Shown here in pieces: positions 1 to 64,000 of a stretch of DNA of 64,000 nucleotides. The position numbers and the translations under genes are program-made. Each line of letters begins with the position of its first letter. Position 1 is the stretch's first letter. The stretch lies in NCBI GenBank assembly GCA_033032865.1, contig JAWHQI010000616.1:62001-126000 (forward strand). The letters are read 5' to 3'. This stretch comes from Dactylorhiza incarnata (taxonomy: Eukaryota > Streptophyta > Magnoliopsida > Asparagales > Orchidaceae). The notes under the pieces are model-generated. The model worked only from the letters and a program-made list of their open reading frames with translations. It made no database searches and had not been told where the DNA came from.

Positions 1-156
1 ATTTTGGACAGGTCTTGACACTCTAGTGTGAGTGTGATATCCTAGGACATCTAATGACCAAATTACCCTCTCTATACAATATGGGTAATATATCCTAGAA
101 AATGAAATCACTTGTATAAAATTTGTAAGATAAATCAAAGGGTGTTTTTCCCAACA
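1..156 (-). repeat. Element A 3' LTR, start only (cut by window edge)
   Basis: On the minus strand it begins TGTTGGGAAAAACACCC at 156 and runs off the window. It matches 27815-27970 almost base for base and is preceded by a purine tract. Confidence 0.85.
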
Positions 157-170
157 ATCTCCCCCTATTT
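157..170 (-). promoter_or_regulatory. Polypurine tract of element A
   Basis: The minus strand reads AAATAGGGGGAGAT directly before the LTR start. This is the same position and nearly the same sequence as the tract of element B at 23690-23702. Confidence 0.8.
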
Positions 171-384
171 ATCTTAACAAATTTCACAAATTGTTTAAGT
201 GATTTCAAACATACTCAGACATAAAAACTAATTACAATCAGATATGTAATAAAGAATAATGACATTATTGAGTAGAAGCACAGATCATATAATAAACTTC
301 CAAGTACTCAGATTGTTTTCAATAACTGCATCTTGCTGATGATATAATGTAAATTGTTTATATTCACTGAATACCTGTACTGTA

Positions 385-1979
385 CTATTCTTTGGGAGGA
401 GTTTTCCTTTTTCTTGAGAAGAACAAAGATGTCACCTTTCTAGGTGGAAACACCATAGTCTCATTTTCCTCTTCATCAGCCTTATCTTCCTCCTTGCCAT
501 CTTCTTCTGCATCTTCTTGAGCAAAGCACTCTTGAACCATCTAAATAGACTCTTTAGCAATGTCAGTAATAGATTCTAGGAGCTATTCAGTGATGAGTGG
601 CTCCCCTAGGGTTAATGCAGACAACTCTCCCTAAATTTGTGCATTCATTTCTAGAGCCTCAACTTTAGCCTCTGGAATAATATCTGGAAGTACTTTATTG
701 AATACCGTGATCATATTAGGATCTCCAAATTCCTGAGCAAGATTAGTATCTTCATGGGCTGGGACTTACTCTTCTTGAATAATCTCCCCGTTCTGAACCT
801 TACTGTCTAGTGAGGTTAATAAACTTCTAGTAACCCTTGAGGAAGATATTGCTGCCCTTATTGACTGAACAGAATCTAGTGACTCTTTCAATTCTTTCTC
901 TATATGTGATTATTTCCTATTAAATGTTCTTGCCTGTGTTAGCAGTAGATCAACACATGTCCTAGTTGCTATCCCCACTTCTTTAGTGATAGCTTGGTCA
1001 ATGTCAAATGGAGGTGTGGACTGGGAGGTAGAAGTAGGATGTGTTTCAACAAAAGGTGTTGATATAATTATTGGAGGAGGTGATGTGACATGATCTTGTA
1101 CTGAGGGAGCAGGATGGATGACTATGAGGTTTTCTTCAAAAAGTGTGACAAATGGTTGTTGTTTTTGATATTGGGGGGAAATCTGTGTTATAGGTTTTTG
1201 AGCTGGAGTATTACTTGGATGATCTGGTAGTGTTGACTCATGATCCTAAGGAGGTGGAGATGGAGGAGGAGAGGGTGCAACTTGACCTGGCTTTAGTATT
1301 TTCCTGGTCCATTTAGAGAAGATCCCAATGTTGGTCCATTTTCCAGGGGAATGGGCACCCCTTTTGATTTGCATACTGTTGAATACTGGAAATGTAATAA
1401 TTGTCTCATGACCCTTATATATACATTCTCATTGTTGGCATACTTGTGTCCACTTAACTTCAATAAACATTTCCCGTAGTTGATTCATTTGTTCAGAACT
1501 AGAACACCCATTATCTGTAATCGTTGCTTTGGGAATGCATCGTGTGCAGAAATCTTGCAGAGTAAGACTTGTCCTACTATATTGGCCAAAAATCTATATT
1601 CCTCAGATAGATCAATCTTCTTTAGGTTAATCTCCTTTTCCTTGCTATAATGCATGATTTGAAGGGCATGTTGAGTTTCTTGCGCTAAAAGTTCTACTGA
1701 ATCCTCACCCATAGGCAAGTCAAATGTAAGGTCCAGCGATTCTTCTGTTATATGGATTTCAGTTTCAGAGATTTTTCCATGTAAAGATCAACCCTTATCG
1801 ATGTTGATGGTTTCTTTTAATTCGATTAATTCTACATCGTATACTTTGCTTCTTGTTTAAATCAGCTTTGTCAATCCCGCTGTTTGGAAAAGCCCCAGAA
1901 TTGCTTTAAAATTCTTAGCGACAGCATTGAATGATTCAACATCAACATCGAATAATGAATTAACTTTAGGAGGAGCCAT
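385..1979 (-). pseudogene. Post-pol (env-position) ORF of element A, decayed
   Basis: A start codon at 1979 on the minus strand opens a reading frame (MAPPKVNSLFDVDVESF...) whose later pieces align with the post-pol ORF of element B. The clearest match is the segment at 1485-1718 (EEYRFLANIVGQVLLCKIS), which parallels DYKFLADIVGKVLLSKTSG in B. The tail near 385-430 again matches B's C-terminus (FVLLKKKE versus VLFISKKKSE). Several stops and frameshifts interrupt it. SIRE/Maximus copia elements are known to carry an additional ORF between pol and the 3' LTR, often called env-like from its position. Nothing here shows membrane segments or a signal peptide, so an envelope function is not supported by this sequence. 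Confidence 0.6.
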
Positions 1980-2169
1980 TGATTCTATAGTACCTACAGA
2001 AGTAAAACAAGGAAGAGAAAGAGAAGGAAAGATGAAGGTAAGAGGAAGAACATAGGAGAGCTTGAGAGCTAGAAAGCACAAGAGCAGGAGAGAGAATTTG
2101 AAAGCGTAAAATGATCTAACGTCTAAGTTGCTTAAAAGAAAATGATTTGTCACAACTTAGGGTTGTATT

Positions 2170-2435
2170 CGAAGAAACGTCAAATAGAAGTAAATTCAGT
2201 GCGCCAAAACTTGTCGAAGTAGCTTCTAGAAGCATAATTGCGTGCACTTTGGCATGTCGACGTTGCATCGATTTGTAATCGGCGTGACTTTGAATTTGTG
2301 CAGCAATTATTAAATCGATGCATGAGTCGATATGTAATCGACGTTGCATCAAATGCTATTCAAATTATCTATCCCAGGCGGATCTCAATGCTAACATCAA
2401 ATAGAACTCGACGGTGCGTCAAATTTTATTCGATG
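2170..2435. repeat. TCGAC-motif array in the pol/post-pol-ORF spacer of element A
   Basis: Scattered copies of GTCGACGTTGCATCGAT-like and CGTCAAAT-like motifs. They resemble the array in A's own LTR (27478-27795, e.g. TTCGACGCA, GTTGCATCGACTT) rather than the version in other families. Element B has a comparable array in the equivalent spacer. Confidence 0.55.
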
Positions 2436-2460
2436 CAACTCTGAATATACAGTTGCATTT

Positions 2461-2613
2461 CTTTAAGAAATTTATGTTATTTTTCACAGCAATTTATCCT
2501 TATTGAAAATACCATTTATAATATTATATGTGTTAATTAGCATGCATCATCAGGAGTTTGAGAGATGAAGTCACTGCCTTGATTCTTTGAACTTCTATGT
2601 TGAATAATTAGTT
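2461..2613 (-). pseudogene. Possible C-terminal tail of element A pol (RNase H end)
   Basis: On the minus strand a short stretch ends LKLLMMHAN followed by a stop. This sits where element B's pol ends (INQLGMIDGDSIC) and just before the spacer array. The match is short and the call depends mostly on position. TR-GAG begins at about 2614-2621 and removes everything upstream. Confidence 0.35.
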
Positions 2614-2770
2614 TTTCCTTTCCCATTTCGCGCTAGACCCATCGGAGACGTTTTGACTACCCGATTTGGGCTTTCCAGTGCGTGCTCAAATTTAGATTAA
2701 TTGGGGGAAAGGAATAACAATATTGTTGTAGGTGATGGGGGGGTAATAAGATAATAGGTTTTCTGAGATT

Positions 2771-3275
2771 TCGTTCGACGAACGTCGAAGGGAGGATGCC
2801 GTTCGACGAAGGTCGAAGGGAGGATGTCATTCGACGAAGGTCGAAGGGAGGATGCCGTTCGACGAAGGTCGAAGGGGAAGTGTTCGACGAACGTCGAAGG
2901 GATTGCGCCGTTCGGCGAAGTATAGGATAGTTTCGTTCGACAAAATATAAGCTGTTGCCGCGATCGAAGAAGGTTCTGCGTTCGACGAAAGATTCGTCGA
3001 ACGGCGTTCGACTAAGTTCTGTGTTCGACAAAAGTTCGTCGAACGGCGTTCGACGAAACTTCATCGAACGGCGTTCGACGAAAGGCGTTCGACGATGTAT
3101 CGTCGAACGGCGTTCGACGAAGTATCGTCGAACGACGTTCGACGAATCATATGTTCGGCGGTAGACGAATTAGGCAGCGGTCGACGAAGATTTTGCCAGC
3201 TGCGATCGACGAATTAGCACACCTTCGACGAAAGTCGAACAATCTGTTCGACGAATTGTCTCCCGTTCGATGAAA
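2771..3275. repeat. TCGACGAA dyad array in TR-GAG 5' LTR
   Basis: Repeated GTTCGACGAAnGTCGAAGG units are followed by inverted pairs TTCGTCGAACG / CGTTCGACGAA separated by one base. The array starts about 150 bp into the LTR. Its copy number and spacing differ from the 3' LTR array (10578-11105). Confidence 0.85.
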
Positions 3276-3427
3276 TATTCTGTTGTTTCCGAATGCTTAC
3301 CCTGACACCAAATTTGGGAGTTCCAATGTATGGCCTTGAAGGTGGTGTTGTCATTAATGCCATTAATGCGAGATGAAGATAAATTCTTAGCTTTTCTCCC
3401 GATCAGCATCTTCATCTTTGTCCTCTG

Positions 3428-3463
3428 CTTCTTCTTCTTCTTCTTCTTCTTCTTCTTCTTCTT
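3428..3463 (+). repeat. (TTC)n microsatellite in TR-GAG 5' LTR
   Basis: About 12 CTT/TTC units. The same site in the 3' LTR (about 11257-11274) has roughly half as many, so it has changed length since insertion. Confidence 0.85.
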
Positions 3464-4980
3464 TTCTTCATCTCCTTCCCTCCAACCTGATGGTGTTAAC
3501 TTAGGGTTTTGGCCAAGAAAACCCGTGGAGAAGCTTGTGCGACCATTGGAAGAGGAGCTAGCTTGGAGAAGGTCGAGTTCGTTCATGGCGGCGAGGAGAC
3601 TGCCGCGATCGTCGGCCCGGATTCAGGTGACTTCCGACCCCTCTCCCTTGGTGCTAGTATCTTAGACCCCCTAGGCGAGATATCGAACTCAATTGAGTCG
3701 ATATGGGAGCGAAATGAAGTTCCGTAGGTTGAGGCCGCGTTAGGGTTTTCGCCGTAGGGCGCCGATCGCCGCAAAAATACCCCCAATCAACTCCCCGCTT
3801 CAATACGAATGCAAGGGCGTTGGTGTCGTGATAATCGAAGGCCTCGTGAGGGTGCATGGGAGGAGAGAAGGTGGTTGCCCTAAATTTCATTTAGGATGAA
3901 AATGAACAGTCCCTGTTATTGGAATTTCATTATATATATAAATATATATATAGGTTCTATTGCTGCTGATTTGGATTTGAGAAATAAGTCCTTGTCGAAT
4001 GGATCTCAATTATAAATACATATATATATATATATTGGTTCATAAGCTTGCTTGAGAAATGAGAAAGTTTCCCTGTTAAATTGGATTTCAATTTTATATA
4101 CATATGTATACCTTTAGCTCTTGTTGGGGAAGAAGATGAACAGCGGACGTTAGATTTACCTTAAGACTCGTGCAGAAATTATATCTGCAGACCGATGCAG
4201 AAATCTGTTTTCTGCGCGCAGCTGTGTTCAAGTCCAGTTGTGAGCATGATACAGCAGGATTCAGGTTTCAGGCTTAACACAAAAGTTGTAGGCCTCAGAA
4301 TGAGATTTCCAACGATAGGTTACACGTTTTCTGGGGTGGCCTGTAACTCTCTAAAAGTCCAGTCGAGTGGACTGACCAGGAAGCTGGTTTGGGTCCACTG
4401 CGTGCTGTTTTTGCTGTCCAGGTTTCTGCAGTGGACTTCAGGGCAGATTTTAGGTAGGACCCACTGGGATCTGGGTTTAGGACTCAACACAAATGTTGTA
4501 GCCCTTGTTGTTAGCTTTCCAAATTGGGGTGGGTCATAACGGTTGGACATCGGTAGCACCCAGAAATCCTGTTTTAGTAAACTATGTCATAACACCTTCA
4601 ATCTCGGCACTTTGTGGATTTCTCCCATTATGTTGGTTGGATTGCCTAATCGCTAAATATGATATGCCATCAATTGCGCGAATAATCCTACGGGATCGGC
4701 TTAGTAAATATATTGTTATACGCACACCACGACACGCGAGCTAATTAACTCGGTATGATTAGCACTGGCGATTCGGAGCAGACTATAAGATTCGGTTATA
4801 TCTTATGGTAAACGGTAAGGACTCAGTTGTTGGGGGCCTTGAGTGCAGTTCAGGGAGTCGGCTAAAGGCGTATGAGTTATGAATTAAGGCTACGTTCGAG
4901 AGTCCTTGGGTATTCGATAGCGCACGATTGTGCATGGGAAATTTGTGGTTGCGCAAGTTTGACACGTGGTGGCATAATGT

Positions 4981-5060
4981 TGATGGTCGGTGGATGGTCG
5001 GTGGATGGTCGGGGTCCTTTGGTGTTCAGTTCCCAAAGGCTCCATTCGGATAGTTGTGGA
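4981..5060 (+). repeat. Single diverged copy of the 67-bp hairpin unit inside the TR-GAG LTR
   Basis: Reads GGATGGTCGGGGTCCTTTGG...TTCCCAAAGG...CCATTCGG, matching the internal array unit (GGATGGTCCGGGCCCTTTGG...TTCCCAAAGCCGCCATCCGG). The 3' LTR has the same copy at 12787-12847. Confidence 0.6.
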
Positions 5061-5970
5061 TATGGGAGAGGGTTCAATACACAATCATCGTATTGCATTG
5101 CATTGCATTCATCCTTCAATTCATTGCACCGCATTCATATCATAATCATTGCATTGCACAGCAATGGATACTCATCATATAAACTTGTATGGGCATCTTT
5201 ATATGATGAGTTACCTTTATATGCAGACTCTTAACTTATAAGCTTGTATGGGCATCCTTATAAGTTAAGTTCAATTCAGCTCTTCATTACTCTGCTTATG
5301 TCTGTTGTTACTTATACTTTCGTGTATATACTTACTGCTGCTGATGTACTTATGAACCTGTTAGATAGTACTATTGCGAGTACTTGGGTACTCATACAAC
5401 CGACATATAGGAACAACCATTTCTGTCACCTGCTTGTATATTATTGCTAATATTGCAGCTTTCTTTCAATTCTACCGCCCGGTGCCTTGGAGTCGCCGGG
5501 GGAGCGGATGTGAAGCCACTTAGTCTTTATGACTGACGGTTGCTATGTACCCCTTTTTAGGAGTGCACCCTGGAGCAGCAGCGCACGGCGCGGGAGACGG
5601 ATAGCCTGGTCAGGTCGACAGGGCTGGAGACCGCGATACCCGCAGTACCTTTGGTGACAGATGTGAGCGTAGAATGAAATGTAGCCCTTTGGGCATCCTT
5701 TAGTTTGTCACTCTGATGTAGTTTTGCAGGAGCTCGTGGAGCTGCCTGCCTTGTATATTTATGGACTTTTACTTATGCGAATATTTATATATATGTGGCT
5801 TCTTGTTTTTTATTATTGATGGGTTGGCTTGATGATATTGGTTTAGCCGGCAGGATAGGCGTCTTGTGGAGGTGGCTAGCCCGTGTGCTGGTGCTTCCGC
5901 AAGGCGGCTGTCCTGGGCATAAAGCTCCCCACGGCCGTGTTTTGTGTTCCGGGAGGGGGGGGTTTACAAA

Positions 5971-5981
5971 TGGTATCAGCT
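5971..5981 (+). promoter_or_regulatory. Primer-binding site of TR-GAG (tRNA-Met type)
   Basis: TGGTATCAGCT lies two bases after the LTR end. It matches the usual TGGTATCAGAGC site with a late mismatch. Confidence 0.8.
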
Positions 5982-6283
5982 TGCAACGATCCTGAGATAA
6001 AGAAGTCCATACCCTTTTGGTGCCACCCCACTCAACTCTTCAGTTTGAGGACAAACTGAATGAGCGGAAGCAGTGGTGTGCCCATAGGGGATTCGCATTG
6101 AGTATGTCCGTTATTTTTCCTTTAAATAGCCAACCTAAGCCCAAAAATCTACGTTACGTGTAGATTCCGGCACGTTCGGAGAAAGCGGCTGGCACCCCAG
6201 TGCCTCCAGCACCTGCTCCTTTTCAACAATCAGAGCTGGGCCAAACCTTGACGGCAATCCTGGATGCCTTCAGGTCTCAGTAG

Positions 6284-7231
6284 ATGCCGGTGCAGCCGCA
6301 GGCCCCAGACTCAAATTGGTTGAGCACCTTCCGTGCTCTTTCCCCTCCCACCTATCATGGGACGGAGTCCGCAGTTCAGACAGAGGAGTGGCTGGACACA
6401 GTGCAGGAGTTACTGGCAGGAATTCGATGCCCGGGCAATATGGCAGTCACACTGGCAGTCTCAGCCTTGGATTTGCATGCAAAGAGGTGGTGGAAGTCCT
6501 TGATGGGCTCCACCTTTGAAGGGCATAGTTACCTTGACATAAGCTGGAACGAGTTTGCAGACGCGTTCCTGGAGCACTTCGTCTCTTCCACGGCCCGGGA
6601 TGAACATGAAGAGAGGTTTCTGCAGCTGAAGCAGGGATCTAGGACAGTCATGGAGTACCAACGGGAGTTCCAGCACCTTGCTAGATTCGCGGATTCCTAT
6701 GATTTGGACGACCGCGGTTACGCAAAGCGGTTCTATAAGGGATTGCGAGATTCCCTGAGGCAGGCCCTTCTATTTGTCGCTGATTCGAGCCTCGCACAGA
6801 TTATAGAGACGGCACAGAAGTTGGAGGCGGACCACTTGGGAGTCCAGGCCAGGAGTAAGAGGCCCGAGAGGGGTGTGATGGAGTCAAGACGCAGCTTCGC
6901 GAGGAGGAAGAACATTATGGATACAGGAGGAGACCAGAGGAGAGATGGTGGGCGTGATCGCCCGAACGTTAGGGTGGAGCAGCAAGCGCGACCATTACCG
7001 AAGCGTCCAAGGGAGCCGCTCAAGGGCGATTGCTTCTATTGCCATCATCCGGGCCACATCCGGCGCTATTGTACGCAGCGTCAAAGGGACGCCCAGCAAG
7101 GAAGAGGTCAAGGTCGAGAACAGGAACAACAGGGTAGGAACCCTAGGCCTGCTCAGCAGCAGGTGTATGCTTTGGATCTAGCTCGGGAGCGGGATCTGCA
7201 GGAGGTTATTGCAGGTACACATGCATCTTAG
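6284..7231 (+). pseudogene. Gag of the TR-GAG element (retrotransposon gag domain plus CCHC knuckle)
   Basis: An open frame of 315 codons. Residues about 35-180 form a typical plant gypsy gag domain (WWKSLMG, ISWNEFADAFLEHF, FLQLKQGSRTVMEYQREF, KRFYKGLRDSLRQ). Residues about 247-262 hold a CX2CX4HX4C zinc knuckle (CFYCHHPGHIRRYC), followed by a Gln/Arg-rich tail. Gag packages the RNA and forms the particle. The frame continues upstream of this ATG as a Pro/Ala-rich leader but is broken by a TAG at 6281-6283, so the original start lies further upstream and this ORF is probably 5'-truncated by mutation. Nothing pol-like follows. Confidence 0.8.
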
Positions 7232-8724
7232 TTTTGTTCCCCTTAGCTAATATGCTTGCGCCCGCATAATGTTGAAATCTACAAGTATCGTGCTTGTTTG
7301 CGGTAGGCCGACAATACTCTTGAAATGCAAGCGCCGCTTATTCGTGCGTGTCGGAAAAGTTCGTAGATAATTCGGGGAGAGCATTAGATCTGGTAGTGGA
7401 GGAAACCCAGCTAAAGAGATACGGGGGCTTATCTCTTCGTTTATTGGGCTAGTGCCTACCGTCTAGGATTTTCTAGACGATTTAAAATCCTTGTAACTTC
7501 AACCTCGGAGTTTGTGATCATGGGAAAAATTAACTTGTCGTAAGCACGATGGGCTACGAATGCCATGCTTGGGTTGATAGAAATCGAATTAGTAATTTAC
7601 AGAAGAGAGCATTTTGAAGATGATAATTCTCTCCCTGCTATTATAAGACTATGTGGATAAGTGACAAGGAGAGCAGTAAGCTAACACCTAGGGATATACA
7701 CCTACGAGGTGATAACATTTTTCTTTTAAAATTCGGCAGATTGATAAGGGTTGTTTAGTGATTGGATGTCTCAAAGGATTTAAGTTCACGAGAAGAGGCC
7801 CCAAAATGGAACTATCTGGATCCCGAAAGAAACTCGGCACAAATTCTAAATTCGGTGGTTCGTGATGTCGCTAAGACAAACGGCTAACATCACAGGTCGC
7901 TCTGGTGGGGGCGCTACCGCGCGGCGGTAGCGCTACAGCCGGCGGTAGCGATAGAGAAATTAATCTTCTCCAATTAAATGTGCAATGAGTGCCCGAATTT
8001 ATGTGTCAATTGGGCGGAACATAGATGAATGCTATAGGTTGAAATGAGGCGAGGTGACGCATGTTTGGGTGAAGTTGGTGGACGACATGATTGATATAAA
8101 TGCGCACATCGTCCGATAATCTATCAAAGAGTGGGGTTTGATGACAACCTCTCAAATGTGATAAAAACCTCGTTGTGATAGAGTGAGCCGTAAATTGAGC
8201 ACAAGAATTGAATGTCGATGACATGTGAGAGATGGTTGAAAATCATGAACACTACATTGGGAACTCTTGACGTATGTTTTTGGAAGATATGAATACATCC
8301 TGATGTGATGGTAAGGACTTGAGACTGGCAGTCCTTGAGTGCGGCTATGCACTAGTCGGATCCTGGCAAGCGTTTGGATGACATAAGGACTCGGTGGTAG
8401 TCCTTAGGTCCTCATAGCATGAGTTCCATCATTAGAACCTCATGGGGATTAATAAGTGGAAACTTGAACTCTCTCGATAGTGTTGTAGTGCCTCTCAATG
8501 ATCAATGGTTGGTCAGACGACTGCGCAATAAATTTTGGGGGACGCCTTGAAATTTGTTGAGTGGGAGTCGTATTCGATTGTTGATCAAAGAGTTGTGCTT
8601 AAAGTGACATATTTAGGATAATTAGTTTAAATCGTAGCACTCATAGTGCTAAGGTTTTGCAACGTGGTGGTTAAATGAAGATGTTGGGAGCTTTGTTATA
8701 TTACTGCTCGCATCCCTAGATAAC
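7232..8724 (+). other. Non-coding internal region of TR-GAG, left of the hairpin array
   Basis: No ORF of note and no pol motif in any frame. Around 8300-8370 it shares wording with the LTR at about 4800-4870 (the GGACTC...CCTTGAGTGC...CTAGTCGG pattern). This suggests internal and LTR sequences share old duplicated segments. A short GC-rich GCGGTAGCG repeat lies at about 7908-7950. Confidence 0.6.
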
Positions 8725-9822
8725 CAACTGGATGGTCCGGGCCCTTTGGTGTTAATTCCCAAAGCCGCCATCCGGGCTAGTTTAATTCGTTCAACTGGAT
8801 GGTCCGGGCCCTTTGGTGTTAATTCCCAAAGCCGCCATCTGGGCTAATGTAGTTCGTTCAACTGGATGGTCCGGGCCCTTTGGTGTTAATTCCCAAAGCC
8901 GCCATCCGGGCTAATGTAGTTCGTTCAACTGGATGGTCCGGGCCCTTTGGTGTTAATTCCCAAAGCCGCCATCCGGGCTAATGTAGTTCGTTCAACTGGA
9001 TGGTCCGGGCCCTTTGGTGTTAATACCCAAAGCCGCCATCCGGGCTAATGTAGTTCGCTCAACTGGATGGTCTGGGCCCTTTGGTGTTAATTCCCAAAGC
9101 CGCCATCCGGGCTAGTTTAATTCGTTCGACTGGATGGTCCGGGCCCTTTGGTGTTAATTCCCAAAGCCGCCATCTGGGCTAATGTAGTTCGTTCAACTGG
9201 ATGGTCCGGGCCCTTTGGTGTTAATTCCCAAAGCCGCCATCCGGGCTAATGTAGTTCGTTCAACTGGATGGTCCGGACCCTTTGGTGTTAATTCCCAAAG
9301 CCGCCATCCGGGCTAATGTAGTTCGTTCAACTGGACGGTCCTGGCCCTTTGGTGTTAATTCCCAAAGCCGCCATCCGGGCTAGTTTAATTCGTTCAACTG
9401 GATGGTCCGGGCCCTTTGGTGTTAATTCCCAAAGCCGCCATCCGGGCTAGTTTAATTCGTTCAACTGGATGGTCCGGGCCCTTTGGTGTTAATTCCCAAA
9501 GCCGCCATCCGGGCTAGTTTAATTCGTTCAACTGGATGGTCCGTGCCCTTTGGTGTTAATTCCCAAAGCCGCCATCCGGGCTAGTTTAATTCTTTCAACT
9601 GGATGGTCCGGGCCCTTTGGTGTTAATTCCCAAAGCCGCCATCCGGGCTAGTTTAATTCGTTCAACTGGATGGTCCGGGCCCTTTGGTGTTAATTCCCAA
9701 AGCCGCCATCCGGGCTAATGTAGTTTGTTCAACTGGATGGTCCGGGCCCTTGGTGTTAATTCCCAACGCCGCCATCCGGTCTATTCTTTGGTGTTCATTC
9801 CCGAAGCCACCACCTAGGCTGT
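8725..9822 (+). repeat. Tandem array of a 67-bp hairpin-forming unit (16 copies plus a decayed 17th)
   Basis: Units start at 8725, 8792, 8859, 8926, 8993, 9060 and so on every 67 bases to 9730, then a degraded copy follows. Each contains nested dyads: GGATGG and CCATCC as outer arms, CTTTGG and CCAAAG as inner arms around TGTTAATTC. Two linker types alternate in blocks (GCTAGTTTAATTCG and GCTAATGTAGTTCG). Units are nearly identical, so the array is either young or kept uniform by conversion. No unit is coding. Confidence 0.95.
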
Positions 9823-10419
9823 GTCAAGCATGTGCGTGACCCCATACCTTACCTGGTAGACTACCCGCCTGACTTTGAGGCCGGTTTCTTTGAAAGCTAA
9901 ACTGTTGACTACATTTAAGTGATGACGATAAGGGTGATGCACGTTATTTGGATAACGATGCCTGAGAATGGAAGAACCAACTTACTCTTGCAATATAAAA
10001 CACATGACTCCTTGAGAGGAGGAATCTGGATTTGGTGCGGGAGCTCGAGTGGTAGCCTCGTGCGTAATAGGTTCGCTGAACCTAGAGATCAAAGGTGCGA
10101 AGAATGTTGATCGGCTAAGGTTGAGAGGACGAGTGATAACATCGTGCATGGTAGGATCTGACCCTGACGGATTTTAGACAAAGGTATAACGAAGTTGATT
10201 TGTTAAGGTTGGGAAAATCGGGGATTCCAAGTGCGTGGAGTATAACGAGAGCACACCAGGGAGAAATTGGGGTGAGGTAGTGAAAATGGGTTGTGGCCCT
10301 CACCCGTGATGAGTAGGATTTAGTGTGTGCTCGGGAGAACGATATCGTAAGTCGACCTTCGATCCCCATAGGCCCAACTTAAATTTTGGGGACGAAATTG
10401 TTTCTTCGTTTATTAGATT
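9823..10419 (+). other. TR-GAG internal 3' region with gypsy-type polypurine tract
   Basis: No coding sequence seen. It ends with TTTTGGGGACGAAATT (10384-10399), the motif that precedes the 3' LTR of Tekay/Del-type elements, about 20 bp before the LTR start. Confidence 0.65.
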
Positions 10420-13400
10420 TGTAACATCCCATTTCGCGCTAGACCCATCAGAGACGTTTTGACTACCCGATTTGGTCTTTCCAGTGCGTGCTCAAATTTA
10501 GATTAATTGGAGGAAAGGAATAACAATATTGTTGTAGGTGATGGGGGGGTAATAAGATAATAGGTTTTCTGAGATTTCGTTCGACGAACGTCGAAGGGAG
10601 GATGCCGTTCGACGAAGGTCGAAGGGAGGATGTCGTTCGATGAAGGTCGAAGGGGAAGTGTTCGACGAACGTCGAAGGGATTGCGCCGTTCGGCGAAGTA
10701 TAGGATAGTTTCGTTCGACGAAATATAAGTTGTTGCCGCGATCGAAGAAGGTTCTGCGTTCGACGAAAGATTCGTCGAACGGCGTTCGACTAAGTTCTGT
10801 GTTCGACGAAAGTTCGTCGAACGGCGTTCGATGAAAGTTCGTCGAACGGCGTTCGACGAAAGTTCGTCGAACGGCGTTCGACGAAAGTTCGTCGAACGGC
10901 GTTCGACGAAAGTTCGTCGAACGGCGTTCGACAAAACTTCGTCGAACGGCGTTCGACGAAAGGCGTTCGACGAATCATATGTTCGGCGGTAGACGAATTA
11001 GGCAGCGATCGACGAAGATTTTGCCAGCTGTGATCGATGAATTAGCACAACTTCGACGAAAGTCGAACAATCCATTCGACGAATTGTCTCCCGTTCGACG
11101 AAATATTCTGCTGTTTCCGAATGCTTACCCTGACAACAAATTTGGGAGTTCCAACGTATGGCCTTGAAGGTGGTGTTGTCATTAATGCCATTAGTGCGAG
11201 ATGAAGATAAATTCTTAGCTTTTCTCCCGATCAGCATCTTCATCTTTGTCCTCTGCTTCTTCTTCTTCTTCTTTTCTTCATCTCCTTCCCTCCAACCTGA
11301 TGGTGTTAACTTAGGGTTTTGGCCAAGAAAACCCGTGGAGAAGCTTGTGCGACCATTGGAAGAGGAGCTAGCTTGGAGAAGGTTGAGTTCGTTCATGGCG
11401 CCGAGGAGACTGCCGCGATCGTCGGCCCGGATTCAGGTGACTTCCGACCCCTCTCCCTTGGTGCTAGTATCTTAGACCCCCTAGGCGAGATATCGAACTC
11501 AATTGAGTCGATATGGGAGCGAAATGAAGTTCCGTAGGTTGAGGCCGCGTTAGGGTTTTCGCCGTAGGGCGCCGATCGCCGCGAAAATACCCCCAATCAA
11601 CTCCCCGCTTCAATACGAATGCAAGGGCGTTGGTGTCGTGATAATCGAAGGCCTCGTGAGGGTGCATGGGAGGAGAGAAGGTGGTTGCCCTAAATTTCAT
11701 TTAGGATGAAAATGAACAGTCCCTGTTATTGGGATTTCATTATATATATAAATAAATATATAGGTTCTATTGCTGCTGATTTGGATTTGAGAAATAAGTC
11801 CTTGTCGAATGGATCTCAATTATAAATAAATATATATATTGGTTCATAAGCTTGCTTGAGAAATGAGAAAGTTTCCCTGTTAAATTGGATTTCAATTTTA
11901 TATACATATGTATACCTTTAGCTCTTGTTGGGGAAGAAGATGAACAGCGGACGTTAGATTTACCTTAAGACTCGTGCAGAAATTATATCTGCAGACCGAT
12001 GCAGAAATCTGTTTTCTGCGCGCAGCTGTGTTCAAGTCCAGTTGTGGGCAAGACACAGCAGGATTCAGGTTTCAGGCTTAACACAAAAGTTGTAGGCCTC
12101 GGAAAGAGCTTTCCAACGATAGGTTGCACATTTTCTGGGGTGACCTGTAGCTCTCTAAAAGTCCAGTCGAGTGGACTGACCAGGAAGCTGGTTTGGGTCC
12201 ACTGCGTGATGTTTTTGCTGTCCAGGTTTCTGCAGTGGACTTCAGGGCAGATTTTAGGTAGGACCCACTGGGATCTGGGTTTAGGACTCAACACGAATGT
12301 TGTAGCCCTTGTTGTTAGCTTTCCAAATTGGGGTGGGTCATAACGGTTGGACATCGGTAGCACCCAGAAATCCTCTTTTAGTAAACTGTGTCATAACACC
12401 TTCAATCTCGGCACATTGTGGATTTCTCCCATTATGTTGGTTGGATTGCCTAATCGCTAAATATGATATGCCATCAATCACGCGAATAATCCTACGGGAT
12501 CGGCTTAGTAAATATATTGTTATACGCACACCACGACACACGAGCTAATTAACTCGGTATGATTAGCACTGGCGATTCGGAGCGGACTATAAGATTCGGT
12601 TATATCTTATGGTAAACGGTAAGGACTCAGTTGTTGGGGGCCTTGAGTGCAGTTCGGGGCGTCGACTAAAGGCGTATGAGTTATGAATTAAGGCTAAGTT
12701 CGAGAGTCCTTGGGTATTCGATAGCGCACGATTGTGCATGGGAAATTTGTGGTTGAACATGCTTGACACGTGGTGGCATAATGTTGATGGTCGGTGGATG
12801 GTCGGGGTCCTTTGGTGTTCAGTTCCAAAAGGTGCCATTCGGATAGTTGTGGATATGGGAGAGGGTTTAATACACAATCATCGTATTGCATTGCATTGCA
12901 TTCATCCTTCAATTCATTGCACCGCATTCATATCATAATCATTGCATTGCACAGCAATGGATACTCATCATATAAACTTGTATGGGCATCTTTATATGAT
13001 GAGTTACCTTTATATGCAGACCCTTAACTTATAAGCTTGTATGGGCATCCTTATAAGTTAAGTTCAATTCAGCTCTTCATTACTCTGCTTATGTCTGTTG
13101 TTACTTATACTTTCGTGTATATACTTACTGCTGCTGATATACTTATGAACCTGTTAGATAGTACTATTGCGAGTACTTGGGTACTCATACAACCGACATA
13201 AAAGGAACAACCATTTCTGTCACCTGCTTGTATATTATTGCTAATATTGCAGCTTTCTTTCAATTCTACCGCCCGGTGCCTTGGAGTCGTCGGGGGAGCG
13301 GATGTGAAGCCACTTAGTCTTTATGACTAACGGTTGCTACGTACCCCTTTTTAGGAGTGCACCCTAGAGCAGCAGCGCACGGCACGGGAGACGGATAGCC

Positions 13401-13761
13401 AGGTCAGGTCGACAGGGCCGGAGACCGCGATACCCGCAGTACCGTTGGTGACAGATGTGAGCGTAGAATGAAATGTAGCCCTTTGGGCATCCTTTAGTTT
13501 GTCACTCTGATGTAGTTTTGCAGGAGCTCGTGGAGCTGCCTGCCTTGTATATTTATGGACTTTTACTTATGCGAATATTTATATATATGTGGCTTCTTGT
13601 TTTTTATTATTGATGGGTTGTCTTGATGATATTGGTTTAGCCGGCAGGATAGGCGTCTTGCGGAGGTGGCTAGCCCGTGTGCTGGCGCTTCCGCAAGGCG
13701 GCTGTCCTGGGCATAAAACTCCCCTCGGCCGTGTTTTGTGTTCCGGGAGGGGGGGTTTACA
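10420..13761 (+). repeat. TR-GAG 3' LTR
   Basis: Begins TGTAACATCCC and ends GGTTTACA. It is near-identical to 2621-5968 apart from array and microsatellite length changes and scattered substitutions. Its end abuts interior sequence of element B's LTR with a 3-base overlap (ACA) common to both. Confidence 0.9.
10578..11105. repeat. TCGACGAA dyad array in TR-GAG 3' LTR
   Basis: Contains a clear 25-bp tandem section from about 10811 (repeat starts at 10811, 10836, 10861, 10886...), each unit holding TTCGTCGAACG and CGTTCGACGAA as inverted arms. The apparent Arg/Ser-rich ORFs here are translations of the repeat. Confidence 0.9.
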
Positions 13762-15015
13762 AATTGCTTCCAGCAGACTGAAGAAATTTACAGTTCCAGC
13801 GTTCGACAAATTCTGAGCAAGCGCTCGACAAATGACTAGCAGCGGTCGACAAATTCTGAGCCAGCGCTCGACAAATGACTAGCGGCGGTCGACAAATTCT
13901 AGCCAGCGCTCGACGAATTGCTTTCTGACGTTCAAACTTATATTCTCAGTGGATGTCAGTTCTCTGAACTCAAATCAGCAAAATAATGGATATATTTATT
14001 TCTCCTTGGACGTATTCAGACAGCCAAGTAAGGATATCGTTCTCATTTATTATATCCTTATATTCCTTCTATTCCAAGAAGAAGAATAGTCGGTGACATT
14101 TAATGCCAAAGGCATCTTTCTCGACAAAAGGAATTAAAAGGACCTGCCAAAATCGTTTTGGGTGGCTACCTGGTTCCAAGAAGGATTTAAGTCAGAAGAA
14201 GACATTCCTTAAAAAGACAGAAGATTTGAATTTGAAAACATATACATACAGTTATCAGAAGAAAAAGACACACAGAATAGCAAGAACTGAGATAGTCGTT
14301 TTGTGTGAGAGAAATAAAGAAAAACTTCACTATCACTTTCTCTCTCCGGTAATCACAGAACAAGGAGGATAGAAGAAGTCTTTCAGAAGAAGAAGAAGAA
14401 GCAAATACACTATTCTTTTTCAGCATTCTTCTTCATCAAGATCATCTGCTACAAAGACTTCTATTTGAGAAAGCTCTGTCCACAAAACTGTCATCAACTC
14501 TCATCAGATAGGGGGAGCTTTCTGCTTCAACACCTTTTGTCTTCTCTCAGATCATTGACAGAGAAGAACACTCTATACCTTTTTATCTCATTCTGTACAG
14601 GGTTAATACTCCCTTCAAAAGTTTACCCAGTGGTGGCAAGACACCTTATCAAAAAATCCTAGTGTGGTTTTTAAGCACCTTATCAAAAGCTTATTGGTGT
14701 GTCGACACCTTATCAAAAATCCCTTGGTGCTGGGCACCTTATCAACCCTCCTAATTGATTCCTACCAAAGGTGGTAGAAGAGTAGACGTACCCAGATTTA
14801 TTGGGGAACTACTATGGCTCCTTGTGTTTCTGTGCTTGATTATCTCTGTGTGCTTGTGCTGTGTGTCCTTTATTAATTCTGTAGTTTTCTATAACTCACA
14901 CTAAATACACATATACTTAAATAGTAGTTTAATTTCCGCTATAAAACGTATTAAAAATTTTAATACTCTATTCACCCCCCCTCTAGAGTAATTTAAGATC
15001 TGACCTCCACTTTCA
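13762..15015 (+). repeat. Element B 5' LTR, 5'-truncated
   Basis: 13762 corresponds to position 23884 of the intact 3' LTR, so about 180 bp including the TG end are lost. It ends ...CCACTTTCA. It holds a TCGAC array (13798-13922) and repeated CACCTTATCAAAA motifs (14640-14755). Confidence 0.9.
13798..13922. repeat. TCGAC array in element B 5' LTR
   Basis: Alternating GGTCGACAAATTCTGAGCC and AGCGCTCGACAAATGACTAG units, about 40 bp per pair. Same array in the 3' LTR at 23856-24040. Confidence 0.85.
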
Positions 15016-15017
15016 AT

Positions 15018-15028
15018 TGGTATCAGAG
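15018..15028 (+). promoter_or_regulatory. Primer-binding site of element B (tRNA-Met type)
   Basis: TGGTATCAGAG, two bases after the LTR end. It is complementary to the 3' end of initiator tRNA-Met as usual for this lineage. Confidence 0.9.
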
Positions 15029-15132
15029 GGGTGTTGATTATTTACAGGCTAACACCTGAATCACAAAGATCAACCAGATCTTTTTTTTTTCTAAGAGTTT
15101 CATTCTCTAGAATTTTATCTTATTTAAAACTC

Positions 15133-17178
15133 ATGGCACAAAACAAGGAGTATTCCAGCACAAGACCTCCTATGTGCAATCTCAATAAGTTTGCACTATG
15201 GAAAGCAAGGATTAGGCTTTATATGAACTCCATTGATGAGGAGATTTTTAATGTTATTCTTACAGGACCTCCAGCACCTACAGCATCAGCTAGTACTGCT
15301 GCAACAACAGACAACACTGATGTTCCACCTCCTGAGTGGACTGAGGCTCAGAAGAAGCAGAGAAATGCAGATGCAAAGGCCATGAACATTCTGGCCCTAA
15401 CTATGTCAGATGACATATTCCAGAAAGTAGTTGAGTGCACTTCAGCAAAAGAAATCTGGGAATCTCTCAACAACATGGTGGCAGGGTCAGCAGATGAAAG
15501 AAAAGATAGGAGATCTCACCTGATCTCTCAATATGAGAACTTCAAGAAGGGAGAATCAGAAAATGTAGCTGATATGTACAATAGGCTCAGCCTCATAATA
15601 AATGAGTTGAAGTCTCTGGACAAAGTGATCTCACTCACAGAGATCACTGACAAAATTCTTATGTGCTTTCCCAGCACATGGGACTCCAGAATCTGGCCAA
15701 TCAAAGAAGCCAGAAGTCTCAATGAGATCACCAATGAAGCTTTGTTGGGCAAGCTCAAATCTTATGAGCAGCTCATCAAAACTAGGGAAACTGAAGAATC
15801 CACTTCATCCCCAGCACCCAAGAAGGAAAGAAGCATAGCCTTCAAGGCTGCAGAAGATAAAGGAAAAGCTCCTGACAAAGAGGAGTTTATGAGTCTGTTA
15901 GCCAAAAGAGTCTATAAGATGGCTAAGAAAGACTTCAGAAAACAGCTATCCAGAAGTCATGACAAGCCAAGGTATGACAAAAATCATTCTAATAAAATCA
16001 TATGTTTTGGCTGCAGGAAACCAGGACACATTGCTCCTGAATGTCCAGAGATTCAACACAAGAAGGACAAGAAGGAAAGAAGAAAAGAAAAGGAAGAAAA
16101 GAAGGGCTCCAGCAAATCTTCCTCCCACTCTCACAAGAAGAAGGGAAGAGGATTTATAGCAACATCCTGGAGTGAAACAGAATCTGAATCAGAATCTTCA
16201 TCTTGCTCCTCTGATGAAGAAGAAACAAAAGAAGACAGCCAATGCTTAATGGCTATTTATGACTCAGACAATGAGTCACAATCAGCATCATCATCCAGCT
16301 CTAGTGATGATGAAGAAGAAAAAAGTTTTTGCATGATGGCAATCAATGCCTCAACTAACAATTCTGATGAAGAGAAATCAGAATCAGAAACAGAAGATGA
16401 TATTGATCAGGTATTATCTGACTTTGATTTCACTTCTATTGAATTCAAAGATGATTTCAAAACTCTTTGCCAAGACTTAATAAAATCTGAGAAAGAAATA
16501 ATCTCTCTCAGAACTAAGTTAGTTGAAATGAACAATATAAGTGAAGAGAATGGAAATCTTAAGAAAGATTTGGCTGCCTCCAGAGAACACATTACTACTC
16601 TTGAGAGTAAGTTATTTGAAGACAAAAAGTTTGAAGAATCCCTCAATGGGAGATGTATCAAGCTGATGGACATCACAAGCACTGTCAATGCTAGATTTAA
16701 TAATAGCAAACTGGGCTTGGGTGCCTCATCAAGAGAGCCATCTCTGATTAAGAGAAACATCCTCTCCACACCCATAAAATTCATTTCTGCTAAAAGCAAA
16801 GAAGCTGCAGAAAGAAATAAAGACATTTCAAGCAAGCTTGTTAAGGATAAAAGAATTCAGAAGAATTCGTCGAACGACACTCGACAAAAGGAATCAAATT
16901 TGTCGAACGACGCTCGACGAAAACTGAGAACAGATTTTCAGTATAGTTATAAAATGAATAATAATCGACGAATTTATTCAAATTCCTCGAACAAGCACTA
17001 TACAAAAAACTCTAAGAATTCTAATCCTAAATATACTAAAAATCCTTTTACTGAGTGGACTATACCTCCAAGGAGATATCATCCACAAGGCTACAAGGAT
17101 CAGCCTGAAATGACATTTATCTCTGAATTTTGTGGTAACATAAAAGGACCCAAGGTAGTCTGGGTCAAAAACAACTAG
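15133..17178 (+). CDS. Gag of element B (copia, SIRE type)
   Basis: Open for 681 codons from the ATG at 15133. This start gives MAQNKEYSSTRPPMC, which matches the start of element A gag (MSSKDYASIRPRVC). The open frame extends upstream to about 15031 without homology. Residues about 10-240 are the copia gag domain (IWESLNNMVAGSADERKDRRS, LISQYENFKKGESENVADMY, LMCFPSTWDSRIW). A CX2CX4HX4C knuckle (CFGCRKPGHIAPEC) lies near residue 300. It is followed by Lys-rich then Ser/Glu/Asp-rich low-complexity segments and a probable coiled coil around residues 440-510. The C-terminal part at 16866-16985 contains copies of the TCGACGAA motif within the coding sequence (peptides SSNDTRQKE, LSNDARRK). It ends with TAG at 17176, in frame with pol. 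Confidence 0.9.
   Translation: MAQNKEYSSTRPPMCNLNKFALWKARIRLYMNSIDEEIFNVILTGPPAPTASASTAATTDNTDVPPPEWTEAQKKQRNADAKAMNILALTMSDDIFQKVVECTSAKEIWESLNNMVAGSADERKDRRSHLISQYENFKKGESENVADMYNRLSLIINELKSLDKVISLTEITDKILMCFPSTWDSRIWPIKEARSLNEITNEALLGKLKSYEQLIKTRETEESTSSPAPKKERSIAFKAAEDKGKAPDKEEFMSLLAKRVYKMAKKDFRKQLSRSHDKPRYDKNHSNKIICFGCRKPGHIAPECPEIQHKKDKKERRKEKEEKKGSSKSSSHSHKKKGRGFIATSWSETESESESSSCSSDEEETKEDSQCLMAIYDSDNESQSASSSSSSDDEEEKSFCMMAINASTNNSDEEKSESETEDDIDQVLSDFDFTSIEFKDDFKTLCQDLIKSEKEIISLRTKLVEMNNISEENGNLKKDLAASREHITTLESKLFEDKKFEESLNGRCIKLMDITSTVNARFNNSKLGLGASSREPSLIKRNILSTPIKFISAKSKEAAERNKDISSKLVKDKRIQKNSSNDTRQKESNLSNDARRKLRTDFQYSYKMNNNRRIYSNSSNKHYTKNSKNSNPKYTKNPFTEWTIPPRRYHPQGYKDQPEMTFISEFCGNIKGPKVVWVKNN
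16864..16985. repeat. TCGACGAA motifs embedded in element B gag coding sequence
   Basis: TTCGTCGAACG at 16866-16876 is identical to the 11-mer that builds the arrays of TR-GAG and of gypsy element G. TTTGTCGAACG and CGCTCGACGAAAA follow at about 16900-16925, then a diverged AATCGACGAATTT near 16963. Confidence 0.8.
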
Positions 17179-20100
17179 TTTATGTTTTTGTCTTTGCAGG
17201 TACACATCCATCCAAGATTAAATCAAAAATGGTACTTGGACAGTGGATGCTCAAAGCATATGACAGGGAACAAGGCCAACCCGAACAACTACAAGGCAAA
17301 ACTTGGACCCAAGGTGATCTTTGGAGACTCCAACTGTGGACAAACCAAAGGCTATGGTCAAAATAAAATTGGAACAGTGACATTCAAGGAAGTAACCTAT
17401 GTCAAGGGTCTAAAGCACAACCTTATCAGCGTAAGTCAGTTATGTGATGAAGGTTATCAGGTAACATTTAATAAATCAGAATGCATCATTAAATCATCTG
17501 ATAATGTTATTGTTCTATCAGGAATTAGACAAGGAAATATATATTTAGTAAACTTCAACTCATCTAAATCAGAAATTTGTTTATTTAATGAGTTAAGCAA
17601 ATCTAGTGAATTATGGCATAAAAGATTAGGACATGTAAACCTTAGGACCATTGCTAAATTAGCTAAGGATAATCTTGTTAGAGGCTTACCATCACGATCA
17701 TATAAGAAAGAAGGTCTTTGTAGGGCATGTCAATTAGGTAAGCAAACCAAAAACTGCTTTAAATCATTATCTAAAAGTGATTCACCTATAATCTTATACT
17801 AGCTACATATGGACCTTTTTGGACCTATTGCAATAAAGAGCTTAGGGGGAAGTCTTACACTCTAGTTATTGTGGATGACTTCTCTAGAATCACTTGGGTG
17901 TTCTTTTTGAGAGAAAAGTCAGATAACTTTAAAGTTCTTACAGACTTTCTTAAGAGCATACATATTGAGTACTCTACTGTAGTTGCATTGATCAGAAGTG
18001 ATCATGGCACTGAGTTTGAGTCTCTTCTCATGCAAGAATTCTGTGAGATGGAAGGTATCAGGCATTGCTTCTCAGCTCCTAGAACTCCTCAACAAAATGG
18101 GGTAGTTGAAAGGAAGAATAGAACTCTAATTGAATCAGCAAGAACATTGCTTGCAGATGCTAACTTGCCCCTATCCTTTTGGGCTGAGGCTGTCAGCACA
18201 GCAAATTATGTTCTGAATAGAAGTTTGATACACAAACTTAAGGGTAAAACTCCCTATGAATTGCTTAAAGGGAAGAAACCCAAAGTTGATTATTTTAGAA
18301 CTTTTGGATGTAGATGTTTTGTTCATAACAATGATAAGAAATATCTTAAGAAATTTGAACCAAAATCTGAAGAATGAATCTTCTTAGGATATTCAATAGC
18401 TAGTAAAGCATATAGGGTATTTAACAAATCCTCTCTTAAAATAGAAGAGTCTATGCATGTTTCCTTTGATGAAACTAACATGTTTTACAAGGAGAAGAAC
18501 TCTTCTACCAAGAACACTTTGCAGGTACCAGCTTTATGTGAAGAGCTTAAAGAGCTAAATCTACAGACAGGAGATTCACTGCATTCATTACCTCAAACTC
18601 TTGAAGATAGTGAAGAAGAGGATCATTCAGATCTTGTTGATTACCTGAATCAAGCTACAACAGAACATCCTCCATAGGATGTAATAGCTGAACAAATTCC
18701 CAATGAAGATACTACTGCTGACCACATCACAGTTAGAGATCATCCAATTTCACAAGTGATTGGTGATATCACAGCAGGTGTTCAAACAAGGCATCAACTA
18801 CACCAAAATCGGATGCATACTTGCTTTCTATCACAAGTTGAACCTCAAACCATAAAAGATGCAGAACAAGATCCAAATTGGATTCTTGCAATGCAAGAGG
18901 AACTCAACCAGTTTGAAAGAAACAAGGTTTGGGATTTGGTTCCAAGACCAAGAGGCCATCCAGTTATTGGCACCAAGTGGGTCTTCAGGAACAAGCTTGA
19001 TGATCAAGGAAATATTGTGAGAAATAAAGCAAGATTGGTAGCTCAAGGATATTCACAGGATGAAGGCATAGATTATGATCAGACATTTGCCCCTGTTGCA
19101 ATGCTTGAAGATATAAGGATTTTCTTGGCCTTTGCTGCATTCAAGAAGTTTAAGGTATAACAAATGGATGTGAAAAGTGCTTTTCTCAATGGAGACATCA
19201 AAGAAGATGTCTATGTGGAACAACCACCAGGTTTCATCTCTCCAACTCATTCCTCCTATGTATTCAAACTTAATAAAGCTCTCTATGGTCTCAAACAAGC
19301 TCCCAGAGCATGGTATGAGACTTTAGCTAACTTTCTCTTGGAAAACAATTTCTGTAGAGGCATGGTAGACAAAACATTATTTTACAAAGTACATAAAAAT
19401 CAAACTCTACTAGTTCAAATATATGTGGATGACATTATCTTTGGATCTACTGATTCAAATTTGTGCAAATGATTTTCCAATCTAATGCAATCAATATTTG
19501 AAATGAGTAGTATGGGTGAATTATCCTACTTCCTTGGTCTTCAAGTGAAGCAAACCCCATCAGGAATCTTCATCTCTCAATCTAAGTATGCTAAGGAATT
19601 AGTGAAAAGAATTGGAATGTCTGACTCTTCTACTATGAAAACACCCATGGCCTCTAATATTGTTATTAATACTGATGAATCAGGGAAACCTGTTGATCAG
19701 AAACTGTACAGGGCAATTGTTGGCTCTCTACTTTATTTAACATCCAGTAGGCCAGACATAATGTTTGCTACATGCATTTGTGCTAGGTTTCAAGTTGATC
19801 CTAAAGAATCTCATCTTACTTTTGTAAAAAGGATTTTAAGATATATAAAGGGTTGCCCTAATCTAGGACTTTGGTATCCAACAACATCTGAATTTGAATT
19901 AACTGGATTTTCAGACTCAGATTATGCTGGATGCAGGGTAGATAGGAAAAGCACATCAGGAACTTGTCAGTTTCTTGGTGATAGACTTGTATCTTGGTTT
20001 TGTAAGAAACAAACATCTGTGTCTACATCAACAGCTGAAGCTGAATACTTAGCTGCTGGCAGTTGCTGCTCACAGATATTGTGGATACAAAATCAGCTCC

Positions 20101-20375
20101 TAGACTATAGTGTCAACTTAAATAATTCAATTTTATTTTGTGACAACAGTAGTGCAATATCTATAGCACAAAATCCAATTCTCCATAGTAGGACTAAACA
20201 GATAGAAATTAGGCACCACTTCCTCAGGGATAATGTGGATAAAAACAAAATTTGCCCACAATTCATTTCTACTAATTTGCAAAGAGCTGACATTTTCACC
20301 AAGCCCTTGGATGAAAAGAAGCACATCTTCTTTATAAATCAACTAGGAATGATAGATGGAGATTCAATCTGCTAA
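17179..20375 (+). pseudogene. Pol of element B: protease, integrase, reverse transcriptase, RNase H
   Basis: Protease DSG at about 17239 (WYLDSGCSKHMTG). GAG-pre-integrase with HHCC zinc residues (LWHKRLGHVNLRT ... LCRACQLGKQ). Integrase core with MDLFGP, IRSDHGTEF and GVVERKNRT as the D, D, E region (17804-18130). Reverse transcriptase from about 18870 with [13 protein letters not shown] finger and the YVDD active site at 19422-19433. RNase H with SDSDYAGC and STAEAEYLA, ending with the copia ADIFTKPL motif. The frame follows gag directly after one TAG. It is broken by TAG 17800, a one-base shift near 17848, TGA 18375, TAG 18675, TAA 19158 and TGA 19470. From 17850 to the end there are only nonsense changes, no further shift, which fits decay mainly by point mutation. 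Confidence 0.92.
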
Positions 20376-20736
20376 AAATTAAGTATTTCTATTTTTCTCA
20401 CAAATTTGTCGAACGAAGAATGACAAATTTGAATCATTTGTCAAACGGTGGTCTCTGAAACCTCTTAAAGGAAGAGTCAGTTAAGGCAATCTCTTTTGTC
20501 AAACGACGATCGACGAAAAAGATGCTCTCGTCGAACGCTTTCAGACAAAGAAATAAAGCCTTTTCGACTTCTAATTTTATTAGGTTTTGTCGAACAGTGG
20601 TTTACGAATGCGCCCTCATTCTTCGACCCTTCTATATAAGCCTTATTTTATCTTATTCTAAGCTTTGCACCTACAGAAATCGTCTTTCCCTCCAGTTCCC
20701 CTCTGCACTTGATCTTCAACTTTCTTTGCAGGAACA
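20376..20736 (+). other. Pol to post-pol-ORF spacer of element B with TCGAC motifs
   Basis: No ORF. Between about 20402 and 20600 it has repeated TTTGTCGAACGA, GTCAAACGGTGG and ACGATCGACGAAAA motifs, then an AT-rich stretch (TTCTATATAAGCC at about 20628-20640) that could be an internal TATA box for a subgenomic transcript of the next ORF. The promoter idea is inference. Confidence 0.5.
20629..20637 (+). promoter_or_regulatory. Possible internal TATA box before the post-pol ORF
   Basis: CTATATAAG, about 100 bp before the ATG at 20737 and just after the TCGAC motif cluster. In elements G, D, E and H the LTR arrays likewise precede a TATA-like box. No transcript evidence. Confidence 0.35.
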
Positions 20737-23523
20737 ATGGCGATTCCACAGGCCTCTCTGCACCTAATGAAGTTTGTCGCAGGTTTCGACATTTACATGG
20801 ACTCGTTTGCACAGTCAGACCAAATCTTCAAGGATATTCTTCAAACGCTGGATGAACAACATCTAAGGAAGCTTCTAAGCACCAGGCAGAAGATAGATGT
20901 TGTAGAGATAAAAGAATGGGTTTACACTGCAAAACCAGTCGATGAAAGCTTGTCGGGAACAATCTCAGGTCATCATGTCTCTCTCTCTCCCACCATCCTG
21001 TCTGAAATCTTTGGTTTTGAAAATGGTGAAGATGAATTAGACATAAGCTCAAATGAATTTGATGAAGCTTTAGTCAAAATGTGGCATTTGACTGGAAACC
21101 CTAGCCACCTTCTGAAAAAGAACCTATCTCAGGACTACAAGTTCTTAGCAGATATTGTTGGAAAAGTCTTGCTGAGCAAGACTTCTGGGCATGACTATAT
21201 CAGTAGGCACCACTTTCTATTAATGTTGGCCTTAATGGAGAAGAAGAAAGTCAACTGGGGATCAATTCTTTTTGAATTGATTAAAAAGAAAAACTCTAAA
21301 GACAATGTATGCTTTGGAAGAATTTTAGGGATTTTTCTGCAGGAAAGGCATCCAGAGCTTCTGGTGTCACCAAAAGCAACAATAAATGCCAGCAAGAAGC
21401 TGACCTCAGCTCTCTTTGCTAAATGGGATAGAGTAATTCCCAAGAAGAATACAGGAGCTGAGGCCTCCAGAAAAAGGAAAGCTTCTGAGGACACAAGGAC
21501 TGATCAAATCACTCCCTCTACCCTTCTAGAAGATCCTTTCTCAGTTCCTCCTTCCTCTCATACTCTCTCTCCACCTGCTCAACTTTCTCCTGCACATTCT
21601 CATTCTTCATCCCCTCCTTCAACTGCAATAACACCCATCAATGATATTCCACTCTGAACTGCCCATATCAGTGATGCTACACCTCCTCCTCCATCTTCAG
21701 AACCACTACCTACCACACCTCCCTCTCCAATACAAAATGAATATCATTCACCTATTCATTCTCCTAGTCCAATCCATCTAGAAATTCCCACACATACCAC
21801 CAACATCAGCAGTATCATTCCTCCAATATCATCTCCATCCACTTCACAACCATCCTCTAGTCATCCACCAGATTATCCATCCCTCAACCTCTCCTCTATT
21901 GCTGATCAAGTTTTTGATCTTATCCTTCCTAAAATAAGCCAGCTCCTAGATGCAAAACTTGCTCTAGTTCTTCAGGAACTTTCTACTTTATCTGCTAAAA
22001 TAGCTTCTCTTCCCTCCTCCTCTACTGTCCCTTCTTCTAGGGGCCTAGATTCAGGCTGCCCTGAAGCTAGGCAGGGGAAGATGTCCAATGAAGAAGCTCC
22101 AGAAATAGAAGAAACTCCAGAAGAAGATACAGAAGTTACAATTTTTGATACAGATATAATTGATTTAGCTACACAAGTTATAGAAGAAATAAATAATATA
22201 TGCATTCATCCATCCTGTGATCTATATAGCTTGTTATCAAAATTTGATGTCACATATACTTCAAGGGTATCACCAAAGGTATACATAGAGGACCTATCAA
22301 AGGCTCTGATATGCCTTCCTCAGAAGACTCATTCTCATTCTGATCGCATACAAAATTACATCTCCTCTATTTCTTCATTCACTGTTCAAGACATTCAAAT
22401 AAAGGATCACTCTGCAGAATATGAAGATGATCTTGCAGAATTTCTTGATGATACAACAGCCTCACAAATTACTTCTTCACCTCCAAATCCTGTATGGAAT
22501 GAAGAACCAATGCCAAGCTTTGATGAAATCTGGAAAGAAGCAGATGCAGAGTTTGACAAAGCTGAAGAAGAAAGATTAAAGGCTCGTGAAGCAATCAGGA
22601 GAATTGATGATTCATACAATAAGCCAATCTCATCTTCTTACTCTGATGATGATGATGACAACAGTGATTCTGATGATACACTTTCAAAGAAAAGAAAGAA
22701 AAGAACAGCCAAGTCAAAGACTGCTCCCAAGCCCCCAAATCCAAATAATGGCATTCCTCTATACATTTTGTATAATGTTCCTCTTGATGAGAAAACTCCT
22801 CATTGGATGAAGCTCTTCAGAAATGAGAACAACAGGAGGAAGAAATTCAAGAAGACTGGCTACATCCCTGACAAACCAGTCAAGCACAATCATCCTCCTC
22901 CTCCTCCAGCAGCTGGTGCAACAGGATTATCAGGTGTTTCATCTTCCTCTCAGAAGCCAAGCTCTCAACATTATGGGAGACCTGGTAGTTCTAGTGGTCC
23001 TCAAGCCTCTAGATCAGCCAGTGCTCCTTTCTATAAGAGATCAGCACCTATCCTTCAAGAAAATCAAACCTTTTCCTCTACTCAAATATCTTCAGAATAC
23101 AAACTTCACATATCTGATGGATCTCTTCACAGAGATAGAGTACCTCAAAAGGTCACTCAAGAAAAAAATGATTCATAAGATATTTATTACTTTCCAGATC
23201 CAGAAGATGAGAAAATCTGTCAGATGGCAAGACTGAGAGAAACAATTGCATATGCACAGATTAAAAAGGCTAAAGCAGAAGACAAAGACTTCTCAGGTTT
23301 CTCAACCATATCAGAATACAGAAGAAAAGAACTTGAAAAATACAAAACAGTTAAAGCATTCAATGCTGAGGAATATATTGATATGCACCCAGAAGCATTT
23401 ATCCCTCATATCAAAGAACAGAAAATCATTGGAGCTCAAGTTTTGTTTATCAGCAAAAAGAAATCAGAAGACCCAAACAGGAAAATCATATTCAAGCCAC
23501 CTTCTCAGGACAAAAAGTCTTAA
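20737..23523 (+). pseudogene. Post-pol ORF of element B (env position; plant-transposon-protein-like N-terminus)
   Basis: A single frame of 928 codons broken only by TGA at 21655 and TAA at 23176. The N-terminal 230 residues are compact and globular-looking (HHVSLSPTILSEIFGF, KMWHLTGNP, YKFLADIVGKVLLSKTSGHD, NWGSILFELI). This pattern resembles the 'putative plant transposon protein' domain (PF20167-like, from memory, not searched). The middle is a long Pro/Ser-rich linker, then acidic segments and a Lys-rich stretch, ending in a short conserved tail (VLFISKKKS). No signal peptide or transmembrane helix is evident, so it does not look like a membrane envelope protein. Element A has a decayed homologue, so the ORF is a lineage feature. 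Confidence 0.75.
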
Positions 23524-23689
23524 ATAAATTGCTTGGTTATGAATGTAAAGTTTCTAAACTCAGAGCATTTTTTTATCTTATCTGATGATCTATTTTAATC
23601 TATCAGATATATTTCATTTCATTGTTGCTCTGTTGTTTATACTTTCTGCTGTATCTATTTAATTATTTGTCAAATAGTATCCTAACCCA

Positions 23690-23702
23690 AATAGGGGGAG
23701 AT
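23690..23702 (+). promoter_or_regulatory. Polypurine tract of element B
   Basis: AAATAGGGGGAGA directly followed by the LTR start TGTTGGAACAACC. Confidence 0.9.
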
Positions 23703-25139
23703 TGTTGGAACAACCCTATTACTAATTTGGGCTAGGATCACTATATGTTGATTAGGATCTGTATTGACCCCAATGTATAGCCTTAGGGTCAAGTTTTAGG
23801 CTGATTAGATTAGCAGAACTTAGGAAAATTCTAGCTCAACACATGGTGAGTGGTGTTTGACGAATGACCAGATTCATTCGACAAATTGCTTCCAGCAGAC
23901 TGAAGAAATTTACAGTTCCAGCGGTCGACAAATTCTGAGCCAGCGCTCTACAAATGACTAGCAGCGGTCGACAAATTCTAAGCCAGCGCTCGACAAATGA
24001 CTAGCAGCGGTCGACAAATTCTAGCCAGCGCTCGACGAATTGCTTTCTGACGTTCAAACTTATATTCTCAGTGGATGTCAGTTCTCTGAACTCAAATCAG
24101 CAAAATAACGGATATATTTATTTCTCCTTGGACGTATTCAGACAGCCAAGTAAGGATATCTTTCTCATTTATTATATCCTTATATTCCTTCTATTCCAAG
24201 AAGAAGAATAGTCGTTGACATTTAATGCCAAAGGCATCTTTCTCGACAAAAGGAATTAAAAGAACCTGCCAAAATCGTTTTGGGTGGCTACCTGGTTCCA
24301 AGAAGGATTTAAGTCAGAAGAAGACATTCCTTAAAGAGACAGAAGATTTGAATTTGAAAACATATACATACAGTTATCAGAAGAAAAAGACACATAGAAT
24401 AGCAAGAACTGAGATAGTCGTTTTGTGTGAGAGAAATAAAGAAAAAATTCACTATCACTTTCTCTCTCCGGTAATCACAGAACAAGGAGGATAGAAGAAG
24501 TCTTTCAGAAGAAGAAGAAGAAGTAAATACACTATTCTTTTTCAGCATTCTTCTTCATCAAGATCATCTGCTACAAAGACTTCTATTTGAGAAAGCTCTG
24601 TCCACAAAGTTGTCATCAACTCTCATCAGACAGGGGGAGCTTTCTGCTTCAACACCTTTTGTCTTCTCTCAGATCATTGACAGAGAAGAACACTCTATAC
24701 CTTTTTATCTCATTCTGTACAGGGTTAATACTCCCTTCAAAAGTTTACCCAGTGGTGGCAAGACACCTTATCAAAAAATCCGAGTGTGGTTTTTAAGCAC
24801 CTTATCAAAAGCTTATTGGTATGTGGACACCTTATCAAAAATCCCTTGGTGCCTGGGCACCTTATCAACCCTCCTAGTTGATTCCTACCAAAGGTGGTAG
24901 AAGAGTAGACGTACCCAGATTTATTGGGGAACTACTATAGCTCCTTGTGTCTTCTGTGCTTGATTATCTCTGTGTGCTTGTGCTGTGTGTCCTTTATTAA
25001 TTCTGTAGTTTTCTATAACTCACACTAAATACACATATACTTAAACAGTAGTTTAATTTCCGCTATAAAACGTATTAAAAATTTTAATACTCTATTCACC
25101 CCCCCTCTAGAGTAATTTAAGATTTGACCTCCACTTTCA
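23703..25139 (+). repeat. Element B 3' LTR, complete
   Basis: 1437 bp, TGTTGGAACAACC...CCACTTTCA. Array of TCGAC motifs at 23856-24040; CACCTTATCAAAA motifs at 24764-24870; a C-rich CACCCCCCCTCTAGAG near the end that is also found in A and in the LTR at 57526. The flanking AATTC (25140-25144) would be the right copy of the target-site duplication; the left copy is lost. Confidence 0.93.
23856..24040. repeat. TCGAC array in element B 3' LTR
   Basis: GACGAATGACC and ATTCGACAAATTG followed by the alternating GGTCGACAAATTC / CGCTCGACAAATG units. The first two motifs lie partly in the stretch missing from the 5' LTR. Confidence 0.85.
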
Positions 25140-26271
25140 AATTCTTCTGATGTAAAATCAAAGTCATCAAAGAGAGATACCTGATCTTCCTCAGAGAAAT
25201 CTCCCAAAGAATTTAGGCATGCTACTTCTGCACCAGTTTCTTCATCACTTTCAGATGAAGAAGTGCTTGATTCGGTTTCTGTATCACTCCAGGTTTCAAC
25301 AATGAAAATTTTCCCTTCTTCCTGTCCTTTTTCCTGAAGGACTTTTCTTGTGCTCCTTTTTATTGCTAATTTTGTCCTTTCATTCTTCAGGACATTCAGG
25401 GGCAATGTGCCCTGGCTTTCTGCAGGCAAAGTAGATAATCTCCTGCTTTAGAGTCTTATCAAATTTGGGCTTCCTTGATCTCTTTTCCTTTCTTTTAAAG
25501 ACTTCTGTGTTGACCCATTTTCATAATCTTCTGTCCAAGAGGTTGAATATTTCCGCTTCAGAGATGGAAGGGCCATCATCAGCAGCCTTCAGAGCAACTA
25601 TCCTTTCTTTAGGGGTTGAGATCTTTTCTTTCGCTTCAGACTCAGCCCTGCTCTTCAATAGGAGCTCATAAGACTTGAGCTTTCCTAGTAGAGCATCAGT
25701 AGAGATTTCTCTGTGGCATTTGGACTATCTAATGACCCAGATCCTTGAATCCCGAGTGCTTGGGAAACACATAAGGTGTTTGTCATTAATCTCTATCAAT
25801 GATATCTTTTTGTCTAATTCCTTGAGCTCTTTTATGATCAGGTTGAACCTATCATACATCCCAGCCACATTCTCTTCAGTTTTCTTTTGAAAGTTCTCAT
25901 ATTGGGATATGAGAAGGGACATTTTGTCCTTTCTTTCATCAGAGCTACCTTCTACCAGTCTGGACATAGATTTCCAGATTTGTTTTGCTGAGTTGCAGCC
26001 AGCCACTTGTTGGAATATATCATCTGACCTGGTGGATTCCAGGATGTCCATTTACTTCGCATCATTGCCTGCAGCTTCTTCTCAGCATCAGTTCTTGAGT
26101 CACCATCCCACTTGCATCTTTTCTGAATGGGAGTGGGGGACCTGAGACAATAACATTAAAAATTTCTTCATTAATAGAGTTCATGTAAAGTTTTATTCAA
26201 GCCTTCTAGAGTGTAAACTTATTCAGGTTACACACCCGTGGTCTGATGGATGCATAGTCCTTAGAACTCAT
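25140..26271 (-). pseudogene. Gag of element A, 5' part, cut by insertion of element B
   Basis: The ATG at 26271 on the minus strand gives MSSKDYASIRPRVCNLNKF, parallel to element B gag. Further matches are DDIFQQVAGCNSAKQIWKSM, ERKDKMSLLISQYENFQKK and LMCFPSTRDSRIW, then an acidic Ser/Glu stretch (WSDTETESSTSSSESDEETG). The zinc knuckle region near 25430 is degraded. The frame stops at the DFDFTSEEF motif where B's LTR begins. Several frameshifts and stops occur. Confidence 0.85.
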
Positions 26272-26316
26272 TTTATGAAATAAATTTAAAATATAAAATT
26301 TAAGAGTGAGAGGATC

Positions 26317-26328
26317 TTTTGATCAAGG
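26317..26328 (-). promoter_or_regulatory. Degenerate primer-binding site of element A
   Basis: The minus strand reads TTGATCAAAAG just after the LTR end, which can be read as a decayed TTGGTATCAGAG. Weak by itself; the position is right. Confidence 0.35.
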
Positions 26329-26351
26329 TGCACAGTGTGATCTCTGAGTAT

Positions 26352-26370
26352 TCTCTAGAGGGGGGGGGGG
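26352..26370 (+). repeat. Poly-G tract in element A LTR
   Basis: An uninterrupted run of about 18 G. The same place in element B and in the LTR at 57526 has only 6-8, so it is an expansion or an assembly artefact. Confidence 0.7.
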
Positions 26371-26599
26371 GGGGGTGAATAGAGTTTTAAACCTTTTACA
26401 CTAAATATGCACACACATTAAAACTTATAATAACTATGCAATCAAAATACCAGCTCAGAATAAATTAAACACATATTACTGAAATAAAAAGCAAGTAAAG
26501 GGGACAACATAGAAATTCACAGCACAAGACAAGAGCTATAGTGGTTCCCCAAAATATAGGTACATCCACTCTTCTACCACCTTGGTAGGAATACACTAA

Positions 26600-26780
26600 A
26601 TAATGCCTGAGTCTTTTGATAAGGAGACTCTTAGAACCACTGAGTATTTTGGTAAGGAGACTCTTAGAACCAACTATTGAATCTTTTGATAAGGAGACTC
26701 TTAGAACCAAGGACTGAGTCTTTTGATAAGGAGACTCTTAGAACCAATCTAGATCTTTTGATATGGAGATCTTGAACCAC
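26600..26780. repeat. GATAAGG repeats in element A LTR
   Basis: Four to five copies of a unit of about 36 bp containing TTTTGATAAGGAGACTCTTAGAACC. GATAAGG repeats also occur in element B LTRs and in the LTR at 57526 with different surroundings. Confidence 0.8.
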
Positions 26781-27477
26781 TGAATCCTTTGGAGAGGGAT
26801 TCTAAAAACTCTTTACTCAAGTTACAATTAAGAAATAGAAGAGTAAGAAAGAAGAAGAAGAAATTAAGATATTTCTTCTATTTGAATCCTCCTATAGATA
26901 TCATTGAGGATTCTGTCACTTTGTGTTCTTCAGAATCTTTTTAGAATGAACCCTTCTTGAGGTAGAATAGAATGTAAGGGTTATGAGCTTATGATCTTGA
27001 TGATCTCTGTACTCTTGATGGTTTCTCCTGTAAGATAAGAAGATGAAGCAGTGCCCTTATTGTTTTTGCTATACAAAGATATTCACTATTCTATCTGTGT
27101 TGGAGCTTGCGGAAGAAGGAGACAGAATAGAATTGCTTGATTAATTATTGTTGCACTTGTCTTCCTTTCTCTATATACTTATTCTCTGTCGAATAGTATT
27201 TGAATTTGTTTCCTCTTTTGTTCTGTACTTAAAAGGAATGTCCAGTAGATAATGAATGTTTCTTTCTATTCCTGTTCATGACCCGTCACTCAGAATTTGA
27301 ATAACATCCAAGAATGTCTTTGTTGTCTTTCTAGAGTACTCCATTCCATTCTTGGCAACAAACTATCCGTTAGAATTCAAATTACATCCTTGGATATCTT
27401 CTAAAAAGCCTCAGAAATAAATACATAAAGTATTCTATTTATGTGCCTGTATTCGGCGTAGCTTCGAATACATTTGC

Positions 27478-27795
27478 CTTCTAGTCGACCCACCTCCAAG
27501 TTATAATAGAAGCAGCTTTAAATTTCACTTCAGCGTTGTATCCTTCGACGCATCAATTTCCTATCGACGTATCCTTCAAGTTGAAGACTTGGACTTTGAA
27601 CTTCCTCTTCTGCGTCGATTTCAAGTCCAAGTTGGGTCGACTTCTAATACTGCTTCGACTGACTCTATCTTCTGCGTCGAGTATATCTCAACATTGCATC
27701 GACTTGAACTTCAGTTTGAGTTACTTCTACTTGTATTCGAAGTTGCATCAACTTTCAGTCGAAGTTGTGTCGACTTCTATTCGACGCAAGTTTAA
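27478..27795. repeat. TCGAC array in element A LTR
   Basis: Many TTCGACGCA, TATCGACGTA, GTCGACTTC and GCGTCGA motifs at irregular 15-30 bp spacing, starting about 175 bp into the LTR. A CATAAATAG TATA-like box lies about 30 bp further on (minus, about 27440-27450). Confidence 0.75.
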
Positions 27796-27970
27796 CTCAA
27801 GTGAATTTTGTACTTATTTTGGATAGGTCTTGACACTCTAGTGTGAGTGTGATATCCTAGGACATCTAATGACCAAATTACCCTCTCTATACAACAAGGG
27901 TAATATATCCTAAACAATGAAATCACTTGTATATAATTTATAAGATAAATCAAAGGGTGTTTTCCCAATA

Positions 27971-28113
27971 GATAGCTGCGGGAGGATTCAAACAGAAGAA
28001 CATTCTTCATCATCTTCTTCTTCTCTTTCTTACACTTTTCTTTCTTATTGTAACTTGAGTAAAGCTTTTTTCGAATCCCTCTCCAAAGGATTCAGTGGTT
28101 CGAGATCTCTTTA
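27971..28113 (+). repeat. Fragment of an A-family LTR in the opposite orientation
   Basis: Matches the reverse complement of about 26760-26905 (GGAGGATTCAAAnAGAAGAA, TGTAACTTGAGTAAAG, GGATTCAGTGGTTC). It begins exactly at the end of element A's LTR, so A probably inserted into a plus-strand relative of itself. Confidence 0.7.
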
Positions 28114-28861
28114 TCGTTGCGAGGTCAAGCTTGGAGACCATCTTCGCCCCACCCGTATATATTGGGTTAACCGGGATCTGGCACTCGCCTTCAATGAAGA
28201 ATGAAGGTTAAAACCCACAAAGAGGGTGAGATAATAAAATAATGATGATAATAAAGCAGCGCGAGTGGAAGTGTACCTCCCCCCATGGCACCTGGAGGAG
28301 CAAGTCGAGGCGTCGTCGCAGGTGCGCAACCTCAAAGTTCTTCCCGTGGAAGAACTTGAAGAATTTGGCCGCCTCGCCGTCCATGCTAGGAGCCCCATAA
28401 ATTGACCCGTTCCTCTGGATTGGCGAGTAGGGGATGTTGCCGAAGTTTCCCTTGATGAAAATGAACCTGTCGTTCTAGTGATGGACTTTGTAGGAGGTCT
28501 CACAGACCTTGATTTGCGAGCCTGTTAAATAGGCAACTCCATATAGGGTCTCCCAGTAAGTGAACTGTTTGTGGAAGGTGGTGAGGCTAAATTCATTCCT
28601 CTCCTCACACAGAAAGCATGCAAACGCGACTAGCATGACTATCGCATTCATGTTGATTTGCGCGGGTACCGCCCCAAAGTATTTGAGGAATTGTTTTACA
28701 TCATGCCACAAGTGGAGGCGGATCCCGACATCGAAGTGGGAGAGGGGGAAGGCGATCTCATTGATGTAGAAGCTGTTAATGGACACGCCTTCCCAGGAGC
28801 AGCGAGCAGAATAGCCTTCAAGAAAAAGAGTGGCCTCGAAAGCGAGTTAGTCTTCCTCCGG
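28114..28861 (-). pseudogene. F: PF04195-like 'putative gypsy type transposon' ORF, downstream part
   Basis: The minus strand encodes INEIAFPLSHFDVGIRLHLW, KQFLKYFGAVPAQINMNA, IKVCETSYKVHH, then after a TAG (28475) FIFIKGNFGNIPYSPIQRN, DGEAAKFFKFFHGKNFEVAH and a segment ending VPWGE. This is the typical pattern of the plant PF04195 family (recognised from memory). A likely 93-bp intron lies at 28184-28276 (GAG/GTAC donor, GCGAG acceptor), after which CQIPVNPIYTGGAKMVSKL continues. In-frame TAA at 28847. The start of the gene is 27.7 kb away at 56525-56613, separated by element C. Confidence 0.75.
28184..28276 (-). other. Probable intron in F
   Basis: GT...AG boundaries and an AT-rich interior. 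Removing it keeps the reading frame between VPWGE and CQIPVNP. Inferred from frame only. Confidence 0.45.
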
Positions 28862-30113
28862 TGTCACAACCCGTATTTTTCCAATATATAAATATATTAT
28901 CAGAGTGGGGAAAATACGTGTTATGATGCCACGTTGTATAGGAGACAACTACGGACGCTCAGTCAACTCCAACTCTATGTTTGACTTCATAAAAGACATG
29001 ACTTTGTATAAATCTTATGTTAAAAGATATAATTTAAAATTGTAAGATTTAGACCATGTCCCTCGGTCCAATGGAGCATCTAGTCCATGTGTAGAAAATA
29101 TAATTACGCTGTGGAAAAAAGTATGAAGTTTGATTTGATTTACCCTATATGAGCATGAAGACCAAATCATCTAGCTAATGGTATGCAAAACTCTACATTT
29201 ATTGTAAGCAGGAAAAGAACTTTTTACGATCTTCAAAGCAGGGTGACATTTGATTTATATCATGCCATGAATAAGAATATGCAAATTGTATACTTAAAAT
29301 ATCTAACATGTATCCTAGCATAAAACCTTCCCTGAGAGAAATGCATCAATAGCCAAAAGGCAGTAGTAGCAGGCACAACAAGTAAACAATCTACACATAG
29401 AAACAACAATGGGCGTCAACAATCTGACATGAACCCATAGAGATGTGAAAGCACATAAAAAATAGAGCAAATAGTCAAAGAAAGTCACAGCTGACTAATC
29501 CTCACCAAGGAGGAGAAAGGAAAAACACTATCCAAGATCTGGAAGGACAGCACGATCAACCTGGACAGCTACCAGTCCGAACCTGAGGCATTCAATTGAA
29601 AAGAACGCCTCAGCAATAAGGCACAAAAAGTGGCTCAAAATAAATAAGATCACCAAGATCAACAGAAAAGGAGTTACCAACTCCAGAAATGAAACTGTAT
29701 ATCAACAACATATAAGACCATATTATCTATAATGGCCAAAAAGGTTAGCAAGCTTAGCTAAATAATCAGTAAAAGTCTTGCACCATGTACGACAATGATT
29801 TATAAGAAATGGTCATAGAAATAGGCATTGTGTTGGCCAAATGAATCTATGAGCAAAATAGTGAATAAGTAACACCGGACAAAAATAGGCACTGAGGTGA
29901 AGGCCACAATCTTCCACTCACCAACAGTCCAAAACACCGTCGGGTACCATGATTACACCAAAACAGGCACTGTGGAGGTGGCCTCAATAATCTCTCTCAC
30001 CAACAGCCCAAAACCAGCTCATCACACCATCACTTTGCACCACACGCAACACAACTTCATTACACCATTATAAAAGGAGGAAAATACCACGATTTTCATG
30101 AACAAACAGCCAC

Positions 30114-30541
30114 TCGACGAATTACACTAACACTCGACGAATTTTCTAAGTCTCCACAGATTCATCGAAATCACTCGATGAATCCAGAATCACTCGACGA
30201 ATTTTGGCAAACGTCTCGAAGAATTACTCTAAAGTCTTGACAAATTACTCTAAGGTCTCGACGACATGAAAGAACTTCTCAACGAACAGGTCTCATTGGA
30301 TTCGTCGAAAGCACTCGACGAATACATTGAGTCACTCGGCGAATTCTATATGGTCTCCACAGATTACTCTTAGGTCTCGACGGATTCGTCGCAAACACTC
30401 GACGAATTCTATAGGGTCTCGATGAATTTAACTAAGCTTCTCGACGAAATTAACTATAGAACACTAAGAACTTCTCTAAGGAAATCCATTCGGTGAATTT
30501 GTCAAATTCACTCGACGAATTTGACTTAATACTCGACAAAT
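30114..30541. repeat. TCGACGAA array in element C 3' LTR
   Basis: Repeated CACTCGACGAATT, AGGTCTCGACGAATTACTCTA and ATTCGTCGAAAnCACTCGACGAAT (9-base inverted arms). Same array at 55374-55800. Confidence 0.9.
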
Positions 30542-30983
30542 TCTGGCAGAGGCTTTGCACAAATCCAAAAACTTAATGGTAACTCCTTTACAGATTTGTA
30601 CCATGATAAATCTTAGCAAAAGTTTTAGGAAGAAATGTATGAACAAAAACTCAAAAAAAGGGAGTAGCCCACCACGTGCCCCAAATCCTTCGATTTTGAC
30701 TACAAAGCACTCCAGGCCACGAATCAACTATTTTTTTAAACTTTTCGGTCAAGTAAAAGGGTTAGGAACACACAATCCAATATCAAAGAACCATGAAACC
30801 GAAAATACTCACTACACACACGAAGATCTTGGCGAGAGCCTTCCAAATCTACGTTCTGACGAAGATTTCGTGCTCAAACACTCCCACAATAGATGACAAG
30901 AACTCCCGGACGATGGCCGAACTCTCCTCTTTCGCGAAAATGGAAACTGATCGTAGGAGAAGATGGGAAAACCTAATTTCTAG

Positions 30984-30994
30984 CCTTTTATAGG
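30984..30994 (-). promoter_or_regulatory. TATA box of element C LTR
   Basis: CCTATAAAAGG on the minus strand. The equivalent copy in the 5' LTR is at 56243-56253. Confidence 0.6.
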
Positions 30995-31265
30995 AGGGAG
31001 AGAGGATTATTTAAGAATTAATCAAATTAGAGACTTTCAATAATTCACCGAGCTCTCACATTAACTTGGATCGCGACCAAACTCCATGGTTATGCTTAAA
31101 TTTAATAACTTTGATTTTCTAATGACAAAAAATTTAGATTCTAGCAAGATTCAAAATGTGACAAATTATAATTCACCGGGAAACTCAGCACAAATGTAAT
31201 GCCCGCCTGACGATATTACGTCATTAGAGATTTAAAATAATTATCAGAAATTCTGGGGCATTACA

Positions 31266-31310
31266 GCCACTCCCCCTAAAAGAAAGTTTCGACCCGAAAC
31301 TTTGAAAAAC
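31266..31310 (-). promoter_or_regulatory. Polypurine tract of element C
   Basis: The minus strand reads TTCGGGTCGAAACTTTC, TTTTAGGGGGAGTGGC, then the LTR. This is the Tekay/Del-type arrangement. Confidence 0.8.
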
Positions 31311-31372
31311 AACTTGAATCCAATGGACATAAAGGAATAACTAGAATTGGTTAGATAGATATGCACTGAAGA

Positions 31373-31845
31373 CTAGGGGAACAATTGAGGGTGAGATTCC
31401 TTCATAACAAATTCCAACTCCCAAGTCACACTTATGACGTCATGGTTTCGACAAAGAACCTTAACCATAGGAATCGTCTTCCTCCGCAACACTCGGCTTT
31501 GCGTCTCCAGAATACTGACGGGTTCCTCAACATAAGAATGATTAGGCTGCAACTGGGGCATGGAGTCAAGAACCTAACGATCGCTAAGCACACACTTTCG
31601 CAACTGGCTCATGTGAAACATATCATGAACACCAGGGAAAGAAGCAGGCAGCTCGAACCTATAAGCTGACACTCCAATGCGCTCAACAATTTGGAAAGCT
31701 CCCACATACCTAGGATCCAACTTGTGGTTCCTCCCAAATCTCGTAACACCTGGCATCGGAGAAACCTTCAGGAAAACCATGTCCCCAACAACGAACTCTA
31801 GATCAAGCATTTGCTGATTAGCATATTTCTCATAACTCTCCTAAG
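31373..31845 (-). pseudogene. Element C pol, C-terminal part (integrase C-terminus and chromodomain-like tail)
   Basis: Continues the integrase cut at 49312. VGDMVFLKVSPMPGVTRFG, KLDPRYVGAFQIVERIG, SAYRFELP and VHDMFHMSQLRK are the gypsy integrase C-terminal (GPY/F-like) region. RRKTIPMVKVLC...VTWELEFVMKESHPQLFP is a diverged chromodomain as in Tekay-type elements, thought to guide integration to marked chromatin. Expected W in the VKVxW position is C here. The stop between the two parts (31574) is a nonsense change. Confidence 0.85.
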
Positions 31846-32904
31846 CTACGTGATGCACTTATCTCGCACACCGCTATAGGCGGTAGCTAGACTGCGGCAC
31901 GAAACGACAGTGTACCGATCGTTCAAGTAATAAAAAATGAGGAGTGAATTCCCGAGTATCGAATCTCGAAGGAACACAGTAAGGTGGAGTTTACTTTTGA
32001 GGAAGGACTTGAGATCGAAGTCCTTAAGTCGGATGGAATGCGGGAGAGTTGATTTGGCTTTTGGAAAAAATAAAAGAAAACAACTACAACTACTCCTATG
32101 CAATGCCGCTATGCAATGCTTCGCCAGGCGGGATGGAAAACTACGTAGGCCTTGAACGCACTACTTCGCAAGGGCGGATGGACGAGTAGGCAAGCAGAAT
32201 CGAACTGTGCAGGCCTTGAGCGCGCTGCTTCGTTAGGCGAATGGATTACACGGGCCGCTATGCCATACTTCACTAGGCGGATGGAAGAGTAGGCTTGCGG
32301 ATGGAGTGGGTCACACCGGCAGAATGAGGGTTGCAAGCACCTCGTCAACAAGCACGCCACTAGCAATTGCTAGTGCGGAAACACCAAACACTCACACCAC
32401 AGTCACCACGAAAGCACACCTCAAGCACTCATAAAGCATGAAAACATTTCATAATATATAACATGAAGTTCAACAAATATAGAGTGCAACATCATCAAGA
32501 TATAAGAGATCTACCATTTACAGCTACCAATACAAAGAGAGAGAGAGAGAGAGAGCAAGGAATTGACCCAATCCGAAGCCTTGTCGAAGATTCACGGTTC
32601 TAATCGCTGGGTTGTCAATCCGCATCCAAACTCGGTCCTCAACTGCTTCCGGGGTAGAGAAGGTTGTCACTACCTTCTAGTGGCCCGTCTTCTTCATGTC
32701 ACGATCTGGCCGCACGACCAAGCTTCCTTCTCCTTGGATAATGGTGGATGTAGGGCTAGATCCCTATCCTTGGAGCTCTTGGATGATGTGAGGTGGCCTC
32801 GGGCAAAAGGTGGAGGAAGAAGTGAAGAAAACAGAGCTAGAACTCCCCTTGCGGCGGAAAAAAGTGGAACTGTCTAGTTCTCCCGGTTAGGTTGAAAACT
32901 GCAG

Positions 32905-32913
32905 CTTTTATAG
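32905..32913 (-). promoter_or_regulatory. TATA box of element D LTR
   Basis: CTATAAAAG on the minus strand; the 5' LTR copy is at 48667-48675. The hairpin array ends about 20-25 bp upstream of it. Confidence 0.6.
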
Positions 32914-32934
32914 AAAAGATCAGAAATTTGGTCG

Positions 32935-33245
32935 CACACGGTCGAACGCATGACCGTGAGTGAACCATGCAATATTAATCGAGAACAAAGGCCAGAAAAC
33001 GAAGCAGGCGCGCCCGTGCATTTTACTCACACATGGTCGAAGTCGACCGTGCGTAAACACGCACGGGCAAATTCAGAAACCTCAAAATCCGGCAAACAAC
33101 AGGAGGCCGTGCATTTTGTTCGCGCACGGTTGAGACCAACCGTGCGTGAAGAAAATGCACAAGCGTGGCAGATCACCATATTGACCAGCCGATTATAGTG
33201 CACGGCTGCAACCGACTGTGCGTCAAGCAAACGCACGACCGTGTG
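32935..33245. repeat. CACGGTCG hairpin array in element D 3' LTR
   Basis: Several inverted pairs: CACGGTCG/CGACCGTG types and GCACGGTTG (33124-33132) with CAACCGTGC (33137-33145). Arms differ between units in a matched way. Confidence 0.8.
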
Positions 33246-33542
33246 ATTCATACAGGATGAATTCTAGGCAATATGGATGATCTGCCCACCTGCACAACGA
33301 AACTACACGCTGGGAACACACCTCCAGCACAAGTATAATAACAGAAAAAGAATAGGGAGCACAATGTGCTTGCTCCCAACAAAATAGTGCGCAATTGCAC
33401 ACCACAACGGGCCTAAACAATGCACTTAAAGTGAAAGCGCGGACAAGTAAAATATAGGCAATTAAGAACTGAAATTGAAGTGCAACAACAGGAAAACTAG
33501 CCCAGATGAGTCCATAAAAGTGTATATAACTGGGAGTCATCA

Positions 33543-34620
33543 CACCCCCAGACTTACCTGTTTGCGTATCCCGAGCAAACAAATCCGGCGGGAAAAGAAA
33601 ATGGTAGTTAGCGTAGAGAATTGCAAAGAAAGAGTAGGATGCGAAGTATCATACTCATGCAAATAGAAATTCAGTAAAAGAAGATTCTAACTATACTAAC
33701 TAATTTATAATAGTATAAATGCGTAAATAGAGATTTAAGTTTACTCAGATGGTGAATCATGACGAATTTTGCAATCATGCCCCGGTGTGAAAGTAGACAA
33801 GCCACTCAGAAGGGTGTTGCTAAAGACCGAAATTCAGGGGTAACTCCGCTGAAATCCATCAACGTCGTGAGCCATAAGCTTGCCCGGTCACACTCTCTCC
33901 ACGGTGTTAGCAAACTCAAAAGGTGAATCAGTAGGGCATTCGGGTATTTACGAGACTTAGGTTACGGAATGATTGAAAATGATAAACATGATGGCTACGC
34001 AACCCAAACGAGTTAAAAGACAATGATGCACCTGAACAAGCCCAAGAACAATGCTAGTGTGACATACCCCCAGACTTAGCTTGAAAACTGGGTGTGCACA
34101 CATCCCACTCCAAACAAATACCAACTGAATTTTTCTATTACGCCCAAGGGGTTTTCTTTTCTTTTCATTTTTTTCAGATATTGCTTCTAACGTCATTTTT
34201 TTTCAATTATTTTATCCCCCAATTGGTTTTCAAGAATGTATTCAGCACACAATATAATTTTTTTCACATCACAATAATTTCATACATCACACCGAAACAA
34301 GAAATATAATTTCTGTTAACTCACTACTTGGTTGCGATAATAGGATAAGCTTCAGGTTGTGGTGATTGAAAGAAGAGCTGAAACAAAGGAGGGGTAGGCA
34401 CAAATTGGTTTGCAAAAGTAAGTGTGTAGGTCATGGAAATCAAAGCTCAAACTAGCCAACTAGATGGCCTACATCACGCTCAACTTTGTGAGTCGCTCTC
34501 ACCCATGCTTCAAGAGTCGCTTGGGGCAAGTTCTTAGCCCACGAGAAAGATAAACCTTCCTTCCGACTCGAGCAACGCACAACTAGCGCTCGCTTACACA
34601 CAACACCGTGCTACCGCAAA
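33543..34620 (-). other. Element D internal region next to the 3' LTR, non-coding
   Basis: No supported ORF. On the minus strand TAAGTCTGGGGGTG (33543-33556) is the polypurine tract. A second near-copy (TAAGTCTGGGGGTATG) lies at about 34065-34079 and a third at about 45872-45885. Confidence 0.65.
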
Positions 34621-34885
34621 TGTAACACCCCAATTTTCAAAAGGCTGAAGTATGCTTCTTGAGAAATTATTATGCAGGAATAATACTTCTCGAAATAAAA
34701 ATTATATAAGCAGAGAAATATACTTCTCGAGAAATTATTATGCAGGAATAATACTTCTCGAAATAAAAATTATATAAGCAGAGAAATATACTTCTCGAGA
34801 AATCCTTAGGCAGGAGTTATTCTTCTCATGAAATCTGTAGGGGCAGGAGTGCCAGTTCTCAGGAAAAAGAAATGCCTTTAGTTAG

Positions 34886-35485
34886 CCGTTCGTCGAACAC
34901 AGCATTTCAATCGTTCGTCGAACGCAACATTTCAGCCATTCGTCGAACGCAGGTTTATAACTGTTCGTCGAACGCAGCTTTACTACCATTCGTCGAACGC
35001 GGGCATCCGTTCATCGAACACAGTTTATTAGATGTTCGTCGAACGTAGCTTTACTGTCATTCGTCGAACGCAGGCAGCCGTTCGTCGAACGCAGTTTATT
35101 AGCTGTTCGTCGAACGCAGCTTTACTGCCATTCGTCGAACGTAGGCAGCCGTTCGTCGAACGCAGTTTCTTAGCTGTTCGCTGAACGCAACTTTACTGAC
35201 ATTCGTCGAACGCAGGCAGCCGTTCATCGAACGCAGTTTATTAGTTGTTCCTCGAACGCAGCTTTACTGCCATTCATCGAACGCAGTTTATTAGCTGTTC
35301 ATCGAACGCAGCTTTACTGCCATTCGTCGAACGCAGTCAGTCGTTCGTCGAATGGAGGTTTATTAGCATTCGTCGAACACAGCTTCTTAGCCATTCGTCG
35401 AACGCAGTTCTTTTAGCATTTGTCGTATGCAGTTTATTAGCATTCGTCGAACGCAGTCTTAAAGCTATCCGTCGAATGCAGACAG
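34886..35485. repeat. TTCGTCGAACG array in element G 5' LTR
   Basis: More than 20 copies of CGTTCGTCGAACGCAG or CATTCGTCGAACGCAG at 20-30 bp spacing with CATTTCAGC, TTTATTAGCTG and CTTTACTGC linkers. CGTTCG-T-CGAACG is a perfect dyad. It starts about 265 bp into the LTR and ends about 105 bp before the TATA-like box. Confidence 0.95.
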
Positions 35486-35591
35486 AATCAGCGATTTGCG
35501 AAATAACAGACTCGTGGCTTCTTGATCGTGGCCGTTAAATCCAAGGGCTGGGATTTATTTCTAGTTTATCATAGGGTTTGTCCAGAGGGGT

Positions 35592-35601
35592 CTATATATC
35601 C
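35592..35601 (+). promoter_or_regulatory. TATA-like box of element G LTR
   Basis: CTATATATCC; the 3' LTR has a longer TATATATATATCC at 42578-42590. Confidence 0.5.
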
Positions 35602-37154
35602 TCTTTATCTTAAGTCTTTCTCTTCTTCAAGCGTGAAAAGGACGGAAGCCGAGGAAAAGCAGCGACAGCGAGGAAGAAGGAGACGTTTTCTGCCATTGCC
35701 GGAGCTTCGGAGCTCCGAATCGCGAGCTATTTTCAGATCTGGAAAGAGCAGCCCGTTGCGGTTCTTTCTATCCGAGTGAAATCTCAGATCTATGGCGAAG
35801 CTGAAAGCTCCAAGGGTAACGATCCTTCCTCCCGGTCTTAGGACGTGTTTTGTCCTCTCATTCCTTTTCTATGCTTGCATGAGGAATCCCTTTCACCAAA
35901 TGGGTGAAGTGTAGGATTTCCTCTAGTTCTTCAGAACTCTGGGTCGATTGTGTCCATCCCCGACAAATTGCATGTAGAAATCTAGTAGTCGTGCGGATTT
36001 AGGCATTGTGTGTGAAGCCTATTCGTGGCCGTGAGCCCGGATCGGTGATGCGATTTGAAGTGGAGTGACTTGTACCTCCTTCATTAATTATTTGTGAAGC
36101 CTAGGTCCTCGTGAATGGATTAGGTGCGTAACTTATGTTTTGTGTAGCACTTGCAAGTGCTAAACACTTACGGGCCGAGGTGATGCCAAACCTGCATCGT
36201 GCGTTCGATCATGATGACAAGAGCACGGGCATTGGCTGAACCGAACCCGTTTCCATGCCTATCGGTAGGAGGAAGTTACCTCTTGTAAAGCCATGTGATC
36301 ATGGGAGAGGTCGTATAAGGTGTTTACCTAGACAGGCCTGAAGCTCTTATCCCACCTAAGGTTACCTAACTTAGAGTGGCGTTGGTGCTCGTGAAAGAGT
36401 ACCTTGGTTACATGCCTTGTGAGCATGGAGCATGTGGTCGTGAGTACCCGCGTTTGTGATATTTTGAAATGATGTTATGTTAGCCTCATGCGGTTGCTTA
36501 GGCGGTTGTGGGAAACCTTCGGGTGGACCCGACGAACATCATGTGCATACCTAGGTTCCCTTTTACTTGATGCTCAACCTAGAAGATTGATTGTGCTTGA
36601 AACCTCACCCTGGGTAGTGTAGTTGCATTTTCTTAATATTTTTACATGTTGCATGTACGGCTTGCTTGCAGGTTAGCAGTGACATGCCCCTGAACCGGCT
36701 AGATGGCCGGGGGGGGTGGGATCGTTACGTGGTTTGTGGTCAACTCATTGCTGACCCTCGTTTACCTCTTATTGGATGTTGGTTACAGGTGTAGGTGAGC
36801 CTAGCGGGAAATAGCAGGCGGTGGCCCTTTTGCTGAGTTAGCCCTCGAAGGCCAGCCTCTTTTCTGCTTTTCATATATTGTCAGCCTACGTGTCGATGTA
36901 TGTTTTGAGTTTAGTGCATTTGTTTTAAATGTAAGGCCTTAAGGTCGTAACTCTATTGTTTTATTCCTGGGATAGTGGACAGTTCTAAAAGATGTTTTAA
37001 TCAAATGCTTCCGCTTACGCTTTATGTACTCTAGTGTTGTTGTAGTTCTTTTCCTGATTATCACCTTATAATGCCTAGCTAGTGTGTATAGTATGGCGTG
37101 GGTTCCCGGCCGGACCTACTGTTATATTATTTGTACTCGCAGGGTGTTACAATT

Positions 37155-37165
37155 TGGTATCGGAC
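37155..37165 (+). promoter_or_regulatory. Primer-binding site of element G
   Basis: TGGTATCGGAC, a slightly changed TGGTATCAGAG, three bases after the LTR end. Confidence 0.75.
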
Positions 37166-37374
37166 TTAGGAGTCGATCTGTAGTTTAACGAATTCGAGGC
37201 TGAATTCCTTGTAAGGGGTGGTGTGCACGGGTTGTGCGTTCACCTAAAATGACAAAAACTAATAAGAATGTCCACTTAGGAATGGAAAAACATACTTGTT
37301 TGCGGAAACTGAGCGTTCCATGATTGTTGTTTGCCTTGTTTTCAGTCACTAAATTGTGTCTTACACGAGTATAG

Positions 37375-38604
37375 GTGACTAGGAGTGGTGAGGGGCAGTC
37401 TCAACCCCTTAACACTATGGAGAATAGTGTGTCTGTCCATGTACGTGCAACCCTCCCTTCTGCTGAAACAATTAGAGTGGTCACAGAAGCGGACATGGAC
37501 GCACAAAATGCATGGCTAGGAAGGCTGGTACAGCCTCCCAGTCTTATTGTGGCCCCAGTTACAACAAGGGGAAGTGAGCTAGAAGCAGAACCGCAATTGC
37601 ACTATCAATTGTTAAAGTACTTTCTGAGCCTCAACCCTCCATCCTTTGTGGGGACCGAGTCCCCTAGGAGAGCTGCTGAGTGGTTGTCAGAAATAAAGAG
37701 GACTTTAACATCAATACTTATAACTAAGGATATGTTGGTAGCCTTGGCCACCTTCCTACTTATAAGAGAAGCAAGACTTTGTTGGGAAGAAGAGTTGGTG
37801 CACAAATTTGGTGGGAGACAACTTACCGAAATATCTTGGGAAAACTTCCATTAGTCATTCCTTCTAAGGTACATGCTCTCAACAAAGCATTTGGCACTAC
37901 AGAACTAGTGTTTACACCTGGAGCAGGGAGCGCAATCAGTGGATGAGTACCTGAATGAGTTCATCAGTCTTGGTCATTATGAGAGGTCTATGTGGGAAGA
38001 TGAGGAGACCAAGGTCAACAAGTTCTACAATGGTCTGCGAGATGACCTAAGACTAATGCTTGAGGGTCCAATGTTACTTGGCTTCAACGTCTTAGTGAAA
38101 GCAACAAAATCTCTAGAAATGGATATGAAGGGTATGTCGCGCGCGAAAGACTTCAATGTAAAGAAGTTAGAGTTTCATGCGCCGGTCTCTCAGTCCAAGT
38201 CTAAGTTCAGAAGAGACAAGAGAAAGTTTAACTCTGTGGAAGCTAAGACTGCACAGTGTTCCTTAATTTGTTTCACTTGCGGAAAGGTGGGATACAAAGC
38301 CCGAGTGTGTCGAAGTGGTCCCCCAAAGGCAAAAAGCGGAGAAGTGGACTATGCTCGTGCGATGGGTTCAGCTTCTATGGAGAAAGGCAAGGCGGTGGAG
38401 TCTTCGACTTCCCAGCATTCTCTAACCCAGCCGAGAGTCTACTCTTATGGCCAGCAAGAGGTCATTCAACAATGCGATGTTGCCACATGTATGGATGATC
38501 ATCGTTTAAATATGATTTCTACCCCATGTGTTGATAGAGATAGCAGTGTGGCCACTGTATCCGATGACAGCAAAATTTTGTTTCTTGTAATTATGTGCAA
38601 TTAG
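37375..38604 (+). pseudogene. Gag of element G
   Basis: One frame with TAG at 37852 and at 37906. N-terminal gag domain (FLSLNPPSFVGTESPRRAAEWL) continues as VDEYLNEFISLGHYE, KVNKFYNGLRDDLRLML. The zinc knuckle near 38267-38310 reads CX2CX4YX4C (CFTCGKVGYKARVC): the zinc-binding His is replaced by Tyr. That loss, with the stops, suggests a non-functional copy. The start is uncertain; the frame is open before 37375. Confidence 0.85.
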
Positions 38605-41480
38605 GCCTTGTCCTAATTATCGACTTTTCGACGAGAGCTCTGTTGGTGCGGGAGCATCGCTCTCCTATCTGTTTAAGGATTTCGTGTTATGAATCGGTGT
38701 GCTTTTTACCTTAGTCAAGGATAGATTGGAGGTAATGCTGCCCAATAGATCTCGAATGAGCGTGGATAGGAGAACCTGTTAAATGGCGCAAAGATGTTCT
38801 TCACCTTGTTGAAGGATTCGGGGCCTAAGCCCAGCTTTGGTGTTGTCCTAGTAGTAGCGGACTAAGCTGACCGAGAAGAACCGTTATCCGATTCCGAGAA
38901 TCGATGACTTATTCGACCAACTGGTTGGGTCGACGGTATACTCTAAGCTAGACTTATGGTCCGGCTATTATCAGCTTCGTATTCGGGATTGTGACATCCC
39001 AAAGACAGCGTTCAGTACCCGCTTTGGGGACTATGAGTTCACAGTTATGCCGTTCGGTCTGTCTAATGCACCATCGGTATTCATGGACTTAATGAATAGA
39101 ACGTTCCGATAGTATTTTGATCAATTTGTGATCGTCTTCATCGATGACATTTTGGTATACTCTCAGTCGGAAGAGGAGCATGCAGAGCATCTGCACACAG
39201 TTTTGAGCACCCTGAGGAGGAGTCAACTATATGCCAAGTTCTCCTAATGTGAGTTTTGGCTATCGTTAGTAGAATTCCTGGGTCATGTTGTTAGTGGGGA
39301 TGGAGTTGCGGTTGATCCGTCAAAAATAGAAGCGATCCAAGTGTGGTCTGTGTTGAAAAATGTAGCGGAAGTCCGAAGTTTCTTAGGACTTGCCGGCTAT
39401 TATATGCGCTTTGTGGAAAACTTCTCGAGGATTGCACTTCCTCTCACTAAACTGACTAGGAAAGATCATAAGTTCGTTTGGTCGCCCGAGTGAGCACGAG
39501 CTTTTGAAGAACTGAAGAGCCGTCTAACCACGACGCACATTCTATGCTCGCCATGTGGAACGGAAGGCTACGAAATATACAGTGATGCCTCGGGGAGTGG
39601 CTTGGGTTGCGTCTTAGTGCAATTCGGTAAGGTGATTGCCTATGGCTCCCATCAGTTAAAGGTACATGAGAGGAACTACCCGGTCCATGATTTGGATATA
39701 GCGGCTGTGGTATTTGCTCTTAAACCTTGGAGGCACTACTTGTATGGCGTGAAGATCGACATCTGTACAGACCACAAAAGCCTCAAGTACCTGCTCGATC
39801 AGAAGGAGTTGAATATGCGTCAAAGGAGGTGGATGGAGTTCCTTGGGGACTACACTTTCGACATTAGATACACTCCTGGGAAAGGAAATGTGGTTGCGGA
39901 AGCGTTGAGTCGTCGGGGTCCTGCACAGGCAAACTGGATTTTGATGCATGATGAGCGTCTAATCCGGGAGCTAGAAGCCATGGAGATCATTTGTGTCGAT
40001 AGAAGAGCGTCTCCTTCAGTATGTTTGAACTAGACGAAGGTTCAATACGACCTGGCCAACCGAGTTCGACAAGCTTTGGATCTGGATTCGAGCATGAAGC
40101 GTTATAAAGCGGAGACCGTGGGTGGGTCAAACGCTGATTTCTCCTTCGAAGATGATCTTATGTGGAAAAATGGCAGATTGTGCGTCCCAAATGTTGGTAC
40201 ATTGCGGGCGGAATTCATGTACGAGGATCACTTTACCAAGTACTCGATCCATCCTCGGAGCACAAAGATGTACATGGATATGAAGAAGCTCTTTTGGTGG
40301 CCATGAATGAAGAAAGACATTGCACTCTACGTGGCCAAGTGTCACACTTGCGCGTTGGTGAAGGCTGAATGTTAAAGACCTGGTGGGTTTCTAAAGTCTT
40401 TACCGATCCCAGAATGGAAGTTCGACGATATTTCGATGGATTTCGTGCATGAATTGCCGAGATCACAACATGGAAACGATGCCATCTGGGTGATCGTAGA
40501 TCGTTTGACGAAAGTATCGCACTTCATTCTGAACCGGAAGGAGGATTCTGTAGAAAAGCTAACGAAGCTCTATGTTGATAATATCGTACGGTTGCAAGGG
40601 GTTCCCCATAGCATCGTGAGCGATCGTGATGGGCGGTTCACATCAAACGATTGGAGGATGATTCATCAATTATTGGGTACCAAGCTAAAATTTAGCACGG
40701 CCTTCCACCTGCAAACGGATGGACAGACCGAAAGGACCAATAGGATGATGGAAGACATGCTAAGGATGTGCGCCCTGGACTTCGGAAAGAAATGGGAAGA
40801 CCACCTCTATATGATTGAGTTTGCCAACAACAACAGCTACCAAGCTAGTATAAAGATAGCACCTTTCGAGGCTCTTTATGGTAGAAAATGTCGTACACCG
40901 TTGGCTTAGGCTGAAACGGGCGACACGAAGTTGTTGAAACGCAAGGACGTGGATGAAGCAAATACATCAATCCGGGCAATACGAGAGCGGTTGCTCATTG
41001 CCCAGGATAGGCAGGCAAAGTATTACAATGCAAATCACCAGAATGTCGAGTTCACCGTTGGTGATTGGGTTTACCTAAAGATCAAACCGTTCAAAGGAGT
41101 ATCGAGGATCCGACGCTTGAAAAAGCTAAGTCCGAGATACTTAGGACCATTCGAGATCTTGGTGCGCATTGCTGAAGCTGCCTACCGGCTTGCTCTATCT
41201 TCGGAGCTGAGCGGGCTGCATGATGTATTTCATATCTCTGTGTTATGGAAGACTGTCAAAGAGCCTAGTCTTGTAGTTGCAGTCAATGAAGTATCGGTAG
41301 ATGGTGGGCTAACGACGGAAGTCAAGCCCATTCGCATCGAGGACACAGAAGTAAAGCAGTTGCGAAACAAATCCATTCGGATGGTAAAGGTCCGTTGGAA
41401 TAATTGTTGAAGAGAGGAACTCTCTTGGGAAAGAGAGCAAACAATGCTTGCGGAGTACCCCGAGCTTTTTCTCTCAGGTA
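38605..41480 (+). pseudogene. Pol of element G: decayed protease, reverse transcriptase, RNase H, integrase, chromodomain
   Basis: A degraded protease (SVGAGASLSYL near 38640). Reverse transcriptase from 38861 ([62 protein letters not shown] active site at about 39140-39170). RNase H (CTDHKSLKYLLDQKELNMRQ, RYTPGKGNVVAEALSRR). Integrase zinc region (CHTCALVKAEC) and core (MDFVHELPRS, SIVSDRDGRFTS, HLQTDGQTERTN). Integrase C-terminus (VGDWVYLKIKPFKGV, LGPFEILVRI) and a diverged chromodomain (RMVKVRWNN...ELSWERE...AEYPELF). All of 38861-41480 is one frame; stops at 39110, 39245, 39491, 40031, 40304, 40373, 40907 and 41408. No frameshift is needed. Confidence 0.92.
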
Positions 41481-41507
41481 TATTTTTTCCTGTTGCTGCT
41501 GTTTTCG

Positions 41508-41544
41508 TAATTTCGGGACGAAATTCCTTAAAGTAGGGGAGATT
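41508..41544 (+). promoter_or_regulatory. Polypurine tract of element G
   Basis: TTTCGGGACGAAATTCC then AAAGTAGGGGAGATT directly before TGTAACACC. Tekay/Del-type signature. Confidence 0.85.
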
Positions 41545-41807
41545 TGTAACACCCCAATTTTCAAAAGGTTGAAGTATACTTCTCGAGAAATTATTATGCA
41601 GGAATAATACTTCTCAAAATATAAATTATATAAGCAGAGAAATATACTTCTCGAAATATTATTATGCAGGAATAATACTTCTCGAAATATAAATTATATA
41701 AGCAGAGAAATATTCCTCTCGAGAAATCCTTAGGCAGGCGTTATTCTTCTTGAGATATCTGTAATGGCAGGAGTGCCAGTTCTCGGGAAAAAGAAATGCC
41801 TTTAGTT

Positions 41808-42455
41808 AGCCGTTCGTCGAACGCAGCATTTCAGCCGTTCGTCGAACGCAGCATTTCAGCCGTTCGTCGAACGCAGCATTTCAGCCGTTCGTCGAACGCA
41901 GCATTTCAGCCGTTCGTCGAACGCAGGTTTATAGCTGCTCGTCGAACGCAGCTTTACTGCCATTCGTCGAACGCAGGCAGCCGTTCGTCGAACGCAGTTT
42001 ATTAGTTGTTCGTCAAACGCAGCTTTACTGCCATTCGTCGAACGCAGGCAGTCATTCGTCAAACGCAGTTTATTAGCTGTTCGTCGAATGCAGCTTTACT
42101 GCCATTCGTCAAACGCAGGCAGTCGTTCGTCGAACGCAGTTTATTAGCTGTTCGTCGAACGCAGCTTTAATGCCATTCGTCGAACGCAGGCAGCCGTTCG
42201 TAGAACGCAGTTTATTAGCTGTTCGTCGAACGCAGCTTTACTACCATTCATCGAACGCAGTTTATTAGCTGTTCGTCGAACGCAGCTTTACTGCCATTCG
42301 TCGAACGCATTCAGCCATTCGTCAAATGCTGGTTTATTAGCATTCATCGAACGCAACTTCTTAGCCATTCGTCGAACGCAGTTCTTTTAGCATTCATCGT
42401 GCGCAGTTTATTAGCATTCGTCGAACGCAGTCTTAAAGCTATTCGTCGAACGCAG
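41808..42455. repeat. TTCGTCGAACG array in element G 3' LTR
   Basis: Begins with four to five very regular CGTTCGTCGAACGCAGCATT units of 26 bp, then mixed units as in the 5' LTR. Unit number and order differ from 34886-35485, so the array has been rearranged since insertion. Confidence 0.95.
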
Positions 42456-44749
42456 ACAGAATCAGCGATTTGCGAAATAGCAGACCCGGGCTTCTTGATC
42501 GTGGCCGTTAAATCCAGGGCTTTAAATCCAAGGGCTGGGATTTATTTCTGGGTTATCTTAGGGTTTGTCCAGAGGGGTATATATATATCCTCGTTATCTT
42601 AAGTATTTATCTTCTTCAAGCGTGAAAAAGACGGAAGCCAAGGAAAAGTAGAGACAGCGAGGAAGAAGAAGGAGACATTTTCTGCCATTGCCGGAGCTTC
42701 GGAGCTCCGAATCGCGAGCCATTTTTAGATCTGGAAAGAGCAGCCCGTTGCGGTTCTTTCTATCTGAGTGAAATCTCAGATCTAAGGCGAAGAAGAAAGA
42801 TCCAATGGTAACGATCCTTCCTCCCGGTCTTAGGACGTGTTTTGTCCTCTCATTCCTTTTCTATGCTTGCATGAGGAATCCCTTTCACCAAATGGGTGAA
42901 GTGTAGGATTTCCTCTAGTTCTTCGAAACTCCGGGTCGATTGTGTCTGTCCCCGGCATATTGCATGTAGAAATCCAGTAGTCGTGCGGATTTAGGCATTG
43001 TGTGTGAAGCCTATTCGTGGCCGTGAGCCCGGATCGGTGATGCTTGGATTGCGACGTTGAATTTAGGATAAGCCTAGAATGCGTGCCGGAGAATGAGTCC
43101 GTGAGATTCGCTATCGTATTGCGGGACTTGAGATTAGACGTCTGTTGGAGCTCCTAACAAAAGCCCCATGCTTGAGAGTGGTTGAATGGAAACCTTCACC
43201 ACGTGATTTGAATTGGAGTGACTTGTACCTCCTTCATTAATTATTTGTGAAGCCTAAGTCCTCGTGAATGGATAAGGTGCGTAACTTATGTTTTGTGTAG
43301 CACTTGCAAGTGGTAAACCCTTACGGGCTGAGGTGATGCCATACCCGCATCGTGCGTTCGATCACGATGACAAGAGCACGTGCATTGGCTGAACTGAACC
43401 CGTTTCCATGCCAATCGGTAGGAGGAAGTTATCTCTTGTAAAGCAGTGTGATCATGGGAGAGGCCATATAAGGTGTTTACCTAGACAGGCCTAAAGCTCG
43501 ATCTTATCCCACCTAAGGTTACCTAACTTAGAGTGGCGTTGTTGCTCGCGAAAGAGTACCTTGGTTTCATGCCTTGTGAGCATGGAGCGTGTGGTCGTGA
43601 GTACCCGCGTTTGTGATATTTTGAAATGATGTTATGTTAGCCTCATGCGGTTGCTTAGGCGGTTGTGGGGAACCTTCGGGTGAACCCGACCAACATCATG
43701 TGCATACCTAGGTTCCCATTTACTTGATGCTCAACCTAGAAGATTGATTGTGCTTGAAACCTCACCCTGTGTAGTGTAGTTGCATTTTCTTTATATTATT
43801 GCATGTTGCATGTACGGCTTGCTTGCAGGTTAGCGGTGACACGCCCCTGAGCCGGCTAGATGGTCGGGGGGTGGGATCGTTACGCGGTTTGTGGTCAGCT
43901 CATAGCTGACCCTCGTTTACCTCTTATTGGATGTTGGTTGCAGGTGCAGGTGAGCCTAACGGGAAATAGCGTGCGGTGGCCCTTTTGCTGAGTTGGCCCT
44001 CTAAGGCCAGCCTCTTTTCTGCTTTTCATATATTGCCGGCCTGTGTGCCGATGTATGTTTTGAGTTTAGTACATTAGTTTTAAATGTAAGGCCTTAAGGC
44101 CATAACTCTATTGTTTCATTCCTGGGATAGTGGACAGTTCTAAAAGATGTTTTAATCAAATGCTTCCGCTTACGCTTTATGTACTCTGTTGTTTATGGGG
44201 GTGTCTACCGAGATCACCTACAGGGGGGGTTAATAGGTTTTCTAATTTATACTATCCCCTTTAGGTATTTCTCGATTGTGATTAACGGATTTGCAGAATG
44301 TAAAGAACTAATCATAGAAAGCACACAATCGATCTATAGAGGTTCCTCAAGACAGGGCATCTTGAGTAGTCCTCTGTCCCTCTGCGCCTACCCAGCGATC
44401 CGCTAGGCTCGGCAAACTCCGCCAAAATCTTCCGGCCCTCAAGCCTTACAAGAGATTACAGATATAAACTGTTTCTTCTGCCTGATGTTGATCGGCAACT
44501 TTAGCCTGATAATGATCGGCTTCTTGAGAATGAAGAGAATGCCTCTGAATCAGATCTTGAATGCATGGTTCTTCTTCAATTCTTTCTTAGCCGGATGTGG
44601 ATTGGCTTCTTAGCAGTCGGTGAGGATGACTGCTTCTTGAGAACTTCTTCTTCTTATCCGCAAGAATGTACTATTCTATTGAACGGCGGGATACTTTTGC
44701 TTGTTCTTTCTTGCACGCTAAGTTATCTTTTCTAGGGCAACCCTATTGC

Positions 44750-44758
44750 CTTTTATAG
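44750..44758 (-). promoter_or_regulatory. TATA box of solo LTR H
   Basis: CTATAAAAG on the minus strand, about 135 bp downstream of the TCGAC array. Confidence 0.55.
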
Positions 44759-44892
44759 AGAGGACAAGCTGTATAACGGTCACATTAGCTTTCCTTTCCT
44801 GTCAGACGCCCAGCCATCATAGCAGGCCCCTGATTGGACAATCAGGCGGCGGTATTAATTTCTGACAGCGCATCCGCGAGATTTGAATTTGT

Positions 44893-45276
44893 CTCGACGA
44901 TAAATTCCATCGTTACGACGACATGGATTGTATCTCGACGACATGTCTTTGTCGGCCCCTTGTGCTTTGGTAATTCTTTAGGTCTCCTTGCTTCTGCTTC
45001 TGATGCTTGTATTTCAACGATACGGGACATGCTGGCGTTCCTGCATATACGACGATATGCTTCCTTTGTCTGTGTCGTTGGGACCTTCCTTTGTTCATTC
45101 TGTCGTTGTAATTGTAGTATTGTCTTGTCGACATGGCCGCTATTTTGATGTCGACGATACTCCATTCTTCTCGACGACATGTCTTTCTTTGACAGTTTCT
45201 CTGCGTCTGCTTTGCTTGTCATTACATCGACAAGCATACTTTGTCGGCCATCCCTTCTGTCCTTCTCGACGATATA
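44893..45276. repeat. TCGACGACAT array in solo LTR H
   Basis: CTCGACGATAAATTCC, TACGACGACATGG, TCTCGACGACATGTC, TTGTCGACATGG and similar motifs, about 120-500 bp into the LTR. Confidence 0.8.
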
Positions 45277-45526
45277 TACTTGTATACTTGTATTCTCCTG
45301 AGATTATGAACTAGATGTGTGATCAAATACAAAGTGAAGTATTCTTGACATGATGACTTCTTCAAATCAGGAATCATGTGGGCACGATTCCCAACATACT
45401 CTAGTATTGTTGTAGTTCTTTTCCTGATTATCACCTTATAATGCCTAGCTATTGTGTATAGTATGGCGTGGGGTCCCGGTCGGACCTACTGTTATATTAT
45501 TTGTACTAGCAGGGTGTTACAGCAAA

Positions 45527-46173
45527 TTTCAGTCACATTCACCAAATGAGTAAAATAAATCAAAAACTATGCAAAAACACTAATTGTAAATTAAGAGCAT
45601 AGAGATAATCTAATTTTACCCAAATTTCCATGCTAGCACGAATATGCTACTAGAACACTACTGGAGTCAACATCACACTCCTACTTGCAATACCTAAACT
45701 AACATCCTATTTCAAAATCCCAACCAAAATAAGCGTGAACGGAAGCAGACAAACAAGTGAGTGCGCGCTCATGTGGGTGCTGTGGTGTGTAAAGAAAGTA
45801 AATAAAACATTTTAAGTAAAAGCTTCTAGTAAGCAGTGCAATAGTGCACGTGAGTGGGCACATAAAATGACTCTCCCCCAGACTTAAACTAAACAGACCA
45901 CATAATGCATACCATGAAAATCAAAAATAGAGCTAGGGGAAGAGAGTGCCCAATGCTCAGCAAGTGAGCATACCAGAAGACGCATGAAAATCCAAGGTAA
46001 AGCCGCCATACGAAGAATCACGACCACCGCCTTCACAAATAGAAAATACCTGCAGGGGTGAGCTCCGCAAAAGCAAACTAAAACAACACATAACTAACTA
46101 GTTTTTGATGACGAAAAATTAAAAGACAAGAAAAGTAAGATAACTACTGGGGTTATTGTCCTCCCAGCACGAC
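45527..46173 (-). other. Element D internal region, right of element G, non-coding
   Basis: AT-rich with no supported ORF. It carries a third TAAGTCTGGGGGAGAG tract on the minus strand (about 45870-45885). Confidence 0.5.
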
Positions 46174-47028
46174 TTATTCAGAAAGTAGATGGTTTTCGCT
46201 AATGAGAGTATGGAAGGAGAAGTGGATAGGCAACTGTTCTATTATCCGTGTCGGTAACTGGTACCGATACGGTGATAGAACCACTACTCCTCTACCTACA
46301 TAATAATATATGCTTGTCACAGGTAGAGGAGAGAGAAAGAAAGAGGTGGAGGGAGAGTCCTCCACTCTACTTTCACCAAAATAAAATTCCTTGCCTAGCA
46401 AGGTGTCGTCTTCAGGGAGGCAGCAGGAGGGGGACACAATGACTGAGGTTTCCACTATGAAGGAAGGGTCAACCTTCTCACATAAGAGGACATCCTCATC
46501 ATTGGTTGGAGCAAAATGCTCCAAGTCTTCCCGAAATACCTGTGAAGGCTCAACCTGCATAGGCTCAGAAGAAAAAGAAGGTGGTTCGGGAAATAAAGGA
46601 GGAGAATGACATAAATAAACAGAAATCGGGGGAGTGGTCCCGGTCTCACTCCCAGCAGGTTGGGGAAGTAAAATAATGTCGGCATTGTCAATAATGTTGT
46701 AAGGTTCGGTGGGATCAATAGTGACCTTGCCCAAGATTTGGACTTCCTCCACCGGTGCTGAGGGAAAATCCTCTTCACCTAGAAGGTTGTCCTCCTCCAA
46801 AGGAATAGGCCTAACACAAAGATCACCCTCCTCCTCTTGCGATGCACCTTTGGCAATGTCGTTAGAAATGAATGTAGAAGAATGCACAAAAGAGGGAGAA
46901 ATAGGGCTTGGATAAAAGTCAAGCACCGATTTCTCACAACGAATCGAATCCATGCATGGTAACATATGCACAGGGGAGATGGGCTCAGCCATGTCAGAGC
47001 CTAGATCAGCCACAACTCTGATGAGCAT
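46174..47028 (-). CDS. Acidic, Pro/Ser-rich ORF of element D, function unknown
   Basis: 284 codons open on the minus strand, rich in Pro, Ser, Glu and Asp (e.g. EEDNLLGEEDFPSAPVEE, PQPAGSETGTTPP). I do not recognise a domain, and no catalytic motif, zinc knuckle or membrane segment is visible. It lies downstream of the CCHC ORF of the same element with a broken stretch between (47029-47185), so the two may once have been one gag-like protein. An open frame of this length in a decayed element is notable, but composition bias could explain it. Confidence 0.45.
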   Translation of the reverse strand: MLIRVVADLGSDMAEPISPVHMLPCMDSIRCEKSVLDFYPSPISPSFVHSSTFISNDIAKGASQEEEGDLCVRPIPLEEDNLLGEEDFPSAPVEEVQILGKVTIDPTEPYNIIDNADIILLPQPAGSETGTTPPISVYLCHSPPLFPEPPSFSSEPMQVEPSQVFREDLEHFAPTNDEDVLLCEKVDPSFIVETSVIVSPSCCLPEDDTLLGKEFYFGESRVEDSPSTSFFLSPLPVTSIYYYVGRGVVVLSPYRYQLPTRIIEQLPIHFSFHTLISENHLLSE

Positions 47029-47185
47029 GTCTGCATCATTCCCTTCAAAACTTGAAGGTGATACATCAACGTAATCAGAGGTGGAAGGTGTGCTGTCAGA
47101 GTTAGGAGTTGGAATGATTCAGATATCTGGCTCGTCATCCTCATCCAATTGGCGAAGGAATGCAGCACAACCTTCAAGGCATGAT

Positions 47186-47440
47186 CTATGCTCCGACAAA
47201 ACAAGCACTATTTTGCATTTTCTTCAGCTCAAATTGGACCGGAGATGAATGCAAAAAGGGCATGTGCGGAGCGGAAGAGTAGCCATAGGACTTACGCGCA
47301 CCATATTGAGTACCAGACGAAGTCGGTGCTCCATATACTGGGCCTTGAGTGCTAGGGCTACTATCTTCCTTTGGACATCTATCACTAGCATGAGATATAT
47401 CTCCGCACAAACGACAACGAATATTAAATGAAGCCCACAT
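47186..47440 (-). CDS. Small CCHC zinc-knuckle ORF of element D (gag remnant or minimal nucleocapsid)
   Basis: From ATG 47440 (MWASFNIRCRLCGDISH) the protein has a CX2CX4HX4C knuckle near its N-terminus (CRLCGDISHASDRC), then a Ser/Gly/Tyr-rich tail (YGAPTSSGTQYGARKSYGYS). The frame is open upstream to 47467. Such knuckles bind retroelement RNA in gag nucleocapsid. No upstream gag capsid domain is present between the primer site and this ORF, so it is either a truncated gag or a minimal RNA-binding protein. Element E has a comparable arrangement. Confidence 0.6.
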   Translation of the reverse strand: MWASFNIRCRLCGDISHASDRCPKEDSSPSTQGPVYGAPTSSGTQYGARKSYGYSSAPHMPFLHSSPVQFELKKMQNSACFVGA

Positions 47441-47638
47441 TGTGTGAAGATAACAAGATTCAAACAAAAAACACTATTGTGCAAAATACTACACCCAACA
47501 ATAATTTACTAGGGAAACCTAATATAAAAAAAGGAAAGTAGAATAAGAAGAACTGAAATAAAATAAAGGATGTAATTTAGAAATGGAAGGGCTTCTCTCT
47601 CAGCTTCTCCCTTTCCAGAAAACTCACACGACTGTGTT

Positions 47639-47658
47639 CCCCGGCAACGGCGCCAAAA
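47639..47658 (-). promoter_or_regulatory. Primer-binding site of element D (tRNA-Asp type)
   Basis: The minus strand reads TTTTGGCGCCGTTGCCGGGG three bases after the LTR end. Confidence 0.9.
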
Positions 47659-47661
47659 ACT

Positions 47662-49306
47662 TGATGCACTTATCTCGCACACCCTATAGGCGGTAGCTAG
47701 ACTGCGGAATGAAATGGCAGTGTACCGATCGTTCATGTAATAAAAAACGAGGAGTGAATCCCCGAGTATCGAATCTCGAAGGAACACAGTAAGGTGGAGT
47801 TTACTTTTGAGGAAGGACTTGAGATCAAAGTCCTTAAGTCGGATGGAATGCAGGAGAGTTGATTTGGCTTTTGGAAAAATAAAGGAAAACAACTACAATC
47901 CTATGCAATGCCGCTATGCAATGCTTCACACTACTTCGCAAGGGCGGATGGACGAGTAGGCAAGCGGAATCGAACTGTGCAAGCCTTCGAGCGCGCTGCT
48001 TCGTTAGGCGAATGGATTACATGGGCCTCTATGCCACGCTTCACTAGGCGGATGGAAGATAATGCTTGCGGATGGAGTGGGTCACACCGGCGGAATGAGG
48101 GTCGCAAGCACCTCGTCAACAATCACACCACTAGCAATTGCTAGTGCAGCAACACCAAACACTCACACCACAGTCACCACAAAAGCACACCTCAAGCAGT
48201 CATAAAGCTTGAAAACATTTCATAATATATAACATGAAGTTCAACAAATATTGAGTGCAACATCATCAAGATATAAGTGATCTACCATTTACAACTACTA
48301 ATACAAAGAGAGAGAGAGCAAGGAATCGACCCAATCTGAAGCCTTGTCGAAGGTTCACGGTTGGAATCGATGGGTTGTCAATCCGCATCCAAACTCGGTC
48401 CTCAACTGCATCAGGGGTAGAGAAGGTTGTCACTACCTTCCAGTGGCCCATCTTCTTCATGTCACGATCTGGCCGCATTACCAAGCTTCCTTCTCCTTGG
48501 ATAATGGTGGATGTAGGGATAGATCCCTATCCTTGGAGCTCTTGGATGATGTGAGGTGGTCTCGGGCAAAAGGTGGAGGAAGAAGTGAATAAAATGGAGC
48601 TAGAACTCCCCTTCGGCGGGAAAAAGAGGAACTCTCCGGTTCTCCCGGTTAGGTTGAAAACTGCAGCTTTTATAGAAAAAGATCAAAAATTTGGTCACGC
48701 ACGGTCGAACGCACGACCGTGCATTAACCGTGTGATATTAATCAAGAACAAAGGCCAGGAAAATGAAGCAGGCGCGCCCGTTCGTTTTATTCACACACGA
48801 TCGAAGCCGACCGTGCGTAAAAACGCACAGGCAAATTCAGAAACCTCGAAATCCGGCAAACAACAGGAGGTCGTGCGTTTTGTTCGCGCACGGTTAAGAC
48901 CAACTGTGCATAAAGAAAATGCATGAGCGGGGCAGATCACCATATTGACCAGCCGATCATAGTGCACGACTGCAACCGACCGTGCGTCAAGCAAATGCAC
49001 GACCGTGCGATTCATACAGGATGAATTCTGGGCAATATGGATGATCTACCCACCTGCACAATGAAACCACACGCTGGGAACACACCTCCAGCACAAGTAT
49101 AATAACAGAAAAAGAATGGTGAGCACAATGTGCTTGCCCCCAACAAAATATTGCGCAATTGCACACCACAACGGGCCTAAACAATGCACTTAAAGTGAAA
49201 GCTCGGACAAGTAAAATATAGGCAATTAAGAAATGAAATTGAATTGCAACAGCAGGAAAACTAGCCCAGATGAGTCCATAAAAGCGTATATAAATGGGAC
49301 TCATCA
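47662..49306 (-). repeat. Element D 5' LTR
   Basis: 1645 bp, aligned with 31851-33542. CACGGTCG hairpin array at 48690-49018, TATA box at 48667-48675. An apparent ORF at 48987-49667 is a chimera of element C integrase and this LTR. Confidence 0.92.
48690..49018. repeat. CACGGTCG hairpin array in element D 5' LTR
   Basis: Best unit: GCACGGTCG at 48699-48707 and CGACCGTGC at 48714-48722, perfect 9-base arms with a 6-base loop. At least three further related pairs follow. Confidence 0.85.
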
Positions 49307-49311
49307 CTACG

Positions 49312-52183
49312 CGAAACTTCTCACGAATGTGCGTAACCGCAACACTCATCTCTTCCAAGGCTTCTGGACCTAACAACGGACTCTCACCAACTTCAGCCCA
49401 AAACAAGGGAGTTCGATAACGCCTCCCATACAAAGCCTCAAAGGGGGACATCTGCAAACTCTCTTGATAGCAGTTATTGTAAGCAAATTCCATGAGTCCA
49501 AGGCGCTTATCCCAAGCTCCACCAAAGTCCAAAATATAACATATGATCATGTCCTCCAAAATCTGATTGACTCTCTCCGTCTGACCATTCGTCTGTAGAT
49601 GATAAGCGGTAGAATATCTGTGGTCAGTGCCCAAAGCTCCCTGTAAGCTCTGCCAGAAATGAGACATTTACCTGTAATCCCGATCTGACACAATACTTAA
49701 GGGCACACCGTGCAACGTGATGACCTCATCAAAATAAAGCTCTGTTATTTTCTCCATCGAATAGCCAATCTTGAAAGGTACAAAATGAGCGCACGTCGTT
49801 AATCTATCCACAATAACCCATACAGAATCATGCCCACGGGGAGATCTCAGCAAACCGGTAATGAAGTCCATAGAAATACTCTCCCACTTTCAGTTTGGAA
49901 TATCGAAGGGGTTCAACTTACCTTCAGGTCTTTTGTGATCTACATTGACACGCTGACAGGTATAACACTCCGATACAAACTTGGCGATGTCATTCTTCAT
50001 TCCTAACCACCAAACAATCTGCTTCGAATCTCGATACATCTTTGTAGAACCAGGGTGGCAAGCAACACTAGATCCATGTGTTTCCTTAAAAATCCTTGTC
50101 CGAATATCCCAATATAAGGAATGTAATATCTACCTTGAAACTTCAAAGTACCAGCCTCATCAATTGAGAAATTCGGCAATTCTACTTTTTCAGTTCTACC
50201 TCGGAGGTGCTGCAAATTCGGATCTTCTTTCTGATGCAACCTCATGAGGGTAATCCTTGACTACAAGAAATAATCACTAACTGATATATTCATCAACAAA
50301 AATTCCTCCACCAGAGACTGCACAGAAAGGTTGAAGATATGTGCGATCTTCCGACTCAAGGCATCGACCACCACATTAGCCTTACCCAGATGATACAAAA
50401 TCTCAACATCATAATCCGCCACATACTCCATCCATCTACGCTGATGCAAATTCAGCTCCTTCTGGGTGAAGACGTGCTTCAAGCTCTTATGATCTGATTA
50501 AATTTTGCAGGATACTCCATACAACAGAAGTCTCCACAGCTTTAAAGCATAAATCACCGCTGCAAACTCCAAGTCATGCGTAAGATAATTCTTTTCATGA
50601 ATCTTCAATTTGTCTCAATCCATACGCAATAACCTTCCCTTCTTGCATCAGGACACAACCGAGTCCAATCAACGATGCATCCACAAATACTGCATACTCA
50701 ATTCCTTCGGTAGGTAAGGTCAAAACTGGTGCAGAGCACAACCTTCTCTTCAATTCTTGAAAAGCTCCTTCACATTCATCGCTCCAAATGAAGGCTGCGC
50801 TCTTCTGCATAAGCTTGGCTAAAGGCGCATACAATACCAAAAATCCTTGCACAAATATTCTAGAATACCCTGCCAACCCTAAGAAACACCTTATTTCCTT
50901 AGGCGTCGTAGGTCTCTTCCAATCCAATACAGCAGAAATCTTCGTTGGGTCCACAGCTAGTCCATCCTTGCTCACCACGTGGCCCAGAAAAGATACTTGA
51001 GGAAGCCAAAACTCACACTTGCTCAGCTTTGCATACAACTTGTGCTCCCTCAAAGTTGACAACACTAAACTCAGATGCAAAGCGTGCTCCTCAGCACTTC
51101 TAGAATATACTAGAACATCATCGATAAACACGACTATGAAATGGTCAAGGAAGTCTTTGAATACTATATTCTTTATATCTATAAAGGCAGAGGGTGCATT
51201 CGTTAATCCAAAGGACATCACCAAGAACTCAAAATGTCCATAGCGAAAACATAAAGTAGTTCGCGGAACATCTGACTCACGGATCCTTAACTGATGGTAG
51301 ACTAAACAAAAATCAATCTTCAAGAACACAAAACTACCCCGCAACTGGTCAAATAAATCATCAATACGAGACAACGGGTATCTGTTCTTGATGGTTACCT
51401 TGTTTAACTCTCTATAATTGATGCACACACTCATCGAACCATCCTTTTTCTTAACTTATAGAACTGGAGCACCCCACGATGAAGAAGTAGGCCTAATAAA
51501 GCCAAATTGCAACAATTCATCTAATTGGGTACGTAGTTCTTCCAACTCTCGCGGAGCCATATGATATGGTGCCTTCACAATCGGGCGAGTACTAGGCTCA
51601 AGATCGATAACAAACTCCATACCTCTCTCAGGAGGGAGACCAGGAAGGCTAACAGGAAAACATCGGGAAACTCCCGCACCACGGAGATATCCTCTACACG
51701 CGGTGAAGCACTAACAGCTTCTAAGATAAAAATATGATAGACGGAACAACCAGACTCTAAAAGATTTCGGGCACAAACCACAGATATAATCGAAGAGTCC
51801 TGACGCAGAGATCCATACACGCTTTTAGGTTGACCATTGTCTCCCAAGAAATCCAAGCTCTTGACCTTGCACTGGATGACCATATCATATCTGGACAACC
51901 AATCCATGTCGAAGATCACATCGTAGTCTTCCAAGTACAGCACCTTCAAATCAACATAGGCTATGAATCCTCCTAGAAGAATATGACAATCTCGGATACC
52001 CTCATTCGACACCCCCGAATCACCGGATGGAAATTTAACACAAAGCGGATCGCCGAATTGATCGATAGCCAAATGATGACGGTCTACGAACTTCCTAGCC
52101 AGGAAGGAATGAGTCGCACCAGAATCGAAGAGAACGCGCACCCAACGGTTCTTTACTTTAAACTCTCCTATAAAACCATACAC
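49312..52183 (-). pseudogene. Element C pol: protease, reverse transcriptase, RNase H, integrase (cut by D)
   Basis: From right to left on the minus strand: protease with FDSGATHSF near 52120; reverse transcriptase with [32 protein letters not shown] and [10 protein letters not shown] near 51115; RNase H ([29 protein letters not shown]); integrase zinc region (CYTCQRVNVDHKR); core with MDFITGLLRS, SIVSDRD and HLQTNGQTERVN; then YGRRYRTPL and the end at KFRVV where D inserted. Frames change between protease and RT, before RNase H and before the integrase core; a TAA precedes VKKKDGS near 51455. The C-terminus continues at 31373-31845. Confidence 0.92.
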
Positions 52184-52374
52184 ATGACCAATATACTCAG
52201 AATTTAAGTCTAAAATTACAAGCTAAGTTACAGGGTTGGATTCTAACCTGATATAACCTGGGTAGAGCACTAGGATTCTTCTTGAGTCACTGTATTTAAC
52301 CCTCCCTTTCCTCGCTCTAACTGCCGCGACTTCGACGACGACAAGGCCTGAAGCAGAACTGGTTGGAACGCCAG

Positions 52375-53466
52375 CTAGGACTGTGTGCACTTAAACTTCA
52401 TATGTCCTTTCTGCCCACACTGAAAGCAGGTCTTGCTATTCATCCAACAACGAGCAGCATCATGCCCCTTTCGATCACATAAAGCACAGGGAAGATCATT
52501 CTTTGGTGCAGTCTGAATTGGTAGCACCTGGGTCTGCTTCTGAGCACCCAATCTCTTGAAACACTTCTCAAAGGGGTGGACTACGTGACCACAGAAACTG
52601 CACACTTCCTTGATACCTTTCTTCAGAGCAGGGCCAGATGCCCAATGAGCTCCACTACCTTCAACTTTTCTCTTTTTTTTCATCTTCGTGCCGCGATTGT
52701 TGGCATTATCAAGGGCTTCAACCTTCAGAGCTGCATCCACCGCTTCGGTGTAGCTCTCTGATTGATACACGCTAGCCAACTACTAGATGTCACTATGGAG
52801 ACCACCCAAAAATCTTTTTATTCTCCCTTCCTCTGTAACTACCAAATCCGAAGGAAAATGACTCAACTTGCTAAATTCAATCTCATACTCACTAACTGTG
52901 AGTTGTCTTTGCTTCAAATGAAGGAAGTTATTCATTAACTTATCTTGCTCCACAGACGGCAAGAACTTCTTCAGCAACATTCCTTTAAATCTATCCCACA
53001 AGCATCCCTCAATGAGACTTTCCTTCTCTCTTATCCACCAGCCTTTAGCAAGGCCCTTCAATTGGAAAGCGGCAACCATGACCATCTGGTCCACAGAAAT
53101 CCCGGTATAAGAAAACATTTCCTTAATTGAAACTATCCAATCATCCAAAGCCATGAAGTCAGCCCTCCTATCATAGGTCGGGGGTCCTAGACTCTGGAAG
53201 TGCAAAATAAAGTTCATCTCTCGTGGCAACAGAACTCGAGATGCTAGAGGAGCAGGACGAACGAGAGCAACCAGAACCACAGCAGGTTGCTGCCCTAAAG
53301 TGGCATTTAACAATGCTTGAACTTGCGCTTGCATCGCGATCATTTGTCTAGATAGGGTCTCATTACTCTGTCGCAGCTCTTTTATCATAGCCTCACTATG
53401 AGCGCCAGAGGACTCACCCTCGGACTGGGGAGCCGATCTCAATGAATAATGTCTCGGGGCCATCAT
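52375..53466 (-). pseudogene. Element C gag with three CCHC zinc knuckles
   Basis: One frame with a single TAG at 52783. The N-terminal half has a probable coiled coil (MIKELRQSNETLSRQMIAMQ), then a gypsy gag domain (FQSLGPPTYDRRADFMALDDW, AFQLKGLAKGWW, FLPSVEQDKLMNNFLHLKQ). The C-terminal part has three CX2CX4HX4C knuckles: CSFCGHVVHPFEKC, CALCDRKGHDAARC and CFQCGQKGHMKFKC. Many plant gypsy gags have one, so three is unusual. All zinc ligands are intact although the gene has a nonsense codon. Confidence 0.9.
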
Positions 53467-54104
53467 CTAATAAAACAAAAAAGCGGTCTATCATGACTTA
53501 GCTAAACACTAACATTCACCTATCCACAACTCAATAGGAAAACGTGTAGATACTTGCTCTTGCTACTACCTTGCTCTGAGATTCATTATGAATGATATCA
53601 TGCATAACTTAACTCTTGTGCAAATAATGCATGAACGCTTAAAATCTTCATTTTAAATCATGTGTGTACGAGCATCATCATGTATATCTTTAACTTGGCA
53701 CGTGTGCTAAAGCTATATTATGATGTGCATGCTCTGCTATGCAGTCTAATGAAAGCCTTAGTGCATGTTATGAGCGGCGTACACATGAAATATTATGCAT
53801 CCTATACTACATAATATCGCATGTAATGAAATTAACATCTAGTAACATCCATGGTATAATGTTAAGTCGCCCATATAACTTAACAGTTATATAGTGTCAC
53901 ACCTATGAGTATTCATATACAAACACATATTTATGCATCCCATACTATATAATATGCCCCATATACTTCTTATCATGCTATGAGTGTAGTGTTCATGCTT
54001 CAGTCAAGACATACGAATGACCCTTCGGTGTGTGTTTGCAATGAAATAGATTCTTAATATCAAGGGATGTTTGACTAACCATCCAACAACCGATCTGAAC
54101 CTGG
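53467..54104 (-). other. Untranslated leader of element C
   Basis: About 640 bp between primer site and gag. AT-rich; no ORF supported. Probably holds packaging signals, by position only. Confidence 0.6.
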
Positions 54105-54117
54105 CTCTGATACCAAC
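54105..54117 (-). promoter_or_regulatory. Primer-binding site of element C (tRNA-Met type)
   Basis: The minus strand reads TTGGTATCAGAGCCAGG two bases after the LTR end, a full-length match to the usual site. Confidence 0.92.
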
Positions 54118-56524
54118 TGTCACAACCCGCATTTTTCCAATATATAAATATATTATCAGAGTGGGAAAAATATGTGTTATGATGTCACATCGTGTAGGAG
54201 ACAACAACAAATGCTCAGGCAACTCCAACTCTATGTTTGATTTCATAAATGGCATACCTTTGTATAAATCTTATGTTAAAAGATATAATTTGCAATTTTA
54301 AGATTTATACCGTGTCCCTCGGTCCAATGTATCATCTATTCCATGAGTAGAAACTATAATTAAGTTTCAGAAAAGAAAGTATGAAGTTTGACTTGATTTA
54401 CTCTATATGAGCATGAAGACCAAATCATCTAGCTAATGATATGCAAAACTCTACATTTATTGTATGTAGGAAAAGAAGTTTTTACGATCTTCAAAGTATG
54501 GTGACATGTGATTTATATCATGCCATGAATAAGAATATGCAAGTTGTACACTTAAAATATCTAACATGCATCATAACATAAAACCTTCCCATAGAGAAAT
54601 GCTTCAATAGCAAAAAGACAGTAGTAGCAGGCACAACAAGTAACAATCTACACAAAGAAACAACAATGGGCGTCAACAATCTGACACGAACCCATAGAGT
54701 TGTGAAAGTACATCAAAAAAAATTGACTAAGTAGTCAAAGAATGTCACAGCTGACTAATCCTCACCAATGAGGAGAAAGGAAAAACACTATCCAAGATCT
54801 GGAAGGACATCATGATCAACCTGCACAGCTACCGGTCCGAGCCTGAGGCATTCAATAGAAAAGAATGCCGCAGCAATAAGGCACAAAAAGGAAGCTCAAA
54901 ATAAATAAGATCACCAAGATAAAAAGATAAGGTGTTACCAACTCCAGAAATGAAACTGTATATCAACAACATATAAGACCATATTAACCATAAAGGCCAA
55001 AAAAGTTAGCAAGCTTGGCTAAATAATCAGTTGAAGTCTTGCACCAAGTGCGACAATGATTTATAAGAAATGATCGTAGAAATAGGCATTGTGTGGGCCA
55101 AATGAATTCATGAGCAAAAAGTGAATCAGTAACATCGGACAAAAATAGGCACTGAGGTGGAGGCCACAATCTTCCACTCACCAACAGTACAAAACACCGT
55201 CGGGTACCATGATTACACCAAAATAGGCACTATGGAGGAGGCCTCAAAAATATTTCTCACCAACAATCCAAAACTAGCTCATCACCCCATCACTTAACAC
55301 CAAACGCAGCACAACTTCATTACACCATGATAAAAGGAGGAAAATACCACAATTTTCATAAACAAACAACCATTCGATGTATTACACTAACACTCGACGA
55401 ATTTTCTAAGTCTCGGCAGATTCGTCAAAATCACTCGACGAATTCAGAATCACTCGACAAATTTCGGCAAAGGTCTCGACGAATTACTCTAAAGTCTCGA
55501 CGAATTACTCTAAGGTCTCGATGACATGAAAGAACTTCTCGAGGAACAGGTCTCGAAAGATTCATCGAAAGCACTTGACGAATTCTTTCAGTTACTCAGC
55601 GAATTCTATAAGGTCTCCACAGATTACTCTAAGGTCTCGACAGATTCGTCGAAAACACTCGACGAATTCTATAGGGTCTCGACGAATTTAACTAAGCTTC
55701 TCGACTAATTTAACTATAGAACACTAAGAAATTCTCTAAGGAAAGCCATTCGATGAATTTGTCGAATTCACTCGACGAATTTACTTAATACTCGATGAAT
55801 CCTGACAGAGGCTTTGCACAAATCCAAAAACTGAAAGGTAACTCCTTTATAGATTTGTACCATGATAAATCTCAGCAAAAGTTTTAGGAAGAAATGTATG
55901 AACAATAACTCAAACAAAGGGAGGAGTCCACCACATGCCTCTAATCCTTCGATTTCGACTCTAAGGCACTCCAGACCATGAATCGACTATTTTTTGAAAC
56001 TTTTCTGTCAAGGAAAAGGGTTAGGAACACACACTCCAATATCTAACTTCCATGAAATCAAAAATACTCATTGCACACATGAAGATCTCGATGAGAGCTT
56101 TCTAAATCTATTCTCTGACGATGAATTTGTGCTCAAACGCTCCCACAATAGCCGACGAGAACTCCCGGACGACGACCGAACTCTCCTCTTTCTCGAAAAT
56201 GGAAACCGATCGTAGGAGAAGATGGGAAAACCTAATTTCTAGCCTTTTATAGGAGGGAGAGAGGACTATTTAAGAATTAAATAAATTAGAGACTTTCAAT
56301 AATTCACCGGGCTCTCACATTAACTCGGATCGCGACGAAAATCCACAGTTATGCTTAAATTTAATAACTTTAATTTTCTAAAGTCAAAAATTTTTGATTC
56401 CGGTAAGATTCAAAATGTAACAAATTCTAACGCACCGGGAAACTCAACACAAATATAGCACCAGCCTGACGATATTATGTCATTAGAGATTTAAAATAAT
56501 TATCTAAAATTCAGGGGCATTACT
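54118..56524 (-). repeat. Element C 5' LTR
   Basis: About 2407 bp; terminal TGTAA is changed at the outer base (A to T on plus). TCGACGAA array at 55374-55800 and TATA-like box at 56243-56253. Confidence 0.92.
55374..55800. repeat. TCGACGAA array in element C 5' LTR
   Basis: Same layout as 30114-30541. ATTCGTCGA (55644-55652) and TCGACGAAT (55659-55667) form a 9-base inverted pair. Confidence 0.9.
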
Positions 56525-56613
56525 TCTAGCACACTCCTTTCAGGAAAGAGATGGTCGGTAAAGTTGGCGTTGGAGTTCCCCCGACCATTAGTGGACTCAG
56601 CATTGCCAGCCAT
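56525..56613 (-). pseudogene. F: PF04195-like ORF, first codons, cut by element C
   Basis: ATG at 56613 (minus) opens MAGNAESTNGRGNSNAN and reaches FPERSVLE at the edge of element C. Taking out C and one copy of its target duplication joins this in frame to 28856 and below (EED, then a TAA, then the PF04195-like body). So the insertion split a once-continuous ORF. Confidence 0.7.
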
Positions 56614-56989
56614 CGTGACAAGAGTTGACGAGTGGGAGAATTGAGTGCAGAAAAAGGTAGTAAAAGTAGGGGATGTAGTTAATGTGGTGGGTAATTAAGG
56701 AGAGGGGGTGGTTATTTATAGAAAAAGTGGGTGGGGGTTGCTACCGTTGACGCAATCCACTCGCCCCTCAACCCACTCGCTTCTACCTGGGCGCAAAATT
56801 TTGTTGGCTCGCCCTTAAGAGGTGAGCGACAACCCCCATCACCCTACTAGATATCAAACAATGAGAAATACAAAATACAACACACGAGTCATATCAAATT
56901 AAAACACAAATCCCCGCGTGACATGGTAAAATGCAGCAGGGAATAATAATATATGGTTTAGATGCAAGAAAGTAGAATAAGAGGATAAC
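56614..56989 (-). other. Upstream region of F
   Basis: No coding sequence seen. Contains a CTCGCCC-rich stretch (56757-56835: CCACTCGCCCC, CACTCGCTTC, GGCTCGCCC) with an inverted character. Could be an LTR, leader or promoter of the F element; no ends identified. Confidence 0.4.
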
Positions 56990-57480
56990 AGCAAGTCCCT
57001 TTTTAAGAAAAGAGGGGGTGCGGGCGGAATCGCAAGGGAAGCCACCTCCACAAGTCCCAAACTCGCGATCGCACCCCGGAGCCTTGACCAGTGCGCATGT
57101 ACTCATGGACCACAGTGATGTCCTGCTGCATCGAGCGTACGGAATCCTCGAGTCTCTTGAGGTGACTCTCTATCAAAACTGCCTCACTCCCAGTGCTCTA
57201 TCGCATCTCCTTCATGAGCAGGGTGCAGTCCCCTTCCAAGGCATCCATTCGCCGCTCAAGGGAAAGAATGTTGGGGAAAGGATTGTTCTCTCCTAAAGCC
57301 CTCTCCTCCTGGAGCTTGCAAAGCATGTAGCCATACTTCTGCAGTACCTCAACCATCTAGTTCTTCATCTCGGTCGCATTGGAGGGGTTTCCCAAGTACT
57401 CGCGATCATGGAGGGAGAAGGCGACGTCGAGTAGTTTCCTGAATCATCTGACTCGTCAGCAATCGAGATGTCAGGATCTG
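56990..57480 (-). pseudogene. F-like coiled-coil C-terminal fragment
   Basis: The minus strand reads LLDVAFSLHDREYLGNPSNA, then after a stop MVEVLQKYGYMLCKLQEERA, LSLERRMDALEGDCTLLMKE, another stop, then VLIESHLKRLEDSVRSMQQD and an Arg/Trp-rich end. The heptad-like Leu/Met pattern suggests a coiled coil, as found in the C-terminal half of PF04195-type proteins. It lies upstream of the start of F on the same strand, so it is the end of a neighbouring copy rather than part of the same gene. Two in-frame stops. Confidence 0.45.
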
Positions 57481-57525
57481 AGAGTGGAGAAGCTTAGAAA
57501 GGAAGGGGTGAATACATTCCCTTAT

Positions 57526-58416
57526 GAGAGTGGAGGTTAGATCTTAAGTTACTCTAGAGGGGGGTGAATAGAGTATTAAAACATTTTATTAGTTTTTAAA
57601 GCGGAATTAAAATACTGATGTATATATATATGTAATGCAGAGTGTGTTATATAATTTGAATAAAGAAGATAGCACACAGCACAAAAACAACACAGAAAAT
57701 CACAAGCACAGGGGACATAAGGAAATATAGTAGTTCCCCAATAAATCTGGGTACGTCTACTCTTCTACCACAGCTGGTAGGAATCCACTAGGAGTTTTTG
57801 ATAAGGTGTCCACACACCACAGAGCTTTTGATAAGGAGCTCAAGGCCAGGGTTTTTTTTGATAAGGTGTCCACACACTAATAAGCTTTTGATAAGGTGCT
57901 TAAAAACCACACAAGCATTTTTTGATAAGGTGACTTGCCACCACTGTGTAAACTTTTGGAGGGAGAATTAACCCTGTACAAGATGAGGTAAGAAGGTTTA
58001 GAGTGTTCTTCTCTGTCAATATTTTTGAGAGAAGACAAAAGGTGTTGAGGATGAAAGCTCCCCCTGTCTGATTGAATTTGTTGACAGCTTGAGGATGAAG
58101 CTTTCTCTAAAATATAAATCCTCTATAGCAGATTAATCTGGAAGAAGTAAACCTTCTGATTGTTGTTGCTCTTTAGAAGACTTGAACTTGCAGCAAATCT
58201 GAGAGAATGAATGTTGTTCTCAGAGAGATGAAGATACCGTCTTTCGAAAGAAGAAGACTGAAGGTATATGTTCTCTGTATGTGTTTTCTTCTTCTCCTCC
58301 TTTTTCTAAATCCTTCTGTATAATTGTTGTTCTAAACAACTGTATTTCTGAGAGACTAAGAAAAATGACTGTCCAGGATCTATCTCTGTAAAGGAGTACG
58401 ACTGTTTTTGTATATA
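57526..58416 (-). repeat. SIRE-like LTR, 3' part, interrupted by element E
   Basis: On the minus strand it ends ...CTATTCACCCCCCTCTAGAG...CCTCCACTCTCA like element B's LTR, and has GATAAGGTGTCCACAC repeats (57795-57930) and the GTACCCAGATTTATTGGGGAACTA-type segment. No primer site lies beyond its end, so it is a 3' or solo LTR. Its start is beyond element E, outside the window. Confidence 0.8.
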
Positions 58417-58604
58417 TGATAGTGCATTATTTATAGTCATTTTTAATTTTAGTAGTAATTAATTAGTTTTTATATACTTTTAGTTTATTTTATATCTAAT
58501 TTACTTTATTTTGTGTTTTCAGGTAATCTGGGCTGCTAATAGCAAATTCAAGCCCACAGCCGTGTTCAGTGGAAATTCCAGAACAAAACTACAAAAATCC
58601 TCAG

Positions 58605-59085
58605 TACACGCCCCAGGTCACGGGCGTGACCTGGGGGCGTGACCATGGTCACGGCCGTGCTCCGCTTTCAGCTCCCAGAAATCACTGCCACGTCGGATTA
58701 AATTTACACGCCCCAGGTCACGGGCATGACCAGGGATGTGACCTTCAGGTTACGGGCGTGACTCGCCCAGCAAGCATTCAATTCAAGCAGTTTCCACCGC
58801 CGAGCCATTCCAGCTTACACGCCCTTGGTCACGGGCGTGACCAAGGGGCGTGACCTCTCCCGCAACTGCCAGATTAACTCCAGATCGCGCCGTTTCCCAC
58901 CGTTTCCCGCCGTTTCCTGACTCGGTCAACACACGCCCTAGGTCACGGGCGTGACCTAGGCCGTGACCCATCGAGATGATCAATTTTGGCAGTTTTTCTC
59001 CCACAACATTCCCGGGCTTTCATGACGCAGTTACGCAGCTTACACGCCCTTGGTCACGGGTGTTACCAAGGGCGTGACTCACCAA
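58605..59085. repeat. GGTCACG..CGTGACC hairpin array in element E 5' LTR
   Basis: Five hairpins, at 58609-58639, 58709-58735, 58821-58850, 58934-58962 and 59045-59074. All share GGTCACG and CGTGACC around a GG centre, but outer arms vary in matched pairs: CCCCAGG/CCTGGGG, CCCTTGG/CCAAGGG and CCCTAGG/CCTAGG. Confidence 0.92.
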
Positions 59086-59094
59086 TTTTCTGCT

Positions 59095-59102
59095 TATAAA
59101 AG
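59095..59102 (+). promoter_or_regulatory. TATA box of element E LTR
   Basis: TATAAAAG about 20 bp after the last hairpin; the 3' LTR copy is at 63345-63352. Confidence 0.65.
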
Positions 59103-59974
59103 CTAGCTGCTGCCAAAGTGAAGGGAATCCAGTCCATGCTTAGATTGGGTCAATTTATAGAGTTGTTTTCTACATTTTCTTATTGTATTTTCATTTATGC
59201 AATTTTACTTTATGTTTTGCAAATTTTAATTCCTAGCTTAGATTAACTTTAATTGCAATTGTACTTTTCTTTACATAGAAATAAAAATGTCTTTCTTCTC
59301 AATTATGTTTAGCTAATTTTCATAGCATTTGATCGGATGATTTCTTAAGTTTTTGTATTTCGTAATCTTTTATTCATAGTTTAGTTTTGGAAAACTATGA
59401 TTTACCATTGATTTGCAATTATTGGTTTCATATTTCTAGGGTATGATAATCAAGTTTGATCCGTATTTTAGTGTATCGAGAGATCCATAAATATGGGTAG
59501 ATCACTCAAAGGTAAAAAGAGTTGTATGCATTACTCGAGAGAGGGTGACACAAATCTTCTGGATTGGAATCAAATCCAATAGTGGGGCTCACCGCATAAA
59601 GCAAGCTTAGGGGTGTCGACTGGCTGAGGGGTCTTAATCGATCAACCTAAGGTTAGGTGGTAGTTCTCTCGAGAGAGGCTCTATCATATTTTGGGAACCT
59701 CTACGGTCAAGTTTGTCCAAATCAATTTATGATGTTTACGAAATATTTTACTTACGAAGAATTCTCGATCAAATGTTTTCTCTTTTTAAATTATTTTCAA
59801 AACTCTATTTTACTTCCGATAAAATAATAATAATTTACGTGAGTAAGATTACTCAACAGGCCTCAGGCAAATACGACATCCTTCCTATACTATATTTCGA
59901 TAGGTATACTTGCCTACAACCGGATATTAGTTGGAATTATTTTTAAAACTACATAAATTTCCTTATTAAGTTTT

Positions 59975-59992
59975 TGGCGCCGTTGTCGGGGA
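59975..59992 (+). promoter_or_regulatory. Primer-binding site of element E (tRNA-Asp type)
   Basis: TGGCGCCGTTGTCGGGGA, one mismatch from the site in element D. Confidence 0.9.
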
Positions 59993-60134
59993 ACTATTTT
60001 TGTTGATATTTTGAAAGCGTGAATTTTATTACTTTTATCATTCTCTTTCTCCACCCTCATTTCTCTTTTTGCTTTTTCTTTTAAAATTCATTTCTATTAG
60101 GTAACGGTTGTTTAATTTTCTTTTTCAAAAAAGT

Positions 60135-61079
60135 GATGTTATCGCAATTGGCCGCAAAAGTTGCCGAGCTTCAAAAAAAATCAATCTTTTGGAAGCCGCA
60201 CGAAAGCGCCAAATTATTTGTAATTTTTGTGGTGCAAATCATTTTAGTGAGGAATGTTCATTTTATTATCAAAATAGTTTTTGTTATCAAAATGATTTTT
60301 CTATGAAAGTTAATTCATATGAAATTCCTTCTTGCTCCGATAATAATTATTCGTGGTGGCAAGATTACCCGGATAGTTTACGGTGCAATGAGGAAATTTC
60401 TTTTGATCAAAATTTCTATTCCTCCACTTTTTACCCACAAAATTCTTTTTCTTCTCTTGGTGATTCTCCGGATATTTCTATTCAAAATTTAAATAGTTAT
60501 TCCCAAGAAGAAAATAATATTTTATACCAAGAATGTATTAACATATTGGGTGTGCCAAGCGAAATAGAAGAAGAACATGTTTTATCTTCTACTTCGCCCA
60601 ACTCTATTCCGCTTTCTCATGAATTTTTAAACCCAACACATAAATATTTTAGAATCAAAATTCATGAAAATTGTGTCGCCCATAAATTTACTCCCCTTGG
60701 TATTGATTTTTCTGATAATAATTTTATTCTTGAAAATAAACAACCGGAGCTTAATCATGTGTTTTCACAAGAAACTCCTCCTTGTAAAAAATTTTCTGAC
60801 TCGCTTAATCTTTATTCTTTTTATACTAACAATTTTCATGTAGAAGATAAGCCGTTGCAACCAAACGTCTTCACCGATCCATTTGCCGCTCATCTCCAAC
60901 AATCCAAATTACCTAAGGTATGTATAGGTAATTTGGATTCACAATTTCACGCTAATGGACAACGAAAGAATCAAGAGTATAGCGGAGGAGTCGCCGGGCA
61001 CCGGATTTCGGCATGCTCACCTGAGCGTGAATTAAGGGAGTTGCCTGTGCATTTTCAATTTTATTTTCCCTTTTCCTAA
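60135..61079 (+). pseudogene. Zinc-knuckle ORF of element E
   Basis: The first ATG (60135) opens MLSQLAAKVAELQKK, then a run of eight A at about 60173-60180 marks a one-base slip to the frame that carries EAARKRQIICNFCGANHFS and stays open to 61079. The CX2CX4HX4C knuckle is CNFCGANHFSEEC. The remaining 260 residues are rich in Asn, Ser, Phe and Tyr with no recognised domain. As in element D, a nucleocapsid-like knuckle is the only retroviral-type feature left. The frame is open upstream of 60135 in the second frame but without an ATG. The slip may be a mutation, a programmed shift or an assembly error in the A run. Confidence 0.6.
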
Positions 61080-62653
61080 CAATAACCGTCTAGATTAAAG
61101 ACGGGAAAAAGAAAGCGCTCTTGGGAGGCACCCCTTGCTTATCTTTATTTTTTCTTGCAATTTACTTTTTATGCATTTTATTTACTCTTCCCTCCTACTT
61201 GGATTATAAACATTGGGGACAATGTTTATTTTTAAGTATGGGGGTGTATTCTCTTATTTTCAGTTTTTATTAAAAATCCAAAAAAAAATTAGAAAGTCTT
61301 TTTCAAAATTATAAAAAAAATGATCTTCTTTCTTTATTTTTAATTTTGTTATGAAAAATTTACAAAATTCAAAAAAAAAGTTTTCTTTTAAATTTTTATG
61401 TCTTTGTGTCTTATTTCTCTTGTTTGCAAATTAAAATTACAAACAAATTTAAAAAATTAAAAATTTAATTTCTTGCGAAAGGGCCGTGTTGGGTTTTCAT
61501 CCCACAAAACCGCCTAGTACCTTGCGAGCCCGTCATTGGGTAGCCCTTGGGAAGTCCAAGAATATTAAAAAAAACATTTTGTTTTCATATATAAACAAAA
61601 ATCCAAAAATCTAATAAAATAAATTTTGTATTATTAAATTTCTCCAAACTTCATTTATGCAAAAATTAATTTTAATTATGAGTTGTCTTTATAGGTTTTT
61701 TAAGGAGTTTTCTTTTTATGAATTTTTAAATCTTATATTTCTCTTCAAAATATGTTAGATTTAATTTTTAGATGAATTTGATTTAATGAATTTTTCATTA
61801 TTTTGATTTGTTTAGAATATTTCTTAGTTTTACATTCTCTCTTTAAAATATCATAATTCAATTTTGTAGTAATTGTGTTAAATATCTCTAGATTTTACTT
61901 ATATTAACTTGAACTCATAGTTTCTTGTAGATTGCTAAATTTGTTTTCTATGCTCTTAAAATGTATCTTTGGAATTTATTTAGCCTTTAAACCCTAGCCC
62001 TTCCCCTACCTTTTTGTTTAACCCTTTTGTTTGGCATAAAAAAAATATTTGAAAAGATCATATGTCATGGAATGAGAGGATAAAATTCATCATTCCTAAA
62101 CATATGCACCCAAATTAGTAAATGATTATATGGCATGGAGTTGAGAGGATAAAATTCATCACTCCTAAACATATACATTTGGGATATAAAAAGAAGAAGA
62201 AATTTAAACAAAAAGTTGGAAATGAGAGGATAAAATTCATCATTTCCTATTTGCAAAGTAACTTCTTCAATGCCAATTTTAACGCATTTAGCCAAGTTTA
62301 CTTGTTTATCCAAGATATTATTGAGAGAGCATAGTTAATATTTTGTAGTTTTCTAAAAGTTTCTCATGATTGTAAAGTTTCTATAATTTTAATCTTGGTT
62401 ATTTTACTTAATTCAATGCAATTTTGTTTATGAAGATTTAGTTAAAGAATTTCAAAACTAAAATTTATTCTACTCATTTCAATTTATGAATTATTAATTA
62501 TTTCTTATAAATCTGAATTTTAATTTCTTAACTTATTTTGACATGAGTTTTATAAGATTTGGAGTACATAATTAGAAGTAAATCTTTTTGAAAATGTCCT
62601 ATAAATACTTCTCATACTTATAAATTAGTTTTTGCTCTGGAATAGCAAAAGCT
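61080..62653 (+). other. AT-rich non-coding 3' region of element E
   Basis: No ORF. Contains ACATTGGGGACAATGTTT (61211-61228, a perfect ACATTG/CAATGT pair), a purine-tract look-alike AAGTATGGGGGTGT at 61236-61249, and three repeats of GAGAGGATAAAATTCATCA at about 62076, 62143 and 62225. The two 67-bp-spaced copies also share ATTCCTAAACATATnCA. Confidence 0.7.
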
Positions 62654-62669
62654 TAGGTATGGGGGTATT
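62654..62669 (+). promoter_or_regulatory. Polypurine tract of element E
   Basis: TAGGTATGGGGGTATT directly before the LTR start; a near-copy lies 1.4 kb upstream at 61236. Confidence 0.75.
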
Positions 62670-64000
62670 TGATAGTGCATTATTTATAGTCATTTTTATA
62701 TAGTATTTTAGTAGAAATTAATTAGTTTTTATATACTTTTAGTTTATTTTATATCTAATTTACTTTATTTTGTATTTTCTGGTAATCTGGGGCTGCTAAT
62801 AGCAAATTTAAGCCCACAGCCGTATTCAGGGGAAATTCCAGAACAAAACTACAAAAATCCTCAGTACACGCCCCAGGTCACGGGCGTGACTTTGGGGCGT
62901 GACTATGGTCACGGCCGTGCTCCGCTTTCAGCTCCCAGAAATCACTACCACATCGGATTAAAGTTACACGCCCCAGGTCACGGGCGTGACCAGGGGCGTG
63001 ACCTTCAGGTCACGGGCATGACTCGCCCAGCAAGCATTCAATTCAAGCAGTTTTTGCCACCGAGCCGTTCCAGTTTACACGCCCTTGGTCACGGGCGTGA
63101 CCAAGGGGCGTGACCTCTCCCGCAACTGCTAGATTAACTCCAGATCGCGCCGTTTCCCACCATTTCCTAACTCGGTCAAGACACGCCCTAGGACACGGGC
63201 GTGACCTAGGCCGTGACCCGTCGAGATGATCAATTTTGGCGGTTTTTCTCCCCCAACGTTCCCGGGCTTTCATGACGCAGTTACACAGCTTACACGCCCT
63301 TGGTCACGGGCTTGACCAAGGGTGTGACTCACCAATTTTCTTCCTATAAAAGCCAGCTCCTGCCAAAGTGAAGGGAATCCAGTCCATGCTTAGATTGGGT
63401 CAATTTATAGAGTTGTTTTCTGCATTTTCTTATTGTATTTTCATTTATGCAATTTTACTTTATGTTTTGCAAATTTTAATTCCTCTCTTAGATTTACTTT
63501 AATTGCAATTGTACTTTTCTTCACATAGAAATAAAAATGGCTTTCTTCTCAATTAGGTTTAGCTAATTTTCATAGCATTTGATCGGATGATTTCTTAAGC
63601 TTTTGTATTTCGTAATCTTTTATTCATAGTTTAGTTTTGGAAAACTATGATTTACCGTTGATTTGCAATTATTGGTTACATATTTCATGGGTATGATAAT
63701 CAAGTTTGATCCGTATTTTAGTGTATCGAGAGATCCGTAAATACAGGTAGATAGCTCATAGGTAAAAAGAGTTGTATGCATTCCTCGAGAGAGGGTGACA
63801 CAAATCTTCCGGATTGGAATCAAATCCAATAGCGGGGCTCACCGCATAAAGCAAGCTTATGGGTGTTGACAGGCCGAGGGGTCTTAATCGATCAACCTAA
63901 GGTTAGGTGGTAGTTCTCTCGAGAGAGGCTCTATCATATTTTGGGAACCTCCAGGGTCAAGTTTGTCCAAATCAATTTATGATGTTTATGAAATATTTTA
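62670..64000 (+). repeat. Element E 3' LTR, cut by window end
   Basis: Matches 58417-59750 with scattered substitutions. Hairpin array at 62868-63330. Confidence 0.92.
62868..63330. repeat. GGTCACG..CGTGACC hairpin array in element E 3' LTR
   Basis: The same five hairpins as in the 5' LTR with independent point changes, e.g. CGTGACTTTGG in the first hairpin here versus CGTGACCTGGG there. Confidence 0.9.

Follow-up and report, generated by a model that had tools for sequence, protein, structure and literature searches.

The window, by which we mean the whole 64-kb stretch of DNA that was analysed, contains arrays of a short CpG-rich motif in the LTRs of the retrotransposon families TR-GAG, C, G, copia A and copia B and of the solo copia-type LTR H (Table 1). 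LTRs of different families, to our knowledge, normally have no common sequence. Domains place C (gag, protease and RT), G (gag, RNase H and the integrase SH3 domain SH3_Tf2-1) and TR (gag) among gypsy-type elements, and on this ground their assignment to the Sireviruses, which are copia elements, was rejected. H is inserted into the 3' LTR of G, and the 5' LTR of copia B is truncated at 13762, where it adjoins the TR-GAG element.

Table 1. Motif arrays, motif clusters and associated features in the 64-kb window
Feature	Position	Strand	Remarks
TR-GAG 5' LTR array	2771..3275	+	CGTTCGACGAA / TTCGTCGAACG units, 25-28 bp
TR-GAG 3' LTR array	10578..11105	+	22 exact 8-mers; repeated TTCGTCGA-ACGGCGT-TCGACGAA pairs
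Copia B 5' LTR array	13798..13922	+	21-22 bp units with TCGACAAA
Copia B gag cluster	16866..16990	+	3' end of gag; two TTYGTCGA-N7-TCGACRAA pairs
Copia B env-upstream cluster	20400..20630	+	promoter-like; precedes env-like ORF
TATA-like box CTATATAAG	20632..20640	+	directly downstream of env-upstream cluster
Copia B env-like ORF	20737..21654	+	first open part, 306 aa
AGGGGGAG polypurine tract + AT	23693..23702	+	abuts copia B 3' LTR (TG at 23703), Sirevirus-like
Copia B 3' LTR array	23856..24040	+	CpG o/e 1.35 vs 0.28 elsewhere in LTR
Copia A LTR array	27478..27795	-	core TCGACGCA / GTCGA; without TCGAC[GA]A
C left LTR array (3' LTR, minus-strand element)	30114..30541	-	TTCGTCGAG units of ~20-21 bp; 6-bp-spacer pairs
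G 5' LTR array	34886..35485	+	TTCGTCGAACGCAG, same-direction repeats (21/25/71 bp)
G 3' LTR array	41808..42455	+	site counts against shuffles
Solo copia-type LTR H array	44893..45276	-	core CTCGACGAY; TATA-like CTATAAAAGG downstream in sense
C right LTR array (5' LTR)	55374..55800	-	site counts against shuffles, pair geometry
Control LTR E	58530..59194	+	CpG-rich dyad array with different core GGTCACG..CGTGACC

Counts on the forward strand of the window gave 48 copies of TCGACGAA and 47 of TTCGTCGA, 91 of these 95 lying in the named arrays and the remaining four within copia B. Arrays of these two words belong to the LTRs of the three gypsy-type families TR-GAG, C and G, and the copia elements carry variants, namely TCGACAAA in B, TCGACGAY in H and TCGACGCA, the weakest of the three, in A. 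The sequence-only reading had reported arrays of one motif in at least six LTR families, and its core observation holds for TR, B, C, G and H, in whose arrays the TCGAC[GA]A counts were matched by 0 of 2000 dinucleotide shuffles; A and H have only variants, exact TCGACGAA being absent from both, and A contains no TCGAC[GA]A, only the core TCGAC being present (14 TCGAC/GTCGA, a number reached by 0 of 2000 shuffles). It had further described TTCGTCGAACG as common to TR-GAG, G and B, which does not hold as an LTR feature of B: the copy at 16866 sits in the gag ORF, and the LTR array of B is built mainly of TCGACAAA, in units that mostly read CGNTCGACRAA, with a one-sided CGG in some units only. 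The 5' array of TR-GAG contains 16 exact 8-mers, against a shuffled mean of 0.74, and has a CpG o/e of 2.42 compared with 0.80 outside.

Among over-represented 8-mers, TCGACGAA ranked first in TR, second in C and seventh in G, and the highest-ranking 8-mers of B and A were TCGACAAA and TCGACGCA, respectively; the top 7-mer of H was TCGACGA. When one unit was taken per family, the H and A units being chosen around their best site, which biases the test toward sharing, an 8-mer with at most one mismatch was common to all six families (maximum of five in 300 shuffled sets) and an exact 6-mer to five of the six (maximum of four). A 7-mer with at most one mismatch also occurred in all six, yet 3 of the 300 shuffled unit sets did as well. 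Under a stricter test no 7-mer (at most one mismatch) was significant at 1e-5 in at least five of the six LTRs; TCGACGA was significant in TR, G, C and H, fell narrowly short in B (1.4e-5) and failed in A (0.018). An A/T swap control on subsets of families (32 settings) reached the same maximum of four in eight other settings. The stricter test counts against the claim for all six families, and the swap control is non-discriminating.

Self-BLAST (E<=1e-5) of the LTRs of TR, C, G, B and H revealed no mutual matches of at least 100 bp except within the TR and G arrays. The earlier description of six unrelated families overstates independence, because a U5 stretch is common to copia A and B (self-BLAST) and because A and H may, like B, belong to the Sireviruses. 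By its junction marks copia B is a Sirevirus: besides the polypurine tract, present as a single copy between pol/env and the 3' LTR (the published average is four), it has the polyC integrase signal CACCCCCCC near its LTR ends (14975 and 25099) and the PBS TTGGTATCAGAG at 15017. The tract AGGGGGAG is also found in the gypsy-type element C (31270, minus strand) without AT/TG and is thus not Sirevirus-exclusive by itself. Of the A copies, one lies at the left edge of the window beside a polypurine tract with AT/TG (157-159, minus) and the other has a polyC signal at 26360 (minus); H has the polyC signal only (44223, minus).

Two motif clusters in the interior of copia B, one in gag (16866-16990) and one upstream of the env-like ORF (20400-20630), had been overlooked by the earlier reading. 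Together they hold 27 of the 41 internal CpGs in 387 of 8,686 bp, their borders having been drawn around the motifs. Within the gag cluster, in a region picked after the motif had been seen, CGN codons account for 5 of 6 Arg against 0 of 30 outside (Fisher 1.6e-5) and TCG codons for 4 of 8 Ser against 0 of 78 (Fisher 3.3e-5). The env-like ORF matched PF20167, 'putative plant transposon protein', at E 5e-10 and 40 bits, under the cut-off of 45; three of its four database matches were from Platanthera zijinensis, and structure prediction gave no usable fold (mean pLDDT 50). Within the copia B LTR the CpG-rich array occupies roughly positions 155-340, and a convincing TATA is absent from the LTR middle.

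Across the six families the CpG o/e ranged from 1.35 to 2.61 in arrays and from 0.28 to 0.86 in the remainder of the same LTRs. Copia B was also compared with its relatives L127 and L128, whose divergence outside the clusters is 16% and 20%, respectively. CpGs were shared at 23 of 39 sites in the clusters and, elsewhere, at 1 of 18 (Fisher 1.2e-4); CpGs aside, the env-upstream cluster was conserved less than its surroundings (75.5% vs 84.3%). Between the two LTRs of an element, CpG decay inside and outside arrays was 9/80 and 15/123 in TR, 17/43 and 28/59 in C, 19/81 and 22/85 in G, and 1/14 and 1/14 in B, and the arrays were more divergent than the remainder in TR, G and B. Because array CpGs of inserted copies are lost at much the same pace as the other CpGs, their maintenance seems to come from selection acting on copies that are active and not from protection of the arrays themselves.

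In the 3.27-Gb genome TTCGTCGAACG was found 283,610 times and the reversed word 1,010 times. The pair TTCGTCGA-N7-TCGACGAA had 16,965 occurrences, the N6 form 2,701 and the N8 form 324, compared with 1, 3 and 1 for the respective reversed-pattern controls. Most of the N7 count may stem from a few amplified families, because 38 of the 50 N7 sites listed have one spacer type, A[CT]GNN[GA]N. Divergently oriented half-sites 7 bp apart are frequent in TR-GAG, in the internal clusters of copia B and genome-wide, and C has a 6-bp gap; same-direction repeats characterize the LTRs of G and B, and divergent pairs at 6 or 7 bp are absent from the LTRs of G, H and B. Exact N7 pairs occupy eight places in the window, only in TR and the gag cluster of B, N6 pairs three (in C) and N8 pairs none. 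Copia and gypsy LTRs alike repeat the half-site TTYGTCGA (= TCGACRAA) although their spacers are unrelated, the motif alone being common to the families; 22 arrays from window and genome fell into 11 spacer groups, weak links included, and further array types with the same core exist elsewhere in the genome. A TATA-like box just downstream of the array was found in G (~100 bp from the 5' array), in H and at the env promoter of B, and at two further genomic loci (L143 and L169) such boxes follow the last site by 55-70 bp; TATA after the array is weak or ambiguous in TR, A and C, and C has a good TATA upstream of its array in sense.

We lean towards reading the arrays as convergently amplified putative binding-site clusters, at retrotransposon promoters, of one sequence-specific protein, probably a dimer and most likely a host transcriptional activator. 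The earlier suggestion of a convergently amplified factor site is supported by the recurrence of core and CpGs, the varying spacers and the many pairs with a fixed gap. Less favourable to this reading are the absence of paired half-sites from the LTRs of G, H and B, the prevalence of one N7 spacer type, the uneven occurrence of TATA-like boxes after the arrays, the bare core of A, and, CpGs aside, the lower conservation of the B env-upstream cluster and the greater divergence of arrays within LTR pairs of TR, G and B. One DNA-binding protein would bind the arrays; more sites would bring more transcription and hence more copies left by the element, and arrays would grow by tandem duplication. 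Families may have arrived at the same core independently because each of them would encounter the same protein at its place of transposition. Should many families indeed have converged on one protein's site, retrotransposition in all of them would depend on that protein, and the timing and place of activity of a large part of the mobile DNA would be accounted for by its binding, its tissue and its sensitivity to methylation. The natural activators of plant retrotransposons would become a directly testable question, for which the 7-bp-gap pair is a concrete bait for finding the protein. As a more tentative extension, possible though doubtful, one dimeric protein might control much of the active LTR retrotransposons, copia and gypsy alike, as a convergent 'retrotransposon regulon' with the same CpG half-site arrays, often at a fixed gap; the CpG/TpG alternation in TTYGTCGA may let methylated CpG replace T, so that binding would survive silencing marks.

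The protein might instead be encoded by an element, for example a Sirevirus, and remove methylation or silencing as an anti-silencing protein of the VANC kind, unrelated families being free riders with an acquired site. The targets bound by VANC proteins are short motifs in dense arrays that grow by tandem duplication, and VANC6 motifs are also found in AT9TSD1, which is unrelated to VANDAL (PMC5735166); in copia B a motif cluster precedes the element's own extra ORF. We nevertheless judge this explanation rather unlikely: inserted arrays decay in CpG like the remainder, and therefore no lasting protection is visible, VANC proteins are described with DUF1985 and DUF287 while the copia B ORF has only its sub-threshold match, and VANC21 motifs are described as enriched in one family, compared with a single core across many here. 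It is improbable that template switching or conversion carried a minisatellite or other small module from one family to another, to be amplified there. TR-GAG and copia B do have in common the 23-bp pair TTYGTCGA-ACGRCRN-TCGACRAA, and TR and G a 13-bp dyad and a 25-bp period. The module exchange proposed by the sequence-only reading was, however, unsupported once the 8-mer had been masked, 27 of 28 array pairs showing no excess similarity (100 shuffles each); in the sole exception, TR-G, the excess disappeared after masking of the 13-bp dyad CGTTCGWCGAACG, which deletes most of the TR array. Against exchange also stand the 11 spacer groups and the variation of unit lengths and orientations between arrays.

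The remaining readings appear weaker still than such an exchange. A role of the arrays in forming RNA hairpins or giving rise to siRNAs, which has been suggested for the LTR palindromes of maize Sireviruses, would agree with palindrome-rich LTR regions being small-RNA mapping hotspots (PMC5311732) and with folding energies far under those of shuffles in TR (z -9.1), G (-8.9) and A (-5.1; 30 shuffles each), but folding was not clearly beyond shuffles in B (z +0.4), H (-1.9), C (-2.1) and the B env-upstream cluster (-1.9), so hairpins are no common property, and we consider this role very unlikely. Just as little credence is given to a host silencing factor that recognizes the motif and brings in DNA methylation, comparable to the recruitment of Pol IV by REM/GDE1 at Arabidopsis tandem motifs: although REM-GDE1 are known to be recruited to short tandem motifs in a sequence-specific way (PMC12270911), the motifs published there (TTTTGCTTAT and AAGCGGAT repeats) are unlike the array motif, and elements would be expected to lose such sites rather than to amplify them and keep them at synonymous positions. 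It is hardly credible that most of the enrichment comes from CpG-rich words that were duplicated in tandem within single families and agree by chance; this reading could appeal to the stricter 7-mer test and the swap control, to the shuffled unit sets with a 7-mer in all six families and to LTR E, where a CpG dyad array has arisen with another core, but the 8-mer and 6-mer unit tests, the pair spacing, the gag codon test and the further same-core array types in the genome argue against it.

Tandem U3 sites for host activators include the BII boxes of Tnt1 and the heat-shock elements of ONSEN, enhancer repeats that have been described for single families and have other motifs. Among gypsy elements, Del corresponds to Tekay. 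The earlier statement that no named system fits was partly wrong, as the repeated-motif (RM) boxes of Sireviruses are close to copia B and VANC target motifs offer a good mechanistic parallel (PMC5735166). RM boxes were described as high-copy, short CpG-rich dyads in the upper LTR half, upstream of the TATA, with LTR copies 200-400 bp after the polypurine tract and another cluster preceding the env-like gene; they have a CGG-CCG core except in Tnd-1 and are reported absent from classic copias (Bousios et al. 2010, PMC2829016). Copia B resembles them in its env-upstream cluster, followed by a TATA-like box (20632) and an ORF (20737), and in its junction marks, and differs in its imperfect dyad and its extra cluster in gag. 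The core here, TCG-W-CGA / TCGACRAA, is different and common to gypsy-type families. Such a common core of copia and gypsy elements has no counterpart in the account of PMC2829016, where Ty1/copia elements are compared and gypsy elements do not figure. If convergence on one protein is true, the 2010 RM boxes would be a particular instance of something more widespread and possibly specific to the host.

VANC targets are likewise dense single-motif arrays in non-coding DNA, theirs grown by tandem duplication, and one VANC motif was found in an unrelated TE (PMC5735166, PMC10398659), but the sequences differ, VANDALs are DNA transposons, and the VANC21 and VANC6 motifs differ mutually, unlike the one core found here across LTR superfamilies. 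The plastic 5' CpG islands of Del LTRs are similar in that the 5' half of these gypsy LTRs has a segment rich in CpG and variable in length, and differ from the present arrays in that the account in PMC4029996 describes no common motif. Paired AuxREs of ARF dimers (PMC10690724, PMC6207667) resemble YGTCGA..TCGACR, which has the IR7 orientation and a 7-bp gap; however, ARFs are described as taking both IR8 and IR7, whereas N8 pairs are 52-fold rarer than N7 pairs genome-wide, and the ARF core TGTC is invariant, whereas TTCGTCGA has CGTC. ARFs were rejected as candidates on this core, since in the element regions counted TTCGTCGA is the most frequent half-site, with 95 copies compared with 22 of TTTGTCGA, and 16 of the latter 22 are in copia B.

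Self-comparison resolved the window into nested LTR retrotransposons. According to their domains, family B belongs to copia and families C and G to gypsy, and TR (TR-GAG) carries a gypsy-type gag; the named proteins nearest to the copia B ORFs come from Platanthera, which makes an orchid the likely host. H, a solo copia-type LTR, interrupts the 3' LTR of G near 44190.

Coordinates of elements and motif clusters in the window
Feature	Position	Strand	Remark
TR-GAG LTR pair	about 2619-5970 / 10420-13761		self-comparison
Copia B LTR pair	13762-15016 (truncated) / 23703-25139		self-comparison
Gypsy-type C LTR pair	28862-31266 / 54119-56523	minus	self-comparison
Gypsy-type G LTR pair	34621-37151 / from 41545, ending about 45521		self-comparison
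E LTR pair	58413-59750 / from 62666		self-comparison
LTR E, both copies	58413-59750 and 62666-64000		carries a dyad array, core GGTCACG..CGTGACC
Copia B gag-3'-end motif cluster	16866-16990
Copia B env-side motif cluster	20400-20630		just upstream of CTATATAAG box and env-like ORF
Solo LTR H	44190-45397		within G 3' LTR; ACTCT on either flank
G LTR remainder	45397-45521		last 125 bp, after solo LTR H
Minisatellite	8725-9783		67 bp, about 16 copies, 95% matches; inside TR-GAG
Direct copies in element C	31848-33543 and 47659-49307		1.7-kb stretch, 91%
Copia B-like LTR part	57525-58147	reverse orientation	beside element E

The CpG-rich half-site TTYGTCGA (= TCGACRAA) occurs on the plus strand 48 times as TCGACGAA and 47 times as TTCGTCGA, and 91 of these 95 sites lie in the arrays of the named families. 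In TR, B, C, G and H, none of 2000 dinucleotide shuffles reached the number of TCGAC[GA]A sites in the array that was shuffled. The copia A array has no such site, but its 14 TCGAC/GTCGA sites were likewise not reached in any of 2000 shuffles. In the control family, LTR E, the TCGAC[GA]A count was zero; its LTRs hold a CpG-rich dyad array of similar style that is built on another core. Counts within arrays are inflated by tandem duplication, and therefore tests across families matter. With one unit taken per family, an 8-mer with at most one mismatch was common to 6 of 6 families and 300 shuffled sets reached at most 5, although for H and A the unit was chosen around a best site, which biases this test toward a positive result; exact 6-mers were shared by 5 families (at most 4 in shuffled sets), and for 7-mers with at most one mismatch 3 of 300 shuffled unit sets also reached 6. 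In a stricter whole-LTR 7-mer test at 1e-5, TCGACGA was significant in TR, G, C and H, narrowly missed in B (1.4e-5) and was not significant in A (0.018), an outcome that goes against sharing by all six; the A/T-swap control of this test did not discriminate and was uninformative. On the cross-family and whole-LTR tests combined, five families carry the motif firmly and A has a variant of the core. The sequence-only reading had proposed arrays of one motif in at least six families; by the shuffle tests it holds for TR, B, C, G and H, and for A as a variant core only.

Half-sites facing away from each other across a 7-bp gap (TTYGTCGA-ACGRCRN-TCGACRAA) were found in TR and in the internal clusters of copia B, and C has them with a 6-bp gap; facing-away pairs with either gap were not found in G, H or the B LTR. 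Exact pairs numbered 8, 3 and 0 in the window for gaps of 7, 6 and 8 bp (N7, N6, N8) and 16,965, 2,701 and 324 genome-wide, against 1, 3 and 1 for the reversed patterns; the genome-wide counts cover these three gaps, and the N7 figure is inflated by family amplification, because 38 of the 50 N7 sites listed share one spacer type, the other 12 having nine distinct spacers. Half-sites in the same direction showed a 21-bp start-to-start step in 10 of 19 sequences, a set that includes relatives. Hairpins as a property common to all arrays were rejected on the folding values of B, H and C. Palindromes of maize Sireviruses are the subject of Bousios et al. 2016, as cited in PMC5311732.

CpG o/e was 1.35-2.61 in the arrays and 0.28-0.86 in the remainder of the same LTRs. 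When the paired LTRs of an insertion were compared, CpG decay was about equal inside and outside arrays, although overall divergence was higher in the arrays for TR, G and B. Protection of inserted arrays from decay was therefore not seen, and the array CpGs would be more simply explained by selection on transposing copies. Variants of TCGACGAA, whose sites within arrays are not independent, fell at the second CpG in 39 cases and at the first in 8 (27 and 7 without the B LTRs).

The internal region of copia B has a CpG o/e of 0.13, and 27 of its 41 CpGs fall in two motif clusters that together span 387 bp. In the gag cluster 5 of 6 Arg codons are CGN and 4 of 8 Ser codons are TCG, against 0 of 30 and 0 of 78 in the rest of gag; because of this codon switch, the DNA itself, and not the peptide alone, seems to be under selection, although the cluster borders were set after the motif had been seen and the codon p-values are descriptive. 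Two relatives in the same genome, L127 (84% identity beyond the clusters) and L128 (80%), have CpGs in common with it at 23 of 39 cluster sites versus 1 of 18 others. Non-CpG bases were less conserved in the env cluster than in its flanks (75.5% vs 84.3%) and about equally in the gag cluster (80.9% vs 79.6%). The gag cluster of L128 contains 33 bp extra with more motif copies, which is array growth within a coding region. Repeated SSNxDRR-like peptides stand at the same position in two gag relatives, P0005 and, from Platanthera zijinensis, P0006, as expected if their genes also carry motif pairs, judged from the proteins. The predicted fold of the copia B env-like ORF was too poor for a structure search, and the ORF across the TR array gave no match as a protein query at E<=1.

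In the 3.27-Gb assembly, TTCGTCGAACG occurs 283,610 times and the reversed word 1,010 times. A sample of 15 stretches picked by contig number, 136,984 bp in total, contained two arrays, L135 and L143, so the window is richer than the genome average. L135 is related to H; L143, where the junction AAGTGGGAGACTGTTGGAG precedes the array and GGGTATAAATAGG follows about 70 bp after its end, is in our reading a non-Sirevirus copia LTR. At another locus, L169, the array lies about 55 bp before GGGTATAAATAGG. Twelve loci, drawn from roughly 30 clusters among the 100 11-mer places listed, held 3 to 16 exact TCGACGAA/TCGACAAA sites. The 22 arrays from the window, these loci and four others formed 11 spacer groups, seven without a window member, and eight further loci (seven from the N7 list, one from the TTCGTCGAACG list) added more array types; the genome loci are arrays by motif, with LTR context established for a minority. 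Viral contigs of IMG/VR were rejected as a source of relatives: at least 120 stretches were found by 14-mer, with one match each among the 80 listed, and are taken as chance, and six two-motif stretches had 2-4 copies of the 8-mer each.

We favour, somewhat cautiously, the explanation that the arrays are putative site clusters of one probably dimeric protein at retrotransposon promoters, likely a host activator. Such a protein would recognize TTYGTCGA, in many cases as two half-sites that face away from each other across a fixed gap, which fits the freedom of orientation, array growth by duplication and CpG conservation in the active lineage; it would sit in clusters adjoining promoters, in keeping with the arrays that precede TATA in G and H, in the B env promoter and at L143 and L169. 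The main rival is that an element-encoded, VANC-like protein binds the motif; one such protein for both copia and gypsy is less simple, and a host activator is preferred for that reason. Exchange of a small module between families followed by amplification, also raised by the sequence-only reading, found no support as far as tested and appears improbable: after masking of the 8-mers, similarity did not exceed that of shuffled spacers (100 shuffles per pair) in 27 of the 28 pairings of eight arrays, and the excess similarity of the sole exception, TR-G, was lost once the 13-bp dyad was masked, the weakest of the comparisons because this mask removes 435 of the 528 bp of the TR array. Chance agreement between families, with which the 7-mer shuffles are compatible, is very improbable. 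Those shuffles and the missing paired geometry in G, H and the B LTR lend weight to exchange and to chance, and weaken both the favoured site-cluster explanation and a broader, doubtful reading, in which one dimeric protein might control much of the active copia and gypsy LTR retrotransposons as a convergent 'retrotransposon regulon'. Further candidate leads are IDD-type TTTGTCG sites, the bZIP zinc-deficiency element RTGTCGACAY and a possible link of PF20167 to the plant mobile domain.

Among known systems, the IR7 geometry of ARFs is that of the N7 pairs, but ARFs require TGTC and tolerate IR8 according to PMC10690724 and PMC6207667, so the motif is not classed as an ARF site. The closest known kind is the RM boxes of Sireviruses, described in PMC2829016 as CpG-rich dyads in the LTR ahead of TATA and ahead of ENV. 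Copia B is classed as a Sirevirus from its junction and integrase-signal marks; of the two A copies one has a PPT junction and the other the polyC signal, and H shows the polyC signal alone among these marks. Compared with RM boxes, the core is another one, gypsy-type families share it, a cluster lies in gag, and the motif is spread on a genome-wide scale; these points are new. Literature searches, with few subscription papers covered, showed no report of a core common to copia and gypsy among the titles and abstract starts listed, and a search by motif letters gave no title on such a motif among the results listed.

TR-GAG adjoins copia B at 13762, where the 5' LTR of the latter is truncated. 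No matching piece of the B LTR was seen just upstream of TR-GAG (about 2619), and the 5' LTR of TR-GAG departs from the 3' LTR in its first bases; the 5' end of TR-GAG is rearranged.
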